DNA of 50,038 nt. Source: Eubacteriales bacterium (lineage in GTDB: Bacteria; Bacillota; Clostridia; Lachnospirales; Lachnospiraceae). Below the pieces are notes generated by a model. That model had not been told where the DNA came from and ran no database searches. It saw only the letters and a list, made by a program, of their open reading frames with translations. Below are positions 1 to 50,038 of the stretch, piece after piece. Positions within the stretch are counted from its first letter, which is position 1, and every line of letters begins with the position of its first letter. Made by a program: the position numbers and the translations under genes. The stretch is from the NCBI GenBank assembly GCA_030524545.1, contig JAUNGM010000029.1:1-50038 (forward strand), written 5' to 3'.

Positions 1-1
1 A

Positions 2-1552
2 CTGGATAAGTACAACAACATCTTCATGATGGCTGACTCCGGTGCCCGTGGTTCCGATAAACAGATCAAACAGCTTGCCGGTATGCGTGGTTTGATGGCC
101 GATACAACCGGTCACACCATCGAGCTGCCGATCAAGTCCAACTTCCGTGAAGGTCTGGACGTACTGGAATACTTCATGTCCGCACATGGCGCCCGTAAAG
201 GTCTGTCCGATACAGCGCTGCGTACCGCGGACTCCGGTTATCTGACAAGACGTCTGGTAGACGTATCACAGGATCTGATCATCCGTGAGACGGACTGCTG
301 TGAAAGCAGAGAAGAGATCGCAGGTATGTATGTCGGCGAATTCTCTGACGGAAAAGAAGAAATCGAAAGCCTGCAGGAACGTATCACAGGAAGATATTCC
401 TGCGACACCATTAAGAATAAAGACGGTGAAGTTCTTGTAAAGGCAAATCATATGATTACACCGAAACGTGCTGCCCGCATTATGAAAGAGGGCGTCAGCG
501 AAACAGGCGGATCCATTGACAGAGTAAAGATCCGTACCATTCTGACCTGCAGATGCAAGGTCGGCATCTGTGCAAAATGCTACGGTGCCAACATGGCAAC
601 AGGAGAACCGGTACAGGTTGGTGAATCTGTCGGAATCATTGCTGCACAGTCCATCGGTGAGCCTGGTACACAGCTTACCATGCGTACCTTCCATACCGGC
701 GGTGTTGCTGGTGGCGATATTACACAGGGTCTTCCCCGTGTCGAGGAGCTTTTTGAGGCAAGAAAGCCGAAAGGTCTTGCCATCATCACAGAGATCAACG
801 GTGTGGCTGTTATCAACGACACCAAGAAGAAACGTGAGATCATTGTTACCGATCCGGAAACCGGTGATTCCAAGACTTACCTGATTCCGTACGGTTCCCG
901 TGTGAGAGTTCTGGACGGGCAGGTTCTTGAGGCCGGTGACGCTCTGACAGAAGGTAGTGTAAATCCGCATGATATCCTTAGAATCAAGGGTGTCCGTGCT
1001 GTTCAGGACTACATGCTCCGTGAAGTACAGCGTGTATACCGTCTCCAGGGTGTAGAAATCAACGATAAGCATATCGAGGTTATTGTACGTCAGATGCTGA
1101 AGAAGATCCGTGTGGAGAATAATGGAGATACTGATTTCCTTCCGGGAACACTGGTAGATGTCCTTGAGTTTGAAGAAGTAAACGAAAACCTTGTAAAAGA
1201 AGGTATGGAGCCGGCTGAAGGCAAGCAGGTAATGCTTGGTATCACAAAAGCTTCCCTGGCAACGAATTCCTTCCTGTCTGCCGCTTCTTTCCAGGAAACA
1301 ACCAAGGTTCTTACAGAAGCAGCTATCAAGGGTAAAGTTGACCCGCTGATCGGTCTGAAGGAGAACGTTATCATTGGTAAGCTGATTCCTGCAGGTACCG
1401 GTATGAAGCGCTACAGTGAAATTGCGCTGGATACAGGAGAAACTCCGGAGGAACCGGAAGAGCTTGCGGTCATTGAAGAAGAGGAAGAAGAAATCCTGAC
1501 AATGGAAGAAGAACTTCCGGAAGAAGAGCTTGTTGTAAGTGAAGATGAATAA
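2..1552 (+). CDS. rpoC: DNA-directed RNA polymerase subunit beta' (C-terminal part)
   Basis: This is the C-terminal ~516 residues of the RNA polymerase beta' subunit. The reading frame is open from base 2, so the gene starts upstream of the window; the catalytic NADFDGD region is not included. The first residues contain [10 protein letters not shown], a hallmark of the family, and further on are the zinc-site-like cysteines ([13 protein letters not shown]) and the conserved [18 protein letters not shown] stretch that leads into the trigger-loop region. The protein ends in a very acidic, Glu-rich tail, as is common in Clostridia. Two hairpins follow the stop codon. Identification is essentially certain. 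Confidence 0.98.
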
Positions 1553-1560
1553 ATAAGAAT

Positions 1561-1612
1561 CATAAAAGAAAGATCCTTTGCTGTGGCTGCAGCAGAGGAT
1601 CTTTCTTTTATG
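1561..1612. terminator. Terminator hairpin after rpoC
   Basis: A perfect 16-bp inverted repeat: CATAAAAGAAAGATCC at 1561-1576 pairs with 1597-1612. It lies 8 bases after the rpoC stop. The A-rich left arm and T-rich right arm make it a plausible bidirectional intrinsic terminator, ending the rpoBC transcript. Confidence 0.8.
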
Positions 1613-1643
1613 ATATAGGAAAGTTCTCACTTTCCTATATCAT
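1610..1643. other. Second hairpin overlapping the rpoC terminator
   Basis: A perfect 14-bp inverted repeat (ATGATATAGGAAAG at 1610-1623 with 1630-1643) and a 6-base loop. Its left arm shares bases 1610-1612 with the right arm of the preceding hairpin. No T-run follows it, so its role as a terminator is doubtful. Confidence 0.6.
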
Positions 1644-1818
1644 AGCACTTCGGGGAAAAGATGGAAAATAAGAGAAAAATACAGTCAGGGGTACCATTTA
1701 TGATATAATTTGTTATAATGGTCGAAAGAAGAAAGAGTTGACAGGCATGGGAAACAGACATACCGCTTAAATGGTATGAAAATGAGCGTTTTCAGGAAAG
1801 GTGCAGAGGTGAGCACTT

Positions 1819-3735
1819 ATGGATAGGGATTTGCCGGTATCAGTTTGGCCGGAGTGGAAAATAATCGAAAAGATTGGCGAGGGTTCCTTTGGCAAAGTAT
1901 ATAAAGCACAGCGCCTGGAACGAGATAAGGCATTTTATTCTGCTGTTAAGATTATCTCGATCCCTTCCAATCAGGGAGAATTAAAAAGTGTGCGGTCTGA
2001 AATGGGAAGCGACCAGCGTGTAAGGGAATACTTCCAGAATCTTGTGGAGGAATGCATTCAGGAAGTAAGCACTATGGAGTATTTCCGGGGGAATTCCCAT
2101 GTAGTAGCCGTAGAAGACTATAAAGTTGTAGAATATCTGGATACCGTAGGTTGGGATATTTATATCAGAATGGAATATCTCACGAGTTTTCTGGAGTATT
2201 GCGCAGGGAAACAGATGGATGAGAGTGAAGTGATCCAGTTGGGAATCGACCTGTGTAAAGCCCTGGAATACTGCCAGAAGCTGAATATCATTCATCGTGA
2301 CATTAAGCCGGAGAATATATTTGTCTCCAGATTCGGAGAATTTAAGCTGGGTGACTTTGGGATAGCCCGGGAACTGGAGCGTACAATGAGCACCCTTTCC
2401 AAGAAAGGGACTTATTCTTATATGGCTCCCGAAATGTACAAAGGAGAACAATATGACAGCCGTGTAGATATTTACTCTCTGGGAATTATGCTGTACAAGC
2501 TGAGGAACAGGAACAGGCTGCCGTTTTTGAGCCTGGAGAAACAACTGATCACATATCGTGATAAGGAGAATGCACTGACCAGGAGAATGTCCGGGGAACC
2601 GCTTCAGGCTCCTGCGGATTCTGGTGAGGGACTGGCACAGGTGATTCTGAAGGCATGCGCATATAACCGGGATGAACGATACCGGGATGCAGCAGAATTC
2701 AGACAGGCACTTGAGGACTTAAAATACAATAGAAAAATGAATGTACAGCCGCAAAAACGGCCGAAGACCGACAATCCGGCACACTCTATGAAACGGCCGC
2801 AGAGAGAGACTTCATCTCAGTCCCAGAAACGGCTGCAGGCAGACAGCTCGCCGCAGCCGGTAAGGCAGCGGCAGTTGGCAGAGCATCAGCAATCTGTGAG
2901 ACAAGCGGCAGGATCACAGCCGATCAGGCAGTCACAGCAGGGAGGAAAGCAGTCAGGGCAAAGGCAGACGCAGCCTGTAAGACAGGTTCGTCCTGTACAG
3001 ACACAAACTGTACCGGAGGAACAGCGTGAAGAGCCTGTAAGAAGAGAAAATGTGTCTGAGCTGCAGCGCCAGTCTGCTTCTTCGAAGCGCAGAAAAAAGA
3101 AAGAAGAGTCCGGAACAAAGGGGCTGGTTGCAGCAGTCATTGTTATGTCTATTGCAGTAGTCATTGTAACAGCAGTCTTTTTCAGGCTTCTGTTTGAGGA
3201 TAATGAAAATGGCATAGATACGAATGAGCCTACAGGGATTGCCAGTGTGCTTGAGGAAGGCGGAATGGACGAATCCGAAAAAGAGGGTCTTGCAGAAGCG
3301 CTTTCCGTTATTCGGGATCATGCAACAACCATTGTCAATGATCTGGATACTTATAATTGGATTGGCACTGAAAAGCAGGGCAAGATTGGGTATCTCGACA
3401 CAGTCGGAAAGGTGAAAAAGGTTCTTATTTTCCCGAATCTTTCTGAGGATGGGGTTTATGAAGAATATTATTATTGGGATGATGAATTATTTTTTGCTTA
3501 TATCTGGGAGGATAGCAGCACCGATTCGGATCTTGCTGACGGTGAGATAACTGCTAACTATTACTACTATAAAAATGGTAAGCTGATTCGCTGGATAGAT
3601 GAAAGAAATATCTGCCATGACTATGAGACGGATAATGATGAATATAATACTCGTGGCGAAAGATATCTGAAGCGTTCTGCTGAATATATCATGGAATATA
3701 CCGGGAACACTGCAGGAACAGAGAACAATGAATGA
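1819..3735 (+). CDS. Membrane Ser/Thr protein kinase, no PASTA repeats
   Basis: A 638-residue Hanks-type (eukaryotic-like) kinase. The N-terminal kinase domain (about 13-300) has the Gly-rich loop IGEGSFGKVYKA, AVKI with the ATP-contacting Lys, the catalytic HRDIKPEN near 160, DFG near 179 and the APE motif. A ~130-residue Gln/Arg/Pro-rich linker follows, then one transmembrane helix near 435-457 preceded by basic residues, then an extracellular part of ~180 residues rich in Tyr, Asp and Glu. The usual PrkC/PknB-type kinases of Firmicutes end in PASTA repeats that bind muropeptides; none is visible here, so the external ligand is unknown. The downstream phosphatase gene overlaps or abuts its stop, implying a kinase-phosphatase switch. 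Confidence 0.93.
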   Translation: MDRDLPVSVWPEWKIIEKIGEGSFGKVYKAQRLERDKAFYSAVKIISIPSNQGELKSVRSEMGSDQRVREYFQNLVEECIQEVSTMEYFRGNSHVVAVEDYKVVEYLDTVGWDIYIRMEYLTSFLEYCAGKQMDESEVIQLGIDLCKALEYCQKLNIIHRDIKPENIFVSRFGEFKLGDFGIARELERTMSTLSKKGTYSYMAPEMYKGEQYDSRVDIYSLGIMLYKLRNRNRLPFLSLEKQLITYRDKENALTRRMSGEPLQAPADSGEGLAQVILKACAYNRDERYRDAAEFRQALEDLKYNRKMNVQPQKRPKTDNPAHSMKRPQRETSSQSQKRLQADSSPQPVRQRQLAEHQQSVRQAAGSQPIRQSQQGGKQSGQRQTQPVRQVRPVQTQTVPEEQREEPVRRENVSELQRQSASSKRRKKKEESGTKGLVAAVIVMSIAVVIVTAVFFRLLFEDNENGIDTNEPTGIASVLEEGGMDESEKEGLAEALSVIRDHATTIVNDLDTYNWIGTEKQGKIGYLDTVGKVKKVLIFPNLSEDGVYEEYYYWDDELFFAYIWEDSSTDSDLADGEITANYYYYKNGKLIRWIDERNICHDYETDNDEYNTRGERYLKRSAEYIMEYTGNTAGTENNE

Positions 3736-3746
3736 GAGGATGGGGT

Positions 3747-4604
3747 ATGGCGTATCAGATTGAATATGCGTACACCAGCCATATCGGCAAAGTACGCGGG
3801 AATAATGAAGATAATTTCTGGTGCTGCGGAGAAACCATGAAAGCGGATAATCTGGGGACAGAAGGAGTGCTTGTGGGAAGAGCGGCACAATCGCAGAATC
3901 CTGTATTGGCTGTTTTTGATGGAATGGGCGGGGAGAGCTGCGGGGAAATTGCCGCCTATCTTGCTGCAGATGCCTGCGGCAGACATTATCAGGCAAATAA
4001 AGCAGATCTGAAAAATGTGCCGGAGCAGTTTCTGGATGAGATAAGCAGAAGCATGAACCATGCAGTCTGCGAGTACAGTCTGGAGAACCGTGTGAGATCC
4101 ATGGGAACGACAATGGTCATGCTGGCTATGGGAGATGAGGCTGTTTATGCCTGTAATGTGGGTGACAGTCGGCTTTATCAGGCGGATAACGGCAGGTTTT
4201 GTCAGATATCCGTAGATCATGTGCTGAAGGGCGGACCCTTTGGCAAAGCACCTTTGACGCAGTATGTAGGAATTCCTGAGGACAGCATGGGATTGGAGCC
4301 GTATATCCGGAAGTTGGAGTGCCGGCCGGGAATGCGCTATCTGCTCTGTTCGGACGGAATGACAGATATGCTCTCAGATGGTGAAATCGCGGATATTCTT
4401 ACGAGGGAGATCCCTGTGCAGGAAGCAGTGGAAATCCTTCTCGAACGTGCCTTGAAAAAGGGCGGCAGGGATAACGTTACGATCATTTTGTGCGAAATCC
4501 GGGAAGCAGAACGGAGGAATCGCCTTTTCCAATGGCTTGAGAACAGAAGAAGACAATGTGGGGGACTACAGAATGAAAAATCGGATGCAGGATCTGGACT
4601 TTGA
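3747..4604 (+). CDS. PP2C-family protein phosphatase
   Basis: A soluble metal-dependent Ser/Thr phosphatase of the PPM/PP2C family, about 285 residues. It shows the ordered family motifs: RGNNEDN near the N-terminus, VFDGMGGESCGE (metal-binding Asp and Gly), GTTMVMLAM, NVGDSRLYQ, LLCSDGMTDML and GGRDNVTIIL at the C-terminus. An earlier ATG at 3732 overlaps the kinase stop (ATGA), but the ATG at 3747 has a better spaced GAGAGGA ribosome site and gives the usual MxYQIxYAxxSHIGKVRxNNED start. It presumably dephosphorylates the products of the adjacent kinase. The 3' end overlaps the next gene by 32 bp. Confidence 0.93.
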   Translation: MAYQIEYAYTSHIGKVRGNNEDNFWCCGETMKADNLGTEGVLVGRAAQSQNPVLAVFDGMGGESCGEIAAYLAADACGRHYQANKADLKNVPEQFLDEISRSMNHAVCEYSLENRVRSMGTTMVMLAMGDEAVYACNVGDSRLYQADNGRFCQISVDHVLKGGPFGKAPLTQYVGIPEDSMGLEPYIRKLECRPGMRYLLCSDGMTDMLSDGEIADILTREIPVQEAVEILLERALKKGGRDNVTIILCEIREAERRNRLFQWLENRRRQCGGLQNEKSDAGSGL

Positions 4605-5799
4605 ACAGACAGTGGCATTTGACACTGTTCAGGATTATGAATTTACAAGACGGGCTGCCCAGCGGTTCCGTCAGGTTGTCAGCCTGGAGGACTTTGAGGA
4701 TGAAGATGCGGATGTGATCTTCCATTACCTCTATAAAGAGATGGAGCTGGTATCTTTCGGGGATCACCTGAAGAGGTATGTTTATGAGCGCGCCGGGCTG
4801 GAGGAACCCTTTCATGAAGTGACAAGAGAGGTTTACCGGGATATTGTGGTGGAGTCTTTTCAGGAAACCTGTACTCCAAAATCTATGAAGCCGACTTCTG
4901 CCAAGCTTTCTTCATTGGTCAATAATTGGCTGACACAGGCCTCTGTAAAGAGAGAAACCGTTTTTCTTCTGGGGTTTGGATTGCGTATGAGTGTGGAGGA
5001 TGTGTCGGATTTTCTGACGAGGGTTCTGAGAGAACAGGATTTTGATTTTCGTAATCCGGATGAAGTCATTTACTGGTACTGCTACTGCAATCACCTGGGA
5101 TATTATAAGGCAGAAGAGTATCGGGAAAAATATGCGGAGCTGGAACCTGACAGGGGAAGCAGGGAGGAAGCTATGATCTATGCGGGCGGTCTCTGTCTGG
5201 ACACGGAAGAGCGTCTCTTCAAATATCTTGCCCATGTGAAGGCCGGAGTGGATGATCCTATGTCGGAAAAGAGCCAGGCATTTCAGGAATTTTCGAAGCT
5301 TCTCACTCGTGCTAAAGAAATTATTGCGTCTATGTATCAGAAGGATGAAGAGGAGAAAAAACGGGGGAAAGTGTGGACAGCAGAAGATATTTCCGCATCT
5401 GATGTGGAAAAAGTCATTTGCAGCGGAATTCCTGTAAATAAGATGGGGAATCTGAAGAAGATGTCTGCTTCCATTCTTGCCAAGCATTTTAGCCAAAAGC
5501 GGTTCAGCCGCCAAAGGATTACAAGTATTATCAATCATAAGTTTCCTGTCGAGCGTTTTGATCTGATTACATTGGAATTTTTTATCGTATCGCAGGAGAT
5601 GGAAGATGAAGATCCCTATCTGAGATATCGGCATTTTCTTGAGGAGATTCAGGAGATTCTGGCGAAATGCGGAATGAGTGAGATTTATATTGTAAATCCT
5701 TATGAATGTTTTCTTCTGATGTGTCTCCTCACCGATTGTCCGCTGGCTGTATTTGCGGAAATATGGGAGATGTCGTATGAGGAAGCGGAAGAAGAGTGA
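4573..5799 (+). CDS. Uncharacterised protein of the kinase-phosphatase operon
   Basis: About 408 residues, no family recognised. It has no signal peptide or transmembrane segment and is rich in Glu, Asp, Arg, Phe and Tyr, with predicted mostly helical content. The start chosen is the ATG at 4573, preceded by a G-rich site (GTGGGGGAC); a TTG at 4537 would extend it by 12 residues. The gene overlaps the phosphatase by 32 bp, so the two are translationally coupled. By context it could be a substrate, adaptor or output of the kinase pathway; this is inference only. A bidirectional terminator follows. Confidence 0.85.
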   Translation: MKNRMQDLDFEQTVAFDTVQDYEFTRRAAQRFRQVVSLEDFEDEDADVIFHYLYKEMELVSFGDHLKRYVYERAGLEEPFHEVTREVYRDIVVESFQETCTPKSMKPTSAKLSSLVNNWLTQASVKRETVFLLGFGLRMSVEDVSDFLTRVLREQDFDFRNPDEVIYWYCYCNHLGYYKAEEYREKYAELEPDRGSREEAMIYAGGLCLDTEERLFKYLAHVKAGVDDPMSEKSQAFQEFSKLLTRAKEIIASMYQKDEEEKKRGKVWTAEDISASDVEKVICSGIPVNKMGNLKKMSASILAKHFSQKRFSRQRITSIINHKFPVERFDLITLEFFIVSQEMEDEDPYLRYRHFLEEIQEILAKCGMSEIYIVNPYECFLLMCLLTDCPLAVFAEIWEMSYEEAEEE

Positions 5800-5867
5800 G
5801 ATACATATAGAGCAGCAGCCGGCTGTCAGTCAGTATCTGTGAGGAATTGATACGAATATAAATACGG

Positions 5868-5929
5868 AAAAGCCGCTGCATGCAGGAGTAGTTACAGTTT
5901 GTAAAAATCCTGTTTGCAGCGGCTTTTTT
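5868..5929. terminator. Bidirectional terminator between convergent genes
   Basis: AAAGCCGCTGCA at 5869-5880 pairs with TGCAGCGGCTTT at 5914-5925, followed by a T-run to 5929; A-residues flank the other side. It separates the plus-strand kinase operon from the minus-strand serine hydrolase gene. Confidence 0.85.
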
Positions 5930-5977
5930 GCTGTCCGGATATCTGAAAGGGCAGCCGGGCGGACTGTCATTCCGGTA

Positions 5978-7300
5978 TCACTCGTTGTAATAGCCGTAGA
6001 TTAGTCGTGCATTTTGTGCAATGCTTGCCTGAGCGGCAGCAGTGTCTGTCAGATTTTCAGACATGAAGCATACGACCAGATCAATTCCTTTGGCAGTGTC
6101 AAAAATGATGCCTGCATCATTTTCTACATTGGACAGTTCTCCTGTCTTGTTGGCGGTATGGACGCCTTCCGGAAGCTGGGCGGGGATTTTATTGACCCTT
6201 TCCTGAAGCTTCAGCAGATAATACATGGAATCTGCGTGGGACAGAGCTGCATTTGCAGCAGTACCTGCATTGATTTCGTATACTTCCTTCAGGAATCTGC
6301 CGCAGTCCCGGACGGAGGTGTAATTATCGCCGTTTTCATTGCTCTGGAGGAGAAGCCGTCCCATGGACGTTTCGGTATATCCGTGAGCATTGCAGAAATC
6401 ATTGACCATTGTCATTCCATTGGCATCATCACCGCTTCCAAGCCAGTTGATCAGGGTATTAGCGGCATCGTTGTCGCTGACTGTGATCATAGAGCGGATG
6501 TAGCCGTCCAGGCTGTCTTTGCCGTGGAGCTGTGCCAGTGAGTCATAATTTTCATAGACCGTTCCCATAATGAAAAGCTTGATCAGGCTGGCTGCCTGCA
6601 TCCGGCCGCCGCCGATAGTCCCTTCAGAGCCTTTCATCAGGTTGCAGACATATACGGACCAGGTACCGTTGTTCTGCGGAAGAAGAGGTTCAATCTGAGC
6701 GAGGAGGGAATCCATGCTTTCATCCGTGTTGTTGGTAAAAGTCTCGCTGCCGCTTCCGGGAGAAAGAGTTCCTTCTTCCGAAGGAGCTTCTTCAGAAATC
6801 GCCGGTTTCTGCGGACCCTGGATTTCTGCTGTTTGTTCAGGGGTATCCGTGATGCTCTGAGCCATGCTTTCTTCCTCCTCCTGGAGACGCTTCAGTTCCT
6901 CGGCTTTTTGGCTTAAAGTGGATGCCGAGTCGGAAATATCCTTTACTGTCTGCTGCAGCTGAGAAATCCGGGACTGCAGAGAGGCGAGCCTGTCCAGGGA
7001 CATAAATGTCAAAATACCAAGTGAACATAGCGAAACCGCCAGAACTGCGATGATGATATAAGGGAAAACGGAGCGCTTTTGCCCGGGGGGATTTTGATCT
7101 GTTTTCCTCTCTTCTGATGTTTCACTTTCATCGTCAGTATCAGGGTCAAATTCTTCAAGAGCCGAGTCGATATCAATGGTTTCGACATCTATTAAATCAT
7201 TCAAATCATTGTCCGCCAAATCGCTGTCTATCAAGTCATTGTCCGGCGCTTCAGGCTGTTCGCTCCGCACTTTTGCTTCTTTTAAATTCTGATCTTTCAT
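5978..7300 (-). CDS. Membrane-anchored class A beta-lactamase-like serine hydrolase
   Basis: About 440 residues. An acidic cytoplasmic N-terminus with Asn-Asp-Leu-Ile repeats (about 20-75) is followed by one transmembrane helix (about 79-101), a short coiled coil (about 105-145), a Ser/Glu-rich linker and a beta-lactamase2-type domain. The three active-site motifs are present: SLIK (SxxK) near 238, SDN near 274 and KTG near 385. The ATG at 7300 is preceded by AAAGGA at good spacing; an upstream ATG at 7318 lacks a ribosome site. A long membrane-tethered form argues for a cell-wall function (penicillin-binding or peptidoglycan-related) rather than a secreted resistance enzyme, but hydrolysis of beta-lactams cannot be excluded. 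It lies directly downstream of the amidase gene on the same strand. Confidence 0.85.
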   Translation of the reverse strand: MKDQNLKEAKVRSEQPEAPDNDLIDSDLADNDLNDLIDVETIDIDSALEEFDPDTDDESETSEERKTDQNPPGQKRSVFPYIIIAVLAVSLCSLGILTFMSLDRLASLQSRISQLQQTVKDISDSASTLSQKAEELKRLQEEEESMAQSITDTPEQTAEIQGPQKPAISEEAPSEEGTLSPGSGSETFTNNTDESMDSLLAQIEPLLPQNNGTWSVYVCNLMKGSEGTIGGGRMQAASLIKLFIMGTVYENYDSLAQLHGKDSLDGYIRSMITVSDNDAANTLINWLGSGDDANGMTMVNDFCNAHGYTETSMGRLLLQSNENGDNYTSVRDCGRFLKEVYEINAGTAANAALSHADSMYYLLKLQERVNKIPAQLPEGVHTANKTGELSNVENDAGIIFDTAKGIDLVVCFMSENLTDTAAAQASIAQNARLIYGYYNE

Positions 7301-7371
7301 TTCAGAAAATCCTTTCATAAATAATATGTCTGCGGGTATCCGGGGGCTGACAGTTTCCTGTCCTGCTGGAA

Positions 7372-8376
7372 TTATCCGAAGTAGGCATCAATTCCGTTGG
7401 CAATTCCATCGACCATGACATTCTGGAAATCCGAATCATTCATTTGCGTATCGTCATACTGATTAGTCATAAATCCCATTTCCAGAATAGTTACCGGAAC
7501 GGTACTCCAGTTAATACCGGTCATGTTATCATAATATTGTACACCAAGATTCTGAAATCCTGTAACCGCACAGTAACTGTCCAGAATGCATTGAGAAAGC
7601 CTGGTGGATTCTTCGGAAAGCTGAGGAATATACGGATTCTCAGGCGACGGCGCCATGGTCAGGGCGCCGGAAGCCGTATGGGAGTCATCGCCATTGGCGT
7701 GAATCCGCACGTAGATCTCTGCTCCCTGTGCGGCTGCATATTCTGCGCGTTCTTTGTTGCTGATCGCAGTGTCATTATCCGTTCTTGTCAGTACAACCTG
7801 ATAACCGCGCTGCTCTAAAACGGATTTCAGTTTCAGGGAAATATCCAGGTTCAGTTGATATTCCGGCACACCGGTATATGCTCCCTGTGTTCCTGTAGTG
7901 GCCTTGGCCTTCATCTCAGAGGAGCCGGGCCCGAGAGGCTCCAGATCACTCATATCCACATGATAACCCTGATGGCCGGGATCGATTCCTATCACATGTC
8001 CGCCGGAAGCAGTATTTTCGCCGGAGGAAAATACACTGTTTCCCTCTTCCTGAGATTCCTGAGAAAAAACAGAAGGTTTGGATGCATCCGCATCTTCTGC
8101 GCCGGGGGCACGTTCTCTGGTCTGTTGCTTTTGGGAGGCTTGTGCTTTCTGACGTTCAAGTGCGGTTTGTTTTTCCTGAACTGCAGAAGTGTAGAACTCT
8201 TCGTTTTCTTTGATTTCCTGTTGTTTCTGTTCAATCTGTTCCATGGCTGCCTCCAGGTCATTCTCCGTATTCATAATCTGCCGGTACGTATTATAACCGA
8301 AGAAAAAGAGGGAACCAATGCATAGCAGTCCGGTGATAAATAAAAGAACAGCGATTAGGCTTGGTTGTCTTTTCAT
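7372..8376 (-). CDS. N-acetylmuramoyl-L-alanine amidase (Amidase_3), membrane-anchored
   Basis: A 334-residue cell-wall hydrolase that cuts the bond between N-acetylmuramic acid and L-alanine in peptidoglycan. It has an N-terminal transmembrane helix (about 8-28), a Gln/Glu/Lys-rich coiled coil (about 35-80), a Ser/Gly linker and a C-terminal Amidase_3 domain (about 128-333). The zinc-site motifs are visible: IDPGHQGYH (first His), the Glu of VPEYQLNLDI, YVRIHANG (second His) and the catalytic Glu in VTILEMGFMTN. The ATG is preceded by AGAAAGGA. It is probably co-transcribed with the following beta-lactamase-like gene (71-bp gap). Confidence 0.93.
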   Translation of the reverse strand: MKRQPSLIAVLLFITGLLCIGSLFFFGYNTYRQIMNTENDLEAAMEQIEQKQQEIKENEEFYTSAVQEKQTALERQKAQASQKQQTRERAPGAEDADASKPSVFSQESQEEGNSVFSSGENTASGGHVIGIDPGHQGYHVDMSDLEPLGPGSSEMKAKATTGTQGAYTGVPEYQLNLDISLKLKSVLEQRGYQVVLTRTDNDTAISNKERAEYAAAQGAEIYVRIHANGDDSHTASGALTMAPSPENPYIPQLSEESTRLSQCILDSYCAVTGFQNLGVQYYDNMTGINWSTVPVTILEMGFMTNQYDDTQMNDSDFQNVMVDGIANGIDAYFG

Positions 8377-8433
8377 GGAAAAATCCTTTCTATAAATTTT
8401 AGGTTATTAGTGATTAAGTTTTATTATAAAGAA

Positions 8434-8466
8434 GCAATTCTAAAAAAGCAATTCTAAAAAGGCAAT
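8434..8466. repeat. 14-bp direct repeat, about 2.4 copies
   Basis: The unit GCAATTCTAAAAAA recurs with period 14 at 8434 and 8448, followed by a partial GCAATC copy at 8462. It sits upstream of both divergent genes and could be a regulator site or slippage product. Confidence 0.6.
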
Positions 8467-8617
8467 CCCTGTTAAAAGATGGACAGAGGAAATGCTTTTC
8501 TGGAAGCCTTACGAAAAATATACGAAAAAAATAAAAAAAATCCACTATTTTAAAAAAATGTCACCTGTTTTTGGATGCCTGCAGAGAATATAATTGTTCA
8601 TAATAGACAAAGTACAT

Positions 8618-8647
8618 TTGGACGGTATAGAGAATAAAAAGTATACA
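8618..8647 (+). promoter_or_regulatory. Candidate sigma-A promoter of the pilus operon
   Basis: TTGGAC at 8618-8623 and TATACA at 8642-8647 with an 18-bp spacer, about 50 bp before the first pilus gene. Each box has one or two deviations from consensus. Confidence 0.55.
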
Positions 8648-8694
8648 GCGAACGGGGATAAAAGAAGAGAGGGAAAAGAGAGGAGTGAAAGCCA

Positions 8695-10191
8695 ATGAAA
8701 TGGCGGAGAAAAGTAGTGCGGGTGACGGGGATATTCCTGTTGCTGCTGACTTTTGGCATGCTGGCTGCGGGAAACTGTAATGTACAGGCGGCTCAGGCAT
8801 CAGGAGGCAGAATGGTTGTACAGCTCAAAGATTTGGGAACACCAATGAGTGGTGTGGGCTTTTCAGCGTATGAAGTAGGTTTTCTGAATTCCCAGGGCAC
8901 ATGGGAACTGGTTGAAACGCTGAATGGAAAAGGCGTTGAGTTAGACGGGCTGGAATATGCGTCCCAATGGGATGCGGCTGCATCAAGACTTGCCTATTTG
9001 GCAGGGCAGAACCAAATGCAGGGGACTTCCGGAATGACAGACAGTAACGGGCAGATGGTATTAGAGGGACTTTCAGAAGGAATGTACCTGGTTGTGCAGA
9101 AAGGCGGTAAGGATTACGGAGAGATTTCCCCTTTTCTGACAGCAATCCCTTATGAGGAAGACGGAGTATGGAAGAACGAAGTGACCGTACATCCCAAGGC
9201 GAGTTTTACTCCGGAGGACGAGAAGGCCCGGATAACAGTTACCAAAAGGGCAGGTTATCTTGATCCGGAGCTTATGGAGGTCGTGGATCTGATTCCGGTG
9301 GATGCAACCTATTATGTAGGCATTTTCCTGGATGATCAGGGCAAGGTACCATACGGTGCAGATTATATCAGGGCTATTCATATGGAGGGTATCTCCACTG
9401 GAAAGGCATCCTTTGAAGATCTCCCTAAAAAAGTTTATTACATATTTGAAACAGACGAAAACGGCAATGCCATTCCTGTGGATGAGGAGCAGGAGGATAA
9501 TGGAATTACATGGGTGTGCCAGCTTGAGGATCACAGCTCTCAGGAAATAAATCTGGATGTGGATCAGGATTCTCCGGACGGCAGCGTAGGATTTTATAAC
9601 ATGTATTATGATCTGCCGGACGGATTTTTATATAAAGGAAATCTGGATATCACCAAGGAGGTTCTTCGTGGAGATAAGACGGTAACTGTGGACGATGTCT
9701 TTTATGCAGGTGTTTTCTTTGATAAAGAAGCAACGGATCTGGTTACAGTAGAGGAACTGGAACAGAACGGAACAATCAGGATAGAAGTTCCGCTGGGCGG
9801 CGAGCATGGTGATGAACCGATCACCTATTACGTATATGAGACGGATGAAGACGGCATTCCGGTAAGTGAAGAATCTTTTGAATATCTGGTAAGCGGTGAG
9901 GATAAGGCAGAGCTTCGCAAAGGAAGCCTGGAAGAAAGCGTCACCATTACCAATACGGAAAAAGTGGTTACACCTACACCTACACCTACACCGACAGAAA
10001 CTATCACTCCGACACCTGGCTCATCAGTGACCGGTACACCAATACCGGGAGGCGGCAGTTATTCTTCACCGGGAGGAAAATCTCCGAAGACCGGAGATGA
10101 TACACCGATCGGGATGTTCCTGGCTTTGATCGTTGCAGCTGCAGCAGGCGGAGGATACATTATCCACCTGAAAAGGAGAAAGAAAGTATGA
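8695..10191 (+). CDS. SpaA/Cna-B-type surface protein with SPKTG sorting signal
   Basis: A 498-residue secreted cell-wall protein, likely a minor pilin or pilus base. A signal peptide occupies about 1-33 with a hydrophobic core and an AQA-type cleavage region. The body contains SpaA/prealbumin-like beta-sandwich modules with the E-box-like segments 'YLVVQKGG', 'YYIFETDENG' and 'YYVYETDEDG'. A Thr/Pro stalk (TPTPTPTPTETITPTPG) precedes the sorting signal SPKTGDD, a hydrophobic helix and the basic tail KRRKKV. The motif is SPKTG rather than LPxTG, so it may be handled by a housekeeping or variant sortase. The stop overlaps the next start (ATGA). Confidence 0.88.
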   Translation: MKWRRKVVRVTGIFLLLLTFGMLAAGNCNVQAAQASGGRMVVQLKDLGTPMSGVGFSAYEVGFLNSQGTWELVETLNGKGVELDGLEYASQWDAAASRLAYLAGQNQMQGTSGMTDSNGQMVLEGLSEGMYLVVQKGGKDYGEISPFLTAIPYEEDGVWKNEVTVHPKASFTPEDEKARITVTKRAGYLDPELMEVVDLIPVDATYYVGIFLDDQGKVPYGADYIRAIHMEGISTGKASFEDLPKKVYYIFETDENGNAIPVDEEQEDNGITWVCQLEDHSSQEINLDVDQDSPDGSVGFYNMYYDLPDGFLYKGNLDITKEVLRGDKTVTVDDVFYAGVFFDKEATDLVTVEELEQNGTIRIEVPLGGEHGDEPITYYVYETDEDGIPVSEESFEYLVSGEDKAELRKGSLEESVTITNTEKVVTPTPTPTPTETITPTPGSSVTGTPIPGGGSYSSPGGKSPKTGDDTPIGMFLALIVAAAAGGGYIIHLKRRKKV

Positions 10192-10448
10192 GCAGAGACA
10201 AAGGTATCAATCTTAAGAGATTGAGCCGGCAGGAGCTTCTGGAAATGCTCATTGATGAGGAGAAGCGGATCCAACAACTGGAGGCAGAGCTGGCGGCTGC
10301 AAAAGCAGAACTGGCGGATCGGAGAATCCGGATTGAAAATTCCGGTTCTATCGCGGAAGCCGCATTGAAGCTGAACGGAATTTTTGAAGCAGCCCAGGCA
10401 GCGGCTGACCAGTATCTGGAAAATGTGAAGAGGGCGAATGAACTGTAA
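10188..10448 (+). CDS. Small coiled-coil protein of the pilus operon
   Basis: An 86-residue soluble protein with strong heptad character. It begins with a basic stretch (RDKGINLKRLSRQELLEML) and continues with an Ala/Glu-rich helix (about 25-60) and a second helix (about 62-84). It has no signal peptide. The start overlaps the stop of the preceding pilin by four bases and the signal peptidase gene follows 27 bp later, so it is part of the operon. A scaffold or regulator role in pilus secretion at the inner membrane face is possible, but no function is established. Confidence 0.82.
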   Translation: MSRDKGINLKRLSRQELLEMLIDEEKRIQQLEAELAAAKAELADRRIRIENSGSIAEAALKLNGIFEAAQAAADQYLENVKRANEL

Positions 10449-10475
10449 CGGACATCGGCCGGGAGGAGAAGAAGC

Positions 10476-11060
10476 ATGAAGGAAAAAACAAAACAGCCGA
10501 TTCCTTCGCTCCAGGAACTGGAAGCGGAGCTGCAGAGAGTCAAATATAAAAAGAGATACGGCAGGGTATTTCGCAGCACTATTTACATCCTGATCACAGT
10601 GGCTGCGGCAGCGATTCTGGTTGCAGTATTGTTTTTACCGGTTTTCCGGATTTATGGCTCTTCTATGACACCGTGTCTGGCAGATGGAAATATTGTAGTA
10701 TCAGTAAAAAGCTCGGACTTTGAAGTTGGTGATACGATCGCATTCTATTATAACAATCGAATCCTTGTGAAACGTGTGATCGCGCAGGCCGGCGAATGGG
10801 TAGACATTGATGAAGACGGAAATGTTTATATTAACGGAGAACTGATAGATGAACCATATGTATCCGAAAAGGCACTTGGGGAATGTACCATTTCGCTTCC
10901 TTATCAGGTGCCTGACGGAAGAGTGTTTGTTATGGGAGACCACAGAAGTGTTTCCGTTGACAGCCGAAGCACTTCCGTAGGCTGTGTCTCCGATGACCAG
11001 ATTGTTGGAAAGCTTGTTTTGCGAATCTGGCCGTTAAAGGATTTTGGTCCGGTAGAATAG
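10476..11060 (+). CDS. lepB: Signal peptidase I dedicated to the pilus locus
   Basis: A 194-residue type I signal peptidase (S26 family). After a charged, partly coiled cytoplasmic N-terminus there is one transmembrane helix (about 36-58), then the catalytic-serine box YGSSMTPCL, the catalytic Lys in LVKRVIAQAGEW, and the conserved box GDHRSVSVDSRS. The enzyme removes signal peptides on the outer face of the membrane. Its place between pilin genes matches pilus loci of other Gram-positives that encode a locus-specific peptidase or chaperone (SipA/LepA-like). All catalytic motifs are intact, unlike the inactive SipA of some streptococci. Confidence 0.93.
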   Translation: MKEKTKQPIPSLQELEAELQRVKYKKRYGRVFRSTIYILITVAAAAILVAVLFLPVFRIYGSSMTPCLADGNIVVSVKSSDFEVGDTIAFYYNNRILVKRVIAQAGEWVDIDEDGNVYINGELIDEPYVSEKALGECTISLPYQVPDGRVFVMGDHRSVSVDSRSTSVGCVSDDQIVGKLVLRIWPLKDFGPVE

Positions 11061-11096
11061 CAGATACTTATTATTTGGAAAGAAGGAGGTATTCCA

Positions 11097-14000
11097 ATGG
11101 GAACAGCATTCCTAAAACAGGCGGCAAAGTTCCTCCGGGATCGGCGCAGACGGAGAAACTGGCAAAAAATGATCATCTGCCTGGCATTGGTTGTGTCAAT
11201 GCTTACGACATATGTATTGATCATGCCTGCAATTACTATGGAGAGAACGCCGATCTGCGGCCATGAAGAACATACACATACGGATGAATGCTATCGCCAG
11301 CAGACAGCACGGACGCTTAGCTGTACTCTTCAGGTACACAGCCATACGTCTGACTGCTATGATATGGAGGGCAGGCTGGTCTGCGGCTATGGGGATTATG
11401 TGATACATACACATGATGCGTACTGCTATGATGAAGCAGGAAATCTGGTGTGTACGCTTCCGGAAGTGAAAGAGCATATTCATGATCAGAACTGTTATAG
11501 CCTGAATCAGGTTCTGACCTGTCAGCAGCAGGAGAGCGGTACCATACAGAGCCTTCCGGCACAGGAGCAGCCGGCGGGAGCAGATATTTTTTCGGCAGGC
11601 GAGGATACTGCAGGTACTTTTACGGATGAAGAATCCGTATTCAACTCAGGAGACAATCAGATATATGCAGAGGGCGGACATACGCATACGGATGAATGTT
11701 ATTCACAGGATGATACTCCGATCTGCGGACTGACAGAAACCGTTGCTCATACACATACAGACGAATGTTATGACTTTGATGGAAACCTGATCTGCGGAAG
11801 GCTTGAGGTACAGACTCACCAGCATGATGAAAGCTGTTTCCGGGATACGGCGCTGGAAGGCGAGGAGAATAGGGTTCTGGTGTGCGGTATGGAAGAACAT
11901 GCGCATACGGAGGAATGCTATCCGCATGCGGAACCGGAAGAAACGGTTGAGTCGGAGCTTATAGACGATTCTGCTCCGTCAGATGATCAGAATGAAGATA
12001 TAACGGGAGAAGATATTACATCCGGTGAGGATGATGGAAACACGGAGTTTTCCGAAATGCCGGAGGACGGTGCTGATGCTGAGGATGGAGATGCAGCAGA
12101 GGTGCCGGGAGCTGATGAAGGCAACGCCGATTCAGAGACACCGGAAGCTGATGAAGAAAATGCCGGATCAGAGGCTCCGGAAGCTGACGTAAGAAATGCC
12201 GATTCAGAGACACCGGGAGCTGACGGAGAGAACTCCGATGTGGAAGCAGAGAGAAACGGTGAGGACAATACAGAAGCAGAGTTTCAGGAAGAAGATCAGA
12301 CGGATGAAGAAATACTGGAGACTCCGGAAGATCATGAGAATAACTCTGATTCCGGAGATGAAACAACACCAGAATATATCTGTGGCCTGGAAGAACACAC
12401 TCACGGAGAAGAGTGCTATGACGAAGAAGGCAATCTGATCTGTGAGCTGGAAGAGCACATGCATACGGAAGAGTGTGTTTCAGCCGAAGTTGCTGCGGAG
12501 GAACCTGCCGAAGAGGAGGAAGTACCGGAATATATCTGCGGCCTGGAAGAACACGTCCATGGAGAAGAGTGCTATGACGAAGAAGGCAATCTGATCTGTG
12601 AGCTGGAAGAGCACACCCATACGGAAGAGTGTGTTCCTGTACCGGAGGATGAACCGGAAGAAGAGGAAGATATAGATTGCTTTGACGAACTCTATATCTG
12701 CGGCAAAGAAGAACATACCCATAGTGAAGAATGCTATGATGAAGAAGGCAACCTGATCTGCGGACTGGAAGAACATATACATGATGAGACATGTCTGGCT
12801 GCAGAGGATGAAACAGTGACGCTTCAGGCAGAGGGCGAGAACGTCCGCGCTGCGGCAACCTTTGCAAAAGGGGTACTGCCGGATGAAACAACCATGAGGG
12901 TAGCACCTGTGGAGCAGAGTGAAGAAGAAATGGCTCTTCTGAAAGAAAATGCAAAGAGCCGGGGCTATGATGTTCTTTCTGCCCATTCCTATGATGTTTC
13001 CTTCCTGGATGCAGACGGTGAGGAGATTGAGCCTGAGGGTGAAGTAAGTGTTTCGATAGAATTTATAAATCCGATAGAAACGGAGAAAGGTATATCTGTC
13101 AGTGAAGAGAATGACCTTGACAGCTTTGGAAATGATGGAGAAGCTTCCGATGGTTTCTCGGCAGGTACGGAAGAAGTACAGGGATATGCTGACAGTGCAT
13201 GGGAATTTTTACACATTGACGCATCTGCTCAGGTAGAAAATAAAACGGATGAAGAGGAGACGGTAATTGATACGGATGATAAAGATTCTGTAAGAAAGAT
13301 TACATTTACGAGTAATGCATTTTCTATCTATACTCTGATGAGAGTCGCTGCGATAGGAGATGGAGATCCGGTTTGGACAGAAGTGGCAACAGCAGATCAA
13401 TTTCGGGCGGCCTTTGCGAACAAAGTCGCTAATATAAAATTAACGGATGATGTTATCATAGGAGGTGAAAACATTAACCTGGCTGTTGAAGAGAACGAGA
13501 CAAACAGGGAAATTACACTTGACCTGAATGGCCATACGATTACAGGAGAAAATATTACGCCTACGAGTACCGGGCAGGCCAAGAGTGTTTTTGATATCAG
13601 GAATGGCATCTCACTGCGCATCCTTGACAGCGCATGGTCAGCAGAGGAATTTGTGGTAAAAACGGAAGCTGAAGACGGCATACCCGCCTCCGCAGAATTT
13701 AATAGAGCTGAAAAAAAGCTTACCTATTATGTAATGGACTCTACGGCGTCGTCTACCAGAGGAGCAACTATTGAGAAGACGTATCAGTATGTCGTTACCG
13801 GACAGGGAATGATAACAGCTCAGGGAAATCTGTTTTATATAACGGATGGAGGAAGTTTGACGCTGCAAAGCGGAATGATCACAGGGGATGAACGTTCGGT
13901 TTACATGGACGGAGGAACACTGAACCTTGATGGTGGCTATATCTGCGGAAACGTTCCTGGGGCAGATGTTTATGGCGGCGCAATATGGGCTGTCGGGGGA

Positions 14001-16874
14001 ACTATTAACCAGAGCGGAACTGTGCTGGCTGCTAACTCGGCAGAAGTCGGCGGTGCAATCTACGCGCAGAATGCAGACATTAATATTACCGGCGGTGTCA
14101 TCAGCGGAAATATTGCAACCGGTGCGGGAGATTCGTATGAGTGGGCAGGACAGCATCATGGAGGAGGCGGAATTTTCTGCAGCGGTACCGCGGTAGATAT
14201 AAATGGCGATCCCCTCTCAGTTGTAAATATGGAAGGTGGCTATCTGACCTGTAATACAGCTCTGACGGGAACGTATTTCAATGGCGGCGGCGGCGCTCTG
14301 CTGGCAGGTAACACTCGATTTAACTTTTCAGGAGGTTATATAACCGGAAATTATACAAATGGCACTGGAGGCGGCCTTTATACGGATTTTGGGGATTCGG
14401 TAACAGTTACCATGACAGGAGGATATGTTTCCGGAAACTATGCCAAAAATGCGGAAGGCGGCGGTATTAGTATTGATAATGGCAATACAGGTTACATTTA
14501 TGCAGGGCATATTACAAATAACGAAACTGCTACTGCGGGCCATTGGGGCGGAGGCGGATTGTTTTGTGCAGATGGTGCTTATCTGTATATGACAGGAGTG
14601 CTGGTGGTTAATAATGACGCCGGAGGCTTTGGCGGAGGTGTAGCAGGATGCTCGACAGGGCGGGTGTATATCTGCATAGATGACGGCGGTGCAATATTTG
14701 ATAACAGTGCAGCAGGAAAAAATGGTTCAAATAGTGATTCAGTAAAACCGGAAGACTGGACATATGCATTTAACAGCGAAGTCTTTATGAAAAATGGTTA
14801 TGCAGATTATTTTTGTGCTCTTAACAGTGTAATATCCGGAAAAATGCTCGGCGAAGGTGCTGCAAACTGGCATGGAAGCGCAGATGGACAGGCGGTATCA
14901 GCAGGAAGAAATGACACACTGGAAGCAAACTATGTGATGGGCCTGACTGCCGCTCCAAGTGAACATGATAAGAATGCTGCAAATATGCATGCGGCCGTAT
15001 TTGTAAACGGCAACAGATCCAATACGCATGGTGGCGGTATTTTATGCAATGGCTATTTGATCATGGGAACCCCGGAAACTGTAGAACTGGGATCCGGACT
15101 GGAACTGAGCGGGCAAAAGGTGCTGATTCAGGACAACGGTCAGAACGCTGATGCGCTGACACCGGGCGCATTTCACTTTACTCTGACGGATGAGAATGGA
15201 AGAGCAGTTGCTGTCGGCACAAATGACGAATATGGGCAGATCAGCTTTGATAAGCGCTTGTCATTTAATAGAGAAGGCACTTATACGTATTATCTGAAAG
15301 AGGATGAGCTGGAAAATGCTTCTGTTATGACAGATAGTACGGAATATAAAATTACAGTAACAGTTATGAAAGATGTGAAAAACATCGGAGCAAATATACA
15401 GCGAGTATGGTATAAGATTTCTGAAATAAAGACAGAAAAGAAGATTATGGCAGAGGCAGACGGAAACCAGCAGGAGACTTGGGAGGTAGTGAAGGATACG
15501 ATTCCCAATCCTGAGGAGCAGCATGCATTTAAATTTGCCATTACAAAAAATTCGACATTTGTAAACTACGAAATTTCTAAGAAAAACATAAAAGTAGTAA
15601 AAAAATGGGCGAATAATAACCCTGGAGCTTCAGAGGTAACTGTGAAATTAATGCAAAACGGCGAGGAGTATGCCTGCTTAACGCTGAATGAAGGCAATGA
15701 CTGGACTGGTGAATGGAGGGAATTACCGCTGAAGGATGATAAGGGTACTCCATATGATTATTCCGTGGAAGAGGTTCCTGTGGAAGGATATCTGACCGAA
15801 TATTCTATTTCAGAAATTGTAGAAGGCTCAAATTACTGGGTACCTGCAGAGAGCTTAAAACCCGGAGGCCAGTATATCATTGTTGATGCAGAGAAGGATT
15901 ATGCTCTTCTGAGCCAAAGTGGGAATGAGAACGTACATTTTACTTCGTCTGATAAATCTGGAGTAAATGAGGCGGGGACCTCTTTTCCAGTAGAGGGAAT
16001 GGAGTATGAGAGCTGGTTTAATGATGAAGAAATTCAACCGGGAAATATCTATATCGCACAGAGCTATAAACGAGGAAATACCACGGGCATTGTCCTGAAA
16101 AACAAAGAGCTGGAAAGCTGGCTGCTTGTAGAAGAGAGTAATAATCATTATCTGAAAGGAACAACCGGTGTGACATGGGCTTCGCTTTTCAGTATGCAAG
16201 AAAGCACGCTTGTCGGCGAGTTAGGCTTTGAAGAAGTAGGAGATAAGTATACAGTGTGTTTCCAAAACGATATGTTTGATGCCTCGGCAGGAGTTGGGTC
16301 ATCACAGGCTGTAAAGCTTTACACGCTTATATATGGTCTAGGTTCCGCATCCGAAGTGGTGACGATTACCAATACTCCTGTGAAGGATATGAAATATTCT
16401 TTGGATTTGCTCAAGGTAAGTAAGGAAGGCAAAATTCCTCTTTCGGGAGCAAAATTTGAATTGAGAATAGATTCAGATAAAGATGGAATTGCTGATGATG
16501 ATACAGAACTATTATATTTTGTACAGTCAGGAAGCTCAGACGATTTCTATCGTGTTTGTGACAGTAGTATGGAAGGGGCTGTTTCCAGTCTAGAAACGGG
16601 AACCAACGGAAAGTTATTTATTTCCGGAATTGACCTGGGAAATTATGTTCTCGTAGAAACGCAGGCTCCGGAAGGTTATGATAAGATAGATACGCAGATT
16701 GTTGTTGATGGAAAACATAAGACTATATCAAAAACTATCGAAGATCCGGAGCAGAAATATAATCTGCCGAATACAGGCGGTAACGGAACATATCGGTATA
16801 CTATAGGCGGCCTGCTGCTGATGATGGCTGCTGCGATGTATAAACTTATACAACTGCGAAAGGAGGTTAAATAA
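11097..16874 (+). CDS. Giant LPNTG-anchored adhesin/pilus tip protein with His-Cys repeats
   Basis: A 1925-residue cell-wall protein. A basic N-terminus is followed by a hydrophobic segment ending in MPAITMERT (about 25-52), which serves as signal sequence. Residues ~55-568 carry 14 copies of an HxHxxxC unit, interrupted by an acidic low-complexity stretch (about 290-420). Residues ~915-1320 are Gly/Asn-rich repeats (GGxIxxN type) predicted to form a right-handed beta-helix. An FctA/Spy0128-like module (about 1334-1426), a Cna-B module (VVKKWANNN, about 1494-1590) and a SpaA-like module with the E-box VLVETQAPEGYD (about 1765-1880) follow. It ends in LPNTG at ~1890, a hydrophobic helix and a basic tail. 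By size and order it is likely the tip adhesin of the pilus. The ribosome site GAAGGAGG supports the start. Confidence 0.9.
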   Translation: MGTAFLKQAAKFLRDRRRRRNWQKMIICLALVVSMLTTYVLIMPAITMERTPICGHEEHTHTDECYRQQTARTLSCTLQVHSHTSDCYDMEGRLVCGYGDYVIHTHDAYCYDEAGNLVCTLPEVKEHIHDQNCYSLNQVLTCQQQESGTIQSLPAQEQPAGADIFSAGEDTAGTFTDEESVFNSGDNQIYAEGGHTHTDECYSQDDTPICGLTETVAHTHTDECYDFDGNLICGRLEVQTHQHDESCFRDTALEGEENRVLVCGMEEHAHTEECYPHAEPEETVESELIDDSAPSDDQNEDITGEDITSGEDDGNTEFSEMPEDGADAEDGDAAEVPGADEGNADSETPEADEENAGSEAPEADVRNADSETPGADGENSDVEAERNGEDNTEAEFQEEDQTDEEILETPEDHENNSDSGDETTPEYICGLEEHTHGEECYDEEGNLICELEEHMHTEECVSAEVAAEEPAEEEEVPEYICGLEEHVHGEECYDEEGNLICELEEHTHTEECVPVPEDEPEEEEDIDCFDELYICGKEEHTHSEECYDEEGNLICGLEEHIHDETCLAAEDETVTLQAEGENVRAAATFAKGVLPDETTMRVAPVEQSEEEMALLKENAKSRGYDVLSAHSYDVSFLDADGEEIEPEGEVSVSIEFINPIETEKGISVSEENDLDSFGNDGEASDGFSAGTEEVQGYADSAWEFLHIDASAQVENKTDEEETVIDTDDKDSVRKITFTSNAFSIYTLMRVAAIGDGDPVWTEVATADQFRAAFANKVANIKLTDDVIIGGENINLAVEENETNREITLDLNGHTITGENITPTSTGQAKSVFDIRNGISLRILDSAWSAEEFVVKTEAEDGIPASAEFNRAEKKLTYYVMDSTASSTRGATIEKTYQYVVTGQGMITAQGNLFYITDGGSLTLQSGMITGDERSVYMDGGTLNLDGGYICGNVPGADVYGGAIWAVGGTINQSGTVLAANSAEVGGAIYAQNADINITGGVISGNIATGAGDSYEWAGQHHGGGGIFCSGTAVDINGDPLSVVNMEGGYLTCNTALTGTYFNGGGGALLAGNTRFNFSGGYITGNYTNGTGGGLYTDFGDSVTVTMTGGYVSGNYAKNAEGGGISIDNGNTGYIYAGHITNNETATAGHWGGGGLFCADGAYLYMTGVLVVNNDAGGFGGGVAGCSTGRVYICIDDGGAIFDNSAAGKNGSNSDSVKPEDWTYAFNSEVFMKNGYADYFCALNSVISGKMLGEGAANWHGSADGQAVSAGRNDTLEANYVMGLTAAPSEHDKNAANMHAAVFVNGNRSNTHGGGILCNGYLIMGTPETVELGSGLELSGQKVLIQDNGQNADALTPGAFHFTLTDENGRAVAVGTNDEYGQISFDKRLSFNREGTYTYYLKEDELENASVMTDSTEYKITVTVMKDVKNIGANIQRVWYKISEIKTEKKIMAEADGNQQETWEVVKDTIPNPEEQHAFKFAITKNSTFVNYEISKKNIKVVKKWANNNPGASEVTVKLMQNGEEYACLTLNEGNDWTGEWRELPLKDDKGTPYDYSVEEVPVEGYLTEYSISEIVEGSNYWVPAESLKPGGQYIIVDAEKDYALLSQSGNENVHFTSSDKSGVNEAGTSFPVEGMEYESWFNDEEIQPGNIYIAQSYKRGNTTGIVLKNKELESWLLVEESNNHYLKGTTGVTWASLFSMQESTLVGELGFEEVGDKYTVCFQNDMFDASAGVGSSQAVKLYTLIYGLGSASEVVTITNTPVKDMKYSLDLLKVSKEGKIPLSGAKFELRIDSDKDGIADDDTELLYFVQSGSSDDFYRVCDSSMEGAVSSLETGTNGKLFISGIDLGNYVLVETQAPEGYDKIDTQIVVDGKHKTISKTIEDPEQKYNLPNTGGNGTYRYTIGGLLLMMAAAMYKLIQLRKEVK
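11260..12800 (+). repeat. Array of HxHxxxC-coding repeats
   Basis: Within the adhesin gene, 14 units encode HxHxxxC followed by an aromatic or aliphatic residue, most with a second Cys (IC or VC) about 10-15 residues later. Three late copies (near 12370, 12530 and 12690) are almost identical over ~80 bp, which shows recent duplication. A separate Glu/Ala-rich repeat of about 14 residues (PEADEENAGSEA type) lies at 12080-12240. Confidence 0.85.
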
Positions 16875-16949
16875 GAAACTCCTGTAACAGTAACAGTAAA
16901 CGTAACTCGTAAATTTATCATTATGAAATTAAGAGAGGATGGAAAAGAA

Positions 16950-18482
16950 ATGAAGAAAACGTTCAAAAAAATAGCTGGTTTATTACTGGCGATGGTTATG
17001 GTTTTTGCTATGACTGCAACGGTTTTTGCGGAAGGCGAAAATACAGAAACTACTTATTCAATTACGATTAAGAATGAAAGCACAGGTCATATATATGAGG
17101 CTTACCAGATTTTAAAAGGTGACTTGCACGAAGGAACTTTATCTAATATTGAATGGGGATCTGGAGTTAATGATGCAGGAAAAGCGGAGCTAGGCGATGC
17201 AAAAGCCAATGCAGATAGTTTAAAGACGAGTGATGATGCAGCTCAATTTGCAAAAAGCGTTGCTTCTTACTTAACAACTTCTGCTGCTTCTTCCAGTTTT
17301 ATACCTAAAAATGAAGAAGAGAATACTGAAGCAAAATATGTGATTTCTGGTCTGGCAGCAGGCTACTATCTGATTAAAGATAAAGATAAATCTTTAGAGA
17401 ATCCAAATGATTCCTATACCCGCTATATTTTAAAGGTTGTTGGTAATGTCGAAGCAGATCCAAAATCTGATGTGCCTTCAAGCGATAAAAAGGTTAAGGA
17501 TATAAATGATACTACCGGGGAATCTACTGATTGGCAGGATTCTGCAGATTACGATATTGGCGATAATGTTCCTTTTAGACTGACAGCTACTCTGCCGAAT
17601 AATGTAAGTTACTATGATAAATATAAATTAGTATTCAAGGATACTCAGTCAAAAGGATTGACCTATACTGGGAAAGCTACCGTTAAGGTGAATGGAGTAA
17701 AGGTTGGACAAATTGATCCTGTGATTGAGAATTATGCTGCCTCTGATGAAGATGATATATATGCTGGCGGAAAAACACTTACTTTTACTATTGACAATGT
17801 AAAAGCTGATCCTTATAACGCAGGTGATAGCGCTGTTATTACAATTGAGTATAATTCTACCCTGAATGGGCAGGCTGTTATTGGTTCAGCAGGTAACCCG
17901 AACAAGATGCATATTGAATACTCAAATAACCCGAACGATAGTAACGAAACAGGAAAAACACCTGATGATACGGTTATTGTATTTACTTATAAAACAATAG
18001 TTAACAAGGTTGATAAAGATGGAAAGGCTTTGCCCGGAGCAGAGTTCACTCTTGAGAAGAAGGTGAAAGATACTTCTGAGGCCGGATACAAATGGGCTTC
18101 GATTCAGACTGTAAAGAATACGGAAGGAACCATTTTTACGTTCGCTGGTTTGGATGATGGTGATTATCGTTTGACAGAGACAGAGACACCTAAAGGATAT
18201 AATACGATTAGCCCGATTGAATTTACCATTAGCGCTGATCATGATATCATTTCAGACAATCCGGCATTGAACACTCTGACGGGTACCGGCGAAAGTGAGA
18301 TTACATTTACTCCTAATATTACAAATGGATCTTTGGAAAGCAATATTGTTAACTATAAGGGTACAGAACTCCCATCCACCGGTGGCATGGGTACCAGAAT
18401 CTTTACCGTATCCGGTCTTGTGATCATGATCGGTGCTGCACTTCTGCTTGTGACCAAAAAACGCATGAGTATCCGCAAATAG
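16950..18482 (+). CDS. Major pilin (SpaH/FimA-like), LPSTG-anchored
   Basis: About 510 residues, the likely shaft subunit. The ATG at 16950 has GAGAGGA at good spacing; an upstream ATG at 16923 would add nine residues before the basic n-region. A typical signal peptide ends in ATVFAEG. A pilin-motif-like lysine region (SSDKKVKD) lies after the first domain, a middle D2-like domain follows, and a C-terminal Cna-B/SpaA domain contains the E-box DYRLTETETPKGYN, which supports intramolecular isopeptide bonds. The sorting signal is ELPSTGG plus a hydrophobic helix and KKRMSIRK. The class C sortase that polymerises it is encoded next. Confidence 0.93.
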   Translation: MKKTFKKIAGLLLAMVMVFAMTATVFAEGENTETTYSITIKNESTGHIYEAYQILKGDLHEGTLSNIEWGSGVNDAGKAELGDAKANADSLKTSDDAAQFAKSVASYLTTSAASSSFIPKNEEENTEAKYVISGLAAGYYLIKDKDKSLENPNDSYTRYILKVVGNVEADPKSDVPSSDKKVKDINDTTGESTDWQDSADYDIGDNVPFRLTATLPNNVSYYDKYKLVFKDTQSKGLTYTGKATVKVNGVKVGQIDPVIENYAASDEDDIYAGGKTLTFTIDNVKADPYNAGDSAVITIEYNSTLNGQAVIGSAGNPNKMHIEYSNNPNDSNETGKTPDDTVIVFTYKTIVNKVDKDGKALPGAEFTLEKKVKDTSEAGYKWASIQTVKNTEGTIFTFAGLDDGDYRLTETETPKGYNTISPIEFTISADHDIISDNPALNTLTGTGESEITFTPNITNGSLESNIVNYKGTELPSTGGMGTRIFTVSGLVIMIGAALLLVTKKRMSIRK

Positions 18483-18560
18483 TCTACATAGCGGTTATGC
18501 CAACGACCGTGTAGAAAATAATTATTATGACTACCTCGGGGCTGTTTTTATAACAGCCCC
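18483..18560 (+). other. Two hairpins between major pilin and sortase genes
   Basis: Right after the pilin stop, TCTACA (18483-18488) and CGGT pair with ACCG and TGTAGA (to 18516). A second hairpin pairs GGGGCTGTT (18538-18546) with AACAGCCCC (18552-18560). No T-run follows on the plus strand. They may stabilise the pilin mRNA or reduce read-through into the sortase gene. Confidence 0.6.
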
Positions 18561-18583
18561 AAATAAATAGTAAGGAGAAGCAT

Positions 18584-19399
18584 ATGAAGAAAAAATTATC
18601 TAACATCATATTAGTCATTGCTTTCTTTATAGGCCTGTCTTTATTATTATATCCGACGATCAGCGATTACTGGAACTCTTTTCACCAGTCACGGGCCATT
18701 GCTGCTTACACAGATGAAGTGGCAAATCTGGACAATACCTCTTATGAGAAAATATGGAAAAGCGCCAAAGAATACAATAAGAAACTACTGGATAAAACCA
18801 ACCGGATGGTGCTTTCCGAAGAAGAGGAAGAAGAATATGAGCAGGAACTAAATGTTGGCGGAAACGGGATTATGGCATATATTGATATACCTGCAATTAA
18901 TTGCAGTCTGCCGATTTATCATGGTGTGGACGAAGCAGTGCTGCAGATTGCTGTGGGGCATATTGCAGGCACCTCGCTTCCTGTTGGGGGCAAAAGTACG
19001 CATTGTGTCGTTTCCGGTCATCGTGGCCTGCCTTCTGCCAAACTGTTTACGAATCTGGATCAGTTGACGGAAGGAGATGTTTTTCTGGTACAGGTTTTGG
19101 ACGAGACTCTGACTTACGAAGTGGATCAGATTCTGATCGTGGAGCCGGATGATGTATCTGCTTTGGAAATCGAGGAAGGCAAAGACTATTTTACCCTGGT
19201 TACCTGTACGCCCTATGCCATTAACTCACACCGCCTGCTTGTACGAGGCCACCGTATTGCTACGGAAATACAGGAGGGAGAAGTCCGGATCAATGCAGAT
19301 GCCCGTCAGATAGATCCGGTTCTGGTTGCACCTTTCCTGGCAATTCCGGTGCTGCTGATACTTTTGATCATGCTTTTTGTTATGGGGAGAAGACATTGA
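18584..19399 (+). CDS. Class C (pilus-assembling) sortase
   Basis: A 271-residue transpeptidase that links pilin subunits by isopeptide bonds on the outer membrane face. It has an N-terminal transmembrane helix (about 5-25), the catalytic His in VVSGHRGLP, the TLVTC box with the nucleophilic Cys, and the Arg in HRLLVRGHR. A second hydrophobic helix (about 243-267) at the C-terminus is typical of class C. The start has AAGGAGAAG. A strong terminator follows, which closes the pilus operon. Confidence 0.95.
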   Translation: MKKKLSNIILVIAFFIGLSLLLYPTISDYWNSFHQSRAIAAYTDEVANLDNTSYEKIWKSAKEYNKKLLDKTNRMVLSEEEEEEYEQELNVGGNGIMAYIDIPAINCSLPIYHGVDEAVLQIAVGHIAGTSLPVGGKSTHCVVSGHRGLPSAKLFTNLDQLTEGDVFLVQVLDETLTYEVDQILIVEPDDVSALEIEEGKDYFTLVTCTPYAINSHRLLVRGHRIATEIQEGEVRINADARQIDPVLVAPFLAIPVLLILLIMLFVMGRRH

Positions 19400-19486
19400 A
19401 TCATCAGGTATGTTCAGCAGAATAGAGCAAAACAATAGGAAAAGCAATAGAAAAAGAACATATAAAACAGAAGATTGTATTTGAAG

Positions 19487-19525
19487 CTGCCGGCTATAAT
19501 GAAGAATTTACAGCCGGCAGTTTTT
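19487..19525 (+). terminator. Terminator of the pilus operon
   Basis: CTGCCGGCT at 19487-19495 pairs with AGCCGGCAG at 19512-19520, followed by five T residues. Confidence 0.85.
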
Positions 19526-19642
19526 GCAGTGCAAGTTTTTTCGGTGTAAGATTGACAGAATTCCCATAAACTGTTATATAAAAATATCAGGAAAAGCTGA
19601 AAAAAAGCCGAAAAAAAACCTGAAAAAATCCCGAAAAATCCC

Positions 19643-19671
19643 TTGACAGCAACATTTTTAAATGATATATT
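19643..19671 (+). promoter_or_regulatory. Strong sigma-A promoter of the str operon
   Basis: TTGACA at 19643-19648, a 17-bp spacer and TATATT at 19666-19671. The leader to rpsL is about 100 bases and contains a small hairpin CCATAG-AAA-CTATGG near 19740-19754. The region 19400-19642 upstream holds only the pilus terminator and A-rich sequence. Confidence 0.85.
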
Positions 19672-19780
19672 GAACTGGCGTGCAGAGGAAACGCAGATTT
19701 TTTTTGTGCGCTTAATTACGCAATAGCAACCGTACAACCCCATAGAAACTATGGAGAAATAAATCGGGAGGTGAAATGGA

Positions 19781-20200
19781 ATGCCAACATTCAACCAGTT
19801 AGTTAGAAAAGGACGCCAGACCGCTGTTAAGAAATCCACAGCACCGGCTCTGCAGAAAACCTACAACTCTTTAAGAAAGAAAGCAGTAGAGCAGTCTGCA
19901 CCGCAGAAACGTGGTGTTTGTACAGCAGTTAAAACTGCTACCCCTAAGAAACCTAACTCTGCTCTTAGAAAAATCGCCAGAGTTCGTCTTTCCAACGGTA
20001 TCGAAGTAACAAGCTACATCCCAGGAGAAGGTCACAACCTTCAGGAGCACAGCGTTGTACTTATTCGTGGAGGAAGGATTAAGGACTTACCTGGTACCAG
20101 ATACCACATCATCAGAGGTACACTGGATACCGCAGGTGTTGCTAACAGAAAACAGGCTCGTTCTAAATACGGAGCTAAGAGACCTAAAGTGAAAAAATAA
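19781..20200 (+). CDS. rpsL: 30S ribosomal protein S12
   Basis: A 139-residue decoding-centre protein. The motifs [20 protein letters not shown] and [20 protein letters not shown] are diagnostic. The lysines of TPKKPNS and IKDLPG, where streptomycin-resistance changes occur in other bacteria, are the wild-type residues. The start has GGGAGGTG. It is first in the rpsL-rpsG-fusA-tuf cluster. Confidence 0.98.
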
Positions 20201-20377
20201 TAGAAGCAGAATTTAGTTTCAAATCATTCGCGAAATCACAAGAACTATAAATCTTGTACGGTATTCCATATACCCTGTCGGTTGCGGGTTTAAATATAGG
20301 ACTTTACCAGTGCGAACACCTTAGTTTTTGAAGTGAGTACCGATGATTTAATCATTTTGATTAAGGAGGGAAGTAAC

Positions 20378-20848
20378 GTGCCACGTAAAGGACATACTCA
20401 GAAAAGAGAAGTTCTGGCAGACCCGATGTACAACAGCAAAGTGGTTACCAAGCTTATCAACAACATCATGTTAGACGGTAAGAAAGGTGTCGCTCAGAAG
20501 ATTGTATACGGCGCATTCGCCAGAGTAGAAGCAAAAGCTGGCAAACCAGCACTTGAAGTATTTGAAGAGGCTATGAACAACATCATGCCGCTTCTGGAAG
20601 TAAAAGCAAGACGTATCGGCGGTGCTACTTACCAGGTTCCGATCGAGGTAAGAGCTGACAGACGTCAGGCGCTGGCTCTTCGCTGGCTCACCATGTTTTC
20701 ACGTAAAAGAGGCGAGAAGACCATGGAAGAGAGACTGGCTAACGAGCTTTTAGATGCAATGAACAATACAGGCGCATCTGTTAAGAGAAAAGAAGACATG
20801 CACAAGATGGCTGAAGCAAATAAAGCATTTGCTCACTATCGCTTCTAA
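20378..20848 (+). CDS. rpsG: 30S ribosomal protein S7
   Basis: A 156-residue primary 16S rRNA-binding protein of the small subunit head. It starts at the GTG at 20378 ([13 protein letters not shown]...), preceded by AAGGAGGG; an in-frame ATG at 20333 would add 15 unconserved residues without a ribosome site. [14 protein letters not shown] and ALRWL are family motifs. The 177-bp gap after rpsL contains no recognisable gene or clear promoter. Confidence 0.98.
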
Positions 20849-20865
20849 TCAAGGAGGAAAACCCA

Positions 20866-22989
20866 TTGGCTGGAAAAGAAGGAAGAGAGTACCCGCTTGA
20901 GAGAACCAGAAACATTGGTATTATGGCTCACATCGATGCAGGTAAGACAACTCTTACAGAACGTATTCTTTATTATACAGGTGTTAACTACAAAATTGGT
21001 GATACCCATGAAGGTACTGCTACCATGGACTGGATGGAACAGGAGCAGGAGAGAGGTATCACGATCACATCAGCTGCTACCACATGCCATTGGACACTGG
21101 AAGAAAACTGTAAACCAAAGCCAGGTGCTCTGGAACACCGTATCAACATCATTGATACCCCGGGACACGTTGACTTTACAGTAGAGGTTGAGCGTTCCCT
21201 TCGTGTACTGGACGGCGCTGTCGGCGTCTTCTGTGCTAAGGGCGGTGTTGAACCTCAGTCAGAAAACGTATGGCGTCAGGCTGACACCTACAACGTACCT
21301 CGTATGGCATTCATCAATAAGATGGATATTCTGGGTGCGAACTTCTACGGTGCTGTAGATCAGATCAGAACCCGTCTGGGCAAGAATGCGATCTGCTTAC
21401 AGCTCCCGATCGGAAAAGAAGATGAATTCAAGGGAATCATCGACTTATTCGAAATGAAAGCTTATATCTACAATGATGAGAAAGGTGAAGACATTTCCAT
21501 CGTTGACATTCCTGAAGAGATGCAGGATGAGGCTGAGCTTTATCATACAGAGCTTGTTGAGAAGATCTGCGAGCTTGACGACGATTTAATGATGGAATAT
21601 CTGGAAGGTGAAGAACCAACCGTTGAAAGAATGAAAGCTGTTCTTCGTAAAGCAACCTGCGAATGCGCTGCAATCCCGGTTTGCTGCGGTACTGCTTACA
21701 GAAACAAAGGTGTTCAGAAGCTTCTGGATGCAATCGTTGAATATATGCCTGCTCCTACCGATATCCCGGCTATCGAGGGTACCGACCTGGACGGCAACCC
21801 GATGGTGAGACATTCTTCTGACGAAGAACCGTTCTCCGCACTTGCATTCAAGATCATGACAGACCCATTCGTTGGTAAACTGGCATACTTCCGTGTATAC
21901 TCCGGTACAATGAATTCCGGTTCTTACGTACTCAATGCTACGAAGAACAAGAAGGAGCGTGTCGGACGTATCCTGCAGATGCATGCGAATAAGCGTATGG
22001 AACTGGATAAGGTATATTCCGGTGATATCGCTGCTGCTATCGGTTTTAAATTCACCACAACAGGTGATACTATCTGTGATGACCAGCATCCGGTAATCCT
22101 GGAATCCATGGAATTCCCGGAACCGGTTATCGAACTGGCTATCGAACCTAAGACAAAAGCCGGACAGGGCAAACTTGGTGAAGCTCTTGCAAAACTTGCA
22201 GAAGAAGACCCGACCTTCCGTGCACATACAAATCAGGAAACAGGACAGACCATCATCGCCGGTATGGGTGAGCTTCATCTGGAAATCATCGTTGACCGTC
22301 TCCTTCGTGAATTCAAGGTAGAGGCTAACGTTGGTGCTCCTCAGGTTGCTTACAAAGAAACAATCACCAAGAATGTTGACGTAGACAGCAAATACGCAAA
22401 ACAGTCCGGTGGTCGTGGACAGTATGGTCACTGTAAAGTTAAATTCGAGCCTATGGATGCCAACGGAGAAGAACTGTACAAGTTTGAATCCACAGTTGTT
22501 GGCGGTGCTATTCCGAAGGAATACATCCCGGCAGTCGGCGAAGGTATCGAAGAAGCTATGAAAGCCGGTATCCTCGGCGGATTCCCGGTAGTCGGCGTAC
22601 ACGCAAACGTATACGACGGTTCTTACCACGAAGTCGACTCTTCCGAAATGGCATTCCACATTGCAGGTTCTCTTGCATTCAAAGATGCTATGAAGAAAGC
22701 AGCTCCGATTCTCCTTGAACCGATCATGAGAGTTGAGGTTACTACTCCGGAAGATTACATGGGTGATGTTATCGGTGATATCAACTCCCGTCGTGGTCGT
22801 ATCGAGGGTATGGAAGACATCGGCGGCGGCAAGATGATCCGTGGATTTGTTCCGCTTTCCGAAATGTTCGGATATGCAACAGACCTTCGTTCCAGAACTC
22901 AGGGACGTGGTAACTACTCCATGTTCTTCGAGAAGTACGAGCCGGTTCCGAAGTCCGTACAGGAAAAGATTCTTTCCAAGAAAGATTGA
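20866..22989 (+). CDS. fusA: Translation elongation factor G
   Basis: A 707-residue translocation GTPase. The start is a TTG at 20866, with AAGGAGG seven to eight bases upstream, giving [23 protein letters not shown]-motifs are present: AHIDAGKTT (P-loop), RGITITSAA (switch I), DTPGHVDFT (G3), NKMD (G4). The domain IV region includes [15 protein letters not shown]. The length and order match canonical bacterial EF-G, and the gene lies 17 bp after rpsG. Confidence 0.98.
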
Positions 22990-23048
22990 TGCTGATCACC
23001 GGCAAGGCGGCTTGATGAAATCGAGCTTCCCATATTTGTGAAAAAAGC

Positions 23049-23077
23049 TTGCAAATATCCCTGATTTGCAATATAAT
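23049..23077 (+). promoter_or_regulatory. Candidate promoter for tuf
   Basis: TTGCAA at 23049-23054, a 17-bp spacer and TATAAT at 23072-23077, in the 159-bp fusA-tuf gap. It would allow tuf to be expressed above the rest of the operon. Confidence 0.75.
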
Positions 23078-23148
23078 CAAGGATAGCAAGCTTAAACCGA
23101 AATATATGCTCTGAAGGAAAGAGCAAAGTTTTAAGGAGGACATTTAAA

Positions 23149-24336
23149 ATGGCAAAGGCTAAGTTTGACAGAACCAAAACGCATTGTAATATCGGTACCA
23201 TCGGACACGTTGACCATGGTAAAACAACCTTAACAGCAGCTATCACCAAAGTTCTGGCTGAAAGAGTTGCTGGTAACACTGCTACAGATTTCGATAACAT
23301 CGACAAAGCTCCGGAAGAAAGAGAGCGTGGTATCACAATCTCTACTGCACACGTTGAGTATTCTACAGATAAGAGACACTATGCACACGTTGACTGCCCA
23401 GGACATGCTGACTATGTAAAGAACATGATCACAGGTGCTGCACAGATGGATGGTGCTATCCTTGTTGTTGCTGCTACTGACGGTGTTATGGCTCAGACTA
23501 AAGAGCACATCCTTCTTTCCCGTCAGGTAGGTGTTCCGTACATCATCGTATTCCTGAACAAATGCGATATGGTTGATGACGAAGAACTTATCGAACTGGT
23601 AGAAATGGAAGTTACCGAGCAGCTTGAAGAGTACGGATTCAATGATTGCCCAATCGTTAAAGGTTCCGCACTGAAAGCTCTGGAAGATCCGTCCAGCGAA
23701 TGGGGCGACAAGATCATGGAACTGATGGACACTGTAGATTCCTACATTCCGGATCCACAGCGTGACACTGACAAACCTTTCGTTATGCCGGTTGAGGACG
23801 TATTCTCCATCACAGGCCGTGGTACTGTTGCAACAGGCCGTGTAGAGGCTGGTACTCTTCATGTATCTGAGGAAGTTGAAATCGTTGGTATCAAAGAAGA
23901 AAAACGTAAAGTAGTTGTAACCGGTATCGAAATGTTCCGTAAACTTCTTGACGAAGCTCAGGCTGGTGACAACATCGGTGCTCTTCTTCGTGGTGTTCAG
24001 AGAAACGAAATCGAAAGAGGACAGGTTCTTTGTAAACCGGGAACACTCAACTGCCATACTAAATTCACCGCTCAGGTTTACGTTCTGACAAAAGACGAGG
24101 GTGGTCGTCATACACCATTCTTCAACAATTATCGTCCGCAGTTCTACTTCAGAACAACAGACGTAACAGGTGTTTGCAACCTTCCGGAAGGAACAGAAAT
24201 GTGTATGCCTGGAGATAACATCGAAATGACAATCGAACTGATTCACCCGATCGCTATGGATCAGGGTCTTACTTTCGCTATCCGTGAAGGTGGACGTACT
24301 GTTGGATCAGGCCGTGTTGCTACAATCATTGAGTAA
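23149..24336 (+). CDS. tuf: Translation elongation factor Tu
   Basis: A 395-residue GTPase that brings aminoacyl-tRNA to the ribosome. Motifs: [38 protein letters not shown] and GSALKAL. The start has TTAAGGAGG. The C-terminus SGRVATIIE and the following terminator are duplicated 16.5 kb downstream at 40825, which shows that an element integrated into this gene end without destroying the reading frame. Confidence 0.98.
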
Positions 24337-24388
24337 TTTGAATATTGCTTGAATTTACGGGGCTTTCCGAGAAATCGGGAAGCCCTTT
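24306..24388 (+). repeat. Left attachment repeat (attL) in the tuf 3' end
   Basis: 83 bp covering the last nine tuf codons (SGRVATIIE), the stop and the terminator hairpin. It matches 40825-40907 with three mismatches: two synonymous third-position changes (ACA/ACT, ATC/ATT) and one base after the stop. The last ~50 bp, from 24339 onward, are identical in both copies. Confidence 0.93.
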
Positions 24389-24390
24389 TT
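24359..24390 (+). terminator. tuf terminator inside the attachment repeat
   Basis: GGGCTTTCCGA pairs with TCGGGAAGCCC around a GAAA loop, followed by TTTTTT. The last T residues lie outside the repeat and belong to the island side. In the right copy (40878-40907) the same hairpin is followed by only TTT and then GCCGCG. Confidence 0.9.
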
Positions 24391-24515
24391 TCAGTTTTGA
24401 GGAAACGGTAATGACGAGGGCAACAGGATGAAAGGAATAATTTTATATCATAGGCAATATCACAGGTAGTCTTCTGGCGGAGATGATGAATATGAAAACG
24501 TGGCGGAATAGTTGT

Positions 24516-24548
24516 AGCAGATATCGTAAGGTATCTGCTGCTATTTTG
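24516..24548 (+). terminator. Hairpin at the left end of the island
   Basis: AGCAGATA at 24516-24523 pairs with TATCTGCT at 24532-24539, followed by GCTATTTTG. The T-run is weak. It could shield island genes from tuf read-through. The rest of 24391-24704 holds only the promoter at 24562. Confidence 0.5.
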
Positions 24549-24561
24549 TATAAAGAATGAA

Positions 24562-24590
24562 TTGAAAAGGGGTGTGTAATAATTTATAAT
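24562..24590 (+). promoter_or_regulatory. Candidate promoter of the MNT-HEPN pair
   Basis: TTGAAA at 24562-24567, a 17-bp spacer and TATAAT at 24585-24590, about 115 bp before the MNT start. Confidence 0.65.
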
Positions 24591-24704
24591 GGGATTAATA
24601 AAGAGGTTTTTGCTTAGAGGAAAAAGGGAATCGTCTGGTGTATAACAAAAGCAGATTTCATCGGGAACTAAGCGACTAGAGTAATTTTGAGAGGAGGTTT
24701 GTGC

Positions 24705-25094
24705 ATGTGCCGCATGATAAGCGTAAAAACAAATTTTGAAACAGAGGTAGAAGTTGCCGATATTAAAAAAGATGTGGTAGAGAATATCATAGAGGCCGCC
24801 GCAGCATGTGCCAGAATCAGCAGGATTATTTTATTTGGCTCTGTTATCGAAACCAGGTGCACGGAGGATTCAGATGTGGATATGGTGGTGGTCAGCGATA
24901 CATCCCGCTCAAGATTATATAAAGATAAGGGCTTTCAGCTTTTTTTGAAGAAACTTCATGACCGGGATGATTACGAGCAAATGTATGATGTGATTTGCGT
25001 TCATGGAATGGATGAAGTGTACCGAAATCAAAACAGTACAGGTTTATTTCGTGAAGTAGCTGAGAAGGGAAAAACGCTTTACAGGAGGGATTAG
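24705..25094 (+). CDS. MNT-type nucleotidyltransferase domain protein
   Basis: A 129-residue minimal nucleotidyltransferase of the DNA polymerase beta superfamily. The signature FGSVIETRCTEDSDVDMVV (GSx9-10DxD) with metal-binding Asp residues is intact. The ATG at 24705 follows GAGGAGG at good spacing; a TTG at 24687 lies within that ribosome site and is less likely. The HEPN gene follows one base after the stop. MNT proteins paired with HEPN proteins can act as antitoxins that modify (AMPylate) the HEPN partner; whether that applies here is inferred from context only. Confidence 0.88.
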   Translation: MCRMISVKTNFETEVEVADIKKDVVENIIEAAAACARISRIILFGSVIETRCTEDSDVDMVVVSDTSRSRLYKDKGFQLFLKKLHDRDDYEQMYDVICVHGMDEVYRNQNSTGLFREVAEKGKTLYRRD

Positions 25095-25095
25095 C

Positions 25096-25491
25096 ATGGC
25101 GATTTCGTTGATAGCATACGCAAAGGCTGATATCCGGGCGGCTCATTCTGCACTTGGCTCCATTCGGGCAAAAGAGGGTAATGAAAAAGCCACAAAAGGA
25201 ATCGCTGCATATCATGCGCAGCAGGCGATTGAGAAAATCATTAAGTCGGAAATATACAGAGTTGCCCCGGATATTAGTCCAAGAAAAATGTATACGCATA
25301 AAATTTACGACCTTTGTTCCATTGCCGAAAGTAATGGTATTAAAGTGCCGAAGGGTATTAAAGAAAAATCCTACATGTACAGTGACTGGGAGGCTGCAGG
25401 ACGGTATGATCTGCATTTTTCGGTTCGTGTAGATTCTGTGGAAAAGGCGCTCCGCCTGGCAGAAAGCTGGCTAAAAGAATTAGAGACGTGA
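25096..25491 (+). CDS. HEPN domain protein
   Basis: A 131-residue all-helical HEPN protein (PF05168-like). The segments YHAQQAIEKIIKSEIY, YTHKIYDLC and GRYDLHFSVRVDS are typical. HEPN toxins use an Rx4-6H ribonuclease motif; here the only candidates are RKMYTH and RYDLH, neither in a clearly canonical position. The protein could be a toxin RNase or a non-catalytic substrate-binding partner of the MNT protein. The two genes are separated by one base and are surely co-transcribed. Confidence 0.85.
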   Translation: MAISLIAYAKADIRAAHSALGSIRAKEGNEKATKGIAAYHAQQAIEKIIKSEIYRVAPDISPRKMYTHKIYDLCSIAESNGIKVPKGIKEKSYMYSDWEAAGRYDLHFSVRVDSVEKALRLAESWLKELET

Positions 25492-25504
25492 TTTTATTTT
25501 GAGT

Positions 25505-26075
25505 TTAGAAGTCTGGAAAATCGGTATAAATTTTAGACGAAACTGCCCCAAAATGCTTGAAAACAATAATCTCTAATACTCTTAAAAGAAACAAGCTAAG
25601 GTAGCATATTAAAAAATGCCCATAGATTGTTTCTTTTTTTGCATATAAACCGGGCGCGCATCCCATGAGATTGTACCCTGCATACTTCAGATCATCATTC
25701 AGCTTTTCCTGGTCAATCTTTATGACAGGTTTGATCTTTTTTCCGTTTCTGTCCTTGTTGATTACCTTGACGTATTTCGCAGAATCCCCTAACTCCTCCC
25801 AGATCATCTTTTTGTAGGTTGTATAGTTGGAAGCCTTGTCAGCCATTTCATCATTTTCTAATACGACCCATTCCTTTTCTTCCCCACTTAAATTTCTGCC
25901 ATGTACGGATTTAGAGAAAATATATCTATCGTCCGCTTCTTTCACGGCAACATTAGATATTTCTGGCACAGTTGAGCCCTTTATCTGCGACCTGCACTGT
26001 CTTTCCAGAGACTTTATAGCGGCTCTTCATTTCCTCAATAATCTTTGAGAAAATGCCCGAGGTTGTATTCCACAG
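25505..26075 (-). pseudogene. Remnant of an IS transposase (IS1634/IS4-like)
   Basis: On the minus strand, the readable part (25505-25969) contains stretches reminiscent of COG5421-type transposases: DRYIFSKSVHGRNLSGEEKEW, KYAGYN and ETIYGHFLICYLSLFLLR. The segment between KYAGYN and the C-terminal ETIYGHF is too short, indicating an internal deletion. Upstream, VSGKTVQVADKGLNCARNI is readable in another frame and then hits a stop, which shows a frameshift near 25965. No inverted repeats or intact N-terminus were found. Confidence 0.7.
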
Positions 26076-26218
26076 GGGCAGCAAAAGCGCGCGGATGGGT
26101 TTCTTCGGCGAAAGCAGCAGCACGGTGTGCTATTTTATAGTATTATGACTCTATGGAAAAGTTACGTTCATTTCCCCTCATCTGTAAAAACATATCTTTC
26201 AACAGTTTATTTCTAATG

Positions 26219-26233
26219 TTGATTAATTATCAA
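26219..26233. promoter_or_regulatory. Palindromic operator upstream of the metabolic cluster
   Basis: TTGATTAATTATCAA, of form TTGAT-N5-ATCAA, lying 7 bp upstream of the -35 box at 26241. A near-identical palindrome (TTGATAATTTATCAA) is at 32209-32223, next to the YheO/DauR-type regulator gene. Both are probably sites for that regulator. Confidence 0.6.
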
Positions 26234-26240
26234 TGTTAGA

Positions 26241-26269
26241 TTGACTAAATGACAACCATAATATATAAT
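26241..26269 (+). promoter_or_regulatory. Promoter of the peptidase-transporter operon
   Basis: TTGACT at 26241-26246, a 17-bp spacer and TATAAT at 26264-26269, about 80 bp before the 26350 start. The region 26076-26218 holds only AT-rich sequence and possible further transposase debris. Confidence 0.75.
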
Positions 26270-26349
26270 GGTGTATAATTGGGAATGAAAAAACATTTCT
26301 TAAAAATCGCATTTTAAATTTAGTAAATTAAAATTGTAAAGGAGAAGAT

Positions 26350-27726
26350 ATGAGGCCACAACTGAATATTAAGATTGGACCGTGCTGGAAGATGGATTCC
26401 ATTGCCCATATTGATTATGAGCTTACTTATCAGGATGTAAAGGCAACATCCGACACACCGATGTTCTGCCGGTTCGATGAAGCATTCGGCGGACTGTGCC
26501 CGTTCCCGGATATGAAATATCTGGAGATTCAGGATGAACAGGGGATGATTGACTATGAAGAGAAGGAAATTCCATCGTTTAACACCGGAATTAAGTGCTT
26601 TGGATATTTCCCTAAAAGGGAGATAAAAGGTATACTACGTTGGAGTTACAGGGCATTTCCAAGAGTATTACCAGAAAATTACAGAAGCAGCCCGTACTAT
26701 GATTTTAGAGCAGAGCCAGGCGGATTGAACGGATCAGGATTTTTTTCGTTGCTCTTGCCCGTAGCAAATGAAGAATTGGATGTCAGCCTGCATTGGGATC
26801 TGGGCAGGATGCCTGAGGGAAGCCGCGCGATTTTTTCCTTTGGGGAAGGGGATATAGAGAAGCCCATGACGGTTATAGAGCTCGGTATGTCCTTGTTTGC
26901 CGTAGGTAAGATACATGCAGTAGAGAATGAATCCTTTGGTGTATATTACCTGTCCGAACCTGATTTTGAGATCAATCCGATTGTAGAGCGGATCATTCCG
27001 ATTTTTCAATATGAAAGAGAGTATTTCCATGATTTTGACGCGCACTTCAGAGTCTTTCTGAGAAGAGATCCGTTTATGATAAGTAACGGCGGCTCTGCCT
27101 GCAGATATGCTTTTATTTCCGGATACAGTGCATTTGGTGGATTTGATGCGGATAAATGGTTTAATACTTTGATCCATGAGATGACACATACCTGGCCTTA
27201 TATGGATGATAATAATGTGGGGGAAGGAACCTGGTTTACAGAAGGTGCTACGGAATATTACTGTACCTGGCTGCCTTATGTTGGAGGCTTTCTGGATGAT
27301 GAATTTACGGTGAAATGTTTAAATGAAAAGATCGGAAGGCGGTACTATCAGAACCCGTTCAGAGAAACGCCAAACATGGAGCTGCCGAAAATTCAGTGGA
27401 AAGAGAGGGCGGCACAAGAGTGCCCTTATGGAAGAGGATTTCTGTATCTGGCTAATACAGAGGCGCAGCTTCGCCGTGCTGATAAGGGAAGCATTGATGA
27501 TGTGGTAAAGCAGTTTGGGTGGGACCGTCCTATGCATCCTTCGGACTGGAAAGCATTTCTTTTGGAACGGCTGGGAAAAGAGGCGGTCACACAATTTGAA
27601 GAAATGACAGAAGGGAAACTGATGGAACCGGATCCTGATATTTTTGAAAATAAATTCAAGGTTGTAAAGGATGAAATTGAGCTAAATGGCGAAATGGCGG
27701 TTGCTTATCATTTTGAGAAAAAATAA
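26350..27726 (+). CDS. HExxH zinc metallopeptidase, M61/M1-like
   Basis: A 458-residue cytosolic protein (no signal peptide). HEMTHTW at 276-282 with EGATEYY, whose Glu298 follows the second His by 17 residues, forms a gluzincin zinc site like that of M1 and M61 aminopeptidases; WFTEGATEYY resembles the M61 box WFSEGLTSYY. The N-terminal ~200 residues are beta-rich. It is the first gene of a run with a transporter, a PLP enzyme and an amidohydrolase, so it may trim an imported peptide-like substrate. The start has AAGGAGAAG. Assignment to M61 rather than M1 is tentative. Confidence 0.78.
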   Translation: MRPQLNIKIGPCWKMDSIAHIDYELTYQDVKATSDTPMFCRFDEAFGGLCPFPDMKYLEIQDEQGMIDYEEKEIPSFNTGIKCFGYFPKREIKGILRWSYRAFPRVLPENYRSSPYYDFRAEPGGLNGSGFFSLLLPVANEELDVSLHWDLGRMPEGSRAIFSFGEGDIEKPMTVIELGMSLFAVGKIHAVENESFGVYYLSEPDFEINPIVERIIPIFQYEREYFHDFDAHFRVFLRRDPFMISNGGSACRYAFISGYSAFGGFDADKWFNTLIHEMTHTWPYMDDNNVGEGTWFTEGATEYYCTWLPYVGGFLDDEFTVKCLNEKIGRRYYQNPFRETPNMELPKIQWKERAAQECPYGRGFLYLANTEAQLRRADKGSIDDVVKQFGWDRPMHPSDWKAFLLERLGKEAVTQFEEMTEGKLMEPDPDIFENKFKVVKDEIELNGEMAVAYHFEKK

Positions 27727-27741
27727 GAGGAGAAAATACAT

Positions 27742-29121
27742 ATGTTAGATAAAAGAATTCCATTAAAAACAAAAGTAGCTCTTGGCGTGGCGGGATGGGC
27801 AAATAACCTGCTGATCCTTCTGAATACTTACTTTTTGTTATATTTTTATACGGATGTGGTAGGCATATCCGGCGGGACTGCGGCAGTCATTATGCTGATT
27901 GCACGTGTGTGGGATGCGGTGAATGATCCGATGATGGGAATTATTGTAGATAAGACAAGGTCAAAAGAGGGAAAATGTCGCTTCTGGTTAAAATATTTTT
28001 CTGTTCCTGCTGCTGTTGTTTTGTTCCTGAGCTACTTTTGTCCCGCCGTATCAACGCCGGGAAAGATTGCCTGGGTTGCTGTCACTTATATTTTACAGGG
28101 AATGGCTTCCACTGTTCTTTCTGTAGCAGGCAATGCACTGGTTGCCCGTGTGACGGATCAGGCGGAAGAACGTGTGTTGATCCAGCAGATTGCATCTGTT
28201 GGAAATATTGTCTTATCTCTCATGATTCCTTCCGTTACACTGCCGATGGCGACAGCGTTTGCGGGAAAAAGCCAGAATATGGTACAGGGTTTTGGTATTA
28301 CCGTAGGAATCTATTCCGTTATTTATGCGGTTCTTCGTCTGGCAGCCTGGAAGGGAACAGAAGGATATGACGCGGTCAGCGATGCGGATGAAGACTCCAA
28401 AGAGGCACAGAATCGTGGGCAGGGCGTTCTCGAATTATTCAGACAGACATTAAAAAATCATTATGCCCTGCTGGTATCGATGACCTATATTTTTTATCTG
28501 CTGGTTTCGGCCACAATGGGAAGCACTCTGGTATTTTATTTTAAGTATAACCTGCAGAATACTTCCATGCTCAGTATCTATTCAGTGACAACTATGGTGG
28601 GATCGGTAATTGGCATTCTGGTAATGAAACCGATGTACCGGCTGCTGGGAAATGCAAAATCCTGCGCTTTCTGCGGCGCCGTATGTATTGTGGGATGTAT
28701 AATGCGATGGATTACTATGGATAAGAACTTGATCATTTTCATTGCTGCCATGGTAATCATGGGCTTCGGAAGCGGTATGATAGGTTCCTTTTCTATACAG
28801 TGTATTCTGGATTCCTGTACCTATGCAAAGCTGAAGGACGGTGCGGATAACCAAGCAACAGTTATGTCTATCTTCACTTTTTCCCAAAAGCTTGGACAGG
28901 CGTTAGGCGCTGTCATTGCAGGATGGCTGTTGCAGCTGGTTCCTTATGAAGCGAATGCGGCAATACAGAAGGATTCCGTACTAAATCTGTTCTTTGCCGA
29001 AAATATTATTTTTCCGATGATCCTTTCTGGTTGTCTTACGATTGGATTTCTATTCGTAGCACGTTATGAGAAGAAGCTGAGGGCGCTTGTGAAGAGCGGA
29101 GAGCGGGAAAATATTTCCTGA
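27742..29121 (+). CDS. GPH-family (MFS) cation symporter
   Basis: A 459-residue membrane protein with about 12 transmembrane helices. The segment RVWDAVNDPMMGIIVDKTRSKEGKCRFW is the signature of the glycoside-pentoside-hexuronide:cation symporter family. Known members import sugars, glucuronides and some non-sugar solutes with Na+ or H+. The neighbours are peptidases and amino-acid-type enzymes rather than glycosidases, so the substrate may be an amino-acid conjugate. It starts 15 bp after the peptidase gene. Confidence 0.9.
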   Translation: MLDKRIPLKTKVALGVAGWANNLLILLNTYFLLYFYTDVVGISGGTAAVIMLIARVWDAVNDPMMGIIVDKTRSKEGKCRFWLKYFSVPAAVVLFLSYFCPAVSTPGKIAWVAVTYILQGMASTVLSVAGNALVARVTDQAEERVLIQQIASVGNIVLSLMIPSVTLPMATAFAGKSQNMVQGFGITVGIYSVIYAVLRLAAWKGTEGYDAVSDADEDSKEAQNRGQGVLELFRQTLKNHYALLVSMTYIFYLLVSATMGSTLVFYFKYNLQNTSMLSIYSVTTMVGSVIGILVMKPMYRLLGNAKSCAFCGAVCIVGCIMRWITMDKNLIIFIAAMVIMGFGSGMIGSFSIQCILDSCTYAKLKDGADNQATVMSIFTFSQKLGQALGAVIAGWLLQLVPYEANAAIQKDSVLNLFFAENIIFPMILSGCLTIGFLFVARYEKKLRALVKSGERENIS

Positions 29122-29132
29122 GAGGAAGTGTA

Positions 29133-30323
29133 ATGATAGAATTTGCAAATAGAAAAAATATTGGAAATATGAAGGGGCAGATGGAGGAACATTTATCCAA
29201 TGGAGGAATTTCGCTAAAAAAAGGCAATGAATTGATTTATCTGAGCGGTGCAGAGATGGATCTGAAAACTGCCCCGGTGATCAGAAAATGTCTTTTGGCC
29301 TTCGCGGAAAATGGTTTGTATGGATATACGATTCAGGATCATGCATACAACCATGCGGTATGCAGGTGGATGGAAAGGACACGTTCTTTGAAACTCGCTG
29401 AAGAGGATGTAGTGGTTGCCACGGGAACCGTGTCCGCAGTCAATACGGCAATAAAAGCTTTTACTATGCCAGAGGACGGAATCGTGATCCAGTCTCCTTC
29501 CTATTACCGGTTTGACAGAGCCATCAGAAATCAGGGAAGGAAAATCGTATATAATCCCATGATTTATGAAAACGGAACCTACCGGCTCGACCTTGAAGAT
29601 CTGAAACACTGCTGTGAGAAAGCGGAGAATAAGATGCTTTTGATCTGTAATCCTCATAATCCCACAGGACGTGTTTTTACGAAGGAAGAACTGGCGGATA
29701 TGGTAAAAATTGCTCAGGAAAATAATATGATCATTTTCTGTGATGAAATTTTTGGGGAAATGGTACTTGATGCAAAAGCATTTTATTCACTTCTTACTGT
29801 TTCGAAGCAGAGGATCATCGTATCGACCTCTTTGGGAAAGAGTTTTAACTTTACGGGTGTCAACCAGGCCAACCTGCTGATCTGTGATCCTGCTGTTAAA
29901 GAGAGATTCTTACAGCAACAGAAGAAAGACCATATTGGCAGTATTGATCCGTTTTTTTATAACGCTCTCTGTGCGGCTTATACAGAGGATGGATTTTCCT
30001 GGATCAGGAAGGTATGTACCTTGGTAGAGAAAAACGACCGGCTGATCAGAGAGTTTTGTGGAAGAGCAATGCCTCTTATCAGGCCGGTACCGCTTCAAGG
30101 AGGATTTATCTTGTGGATGGATATGCATGCGCTTGGACTTGACGATGCGGCTCTTCAGTATTTTATGGAGCAAGAGGCGAATGTGATCGGCGATCCAGGA
30201 AGAGAGTATGGCAATTGTGGGAAAGGCTTCTACCGACTGCAGATTGCAGCGCCGGAGGAGAAAATCCATTGTATGCTCGTCCAAATAAAGAAAGCATATG
30301 ATGAAGGAGGATTTGGGGTATGA
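29133..30323 (+). CDS. PLP-dependent aminotransferase / C-S lyase (MalY/PatB-like)
   Basis: A 396-residue fold-type I PLP enzyme. Visible motifs are the substrate-loop region GLYGYTIQD, CNPHNPTGRVFT, FCDEIFGEMV (Asp contacting the PLP ring) and the Schiff-base Lys in STSLGKSFNFTG. The SLGKSFN(F/L)xG pattern and GLYGYT are typical of the MalY/PatB cystathionine beta-lyase-like group, which cleaves cysteine S-conjugates, but true aminotransferases share them. It is 11 bp after the transporter gene and overlaps the next by four bases. Confidence 0.88.
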   Translation: MIEFANRKNIGNMKGQMEEHLSNGGISLKKGNELIYLSGAEMDLKTAPVIRKCLLAFAENGLYGYTIQDHAYNHAVCRWMERTRSLKLAEEDVVVATGTVSAVNTAIKAFTMPEDGIVIQSPSYYRFDRAIRNQGRKIVYNPMIYENGTYRLDLEDLKHCCEKAENKMLLICNPHNPTGRVFTKEELADMVKIAQENNMIIFCDEIFGEMVLDAKAFYSLLTVSKQRIIVSTSLGKSFNFTGVNQANLLICDPAVKERFLQQQKKDHIGSIDPFFYNALCAAYTEDGFSWIRKVCTLVEKNDRLIREFCGRAMPLIRPVPLQGGFILWMDMHALGLDDAALQYFMEQEANVIGDPGREYGNCGKGFYRLQIAAPEEKIHCMLVQIKKAYDEGGFGV

Positions 30324-31495
30324 TATTAAATCATGTAAGATTGATAAAGGAATTATCCTCAGGCCTTAGCACGGAATGTGGATATGTAAGGGTTGAAAAC
30401 GGTATCATCACGGAGGTGTCGGAGAAGCCTTATCCTGTAACGGAAGATAATAGAGAAACGATTAAAGATTGTAAAGGAAAGACCTTGCTTCCCGGTCTGA
30501 TTGACCTGCATACGCATATAACTGTACTGAATCAGGTTGGTTTTGAATATCTGCATTCAGATATGGGGCTTTTAACGGCAGCAGCGCAACATGCAGCCGA
30601 GTACCTGGATATGGGATTTACAACAATTCGTGACTGTGGAAGTATTCACCGTGTGGCAAACGAGGTGAAGCATATGGTACAGATCGGACTGATAGAAGCT
30701 CCTGATTTGATTACTTGTGGAAGGGCTATCATACCTACAGAGGGCAGTGAAAAGCATATGATGGCACAGCATGTCCATTTTGCAGATACGGTGGATGAGG
30801 TGAAAAAAGCAGCCAGACAGGAAATAGCAGAGGGAGCTGATTTTGTGAAAGTCTTTGCTTCTGGAGCGGCAGCAATTGCGACTGGCGTGCCGCAGCAGAG
30901 TATTATGTTTTCGGAAGAGATTGAAGCAGCGGTAAAAACAGCAGAGCGAAAAGGTTGCTACGTTGCCGCACATTGTCATGCGGATGAAGCAATCAGAAAC
31001 TGTATCCATAATGGCGTAAAAACCATTGAGCATGCGACTTTGATTTCTGATAAGACACTGACACTTGCGGCAGAAAGCGATTCATATCTGGTTCCGACTT
31101 TGGCGGTTATGTATATCTCTGATGGTCCCCGAAGATCCTATTGGGAAAAGCGGCTGGGGCCTATGTTCCGTCATTGCACGGAAAAGATGACAAAGGCCTA
31201 TGAGATGGGAATGTATCTGGGGTTTGGCACAGACTGTTCGGCAGGGGATTTTTGCTATAATAACGGAATTGAATTTAAGTTCCGTAAGGAAAATTGTGGA
31301 ATGAAGGATCTGGATATCCTGCTTCAGGCTACAAGAAATAACGCAGTGATTGCGGGGATAGAGGACAAGGTTGGCCAGATCCGAAAGGGACTTAGGGCAG
31401 ATATGATCCTGATAGACGGAAAACCGGATCAGAATATCAGATGCATGTATCATAAACCGGATTTCGTTATGAAGCGGGGAAAAATCGTGCGCTGA
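30320..31495 (+). CDS. Metal-dependent amidohydrolase (imidazolonepropionase/prolidase-like)
   Basis: A 391-residue member of the amidohydrolase superfamily. The ordered metal-site motifs are present: LIDLHTHI (HxH), the bridging Lys in DFVKVFASG, AAHCHAD, TIEHATL and the catalytic Asp in GFGTDCSAG. The sequence is closest in pattern to the Sgx9260/COG1228 group, which hydrolyses Xaa-Pro-type dipeptides or N-acyl amino acids. The start overlaps the previous stop (ATGA). It is the last gene of the first half of the cluster and runs toward the convergent regulator gene. Confidence 0.88.
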   Translation: MILNHVRLIKELSSGLSTECGYVRVENGIITEVSEKPYPVTEDNRETIKDCKGKTLLPGLIDLHTHITVLNQVGFEYLHSDMGLLTAAAQHAAEYLDMGFTTIRDCGSIHRVANEVKHMVQIGLIEAPDLITCGRAIIPTEGSEKHMMAQHVHFADTVDEVKKAARQEIAEGADFVKVFASGAAAIATGVPQQSIMFSEEIEAAVKTAERKGCYVAAHCHADEAIRNCIHNGVKTIEHATLISDKTLTLAAESDSYLVPTLAVMYISDGPRRSYWEKRLGPMFRHCTEKMTKAYEMGMYLGFGTDCSAGDFCYNNGIEFKFRKENCGMKDLDILLQATRNNAVIAGIEDKVGQIRKGLRADMILIDGKPDQNIRCMYHKPDFVMKRGKIVR

Positions 31496-31516
31496 ATCTG
31501 AGGAAAGAGCTGGATG

Positions 31517-32161
31517 TCAGCCATCAGAATCCAGCTCTTTGATATATTTGTAAATTGTATAAGTGGAAACATTTAGTTTCTTGGCTACATAGGGAACACT
31601 TTTCTGTAGCTGGAAGTAATCCTGCTCCTTAAGAAGAGAAACTAATGAGAAGCGGTCTTGTTTTTTCATATCGGAAACGGGAATCGCGATTTGGGACAAT
31701 GCCTGAGCAAAAAGTTGTTCCAGGGGATTGGCAGCAGGTTCTTTATTACCTGACATAGTACCAAACAGGTCACCACTGCAGGAAGTGACAGAACTTAGAA
31801 AATGTTCCATCTGCGTCAACACAGTAATTTCATAATTGATGCCCAGTGCGTAGATATAATCCTCTCCGGTCAGGAAAAACGTAGAAGATTTAATGGTTCG
31901 TCCGTTTTTTAAATGAACCAGCTGGTTGATGATATCATTTGTGCCGATTTTCTGGATCTGGCTTGTATCGACCAAAGAATCATCAAGAATACCACATTGT
32001 GAGCCAACAGTACGGCCACTGACCGAGTTATTGTAGATTGCGACATTCGTCATTGTGCCATCGGAAAAATCATGAATGATGGTTTCACAGTTTTCACCGA
32101 AGATTAACGCAATTCCCTGTGCCATACGGTCGAGAAGAAGAAAAGCCTCTGATTTTGTCAT
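31517..32161 (-). CDS. YheO/DauR-type transcriptional regulator
   Basis: A 214-residue regulator. The N-terminal PAS-like YheO domain (about 8-115) includes GENCETIIHDFSDG and SGRTVG; the C-terminal DauR-type HTH (about 165-210) includes VPYVAKKLNVSTYTIYKYI. Family members control amino-acid catabolism genes such as D-arginine use. The gene is divergent from the M20 gene at 32255, and a perfect 7+1+7 palindrome lies in the shared upstream region. It likely controls both halves of the metabolic cluster in response to substrate. Confidence 0.88.
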   Translation of the reverse strand: MTKSEAFLLLDRMAQGIALIFGENCETIIHDFSDGTMTNVAIYNNSVSGRTVGSQCGILDDSLVDTSQIQKIGTNDIINQLVHLKNGRTIKSSTFFLTGEDYIYALGINYEITVLTQMEHFLSSVTSCSGDLFGTMSGNKEPAANPLEQLFAQALSQIAIPVSDMKKQDRFSLVSLLKEQDYFQLQKSVPYVAKKLNVSTYTIYKYIKELDSDG

Positions 32162-32208
32162 AGTAAGTACCTCGTTTGTATTATAAACACTATAATTGTA
32201 ACACCGGG

Positions 32209-32223
32209 TTGATAATTTATCAA
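32209..32223. promoter_or_regulatory. Palindromic operator between regulator and M20 gene
   Basis: TTGATAATTTATCAA, a perfect 7-bp inverted repeat around one base, in the 93-bp divergent region. It matches the site at 26219-26233 in both half-sites (TTGAT/ATCAA) and spacing. Confidence 0.65.
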
Positions 32224-32254
32224 TCTGTTTGGCATTTAGAAAAGGAGGAAAAAT

Positions 32255-33448
32255 ATGCTGGATTATAAGATGCTTATTAAAAAATATGAAAAGGATATGA
32301 TCCGGAACAGACGGTATTTACATCAACATCCGGAACTCGGTTTTGACTTGGATAATACAGTTCGTTATGTGAAAGAAGAGCTTACTGAAATGGGATGTGA
32401 ACCGATGGATATTGGAAACCATGGAATAACAGCCGTAATTGGAGAAAAAGAAGGAAAGTGTATTCTTCTGCGTGCAGATATGGATGCTCTTCCCATGAAG
32501 GAAGAGAGCGGACTGCCTTTTGCCTGCACCTCTGATAATGCTGCGCATACTTGCGGACATGATATTCATACAACTATGCTTCTGACAGCGGCCAGGATTC
32601 TCAAGGAGAGAGAGGATAAAATTCCCGGAACAGTGAAGCTGTTGTTTCAGCCGGCAGAGGAAATAGGATATGGCTGTCGCAATATGGTTGAGAGTGGGAT
32701 CCTGGAGAACCCGAAGGTGGATGCTGCATTCGGCATCCATGTTATGTCCTGCTTTCCAAAAGAAACAGTTCTTTACGGCACAGGCAGTTTATCTACAGGT
32801 GCTGATCTGTTTACGATTACCGTCCATGGAAAAGGAGGACATGGGTCTGTTCCGCATACAACGATTGATCCGATCAATATCGCAAGCCATATCGTTATTA
32901 ACCTGCAGACAGTTAATAGCCGTGAAGTGGATGCACAGGAGATGGTTGTCCTTAATTTTGGCGCGATGAATGCAGGATCTGCCGGTAATGTTATTCCTGA
33001 GACTGCGATATTAAAAGGGAATATTCGCACATTCCGCAATGATATCCGTGAACAGGTGAAGAAACGTGTTGCTGAAATTGCAGAGCAGACCGCTGAAATG
33101 TTTGGCGGAAGTGCGGAAATAGAGTATTCTCTGCAAATGGCAACAGTTACTACAGATCCGGAGATTACCAAATTATGTGGGGATGAGATTAAGAAGTACA
33201 TAGATCCTGCCAAACTGAATGACCATATTTTAAAACTGCCGTTTAGTGAGGATTTTTCCAATATCAGTGAGCTGGTTCCATCTACTTTTTTCCTGGTTGG
33301 GGCTGCCCCTGAGAGCAGCGAGGTGGTCATGCAGCATAATCCTCGTGTTATTTTCGACGAGGAATCTATGAAGACAGGCGTTCTTGTCTATGTAGCCGGA
33401 GCGATGGGATATCTAAATGGTATGGAGGAGAAAGAAATATGTATGTAA
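32255..33448 (+). CDS. M20 family amidohydrolase (N-acyl amino acid hydrolase)
   Basis: A 397-residue M20D metallohydrolase of the hippurate hydrolase / N-acyl-L-amino acid amidohydrolase type. Motifs: LHQHPELGF, RADMDALPM, AHTCGHDIHTTML, LLFQPAEEIGYG and GIHVM, which hold the two metal ions and catalytic Glu, and a dimerisation lid domain starting at GKGGHGS. Enzymes of this group remove acyl groups (acetyl, benzoyl and others) from amino acids. The start has AAAGGAGG. The end overlaps the next gene by ten bases. Confidence 0.92.
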   Translation: MLDYKMLIKKYEKDMIRNRRYLHQHPELGFDLDNTVRYVKEELTEMGCEPMDIGNHGITAVIGEKEGKCILLRADMDALPMKEESGLPFACTSDNAAHTCGHDIHTTMLLTAARILKEREDKIPGTVKLLFQPAEEIGYGCRNMVESGILENPKVDAAFGIHVMSCFPKETVLYGTGSLSTGADLFTITVHGKGGHGSVPHTTIDPINIASHIVINLQTVNSREVDAQEMVVLNFGAMNAGSAGNVIPETAILKGNIRTFRNDIREQVKKRVAEIAEQTAEMFGGSAEIEYSLQMATVTTDPEITKLCGDEIKKYIDPAKLNDHILKLPFSEDFSNISELVPSTFFLVGAAPESSEVVMQHNPRVIFDEESMKTGVLVYVAGAMGYLNGMEEKEICM

Positions 33449-34386
33449 TTGAAGAGGAACAGGTAAGAAATTTTCTGACACCGGAGAAATGTATGGCGGT
33501 TATGAAGGAAACCCTTATGAGCCTGGAAGAGGGGAAATGTGTGATGCCACAGAGATTGATCTGCAAAATGCCTAATACAGCATCCTTCGGCTTTATGCCT
33601 GCTTATATAGGAGACTATTTTGGTGCCAAAGTAATTACGGCTTATAGGCCGAATATGGGTACGGGATATCCCTCCCATATCGGCTATGTGATGTTATTTG
33701 AAAGTGAGCATTGTACAGTCTGCAGTATGATTGAGGCCGGAAGCATTACGGAGATTCGTACCGGATGTGTATCTGCAGTGGCAACAGAGCTATTGTCGAG
33801 AAAGAATGCTCATAAGCTGGCAGTGATTGGAGCCGGTGCGCAGGCAAGAAGTCATCTGGCTGCAATCAGACTTGTAAGAGATATCACAGAGGTTACGGTG
33901 TATGATAGGAATCCGGAAGCTTCAAAAAAATATGCAGGAGAAATGGAAGAGAAGTATGGAATCCCGGTGATTTCATGTGATAGTGTGGAAAGTGCTGTCG
34001 CATATGCAGATATTATCTGTACTGTATGTCCTGCAAAAGAAGCGTATCTTACCAGAAATATGGTAAAAGAAGGTGTTCATATCAATGCGGTAGGTACTTT
34101 CTCGCCGATGACCAGAGAGGTTGCTTCTGATTTGATTGCAGTATCGAGACTTTACTCTGACTATACCCCTTCATGCAGAAAGGAGAGTGGAGAATATCTT
34201 ATCCCATTAAAAGAAGGAATGATTACAGAGAAGCATATCATCGGCTCAGTAGGTGAACTTCTTCTGGGAAAGGTACAGGGACGACAGAGTGATTGTGACA
34301 TCACTGTTTTTGATGCGTTGGGACTTGCAGTTGAAGATGTGGCCAGCGCAAAGGTGGTTTATTTTGAAAATATGGTATTAAACTAA
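33439..34386 (+). CDS. Ornithine cyclodeaminase / mu-crystallin family protein
   Basis: A 315-residue Rossmann-fold enzyme. The dinucleotide site VIGAGAQARSH (about 129-139), the EAGSITEIRTG region and VFDALGLAVEDVA are typical. Members include ornithine cyclodeaminase, alanine dehydrogenase and ketimine or piperideine-2-carboxylate reductases, all acting on amino or imino acids with NAD(P). It overlaps the M20 gene, so the products are coupled; the pair could release an amino acid and then oxidise or reduce it. The exact reaction cannot be told from sequence. Confidence 0.9.
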   Translation: MYVIEEEQVRNFLTPEKCMAVMKETLMSLEEGKCVMPQRLICKMPNTASFGFMPAYIGDYFGAKVITAYRPNMGTGYPSHIGYVMLFESEHCTVCSMIEAGSITEIRTGCVSAVATELLSRKNAHKLAVIGAGAQARSHLAAIRLVRDITEVTVYDRNPEASKKYAGEMEEKYGIPVISCDSVESAVAYADIICTVCPAKEAYLTRNMVKEGVHINAVGTFSPMTREVASDLIAVSRLYSDYTPSCRKESGEYLIPLKEGMITEKHIIGSVGELLLGKVQGRQSDCDITVFDALGLAVEDVASAKVVYFENMVLN

Positions 34387-34496
34387 TATAAATTTCTGTT
34401 AGGGATGCAGCAAAAAAATGGGGCATTCGGAACGTCGGGTGCAAAAGTTATACAATTTTCAGAGGTACTTGTGTTAAATGTTATAGGGAGGCATAT

Positions 34497-35399
34497 ATGA
34501 CATTACAGCAGCTAAAATACATGATAACAATAGCGGAAAAGGGTTCCATCACAGAGGCGGCAAAGGAATTGTTTATTTCACAGCCCAGTCTTTCGGGGGC
34601 GGTCAAGGAAGTGGAGAATGAAGCCGGGATCACCATTTTTAACCGCTGCCGGGCGGGGGTTGCATTGACTACGGAAGGTATGGAGTTTTTGGGATATGCA
34701 CGTCAGGTAGTGCAGCAGATGGAGCTTCTGGAATCCCGGTACATAGATAATCAGCCGGAAAAGCAGAGGTTTTGTATCTCCACACAGCATTATACATTTG
34801 CTGCCAATGCTTTTGTGGAACTGGTGCAGCAGTTCGGCCAGGAAAGATATGAGTTTATTTTGAATGAGACACAGACATATCAGATTATTATGGATGTCAG
34901 GAACCGCTTTAGTGACCTTGGGGTACTCTATCTTAGTAAGGCAAATGAAAATGTATTGATGAAAGTTTTTGAAGAGTACAATCTGAATTTTTATGAGCTG
35001 TTTACGGCTACTCCGCATGTGTTTCTACGGAAAGGCCATCCGCTGGCGGATCGGGAGAAGATCAGCCTGGAAGATCTGAAACCATATCCAAGGCTGAACT
35101 TTGTGCAGGGGGCTTATGAATCTTCTAATTTTGCGGAGGAATTATTCAGTAATGAGATTGCGGAAAAGAGCATCAGGATTAGCGACCGTGCCGCTATCGT
35201 GAATTTTATGATTGGTCTGGATGGCTATACCATTTCAAGCGGTATTTTCCCCAGATATCTCCATGGGGATTCCATCATTTCTATCCCTTTGGATGAGGAT
35301 GAAACCATGCGGATTGGATATATCCTGAATAAAGACCGGGAATTATCCCGGCTGGGTGAAATTTATGTAGAAGCACTGAAACAGTATCAAGAAGATTGA
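34497..35399 (+). CDS. LysR-family transcriptional regulator
   Basis: A 300-residue LysR-type regulator. The N-terminal winged HTH (about 1-60) reads LQQLKYMITIAEKGSITEAAKELFISQPSLSGAVKEVE; the C-terminal part is the periplasmic-binding-like effector domain. It precedes a LysE-family exporter gene in the same direction, a common pairing in which the regulator senses the exported amino acid. The ribosome site is AGGGAGG. Confidence 0.92.
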   Translation: MTLQQLKYMITIAEKGSITEAAKELFISQPSLSGAVKEVENEAGITIFNRCRAGVALTTEGMEFLGYARQVVQQMELLESRYIDNQPEKQRFCISTQHYTFAANAFVELVQQFGQERYEFILNETQTYQIIMDVRNRFSDLGVLYLSKANENVLMKVFEEYNLNFYELFTATPHVFLRKGHPLADREKISLEDLKPYPRLNFVQGAYESSNFAEELFSNEIAEKSIRISDRAAIVNFMIGLDGYTISSGIFPRYLHGDSIISIPLDEDETMRIGYILNKDRELSRLGEIYVEALKQYQED

Positions 35400-35422
35400 A
35401 ACATAGGTTCAGCCTATGTTTT
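35400..35422 (+). terminator. Hairpin after the LysR gene
   Basis: AACATAGG at 35400-35407 pairs with CCTATGTT at 35413-35420; a short TT follows. A weak terminator or attenuator between regulator and exporter genes. Confidence 0.5.
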
Positions 35423-35493
35423 AGCATAAGTAATCGGTATTACCTATCATATGGCATTCCGCTGTAGAATCGTAAGTGGAAGGAGGCGTTATT

Positions 35494-36078
35494 ATGCCAG
35501 GCTATGTGATAGGAAATTTTGTTGTTTATTCTGTAATCAATGCGTTCACGCCGGGGCCGGGTAATATCCTGGCTTTAAATACCGTGACGAATTATGGATG
35601 GAAGAAAGGGGCTCCCCTCTTTTTTGGTATATTCTCCGGGTATTATGTGGTGCAGATGATCTGTGCGGTATTTGTCTATGGGATGAGTACGCTGCTGCCG
35701 GATGTGTTGGGGGTAATGAAGTATGTGGGAGCTGCTTATATCCTCTGGCTGGCAGTCCATATCGCTGTCAGCCGGCCGGATGGAGATGGCGGAGAGAGAT
35801 CGGCCTCTTTTTTAAAAGGTTTCATGCTGCAGTTTGTGAATGTGAAGATTTATCTTTTTGGGATTACGGCACTGACCGGATATGTAACGAACTACAGTAC
35901 GGCTCTGCCGGTATTGGTTTTCTTTGAATTTGTGATAGCGACGATTGGAACGGTTGCTACATCTGCGTGGATTGGTGCAGGGCTGGCAATCCAGAAAGTT
36001 TACCTGCGGCATTACCGCTTGATCAACATTATTCTTGCTGTTACTTTATTGGAATGTGTATACAGTATATTGAAATAA
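35494..36078 (+). CDS. LysE/RhtB-family amino acid exporter
   Basis: A ~194-residue membrane protein with about six hydrophobic helices. The FTPGPGNILALNTV motif near the N-terminus is the LysE/RhtB family signature. The ATG at 35494 follows AGGAGG; a GTG at 35476 is less likely. It lies after a LysR regulator, which suggests effector-controlled export of an amino acid or a toxic analogue. Confidence 0.88.
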   Translation: MPGYVIGNFVVYSVINAFTPGPGNILALNTVTNYGWKKGAPLFFGIFSGYYVVQMICAVFVYGMSTLLPDVLGVMKYVGAAYILWLAVHIAVSRPDGDGGERSASFLKGFMLQFVNVKIYLFGITALTGYVTNYSTALPVLVFFEFVIATIGTVATSAWIGAGLAIQKVYLRHYRLINIILAVTLLECVYSILK

Positions 36079-36102
36079 AGGTCTGTGTATATGGAGGTTA
36101 TT

Positions 36103-36271
36103 ATGACGGGTCAGGATATTTTTCATAAGGACACAGAGTATATTGCCCATACTTATCAGCGTTTTCCGGTTGCAGTCCGGTGTGGGCATGGTGCGGCTGT
36201 CTGTTGGCCTGGAACATGTAGAGGATATTATTGAGGATTTGGAAAGGGCGTTTTCTGGTCTGAAAATATGA
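36103..36271 (+). pseudogene. Chimera of two PLP-enzyme fragments
   Basis: An ATG with GGAGG at 36103 begins MTGQDIFHKDTEYIAHTYQR and FPVAVR, which resembles the N-terminus of class III (ArgD-like) aminotransferases. From about 36173, in another frame, the sequence reads MVRLSVGLEHVEDIIEDLE, the C-terminal end of a Cys/Met-metabolism PLP enzyme (MetY/MetB-like), ending at TGA 36269-36271. Everything between the two is missing. Both pieces are too short to function. Confidence 0.65.
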
Positions 36272-36288
36272 GGGAAGTGAATGGGACT

Positions 36289-36984
36289 ATGAAATATCAG
36301 ATAGAAAAGGCGGTTGCCGACATTGGCGTAAAAGTGGTTTTTGGATCTATTGAAGGTGTGGATAATACTGGGAGGAATCCTGAATGGGAGGCTGAACGTA
36401 AGGTAAGGCTGGAAAATTTACAGAAGCGTTTTGAAGGATTGGATATTCATGGGGATCCCGTTTTTGAAGGATACCATATCCTGCATGATAAATCCGGTGT
36501 TAAGCGGAGAAAAAATATCCCATCTAGTGAAAATCTGATAAAAATGCTGTTGAAGCATGGGAATATGCCTTTTATCAATCAGGTAGTGGATATTTATAAT
36601 GTGATCTCTATGGAGAGCAGGCTTTGTGTGGCGGCGCATAATCTGGATAAGATTGACGGAAATCTGACGGTTCGGTTTTCGGACAGTACGGAAAAGTATA
36701 TTCCGCTGGGACAGGAACAGCCGGTTCCGATGAATCCGCATGAATACTGTTATTGTGATGATTCCAATGAGGTTTTATGTCGGCTGGAAATCCGGCAGGT
36801 CAATAAAACTAAGGTGGATGAAAATGTGAGGAATATTCTATATATCATTGAAGGGAATGAGGCGACAGAGGAAGATTTTCTATTAGAAGTTATGCGGGAG
36901 ATTATAGATACCACAATGAAATATTGTGGAGGGAACGGGAAGATTTTTCGCCCCAATATAGTAGAAAGAAATCTAAAAGGCTAG
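36289..36984 (+). CDS. B3/B4 domain protein
   Basis: About 231 residues, resembling stand-alone B3/B4 domains related to the editing domain of phenylalanyl-tRNA synthetase beta. Features are an N-terminal VKVVFGSIEGVDN, PSSENLIKMLLKHGNMPFINQVVDIYN and SMESRLCVAAHNLDKIDG, followed by the LGQEQPVPMNPHEY region. Such proteins are thought to bind or hydrolyse mischarged tRNA, or to be linked with amino-acid metabolism; activity here is unproven. The ATG at 36289 is preferred; an ATG at 36268 overlaps the upstream fragment and has no ribosome site. Confidence 0.8.
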   Translation: MKYQIEKAVADIGVKVVFGSIEGVDNTGRNPEWEAERKVRLENLQKRFEGLDIHGDPVFEGYHILHDKSGVKRRKNIPSSENLIKMLLKHGNMPFINQVVDIYNVISMESRLCVAAHNLDKIDGNLTVRFSDSTEKYIPLGQEQPVPMNPHEYCYCDDSNEVLCRLEIRQVNKTKVDENVRNILYIIEGNEATEEDFLLEVMREIIDTTMKYCGGNGKIFRPNIVERNLKG

Positions 36985-37013
36985 ATTATATGAGTTTGGT
37001 AAGGGAGCAAATA

Positions 37014-37538
37014 ATGAAAATCAGGGAAGCGGAATTAGCGGATTTGGATGAATTGATGAAATTCTATAATGTAATGTGCGAAATTTTAGGGGAGAAAAGC
37101 TTTTTGCCAGAAGGAAATAAAGGTGGATTTCCCTCCCAGAAAATGGTGGAGGATGCGATTCAACAGCATGACCAGTTTATCGGCAAGGAAGATGACCGAA
37201 TCATGGCGGCTTATATCATGAATCATGAATGCGATCAGATATATGATACAGTGCAATGGCAGATAAAAGCGGATAGAAATGAAATAATGATACTTCATGC
37301 CCTGCGTGTCCTTCCAGAATATACGGGAAGAGGTAATTCCAAAAAACTTGTAGAGCATGCAATTCAGACGGCAAAAGCACGGAAACAAAAGGCGATTCGC
37401 CTGGATTGTATCGAAGGAAATGATGTTCCCCAGAAAATGTATATGTCTTTTGGGTTTCATTATATAGACACTGTTGAAATCACCTATGCTGATATAGGTG
37501 TTCCCAGGAAGTTTCTTGTTTTTGAATTATTGCTTTAA
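37014..37538 (+). CDS. GNAT-family N-acetyltransferase
   Basis: About 174 residues. The N-terminal IREAELADLDELMKFYN, the acetyl-CoA-binding loop LRVLPEYTGRGNSKKLVEHAI (a Q/RxxGxG/A variant) and the C-terminal KAIRLDCIEGNDVPQKMYMSFGF are typical of GNAT enzymes. The ATG at 37014 follows AAGGGAG at good spacing; the longer frame to 36924 overlaps the upstream gene and is less likely. The substrate is unknown. Confidence 0.88.
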   Translation: MKIREAELADLDELMKFYNVMCEILGEKSFLPEGNKGGFPSQKMVEDAIQQHDQFIGKEDDRIMAAYIMNHECDQIYDTVQWQIKADRNEIMILHALRVLPEYTGRGNSKKLVEHAIQTAKARKQKAIRLDCIEGNDVPQKMYMSFGFHYIDTVEITYADIGVPRKFLVFELLL

Positions 37539-37541
37539 AAT

Positions 37542-37881
37542 CTGTTTGAGAAGCAGAAATCCGGGGAAATCAGGCTGCTTGGAATGCCGGAATATGACGG
37601 GTTTTCTTATGAGGGCGTGCTATTTAAACAGTGCGGTGATAAAAAGTGTATTGGTTGTGGGGCATGTTCGAATCTGCCCGCAAAAAGCTATTTGTGCGGA
37701 AAATCCATGCCAGACCAATGAGGAACGCTGTATCGCCTGCGGTGCCTGCATTATGGCTTGTCCGACGGGGACAAGAAATTATCATAGTGAGCTTTATGAG
37801 CAGGTTCGAGTGGATTTTGAAAAGTTGTGTGCAGAGTATGGAACACCAAAAACCTTTTATGTGCAGGAGACAGTGTTATGA
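37542..37881 (+). pseudogene. Frameshifted 2[4Fe-4S] ferredoxin-domain protein
   Basis: One frame reads GVLFKQCGDKKCIGCGACSNL and then loses the pattern; the next frame continues CPQKAICAENPCQTNEERCI and then CIACGACIMACPTGTRNYHS to the stop at 37879-37881. Together they rebuild two CxxCxxCxxxCP clusters, so a frameshift near 37670 broke the gene. No proper start is visible upstream. It may come from an EFR1- or flavodoxin-ferredoxin-type protein. Confidence 0.7.
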
Positions 37882-37994
37882 AAAAATTCCGTTGGTAACG
37901 CTACCATGTATGTGGAGGAATAGAGTATATCCGAGATGCTTTTGAGATAGACAAGGTTTCACTGTCAGGGCAATGGCAATATCAGCCGATATGG

Positions 37995-38270
37995 ATGAAA
38001 TATGTGAAAAAATTTGATGTCCTCCTTCTGCTGGCACAGTATCTGAGATGGTACTTTCTCCTAAACAAATTTAAGAGGCTGTCTGGAAAGGAAAAATGGT
38101 TGGTTGTGAGCACCATGCAGCTTTGGATATCTAAACCAGGAAAATTTGTATTGTTCCAGTACTTTCTGTTTATTCTTTTAGGTATAAGAGAGAAAAAATC
38201 ATGGCAAATGTATTTTGCACGAAAAGGTCAATCTGCCTTGAGTAGATTGGCCTTTTTGTGTGTGTCGTGA
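37995..38270 (+). CDS. Possible small hydrophobic protein or remnant
   Basis: An ORF of 91 residues rich in Leu, Phe, Lys and Trp, with two hydrophobic stretches. There is no good ribosome site and the frame runs open upstream to ~37917, so it could be the tail of a lost gene. The last part of the frame overlaps a terminator hairpin, which argues against an intact gene. No family recognised. Confidence 0.25.
   Translation: MKYVKKFDVLLLLAQYLRWYFLLNKFKRLSGKEKWLVVSTMQLWISKPGKFVLFQYFLFILLGIREKKSWQMYFARKGQSALSRLAFLCVS
38222..38257 (+). terminator. Terminator before the recombination module
   Basis: AAAAGGTCAATCT at 38222-38234 pairs with AGATTGGCCTTTT from 38244 with one G-T pair, followed by T residues. 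It separates the cargo from the XRE-RHH-integrase module. Confidence 0.75.
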
Positions 38271-38323
38271 ATGGCATTAATCGAGGGACACAAGAATAAA
38301 GAAAACAAAACTGCGGATATAAG

Positions 38324-38481
38324 TTTAGCGATAGTATCTTTGGTAGAGTTCTTTCGTAGCTATGGGCATTCGAATTTCCTCATGATTTGCTGAAAGTTAT
38401 TAGATAGACTTGATGACTAATTATGAGTTTACCAGAATTAACCAAGCATCAGATAGAACCTCTTTGGAGACTATCGCTAAA
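38324..38481. repeat. Widely spaced inverted repeat upstream of the XRE gene
   Basis: TTTAGCGATAGT at 38324-38335 is perfectly complementary to ACTATCGCTAAA at 38470-38481; imperfect pairing extends each arm to about 26-28 bp. The 158-bp unit contains no ORF with a good start. It could be a small non-autonomous element, a structured RNA or a regulatory site. The rest of 38284-38561 shows nothing recognised. Confidence 0.55.
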
Positions 38482-38561
38482 TTTGATCTTCAAGAATTAT
38501 ATTAAGGTGGCACTACTTATTCAAAGAACGATAAATTTTCAAAAGAAAGGAATGGAAGACA

Positions 38562-38924
38562 ATGTACAATGATTTTCAGATAATTGCAAAAAATATTAAG
38601 TACCTTCGAGAAAGAAAAGGTTATACACAAGAACAGCTTGCAGAGGCGGCGAATGTATCAACTTCTTATTTGAGCAAAATAGAATCCGGACAACGGAGAA
38701 TTGGCATGAAAGCATATTTAAGTATTTTACAGATATTAGGTGCTACAGAGGAAGAATTTATTTCTATTGCTGCAGACGAGCAAAAAGAAAGCGATTTTAA
38801 GAAATATCAGGATATTATGGAAGATTGCAATGAAGCAGAAAAAAAGTTTCTGCTTGATACGTTGGAAAATTTAAAAGAAAATTTGAGAGTGCTAATGTGT
38901 GATAATCGCCCCATAGATATCTGA
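38562..38924 (+). CDS. XRE-family HTH regulator
   Basis: A 120-residue DNA-binding protein. The N-terminal Cro/CI-type HTH (about 8-62) reads IKYLRERKGYTQEQLAEAANVSTSYLSKIESGQRRIG. The C-terminal half is acidic, helical and likely for dimerisation. The start has AAAGGA. It lies next to the RHH and integrase genes and probably controls excision or maintenance of the island. Confidence 0.92.
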   Translation: MYNDFQIIAKNIKYLRERKGYTQEQLAEAANVSTSYLSKIESGQRRIGMKAYLSILQILGATEEEFISIAADEQKESDFKKYQDIMEDCNEAEKKFLLDTLENLKENLRVLMCDNRPIDI

Positions 38925-39048
38925 CGGATTTCCCTATAGGGATTTTTAAAAAAATTTATTGATAAAGAAGAACAAAATACGGAAATATCTATATTGAACA
39001 GACAAAATATGATACATGAAATGTGTCAGAATTGCTCTGAAAATCTGA

Positions 39049-39079
39049 AAAGGCAAGTCTGAGGCTGGGGCTTGCCTTT
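39049..39079 (+). terminator. Hairpin downstream of the XRE gene
   Basis: AAAGGCAAG at 39049-39057 pairs with CTTGCCTTT at 39071-39079. The T-run is short (TTTATAG). Probable weak terminator. Confidence 0.6.
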
Positions 39080-39141
39080 ATAGTGCATGTTCAGATTTTT
39101 TAATAATAATTAATCCGAGCGAGCAAAGGATTTATGGCACC

Positions 39142-39171
39142 TTGACAAGTTTGTTAAACAAAAAGTAAAAT
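39142..39171 (+). promoter_or_regulatory. Promoter and operator of the RHH-integrase genes
   Basis: TTGACA at 39142-39147 and TAAAAT at 39166-39171 with an 18-bp spacer. A palindrome TTTGTT-A-AACAAA (39150-39162) fills the spacer, a position where a bound repressor would block the polymerase; the RHH or XRE protein is the likely binder. Confidence 0.7.
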
Positions 39172-39197
39172 AGTTATAAGCACAAGGAGGTGTGCAT

Positions 39198-39365
39198 ATG
39201 GCAAAAATGGGGCGTCCCAAAAAGGATGAGACGAAATGTAAATCCATTGGCATTCGCCTTTGGGACGAACAATACACTCGATTGATGCAATATGCTTTTG
39301 AACATGGGCTGACTATAACACAAGTAGTGCAAGAGGCTTTGGAAAGATTTTTGCAGAGTAAATAA
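39198..39365 (+). CDS. Small ribbon-helix-helix (CopG/Arc-like) protein
   Basis: A 55-residue protein starting MAKMGRPKKDETK, followed by KSIGIRLWDEQYTRLMQYA and TITQVVQEALERFL, the beta-strand/helix/helix pattern of RHH DNA-binding proteins. The GRPKK N-terminus is frequent in mobile-element regulators. The ribosome site is AAGGAGG. It sits 44 bp before the integrase gene and is probably co-transcribed with it, as directionality factor or repressor. Confidence 0.85.
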   Translation: MAKMGRPKKDETKCKSIGIRLWDEQYTRLMQYAFEHGLTITQVVQEALERFLQSK

Positions 39366-39409
39366 CGCAGGCACAAAATCTCTTTCCTTCTATATAGAAA
39401 GGAGTAGAG

Positions 39410-40648
39410 ATGGCAAAAGCAAGAAAAGATAACAAAGGCAGAGCGTTACGGAAGGGAGAAAGCCAGAGAACACAGGATAATAGGTACATTTATACATATA
39501 CAAACCCTATGGGAAAGCGTGGTTATGTATATGCAAACACTTTACAAGAGCTTCGGGAGAAAGAGGATAAGCTGATTCGGGATCAATTAGACGGGCTGGA
39601 TTTATATGTAGCGGGGAAAGCCGATTTGAACTTTGTTGTAGACAGGTATCTGGCGACAAAGAACAATCTTGCATCATCAACCTATGCGAATTACCGATAT
39701 ACATACGATCATTTTTGCAAGGATGGGTGGGGAAAGCGGAAAGTTGCAGAAATTAAGTATTCAGATGTATTACATTTTTATCTGCATCTTATAGATGAAG
39801 GTATTAAGGTAAAAACAGTAGAGTCACTTCATTGTGTTTTACATCCTGCGTTTGATCTGGCTGTGAGAGATGAAATTATTCGCAAAAACCCTAGTGATGG
39901 TGTGCTTTCTGAAATTAAGAAGCAGCGAGGTAGAAAGCAAAAGGTTCAGCGGGCATTGACTCTGGAGCAACAGATAGAATTAATGGAATATGTCACAGAT
40001 CATCCGTTGTATGACTATTGGAGGCCATTGTTTACCGTCCTTTTGGGAACAGGCTGCCGGATTGGAGAAATCTGTGGGCTTAGATGGCAGGATGTTGATA
40101 TGGAGAACCGTATTATAGACATCAACCATAGTATGACATATTTCCGCAGAGGAAAAGAAGCACCTTATACCTTTGAGTTTAGGTTTGAGCCGCCTAAAAC
40201 AAAAGCTGGAATAAGGAAAATCCCGATGTTGGATGAAGTGTATAATGTCTTGAAGGAATTACATGATTACCAAACAGAGAATGGATTTAGTACTCTTGTG
40301 GTAGATGGTGCGACAGGATTTATTTTTATCAATAAGGCCGGAACCTTGTATAAGCATAATGCCATAGATCATTCGATACGGCGTATAGTAAATAACCATA
40401 ATGCCGAGGAAGAAGTCAAGGCAAAGAAAGAACACAGGGAACCTGTGATGCTTCCGTTTTTTTCATGCCATACATTTAGACATACCTTTTGTACCAGATT
40501 CTGTGAAAACGAAACGAACGTAAAAGTTATTCAGGCAGTCATGGGTCATGCGGATATCAACACAACAATGGATATTTATGCTGAAGTAACAGAAGCAAAA
40601 AAAAGAGAATCAATGGAGAGTTTATCAAAGAATTTAAAAGTTTTTTAG
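39410..40648 (+). CDS. int: Tyrosine integrase (Tn916 Int-like)
   Basis: A 412-residue site-specific recombinase. It has an N-terminal arm-DNA-binding part (YIYTYTNPMGKRGYVYANTLQ), a SAM-like core-binding domain (about 60-170) and a catalytic domain. Catalytic residues are visible: Arg in GTGCRIGEICGLRW, HTFRH (HxxR) near 355, the second His in MGHADINTT and the nucleophilic Tyr in MDIYAEV near 390. It ends 177 bp before the right attachment repeat and is the enzyme that put the island into tuf. The start has AAAGGAG. Confidence 0.95.
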   Translation: MAKARKDNKGRALRKGESQRTQDNRYIYTYTNPMGKRGYVYANTLQELREKEDKLIRDQLDGLDLYVAGKADLNFVVDRYLATKNNLASSTYANYRYTYDHFCKDGWGKRKVAEIKYSDVLHFYLHLIDEGIKVKTVESLHCVLHPAFDLAVRDEIIRKNPSDGVLSEIKKQRGRKQKVQRALTLEQQIELMEYVTDHPLYDYWRPLFTVLLGTGCRIGEICGLRWQDVDMENRIIDINHSMTYFRRGKEAPYTFEFRFEPPKTKAGIRKIPMLDEVYNVLKELHDYQTENGFSTLVVDGATGFIFINKAGTLYKHNAIDHSIRRIVNNHNAEEEVKAKKEHREPVMLPFFSCHTFRHTFCTRFCENETNVKVIQAVMGHADINTTMDIYAEVTEAKKRESMESLSKNLKVF

Positions 40649-40676
40649 GAAAGAGTCCGGAAAGCGGATTCACGAG

Positions 40677-40812
40677 TTTGCAACAAAAAAGCAATTTTGC
40701 AACAGATTTGCAACGAATTTTGGATTGATAGTGCAGAATGATACAGAACAGTGCATGAACAAAAATTCCAGAAATAAAGCGGTTTGAGCGATAATGCGCA
40801 ATCGTGCATGAA
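40677..40812 (+). promoter_or_regulatory. Candidate integrase arm-binding repeats
   Basis: Between the integrase stop and the right repeat: three copies of TTTGCAAC (40677-40684, 40696-40703, 40707-40714) and two copies of GTGCATGAA (40751-40759, 40804-40812), plus a related GTGCAGAA near 40731. Spaced short repeats next to an att site fit arm-type sites of a Tn916/lambda-class integrase. Confidence 0.6.
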
Positions 40813-40824
40813 AAGCGAAATACA

Positions 40825-40907
40825 ATCAGGCCGTGTTGCTACTATTATTGAGTAAGTTGAATATTGCTTGAATTTACGGGGCTTTCCGAGAAATCGGGAA
40901 GCCCTTT
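40825..40907 (+). repeat. Right attachment repeat (attR), copy of the tuf end
   Basis: Encodes SGRVATIIE, a stop and the tuf terminator hairpin, with no upstream tuf sequence. Matches 24306-24388 with three mismatches. From 40908 on the sequence is unrelated to the island's left end, as expected for a right junction. Confidence 0.93.
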
Positions 40908-41047
40908 GCCGCGAGCTGTCAGTTCTCTGTTTTTGAACCAATGTTGTGCAATAATTGATAGACGAAGTATTAGAAAAGACGGTATTAAATGTAGAAAAAA
41001 TGATGATTTTAAATTATAGTTTTGAAAATATTTTAGTATGGATAGTA

Positions 41048-41076
41048 TTGATTTGCATTAAAATAGCCGATATAAT
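41048..41076 (+). promoter_or_regulatory. Promoter of the ATPase-HNH operon
   Basis: TTGATT at 41048-41053, a 17-bp spacer and TATAAT at 41071-41076, about 110 bp before the ATPase start. The flanking region 40908-41188 holds no gene or structured RNA that I can see. Confidence 0.7.
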
Positions 41077-41188
41077 AAATGTGATACATGGCCGTGAATC
41101 ATAAGAAAGAAACAGCCATAATTGTGGACTTAATAAGGAAACTAATGTGAGAAGTGTAACAATATTTAAAACGAAAGGATAGTCGCAT

Positions 41189-42442
41189 ATGAATCATTAT
41201 ATTACTCAGATTAAAATAGAGGAATTACGACACCTGTCAGATATATGTATTGACTTGAAGCCAGACGTGCGAACAAATTTGCTTTTAACAGGTAAAAATG
41301 GATCTGGGAAAACTACGGTTTTGCGAGCACTGAAAAAATATCTCACAGTAATAGTTGATGGAAAATTACAGAATTTGGAAAGAGATTATCCAACATGGCT
41401 GAATCACTCCAAAATGAAAATGGAAAATGCAAAAAATGAAAACGAAAGATATAAGGCACAGGAAGAGTATCAAAATTATATCCAATGGATAAAAAAGTAT
41501 AAAGATGGAATTAGTGTTGATTTTAATAACAAAGATGGTTTAGAAGGATCATTTAAAGAAGGAAAGTTCATTTTGGCGTATTATAGTGCAGAGCGCAAGA
41601 CTGGAATTATAAAACAGAGAAGTGCAGAGGATGTTGTGTTGGATACAAGTTATTCTCTGGATTCAAATCCGGGAAATGTATTATTGAAGTATTTAGTTCA
41701 TTTAAAAACGCAGCAAGCGTATGCAAGAAATGAAAATGATATGAGAACTGTGAACATGTTAGATAAATGGTTTGAACGGTTCATTGAAGCTTTAAAGGTG
41801 CTTCTTGATAATCAAAGTATTCAAATGAAGTATGATTATAAAAATTATAATTTTGAGATTATCGAAAATGGCAGAAATGCATTTGGATTTGACCAACTGT
41901 CTGACGGATATTCAGCAGCAATACAGATTGTTGCAGATTTAATATTGAGGATGGAACAAAACTGGTTAAAAAAAGGAGAATTGAGTTCGTATGATGTGGA
42001 AGGCATTGTCATGATTGATGAATTGGAAACGCATTTGCATATTGGTCTACAAAAAACAATATTGCCTTTTTTGACAAGCTTTTTTCCGAAAATACAATTC
42101 ATTGTTTCTACGCATTCGCCATATATTTTAAATTCTATTGAAAACTGTGTGATTTATGATCTTGAAAAGAAGATTCGTATGGAAGATATGTCACTATATT
42201 CCGCAGAAGGGATAGTAGAAGGATATTTTGAGTTGGATTCATATTCTGAAACCCTTTTGAAAAAAGTGAAACGATACCAGGAATTGGTAGAGATTGATAA
42301 TCCAACGGATGAGGAACGTGCAGAGCGAGCTACTCTGTTTACAGAATTTAGACAGTTGTCAGGAGATCTTTCGCGAGAGGCAAAAAGTGCATTTGAAGAA
42401 ATAGAAGATAGAAGGAAGCAGAATGATAAAATTTATTCGTAG
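41189..42442 (+). CDS. PtuA-like AAA/ABC-type ATPase
   Basis: A 417-residue SMC/ABC-like ATPase. Walker A GKNGSGKTT is at 35-43; an insert with charged helices follows (about 65-110); the signature-like QLSDGYSAAIQI lies near 236, Walker B GIVMIDELETHLH near 272 and the switch His in STHSPYILN near 307. The architecture matches ATPases of anti-phage systems such as Septu (PtuA) and related OLD-like or retron-associated ATPases. No TOPRIM domain follows. The C-terminus overlaps the HNH gene by 20 bp. AT content is clearly higher than in the flanking opp genes, suggesting transfer. Confidence 0.88.
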   Translation: MNHYITQIKIEELRHLSDICIDLKPDVRTNLLLTGKNGSGKTTVLRALKKYLTVIVDGKLQNLERDYPTWLNHSKMKMENAKNENERYKAQEEYQNYIQWIKKYKDGISVDFNNKDGLEGSFKEGKFILAYYSAERKTGIIKQRSAEDVVLDTSYSLDSNPGNVLLKYLVHLKTQQAYARNENDMRTVNMLDKWFERFIEALKVLLDNQSIQMKYDYKNYNFEIIENGRNAFGFDQLSDGYSAAIQIVADLILRMEQNWLKKGELSSYDVEGIVMIDELETHLHIGLQKTILPFLTSFFPKIQFIVSTHSPYILNSIENCVIYDLEKKIRMEDMSLYSAEGIVEGYFELDSYSETLLKKVKRYQELVEIDNPTDEERAERATLFTEFRQLSGDLSREAKSAFEEIEDRRKQNDKIYS

Positions 42443-43190
42443 TGATACAGAAAAAGCTCAAACTGCAATCAAAGTATTACAGGCAGCTAAGTTAGGAGAC
42501 CGTGGGTATAATAAACCGGAGGTAAATGAAGCACTTATAGAGATGTTTAGAGGCAAATGTTATATTTGTGAAAATAAGGACAGTATTTCATCCTATCAGA
42601 TTGAACATCTTAAACCGCATCGTGGGGATTTGGAATTGAAATACGATTGGAATAATTTATTTTGGGCTTGTGGACATTGTAATAATATAAAAAATGCAAG
42701 GTATGAACCGATTTTGGACTGTTCACAGGTTGAAGTGGACAAAAAGATTGCTTTTCGAAAAGAAGGTTTTTTTGGAAAACAAGAGAAATTTGTGTTTATT
42801 CCTTTAGAAGATAATGAAGAGACTAACAACACAGTTGCTCTATTACATGATGCATATTACGGGAGTACACCACAAAAGAAAATCGAAGCAACAAATATAA
42901 GAAAATCTTTAAGGAGAGAGCTATCAAGTTTTAAAAATTTAATTCGTGAATATGAAGAAGCAGAGGAATATGATAAAGAAGATCTCAAATGTGCTATCCG
43001 TAGAGAAGTGAAAGATAATTCAGCTTTTACTGCATTTAAAAGGTGGATTCTATGGGATAATAAGGAGAAGTTGCAAACCAGAACAAAAGTAAAATATGAC
43101 GGATATAATGAGGAGATAAAATGTTTGCAGCAAGTACATATAAAGAAATCGTCGACTACGAGCGATGTATTGAAAATATGGAAATCGTAG
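42423..43190 (+). CDS. PtuB-like HNH endonuclease
   Basis: A 255-residue nuclease. The zinc and catalytic elements are in order: CYIC near 46-49, QIEHLKPHRGD (catalytic His) near 60-68, DWNNLFWACGHCNNIK near 75-90. The helical C-terminal half is rich in Lys and Glu. In Septu systems an ATPase paired with such an HNH protein cleaves nucleic acid on phage infection; that role is inferred here from the pairing and the gene overlap. The last 70 bp overlap the next gene in another frame. Confidence 0.88.
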   Translation: MIKFIRSDTEKAQTAIKVLQAAKLGDRGYNKPEVNEALIEMFRGKCYICENKDSISSYQIEHLKPHRGDLELKYDWNNLFWACGHCNNIKNARYEPILDCSQVEVDKKIAFRKEGFFGKQEKFVFIPLEDNEETNNTVALLHDAYYGSTPQKKIEATNIRKSLRRELSSFKNLIREYEEAEEYDKEDLKCAIRREVKDNSAFTAFKRWILWDNKEKLQTRTKVKYDGYNEEIKCLQQVHIKKSSTTSDVLKIWKS

Positions 43191-43762
43191 TATTTCTATT
43201 TGTAAAACCAACGACCCAAGAAGCTATTGACATCATTCAGGAATTCGAATATATACACTATAATTCTGCAAAATACTGTTCAATTTATGCTATAGGATAC
43301 AGCAATGATCCAGAAAAGCGTTTTGACAGGTGTTATAGAAAAGTGACAGAAATGATAGATAGCGATTGGTATTTCAGTAACAAGGCATTTGTTGACTTCA
43401 AAAACAATTTGGAGCATCGTATCAAATGGGAATATTCTGGAGAGACAGAAATCCTTATCCTGCAGAATAATCCTGACGGCAGAGATCCCTTGAATTTTAG
43501 CAACTATGTTGCTATTGATGTGAACAAGGGATTGAGAGAGGGATACATTGATTCGTTTCAAAGGTTTATGGAATCTCTTGTTAGAAGTGCCAGAAGTAAA
43601 GTAACAGCAAAGGAAGCTGCTTCCGACCTTCGTAAGAGCCGTATTAGTATTAAAGACACCATTTCGGAAGCAATTGAAGATTCAAAAAAGACTCCTTCTC
43701 CTGCTAAACAGATATTAAAAGATAGATTATTTTATCGTTGTGCTAATAATTTTATAGGCTAA
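43121..43762 (+). CDS. Unrecognised third protein of the ATPase-HNH operon
   Basis: A 213-residue soluble protein, no family recognised. The start at 43121 has GAGGAG five bases upstream and lies 70 bp inside the HNH gene; an alternative ATG at 43178 reduces the overlap to 13 bp but lacks a ribosome site. The N-terminal ~130 residues look alpha/beta (VVFLFVKPTT, YCSIYAIGYSNDPEKRF, ETEILILQNNPDG); the C-terminal ~80 are basic and helical (SLVRSARSKVTAKEAASDLRKS). GYSNDPEKRFDRCY is loosely like GIY-YIG-type short segments but does not meet that signature. Tight coupling suggests it works with the ATPase-nuclease pair, as sensor, regulator or effector. Confidence 0.82.
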   Translation: MFAASTYKEIVDYERCIENMEIVVFLFVKPTTQEAIDIIQEFEYIHYNSAKYCSIYAIGYSNDPEKRFDRCYRKVTEMIDSDWYFSNKAFVDFKNNLEHRIKWEYSGETEILILQNNPDGRDPLNFSNYVAIDVNKGLREGYIDSFQRFMESLVRSARSKVTAKEAASDLRKSRISIKDTISEAIEDSKKTPSPAKQILKDRLFYRCANNFIG

Positions 43763-43947
43763 ACAACACATGAAATGCAGGGTTGCTTCTATACCGTAAA
43801 TCGTACCGGAAGATATTCTTGAGCAAGCAGCTTTAAAGCTTTTCAGGAGCGGCATGATTAAATCTGTGCAGAATCAACCGGTAGGGATCATTTCGCAATT
43901 TTTCACATTTTTTTCACATTTTGCCGGCATAAAACTTAGCCATTTAC
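43763..43947 (+). other. Intergenic region, possible coding remnant
   Basis: The frame near 43798-43900 reads VPEDILEQAALKLFRSGMIK without a start and may be debris of a lost gene. The remainder is T-rich (ATTTTTTTCACATTTT). No complete gene found. Confidence 0.3.
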
Positions 43948-43976
43948 TTGCTTAAAGCGGGAAAGTGTGGTATAAT
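43948..43976 (+). promoter_or_regulatory. Candidate promoter of the opp region
   Basis: TTGCTT at 43948-43953, a 17-bp spacer and TATAAT at 43971-43976, 370 bp upstream of oppB and about 42 bp before a small ORF. Confidence 0.7.
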
Positions 43977-44017
43977 CCCTGACATATCTGATTTGAAAAA
44001 GGTAAGGAGGGAAGAAG

Positions 44018-44110
44018 ATGTTTGCCGATGTCCGTTGCGGACGGGAACGGCGCTTTGGAGTTTCAGGCGGAAGAGATCCTGGTGCAAGGCCTGAGATGAG
44101 AATTACATAA
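44018..44110 (+). CDS. Possible 30-residue leader peptide
   Basis: A short ORF with a very good ribosome site (AAGGAGGG, 6-8 bases before ATG). It encodes MFADVRCGRERRFG and VSGGRDPGARPEMRIT, six Arg and four Gly in 24 residues, and is followed by a terminator-like hairpin at 44171. Promoter, small ORF and hairpin together look like an attenuation leader of the opp operon. An Arg-rich leader could respond to arginyl-tRNA supply; this is speculative. Confidence 0.45.
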   Translation: MFADVRCGRERRFGVSGGRDPGARPEMRIT

Positions 44111-44170
44111 ATCCATCTTCTTATTGAAAACAGAACACAGACTCGTAAATTTTATAGATGTAGTATGCAG

Positions 44171-44211
44171 ACAGTCTTTGGACACAGTGTTTTCAGAGAC
44201 TGTTCTTTTAT
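44171..44211 (+). terminator. Terminator/attenuator hairpin before oppB
   Basis: ACAGTCTTTG at 44171-44180 pairs with CAGAGACTGT at 44194-44203, with one G-T pair, followed by TCTTTTAT. Located between the leader ORF and oppB. The stretch 44212-44349 holds no other feature except the anomalous oppB start region. Confidence 0.65.
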
Positions 44212-44349
44212 GTATTTACAGAAAATCATACCATATGGCCGTGGGACGGAAGGCTTTTATGGGAGACTAAGGGATGGGATATTAGATACCGGGAAAAAAT
44301 ACGATTAGGATGTGATGATATAGCTAAATATTTTGCAAAAAGATTAGGA

Positions 44350-45267
44350 ATGGCACTGCTGACAATCCTGCTTGTGGCCTGTGTAACGTTCCTTTTAATG
44401 AATGCAGTGCCGGGAAGCCCCTGGCTGAGCGAAAAAACACCTTCAGAAACAACTCTTGCAGCACTGAATGCGAAATACGGTCTGGACAAGCCGGTTCCGG
44501 TTCAGTTGATGAAGTATCTTGGCAATCTGCTTCACGGTGATTTCGGTGTGTCACTGAAGATGCAGAAGAATCGTGCAGTTTCAAGCATTATTATTGAAAT
44601 GTTCCCTATATCAGCGAAGGTGGGTGCGATTGCGCTCCTCTGGGCAGTGCTGGTAGGCGTCCCGCTGGGCTGTCTGGCTGCTTTTAAGCGCGGGAAGCTT
44701 ACGGATAGTATTTTAAGGGTTATTTGTACAGTAGGTATTTCCATGCCCAGCTTTGTAGTGGCTTCCGCACTTCTGGTAGCCTTTGCAGGCGGTCTGGCAT
44801 CATTTAAGTTTTTCCCGACGATTTTTGATGCCTCGCTTGGATGGCGGTCTTATGTGCTGCCCTGCTTTGCTCTTGGTTTTTATCCGATGTGCTACGCAGC
44901 CCGCCAGACCCGTTCCGCCATGCTGGATTCCCTGAATCAGGAGTATATTAAGACAGCAAGGGCAAAAGGCCTGAAGAACAAGAAGATCATCTTTAAGCAT
45001 GCCCTTAGAAATGCACTGATTCCGGTTATTACCTATCTGGGACCGCAGGTTGCATTTACTCTCTGCGGCGGTTTCGTTGTTGAGAGTGTTTTCTCTATTC
45101 CGGGTCTTGGACGTTATATGGTGCAGTCTATTCAGAACCGTGACTACCCGGTAATCATGGGAACCACCATTTTTATGGCCAGCTTCGTTATTTTGATGAA
45201 CCTGGTAGTGGATCTTCTTTATAAATTAGCCGATCCGAGAATCGATCTGACAAAGGGAGGAGAATAA
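44350..45267 (+). CDS. oppB: Oligopeptide ABC transporter permease OppB
   Basis: A 305-residue inner membrane permease with about six helices. The EAA-like loop EYIKTARAKGLKNKKIIFKHALRNALIPVI contacts the ATPases. The conserved N-terminus seems to begin upstream: codons 44320-44349 read IAKYFAKRLG in frame, matching the usual MAKY(F/I)xKRLGxALLT start of OppB, but the first codon is ATA rather than ATG. The first in-frame ATG is at 44350 and has no spaced ribosome site, whereas AGGATGTGAT precedes 44320. The true start is therefore uncertain. It heads oppB-C-D-F-A. Confidence 0.93.
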   Translation: MALLTILLVACVTFLLMNAVPGSPWLSEKTPSETTLAALNAKYGLDKPVPVQLMKYLGNLLHGDFGVSLKMQKNRAVSSIIIEMFPISAKVGAIALLWAVLVGVPLGCLAAFKRGKLTDSILRVICTVGISMPSFVVASALLVAFAGGLASFKFFPTIFDASLGWRSYVLPCFALGFYPMCYAARQTRSAMLDSLNQEYIKTARAKGLKNKKIIFKHALRNALIPVITYLGPQVAFTLCGGFVVESVFSIPGLGRYMVQSIQNRDYPVIMGTTIFMASFVILMNLVVDLLYKLADPRIDLTKGGE

Positions 45268-45269
45268 AC

Positions 45270-46625
45270 GTGGCAGAAGAAAAGAAAATGAAGCGCTGTC
45301 CCGTCAGCTTTCAGCCGGATATAGAGAATTTATTAAAAGATTTGTCTGCGGATGATTTCAGCCCTGCGTCTAAGGCGGAGAAGGAAGATTTTATCCAGGA
45401 CAGACAGAGCGTGTCTTACTGGAAAGATGCATGGCGCAGATTAAAAAAGAATGTTGTTGCAATGGTAGCTCTGGGAGTCATCATCTTCCTGTTTTTATTT
45501 GCATTTGTGGGACCTCTGCTTGTTCCATACGGCTATGAGGAGTTTAATTCCGGTGCGGAGAATTTATTCCCGTATCATTATTCTCTGGAAGACCAGAAGC
45601 GCCTTGATGAGGAAATCGCAGCAAGAACCCAGTCCGCAGTTGTGGATGTGGACGAGCTGATTGCCCAGGCTAAGGCAGAGGCTGAAGCAAAAGGTGAGAA
45701 ATTCACAAAAAAAGAAGAAGCAGTCATCAAAGCACAGGCAAAGGTTGCTGCAAAGAATGCATCTGAGAATTCAGAGGAGGATGTAGATCCTGAGACTGTC
45801 CGCAAGGAGCTTGGAATCAAAAAGAAACTGTTTGGATATTCCGCGAAGGAGCTGGAGCGCAAGGCTGCCGGCGAAAAGGTATTCCCTCATATTTTCGGCA
45901 CGGATATGTATGGACGTGATATTATGGTGCGTGTCATGTACGGAGCACGTGTATCCATGTCCGTAGGTGTATTTGCCGCCCTTCTTGTACTGGTGATCGG
46001 AGCGGTATACGGCTCTATTTCCGGATACTGCGGCGGCAGGGTAGATGCGGTGATGCAGCGTATCGTAGAGCTGATCTACTCGGTTCCTGAGATGCTGGTC
46101 GTTCTTCTGATCGCAACGGCTATGAAGCCGATTCTGACAGAATATGTCAATTCAGGCGGCGGCGGTCCGCTTAAATCCTTTGTATCCGTGCTCGGACCGA
46201 ACCTGATTTCCATGTTTATTGCATTCGGTATGCTGTACTGGGTTACCATGAGCCGTATTATCCGCGGTCAGGTACTTCAGTTGAAGCAGCAGGAATATGT
46301 AACTGCAGCCAGAGCACTGGGCGCTTCCGGCGGCCGTATTATCCGCCGTCATCTGCTTCCTAACTGTATCGGCCAGATCGTTGTTACTACCTGCCTGCAG
46401 ATTCCGTCAGCGATTTTCCTGGAATCCTTTTTATCCTATCTTGGTGTCGGTGTGTCTGCGCCGCTGCCAAGCCTTGGTTCCATGGCAACAGATGCTTTGA
46501 GCGGTATGTATACCTATACCTATCGTCTGATCGTGCCGTCCGTTGTCCTCAGTGTTATGATCCTGGCATTCAACCTGTTTGGTGACGGTCTGCGAGATGC
46601 CTTGGATCCGAAGCTGAAAAAGTAA
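45270..46625 (+). CDS. oppC: Oligopeptide ABC transporter permease OppC with large insertion
   Basis: A 451-residue permease, clearly longer than the usual ~300. After the first transmembrane helix (about 62-87) there is a ~100-residue charged, Ala/Glu/Lys-rich insert (about 105-205), predicted outside the cell, before the conserved FGTDMYGRDIMVRVMYGARVS. The permease core has the EAA loop QEYVTAARALGASGGRIIRRHLLPN. The start is a GTG with GGGAGGAG, two bases after the oppB stop. Confidence 0.93.
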   Translation: MAEEKKMKRCPVSFQPDIENLLKDLSADDFSPASKAEKEDFIQDRQSVSYWKDAWRRLKKNVVAMVALGVIIFLFLFAFVGPLLVPYGYEEFNSGAENLFPYHYSLEDQKRLDEEIAARTQSAVVDVDELIAQAKAEAEAKGEKFTKKEEAVIKAQAKVAAKNASENSEEDVDPETVRKELGIKKKLFGYSAKELERKAAGEKVFPHIFGTDMYGRDIMVRVMYGARVSMSVGVFAALLVLVIGAVYGSISGYCGGRVDAVMQRIVELIYSVPEMLVVLLIATAMKPILTEYVNSGGGGPLKSFVSVLGPNLISMFIAFGMLYWVTMSRIIRGQVLQLKQQEYVTAARALGASGGRIIRRHLLPNCIGQIVVTTCLQIPSAIFLESFLSYLGVGVSAPLPSLGSMATDALSGMYTYTYRLIVPSVVLSVMILAFNLFGDGLRDALDPKLKK

Positions 46626-46643
46626 AAGGAGGGAGTACATAAA

Positions 46644-47654
46644 ATGTCTGAACAGAATAATAAAAAATTATTGGAAGTGAAAGACCTCAGAGTCTCCTTC
46701 TTCACTCCCGCCGGAGAGGTAAAAGCGGTAGGCGGCATTTCCTATGACCTGAATTACGGAGAGGTTATGGGGGTGGTAGGAGAGTCCGGTTCCGGAAAAA
46801 GCCAGGAGGCGTATTCCATTATGGGGCTTCTGCAGTCACCGGGAAAAGTTATCGGCGGTTCCATTACCTTTGAGGGACAGGATGTGCTTTCTTTTTCTAA
46901 GGATGAAATGACAGCATTCCGGGGAAATAAGGTAGCTATGATCTTCCAGAACCCCATGACCTGCCTGAACCCGGTATATACCATCGGCAACCAGCTCGTA
47001 GAAGCGCTTCGCGCCCATGATAAAAAAATCAGCAAAGCAGATGCCGAAAAGCGTGCCATGGAAATGATGGAAATGGTAGGCATCAATAATGTAGAAAAAC
47101 GTATGAAGCAGTATCCCCATGAGTTTTCCGGCGGTATGCGCCAGCGAGTTATGATTGCCATGGGACTGATCTGCCATCCTCAGCTTCTGATCGCCGATGA
47201 GCCGACCACAGCATTGGACGTTACCATTCAGGCACAGATTCTGGATCTGATGAAGGATCTTCAGAAAAAGACGGGTATGGGAATCATTTTTATTACCCAT
47301 AACCTTGGCGTAGTGGCAGATATCTGTGATAAAGTATCCGTTATGTATGCAGGAAAAATCGTGGAGCAGGGCCCTGTAGATGATATTTTCTATGAGCCTG
47401 CTCATCCATATACCAAAGGACTTCTGCGTTCCATGCCCCGTGTGGATGCCCAGAGCTATGAGCGTCTGATTCCTATTGAAGGAACACCGGTAGATATGCT
47501 GAATCCGCCGGAGGGATGTCCGTTTGCACCCCGGTGTGAAAGCTGCATGAAAGTTTGTCTGAAGAAAATGCCTCCATATGTAGAAGTGGGCGAGAATCAT
47601 CGTTCCGCATGCTGGCTGCGCGTGCAGGAACAGATAAACAGGGAGGAACAGTAA
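46644..47654 (+). CDS. oppD: Oligopeptide ABC transporter ATPase OppD
   Basis: A 336-residue ATPase. Walker A GESGSGKS, Q-loop FQNPMTCLNP, signature FSGGMRQRV, Walker B LLIADEPTTALD and switch His ITHNLGV are intact. The C-terminal oligopeptide_transporter domain has the 4Fe-4S-like cysteines CPFAPRCESCMKVC seen in this family. It forms a heterodimer with OppF. The start has AAAGGAGGG. Confidence 0.96.
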   Translation: MSEQNNKKLLEVKDLRVSFFTPAGEVKAVGGISYDLNYGEVMGVVGESGSGKSQEAYSIMGLLQSPGKVIGGSITFEGQDVLSFSKDEMTAFRGNKVAMIFQNPMTCLNPVYTIGNQLVEALRAHDKKISKADAEKRAMEMMEMVGINNVEKRMKQYPHEFSGGMRQRVMIAMGLICHPQLLIADEPTTALDVTIQAQILDLMKDLQKKTGMGIIFITHNLGVVADICDKVSVMYAGKIVEQGPVDDIFYEPAHPYTKGLLRSMPRVDAQSYERLIPIEGTPVDMLNPPEGCPFAPRCESCMKVCLKKMPPYVEVGENHRSACWLRVQEQINREEQ

Positions 47655-47656
47655 AG

Positions 47657-48670
47657 ATGGCAAAAGAAGAAAAGAATCTCCTTGAGATAAAAGACCTGAG
47701 AAAATATTTTCCGATTAAAGGCGTTAAGGGCCCGGGAGTTCAGGCTGTTCAGGATGTTTCCTTTTTTATCAAGAAGGGAGAGACCCTGGGATTGGTTGGT
47801 GAGTCCGGATGTGGTAAGACAACCCTTGGAAGAACGATTCTTCGGCTCTATGAACCTACAGGCGGAAAAATTATTTATGACGGTGAGACGATCTATGACA
47901 ATCCTTTGGGGCCGGACGGACAGCCGCTGGGAAAAGCCCAGGCTGTAAAAATGCTCCCGTACCGCAGAAAGATGCAGATTATTTTCCAGGATCCGTCCGC
48001 TTCTCTTGACCCTCGTATGACAGTAGGAGAAATCATCGGAGAAGCCATAGATATCCATAAGCTTGCATCAAGCAAAAAAGACCGGGCGGATATGATCAAA
48101 GAGCTGCTTGCCCGTGTAGGGCTGAATACCGAACACGCCAATCGTTACCCTCACGAATTTTCGGGCGGTCAGCAGCAGCGTGTGGGAATTGCCCGTGCGC
48201 TGGCAGTAAAACCGGAGTTTATCGTATGTGACGAGCCGATTTCCGCTCTGGACGTATCCATTCAGTCACAGGTGGTAAATATGCTGGAGGACATGCAGCA
48301 GGAGCTGGGGCTTACCTATCTGTTCATTGCCCATGACCTGTCTGTTGTACGCCATATTTCCAACCGTATCGGTGTTATGTATCTCGGCTCTCTTGTGGAG
48401 CTTGGCGAGAGCTATGAATTGAACCGTCACCCGATCCATCCCTATACCCAGACACTGCTTTCCGCAGTTCCGGTACCGGATCCGGCGCTCAGCCGTACAA
48501 GGAAGAGGATCATTCTGGAGGGAGATGTGCCAAGCCCGATGAATCCGCCGAGCGGATGCCGTTTCCACACCAGATGTCCGTATGCAACAGAACGCTGCAG
48601 CCAGGAAATGCCGAAATTCAAAGAGCACGAGCCGGGGCATTGGGCTGCCTGCCATCTGCTGGATAAATAA
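47657..48670 (+). CDS. oppF: Oligopeptide ABC transporter ATPase OppF
   Basis: A 337-residue ATPase partner of OppD. Walker A GESGCGKTT, Q-loop FQDPSASLDPRM, signature FSGGQQQRVGIARAL, Walker B IVCDEPISALD and switch His AHDLSVV are intact. The C-terminus has CRFHTRCPYATERC. The ATG at 47657 follows GGGAGGAACAG and lies two bases after the oppD stop; the open frame upstream to 47555 overlaps oppD and is not used. An 11-bp duplication (GGATAAATAAA twice, 48661-48682) spans the stop. Confidence 0.96.
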   Translation: MAKEEKNLLEIKDLRKYFPIKGVKGPGVQAVQDVSFFIKKGETLGLVGESGCGKTTLGRTILRLYEPTGGKIIYDGETIYDNPLGPDGQPLGKAQAVKMLPYRRKMQIIFQDPSASLDPRMTVGEIIGEAIDIHKLASSKKDRADMIKELLARVGLNTEHANRYPHEFSGGQQQRVGIARALAVKPEFIVCDEPISALDVSIQSQVVNMLEDMQQELGLTYLFIAHDLSVVRHISNRIGVMYLGSLVELGESYELNRHPIHPYTQTLLSAVPVPDPALSRTRKRIILEGDVPSPMNPPSGCRFHTRCPYATERCSQEMPKFKEHEPGHWAACHLLDK

Positions 48671-48691
48671 AGGATAAATAAACCAGATAAT

Positions 48692-48752
48692 AAGTCCTGA
48701 TCAGGGCTTGATTATAGGAGCAGATTCCGCTAAAATAGAAAAGGAAATCTGC
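48692..48752 (+). other. Intercistronic hairpins between oppF and oppA
   Basis: A near-perfect palindrome AAGTCCTGATCAGGGCTT (48692-48709), and GCAGATTCC (48720-48728) pairing with GGAAATCTGC (48743-48752) with one bulge. There is no strong T-run. They may protect mRNA ends or allow a separate, higher level of oppA expression. Confidence 0.6.
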
Positions 48753-48777
48753 CAAAAATAAAAAGGAGGATGAGTTA

Positions 48778-50038
48778 ATGAGAAAAACAAGAAAAGTGAT
48801 GTCTCTGGCACTGGCTGCTGCTATGGCAGCGTCTCTCGGAGCCGGAACAACCGTATTTGCTGAGGAAGGAGGGGCTGCTTCTGAAGGATTTAACATTGCA
48901 GTTTGCCTTGCATCTGAACCTCAGAGTATTGACCCGGCGTTAAACTCCGCAGTTGACGGCGCAATCATGATCAACCATATGTTTGAAGGTCTGACCAAAT
49001 GGGTTGATGACGGAGAAGGCAACGCAATTACAGCACCTGGACAGGCTGAATCCTGGGAAAAGACAGTAAACGATGACGGTACTGTTACTTATACATTTAC
49101 CATGCGTGACGGAATCAAATGGTCCGACGGCAAGGATGTAACTGCAGGAGATTTTGAATATAGCTGGAAACGTCTGGCAAACCCGGAAACTGCTGCTGAC
49201 TACTGCTACATGATCGACATGGTTAAGGGTTACGCAGAAGTTGCTGACGGAAGCGCAGATCCGGATACCCTTGCTGTCAAAGCAATTGATGACAAGACTC
49301 TGGAAGTAGTTCTGACCTATGACTGCCCGTACTTTGAAGAAATCATGGCATTCCCGGCAACCTTCCCGGTTCGTCAGGATATGACGGAAGGCAATGACGA
49401 GTGGACCTATGACACTGCAACTTATATCGGCAACGGCCCGTACAAGATGCAGGAATGGACACATAATGCATCTATCGTAGCAGAGAAGAACGAAAACTAC
49501 TATGATTATGACAATCTTGGACCGGACACCATCAAATTTACTCTGTTAGATGATGACAATGCAAAACTGGCAGCTTACAACAGCGGCGAGCTGGATTTCA
49601 TTGAGAATCTTCCGATCGATGAGCTTCCGAACTATCTGGCTTCCGGTGAACTGCAGATCGCAGACTATATCGGAACCTACTATGTATGCTTCAATACAGA
49701 AGATGAGACTTTCTCTGATCCAAAAGTACGTGAAGCATTCTCTCTGGTAATTGACCGTAACTACATTGTTGAGAACGTTTCTCAGTCCGGTGAGGTTCCG
49801 GCAACAGGCTTTGTACCGGCAGGTATCAATGATGCAGCAGGCGCAAGCGGAGACGATTTCCGTACAGTAGGCGGTGAATACTACAGCGTTGCTGAAGAAG
49901 ATTATGAAGCAAACTGCGAAAAAGCACGTGAACTTCTGGCAGAGGCAGGCTATCCGAACGGAGAGGGCTTCCCGACTGTTGAATACTTATACAACACTGC
50001 TGACAACCACAAGAAGATCGGTGAGGCTCTTCAGAATA
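48778..50038 (+). CDS. oppA: Oligopeptide-binding protein OppA (C-terminus beyond window)
   Basis: The first ~420 residues of an extracytoplasmic solute-binding protein, SBP family 5; the frame is open to the window end. The signal peptide (MRKTRKVMSLALAAAMAASL, cleavage near VFAEE) has no lipobox cysteine, unusual for a Gram-positive binding protein. Family motifs: SEPQSIDPALN, DGIKWSDGKDVTAGDFEYSWKRLANPE and GNGPYKM, plus DPKVREAFSLVIDR. The start has AAAAGGAGGATG. It delivers oligopeptides to the OppBCDF complex. Confidence 0.96.
   Translation, partial: MRKTRKVMSLALAAAMAASLGAGTTVFAEEGGAASEGFNIAVCLASEPQSIDPALNSAVDGAIMINHMFEGLTKWVDDGEGNAITAPGQAESWEKTVNDDGTVTYTFTMRDGIKWSDGKDVTAGDFEYSWKRLANPETAADYCYMIDMVKGYAEVADGSADPDTLAVKAIDDKTLEVVLTYDCPYFEEIMAFPATFPVRQDMTEGNDEWTYDTATYIGNGPYKMQEWTHNASIVAEKNENYYDYDNLGPDTIKFTLLDDDNAKLAAYNSGELDFIENLPIDELPNYLASGELQIADYIGTYYVCFNTEDETFSDPKVREAFSLVIDRNYIVENVSQSGEVPATGFVPAGINDAAGASGDDFRTVGGEYYSVAEEDYEANCEKARELLAEAGYPNGEGFPTVEYLYNTADNHKKIGEALQN

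Follow-up and report, generated by a model that had tools for sequence, protein, structure and literature searches.

A genomic island flanked by a direct repeat of the 3' end of tuf, a housekeeping gene, was confirmed within the window, the 50,038-nucleotide stretch of Lachnospiraceae DNA analysed here (Table 1). It is very probably a mobile element that was site-specifically inserted at the tuf 3' end by a Tn916-type tyrosine integrase. As described in the earlier note, the last tuf codons recur with their stop and terminator as an 83-bp repeat with three mismatches; the coordinates given there proved correct, and the two copies start 16,519 bp apart, in agreement with the proposed 16.5-kb island. 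The mismatches lie at 24324 (A/T), 24327 (C/T) and 24337 (T/G). The first two mismatches are synonymous (Thr ACA/ACT and Ile ATC/ATT) and the third is the first base past the tuf stop; both copies encode SGRVATIIE and the protein of the target gene is unchanged. Searched against the whole genome, a 101-bp query found these two places only, with E values far past chance (3.6e-47 and 2.5e-33). The main matches to tuf among congeners had 79-94% DNA identity. No tRNA gene was detected within the window by ARAGORN, and Rfam gave no match there.

Table 1 Features of the tuf-associated island and its surroundings, in window positions
Feature	Position	Strand	Basis or remark
tuf (EF-Tu)	23149..24336	+	395-aa ORF; intact; ends rpsL-rpsG-fusA-tuf run; target gene
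Left repeat copy (attL): last tuf codons, stop and terminator	24306..24388	+	Repeat comparison, whole-genome search
Terminator-like stem-loop GGGGCTTTCC-GAGAAATC-GGGAAGCCC and T run	24359..24391	+	Fold z -5.05
Nucleotidyltransferase	24687-25094	+	Pfam PF18765/PF01909
HEPN protein	25096-25491	+	Pfam PF05168
Metabolic cargo	26350..34386	+	M61-like peptidase (below cut-off), GPH symporter, PatB-like aminotransferase, amidohydrolase, M20 amidohydrolase, ornithine-cyclodeaminase-like gene
YheO-type regulator within cargo	31517-32161	-	Domain search
LysR regulator, LysE exporter, B3/4-domain protein, GNAT, ferredoxin-like ORF	34497..37881	+	Domain search
XRE-type regulator	38562..38924	+	PF01381
Recombination module common to tuf elements of other genomes	39141..40855	+	blastn 73-79% to L103, L104, L105, L106
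Small ribbon-helix-helix-like protein, 55 aa, directly upstream of int	39198..39365	+	Weak PF21432 match
Tn916-type tyrosine integrase, 412 aa, outward facing at island right end	39410..40648	+	PF02920 E 2.9e-18, PF00589 E 8.9e-30
Three TTGCAAC repeats	40678..40714	+	Comparison with relatives
Right repeat copy (attR, or attL of a second element)	40825..40907	+	Repeat comparison, whole-genome search
Low-GC block	40908..44281	+	GC 31-36% over 41-44 kb; outside the interval of the earlier note
Septu PtuA	41189-42442	+	PADLOC E 4e-121
Septu PtuB	42423-43190	+	PADLOC E 9.3e-63

An integrase lineage specific for tuf

The tyrosine integrase reported beside the right copy ends 176 bp before it and combines the arm and catalytic domains of the Tn916 type. 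Database comparison, suggested as a check in the earlier note, revealed tuf 3'-end sequence 178-182 bp past the last integrase codon in all five public loci with an integrase at least 78.5% identical, two of them counted by short stretches of the tuf end (L104 by 20 bp and L105 by only 9 bp before the contig end). None of the 64 distant integrases having at least 200 bp to examine had a tuf end at such a distance (a further four of the 68 were too short to test), and the tuf-type integrases formed one clade in the tree (support 100/100). The fixed distance in close relatives, its absence among distant integrases and the single clade therefore indicate site-specific integration rather than duplication of tuf, and the position of the tuf end in these relatives bears out insertion at the 3' end with the coding sequence kept. 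In L104, the core of the right copy was identical to the tuf of its own genome (20/20 bp), with four positions differing from the window's. The relatives are mostly metagenome assemblies, and among the loci fetched, both ends of such an element lay on one contig in the window only. L104 and L183 come from the same genome, on separate contigs, and beyond the tuf end no homology was noticed between the left end of L183 and that of the window.

Homology of the recombination module with other tuf elements begins abruptly at 39141-39150. For the small protein upstream of int, a shorter frame (39207-39365) matched PF21432 below the cut-off (E 0.0036); by eye, the order of this gene and int is alike in L104 and L105. 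The TTGCAAC repeats were found with the same spacing as in the window, at offsets within 2 bp, in L103, L104 and L105, whilst the middle copy is altered in L106 and two were found in L169. They are probably arm-type binding sites of the integrase.

When site classes (tuf, metG-type and other) were assigned by regular expressions, a metG-type motif ([FIL]PT[ML]K[ST]) adjoined 39 of the 68 distant integrases. Sister integrases at this motif (about 46-62% identical) are of the same family as the island's and have arm repeats of a layout similar by eye, but their target, where checked (L110, L116 and L158), immediately precedes a MetRS-type C-terminal tRNA-binding domain, whereas that of the island is tuf. 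The clade seems to have moved from the metG-type site to tuf, a switch through which the basis of integrase target choice becomes testable. The metG label is imperfect, since of two identical integrases (L125/L126) one is classed as metG and one appears in the tree as 'other', and the motif need not always denote metG, because it also occurs upstream of an HD-domain ORF in L117.

According to the proposed mechanism, an element with a Tn916-type tyrosine integrase would have inserted into the last tuf codons by site-specific recombination, with the crossover within or close to TCAGGCCGTGTTGCTAC, which encodes S-G-R-V-A-T; we infer both this position and which of the two repeat copies is the host's. 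The attP of the element would bring the remaining tuf end, stop codon and transcription terminator, so that EF-Tu would stay identical and tuf would still terminate. Its ancestors were probably mobilizable elements, judging from the relaxase and Xis-like genes of relatives; the island has none of these genes and carries a metabolic operon.

Cargo and mobility

Within the cargo, positions 26465-33420 match a stretch of chromosome in the congener G012 at 72% identity, and the nucleotidyltransferase and HEPN genes (24687..25491) likely form an MNT/HEPN toxin-antitoxin pair, judging from their domains. No conjugation machinery family was found by Pfam scan in the 17 larger island ORFs, which does not fit an ICE. 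The relatives L103 and L104 carry a MobA relaxase, and L104 also has MobC and a DUF6462/Tn916-Xis-like gene (Tn916-Xis match E 0.0037, below the cut-off). In the window, MobA and MobC of these relatives gave noise matches only (tblastn, E 0.10 or worse), so that the own relaxase of an IME was not found, and the Xis-like protein of L104 gave no match at E<=1 (tblastn), although an unrelated excisionase may be present. Being without the MobA and Xis-like genes seen in its relatives, the island is probably immobilised and would not move by itself unless helped in trans.

Alternative origins and the right edge

Tuf is duplicated in some bacteria, which speaks for reading the right copy as what is left of an old tandem tuf duplication, its second copy decayed to 83 bp. 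This alternative, which the earlier note had named, was rejected as extremely improbable: the tuf body is missing upstream of 40825, a place taken by int arm DNA that is conserved in other genomes, and in none of the 15 other-genus genomes with at least two tuf ends per contig did the stretch fetched hold a second complete tuf gene. We also consider it unlikely that the metabolic genes at 26-36 kb are native chromosome and that a rearrangement left the integrase module alone as foreign DNA. In GC content the cargo (41-46%) resembles the left flank (42-48%), and the operon occupies an ordinary chromosomal setting in G012, yet in the window it lies between two tuf ends, and no match to the window was obtained with any of 23 stretches that follow tuf ends in 22 congeners. 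Neither a circular form nor an empty site was seen; the latter was sought downstream of tuf and upstream of opp in G029, G056, G030 and others, and the junction from tuf to 40908 was absent from the congener loci examined, the closest of which have other elements or contig ends past tuf. In the closed genome G062, opp lies about 90 kb upstream of tuf, and the tuf-opp order is thus not conserved.

The non-coding identity of the two repeat copies (51/52) counts against the main reading, as it is unlike the simplest prediction of a single insertion. The stem-loop of the window, which recurs at the 3' end of tuf in further genera, folds in the right copy with a z of -3.74, and the T run there is incomplete (TTTGCC vs TTTTTTC in the left copy). 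Because one terminator is common to both copies, position 40907 may be the internal junction of a tandem array instead of the host edge. Of the earlier interpretation, integrase-driven insertion stands and the right edge is put in doubt. Beyond this position, the PtuA ATPase and PtuB HNH genes lie side by side, as in Septu systems, and the conserved opp flank starts at 44280-44297; the intervening block (40908-44281) is possibly the remnant of a second element.

That the right copy is a plain host edge (a simple attR) left by one insertion, its likeness to the left copy arising from a species terminator of the element's type or from homogenisation, is a serious possibility that we place just short of even. 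It gains from other genomes, in which left and far UTRs were alike (>=90% over 47-60 aligned bases) in nine of 30 comparisons (G083, G085, G009, G025, G039, G044 copies 1 and 3, G045 copies 1 and 2, G062 and G063), and from the spread of the terminator type, which occurs after tuf in many genera, a 71-bp query being matched at E<=0.01 in 49 of 392 genomes (own included). Short low-identity alignments are unreliable in the set of comparisons. It loses from the close congeners G029 and G030, whose tuf 3' UTR differs, that of G029 having chance-level matches only in the window's genome, and from the lack of a full T run in the right copy. Tandem accretion, in which two related elements settled at tuf in succession and decay left only a Septu remnant of the second (40825 to about 44280), is a tentative but real possibility. 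The near-identical non-coding parts, the low-GC block past the right copy and the threefold tuf-end arrays seen in G035, G044 and G045 argue for it; no third core was found near 44 kb with up to three mismatches allowed, no integrase occurs among the ORFs of 40908-44280, and the nine comparisons above make alike copies not peculiar to the window. Elsewhere, a single core match with three mismatches, at 29667, is no better than expected by chance.

Relation to known integrative elements

Tyrosine integrases of streptococcal ICEs and IMEs are described in PMC4701971, PMC5357655 and PMC5704250 at the 3' ends of rpsI, rplL, rpmG, rpmE, guaA and lysS. As presented in these papers, such elements are like the island in that a tyrosine integrase occupies one end, direct repeats are present and the 3' end of a conserved housekeeping gene is rebuilt, and they also show tandem accretion and target switches within an integrase family (guaA to rplL; rpsI to rpmE). 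The island differs in its target, and neither 'tuf' nor 'elongation factor' occurs in the main texts of the three papers. With Tn916 it shares the PF02920 arm-binding domain of the integration module; unlike Tn916, for which PMC4701971 gives low target specificity and no direct repeats, integrases of the island's clade target tuf specifically, and the island yielded no conjugation gene. In the titles, abstract openings and some passages of the literature searched, tuf did not appear as an integration target: passages of PMC3478194 place EF-Tu genes inside islands, those of PMC8319831 use tuf for typing, and those of PMC12382657 and PMC9366087 list it as a virulence-type gene. The kind of element is already known from guaA, rpsI and rplL sites, and tuf, carried by nearly every bacterium, joins the housekeeping attachment sites as an added target in a common gut family.

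The tuf 3' end as a hotspot in Lachnospiraceae

Extra tuf 3' ends were found in 17 of 63 congeners and in 15 genomes of other genera, and the four integrases typed at such ends were of kinds other than the island's. The tuf 3' end is a hotspot in Lachnospiraceae for at least two integrase kinds, not a rare target, and a phage-like element in G056 may represent a third. Among 23 genomes of 22 genera, picked in part for alike UTRs, the similarity of tuf-linked 3' UTRs exceeded that of tuf in 52 of 253 pairs (up to 99% vs 87.7%), an excess lacking in the other 201. On balance, we favour a family-wide docking site to which two or more unrelated integrase lineages have converged, their elements bringing a replacement tuf end and terminator, so that a highly expressed, essential gene would have its terminator swapped horizontally between genera. 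This suggests that the tuf 3' UTR and terminator may be exchangeable mobile parts, and that regions downstream of tuf are a place to seek cargo such as defence genes. Elements with an Arm-DNA-bind_4 integrase likewise use the tuf 3' end and carry stop and terminator on the tuf-side copy, but their integrase is unrelated to the island's (23-24% identity where aligned) and lies on the tuf side, and their core begins about 23 bp further upstream (codon 379). One of them, L066, has a Mob_Pre relaxase.

Site-specific integration at the 3′ end of tuf

The earlier note described the end of tuf as repeated over 83 bp with three mismatches, two of them synonymous, which was borne out by alignment (the third difference lies after the stop codon) and by a search of the whole 4.34-Mb genome, where the repeat has two matching places only; the window is a complete contig (C52) of this genome. 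Relatives of the window's integrase were collected from 73 loci in a scan of named genomes. In all five loci whose integrases are at least 78.5% identical to it (L103, L104, L105, L106 and L169), tuf 3′-end sequence (TCNGGNCGT...) lies 178-182 bp past the last integrase codon, seen in part where the contig stops 9 bp (L105) or 20 bp (L104) into it. No tuf end followed the integrase in the 64 distant relatives (at most 62.5% identical) with at least 200 bp downstream, the other four of these 68 loci (L133, L141, L147 and L154) being too short to tell. The pairing of this integrase with tuf ends that the note had suggested looking for elsewhere is thus found in close relatives, and the repeat, together with an integrase at a fixed distance from tuf, establishes real site-specific integration into this gene.

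A site coding for [FIL]PT[ML]K[ST] was present in 39 of the 68 distant loci under the strict motif, a count that varies (37, or 41 with a looser motif) with integrase ends set differently. This site continues directly into a tRNA-binding domain in L110, L116 and L158, the best NCBIfam match in the first two being metG_C_term at 113.0 and 113.9 bits, both just below the cut-off of 116.65, and into an HD-domain ORF in L117. Sister integrases (about 46-62% identical) lie at this metG-type site, with a MetRS-type C-terminal tRNA-binding domain cut off right of the element, as noted in L110, L116, L158 and other scanned loci; in L112, L126 and L140 a stop follows shortly past the motif. A maximum-likelihood tree was built from the window and 63 of the 73 loci (64 rows; ten partial loci, including L169, were omitted). 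Its five tuf rows (window and L103-L106) formed one branch on a long stem with 100/100 support, neighboured by metG-type and unclassified rows. According to PMC5357655, streptococcal integrases have likewise switched target, from guaA to rplL and from rpsI to rpmE, as the tuf clade seems to have done.

We found no account of tuf as an integration site in the open-access papers searched, subscription papers lying outside the scope of the search, and neither 'tuf' nor 'elongation factor' occurs in the main texts of the ICE/IME papers PMC4701971, PMC5357655 and PMC5704250. The attachment site therefore seems unreported in the open-access papers searched; the element is of a known kind, and its target, tuf, is new.

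Island content and mobility

Features of the window (positions in nt unless stated)
Feature	Position	Observation
Sortase/pilin-like cluster	8695-19399	Between rpoC and rpsL; identified by eye
Left copy of tuf-end repeat	24306-24388	
End of tuf	24336	
Mismatches between copies	24324, 24327, 24337	
Block matching congener G012	26465-33420	72% identity
Left limit of homology to L103-L106	39141-39150	
Integrase	39410-40648	Tn916 arm-binding domain (E 2.9e-18); phage-integrase catalytic domain (E 8.9e-30)
TTGCAAC repeats	40678, 40697, 40708	Past the integrase
Right copy of tuf-end repeat	40825-40907	
Septu PtuA/PtuB pair	41189-43190	Complete-looking; immediately past right copy
Start of opp block	44.28 kb	

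From the left, the island carries a nucleotidyltransferase/HEPN pair and a metabolic block (M61-like peptidase, GPH symporter, PatB-like aminotransferase, amidohydrolase, YheO-type regulator, M20 amidohydrolase and ornithine-cyclodeaminase-like protein), followed by LysR, LysE, B3/4, GNAT, ferredoxin-like and XRE regulator genes, a small ribbon-helix-helix-like protein and the integrase. Only one of the 63 congeners (genomes of the window's genus), G012, matched the island over more than 1.6 kb; its copy has ordinary chromosomal surroundings, and no integrase was noticed within the 18 kb read.

From the left limit of homology to the tuf core, the window shares 73-79% DNA identity with L103-L106, and the three TTGCAAC repeats, read as putative arm sites, are spaced identically in L103, L104 and L105. 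Upstream of this module, L104 encodes MobA (PF03432, E 8e-33) together with a MobC/NikA-like protein and a DUF6462 protein of 61 aa that weakly resembles Tn916 Xis; L103 has a sigma-like gene and MobA, and L105, by eye, a comparable small ORF. Searched against the window with tblastn, the upstream proteins of L103 and L104 gave one match of XRE type, from L104 (E 8e-7), all others having E of at least 0.08, and Pfam detected no conjugation, relaxase or replication families among 17 island ORFs. The lack of such matches in the window suggests a once mobilizable element whose mob and xis genes have been lost.

The right edge and flanks

The right-copy core of L104 equals tuf of its own genome over 20 bp (TCCGGTCGTGTGGCTACGAT) and differs from the window core at four positions. 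Cores accordingly match their host, as recombination between identical overlaps would require. Past the stop codon, the window's two copies remain identical at 51 of 52 positions. The right copy may be the simple edge of one insertion or, with only slightly lower probability, may reflect tandem accretion, with a second, decayed element beyond it; the low-GC block with Septu past the right copy would fit such an element. Among 30 pairs of successive or first/last tuf ends in other genomes (13 from as many genomes of other genera and 17 from 14 congeners), nine had alike UTRs (at least 90% over at least 47 aligned bases: G083, G085, G009, G025, G039, G044, G045, G062 and G063); alike copies are therefore not rare and no proof alone of a second element.

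The empty tuf-to-40908 junction was not found in the loci examined, neither a circular form nor transfer was seen, and none of 23 stretches past tuf ends in 22 congeners matched the window. Of the two congeners whose tuf region is most similar to the window's, G029 (94%) has a different UTR, to which the window's genome has matches at chance level only, and its contig ends 1.4 kb past tuf; in G056 (93%) tuf is followed by another element. In G029, G056 and G030 the opp block and tuf are on separate contigs; in G062, a closed genome, opp lies upstream of tuf at a distance of about 90 kb. G029 also has two short stretches matching the Septu pair at 88% (C107, L081). The genes of rpo and str are normally close together; the sortase/pilin-like cluster seen by eye between rpoC and rpsL shows LPXTG-like ends and includes a protein of 1925 aa rich in EEHTHTEECY-like repeats.

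tuf as an integration hotspot

The tuf hotspot proved unexpectedly busy. Extra tuf 3′ ends, each about 55 bp long and beginning at query 1292-1294 (window 24281-24283), were present once or twice in 17 of the 63 congeners, a count omitting doubtful pieces in G031 and G047; in G001, G033 and G036 the extra piece is on another contig than the full tuf match. By the names of its relatives, the organism is probably a member of Lachnospiraceae. The exact GRVATIIE pattern matched in 107 of 392 family genomes, with at least two matches on one contig in 16, the window's own included. In stretches from the other 15, each of another genus, 14 showed a single tuf, complete or cut by the contig end, together with partial ends, G241 showed two partial ends, and none showed two full tuf genes. 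Partial ends comprised exactly residues 379-395 in nine and started at 360-378 in six.

Integrases at tuf ends were of Arm-DNA-bind_4 type in L066 (with a Mob_Pre relaxase), L067 and L247, and without that domain in L069; those of L067, L069 and L072 are 23-24% identical to the window's where aligned. The integrase finder was a coarse regular expression that also gave false hits, and it returned nothing in several loci (e.g. L232, L237 and L238). Directly past tuf in G056 lies a phage-like element (L074, 2700-12551) with an Arm-DNA-bind_4 integrase and an ERF gene; the tuf core is matched again, over 24 bp, at a distance of 9.8 kb.

Many genera share the terminator stem GGGGCTTTCCGAGAAATCGGGAAGCCC at their tuf ends, and a 71-bp query matched 49 of 392 family genomes (E of at most 0.01), the window's own included. 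We compared 100 bp past the stop with tuf itself in 23 genomes of 22 genera with tuf checked upstream, leaving out G348 and G192, in which tuf does not precede that end. UTR identity exceeded tuf identity in 52 of 253 pairs with at least 80 aligned bases, in genomes chosen in part because their ends resemble that of the window or one another; the excess was absent in the remaining 201. Examples are G213/G363 (99.0% versus 87.7%), G024/G213 (99.0% versus 87.0%), G225/G228 (96.8% versus 80.5%) and G319/G225 (94.0% versus 82.1%); the window's own excess is marginal and with G413 only (80.6% versus 80.4%). These comparisons support the view that groups of elements bring their own tuf end and terminator; an old conserved host terminator is a less probable reading.

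Past the tuf stop, the repeat GCAATGAGCAGTGCAAG...CGAATGCCCGACCGAGATGAAGCGTAGCGAAATCGAGG and variants occur in L094, L062, L071, L068 and L232. A cytosine DNA methyltransferase with a possible restriction enzyme neighbour follows tuf in L183 (767-2703; G459/G165), in the genome that also has the 89% identical integrase.
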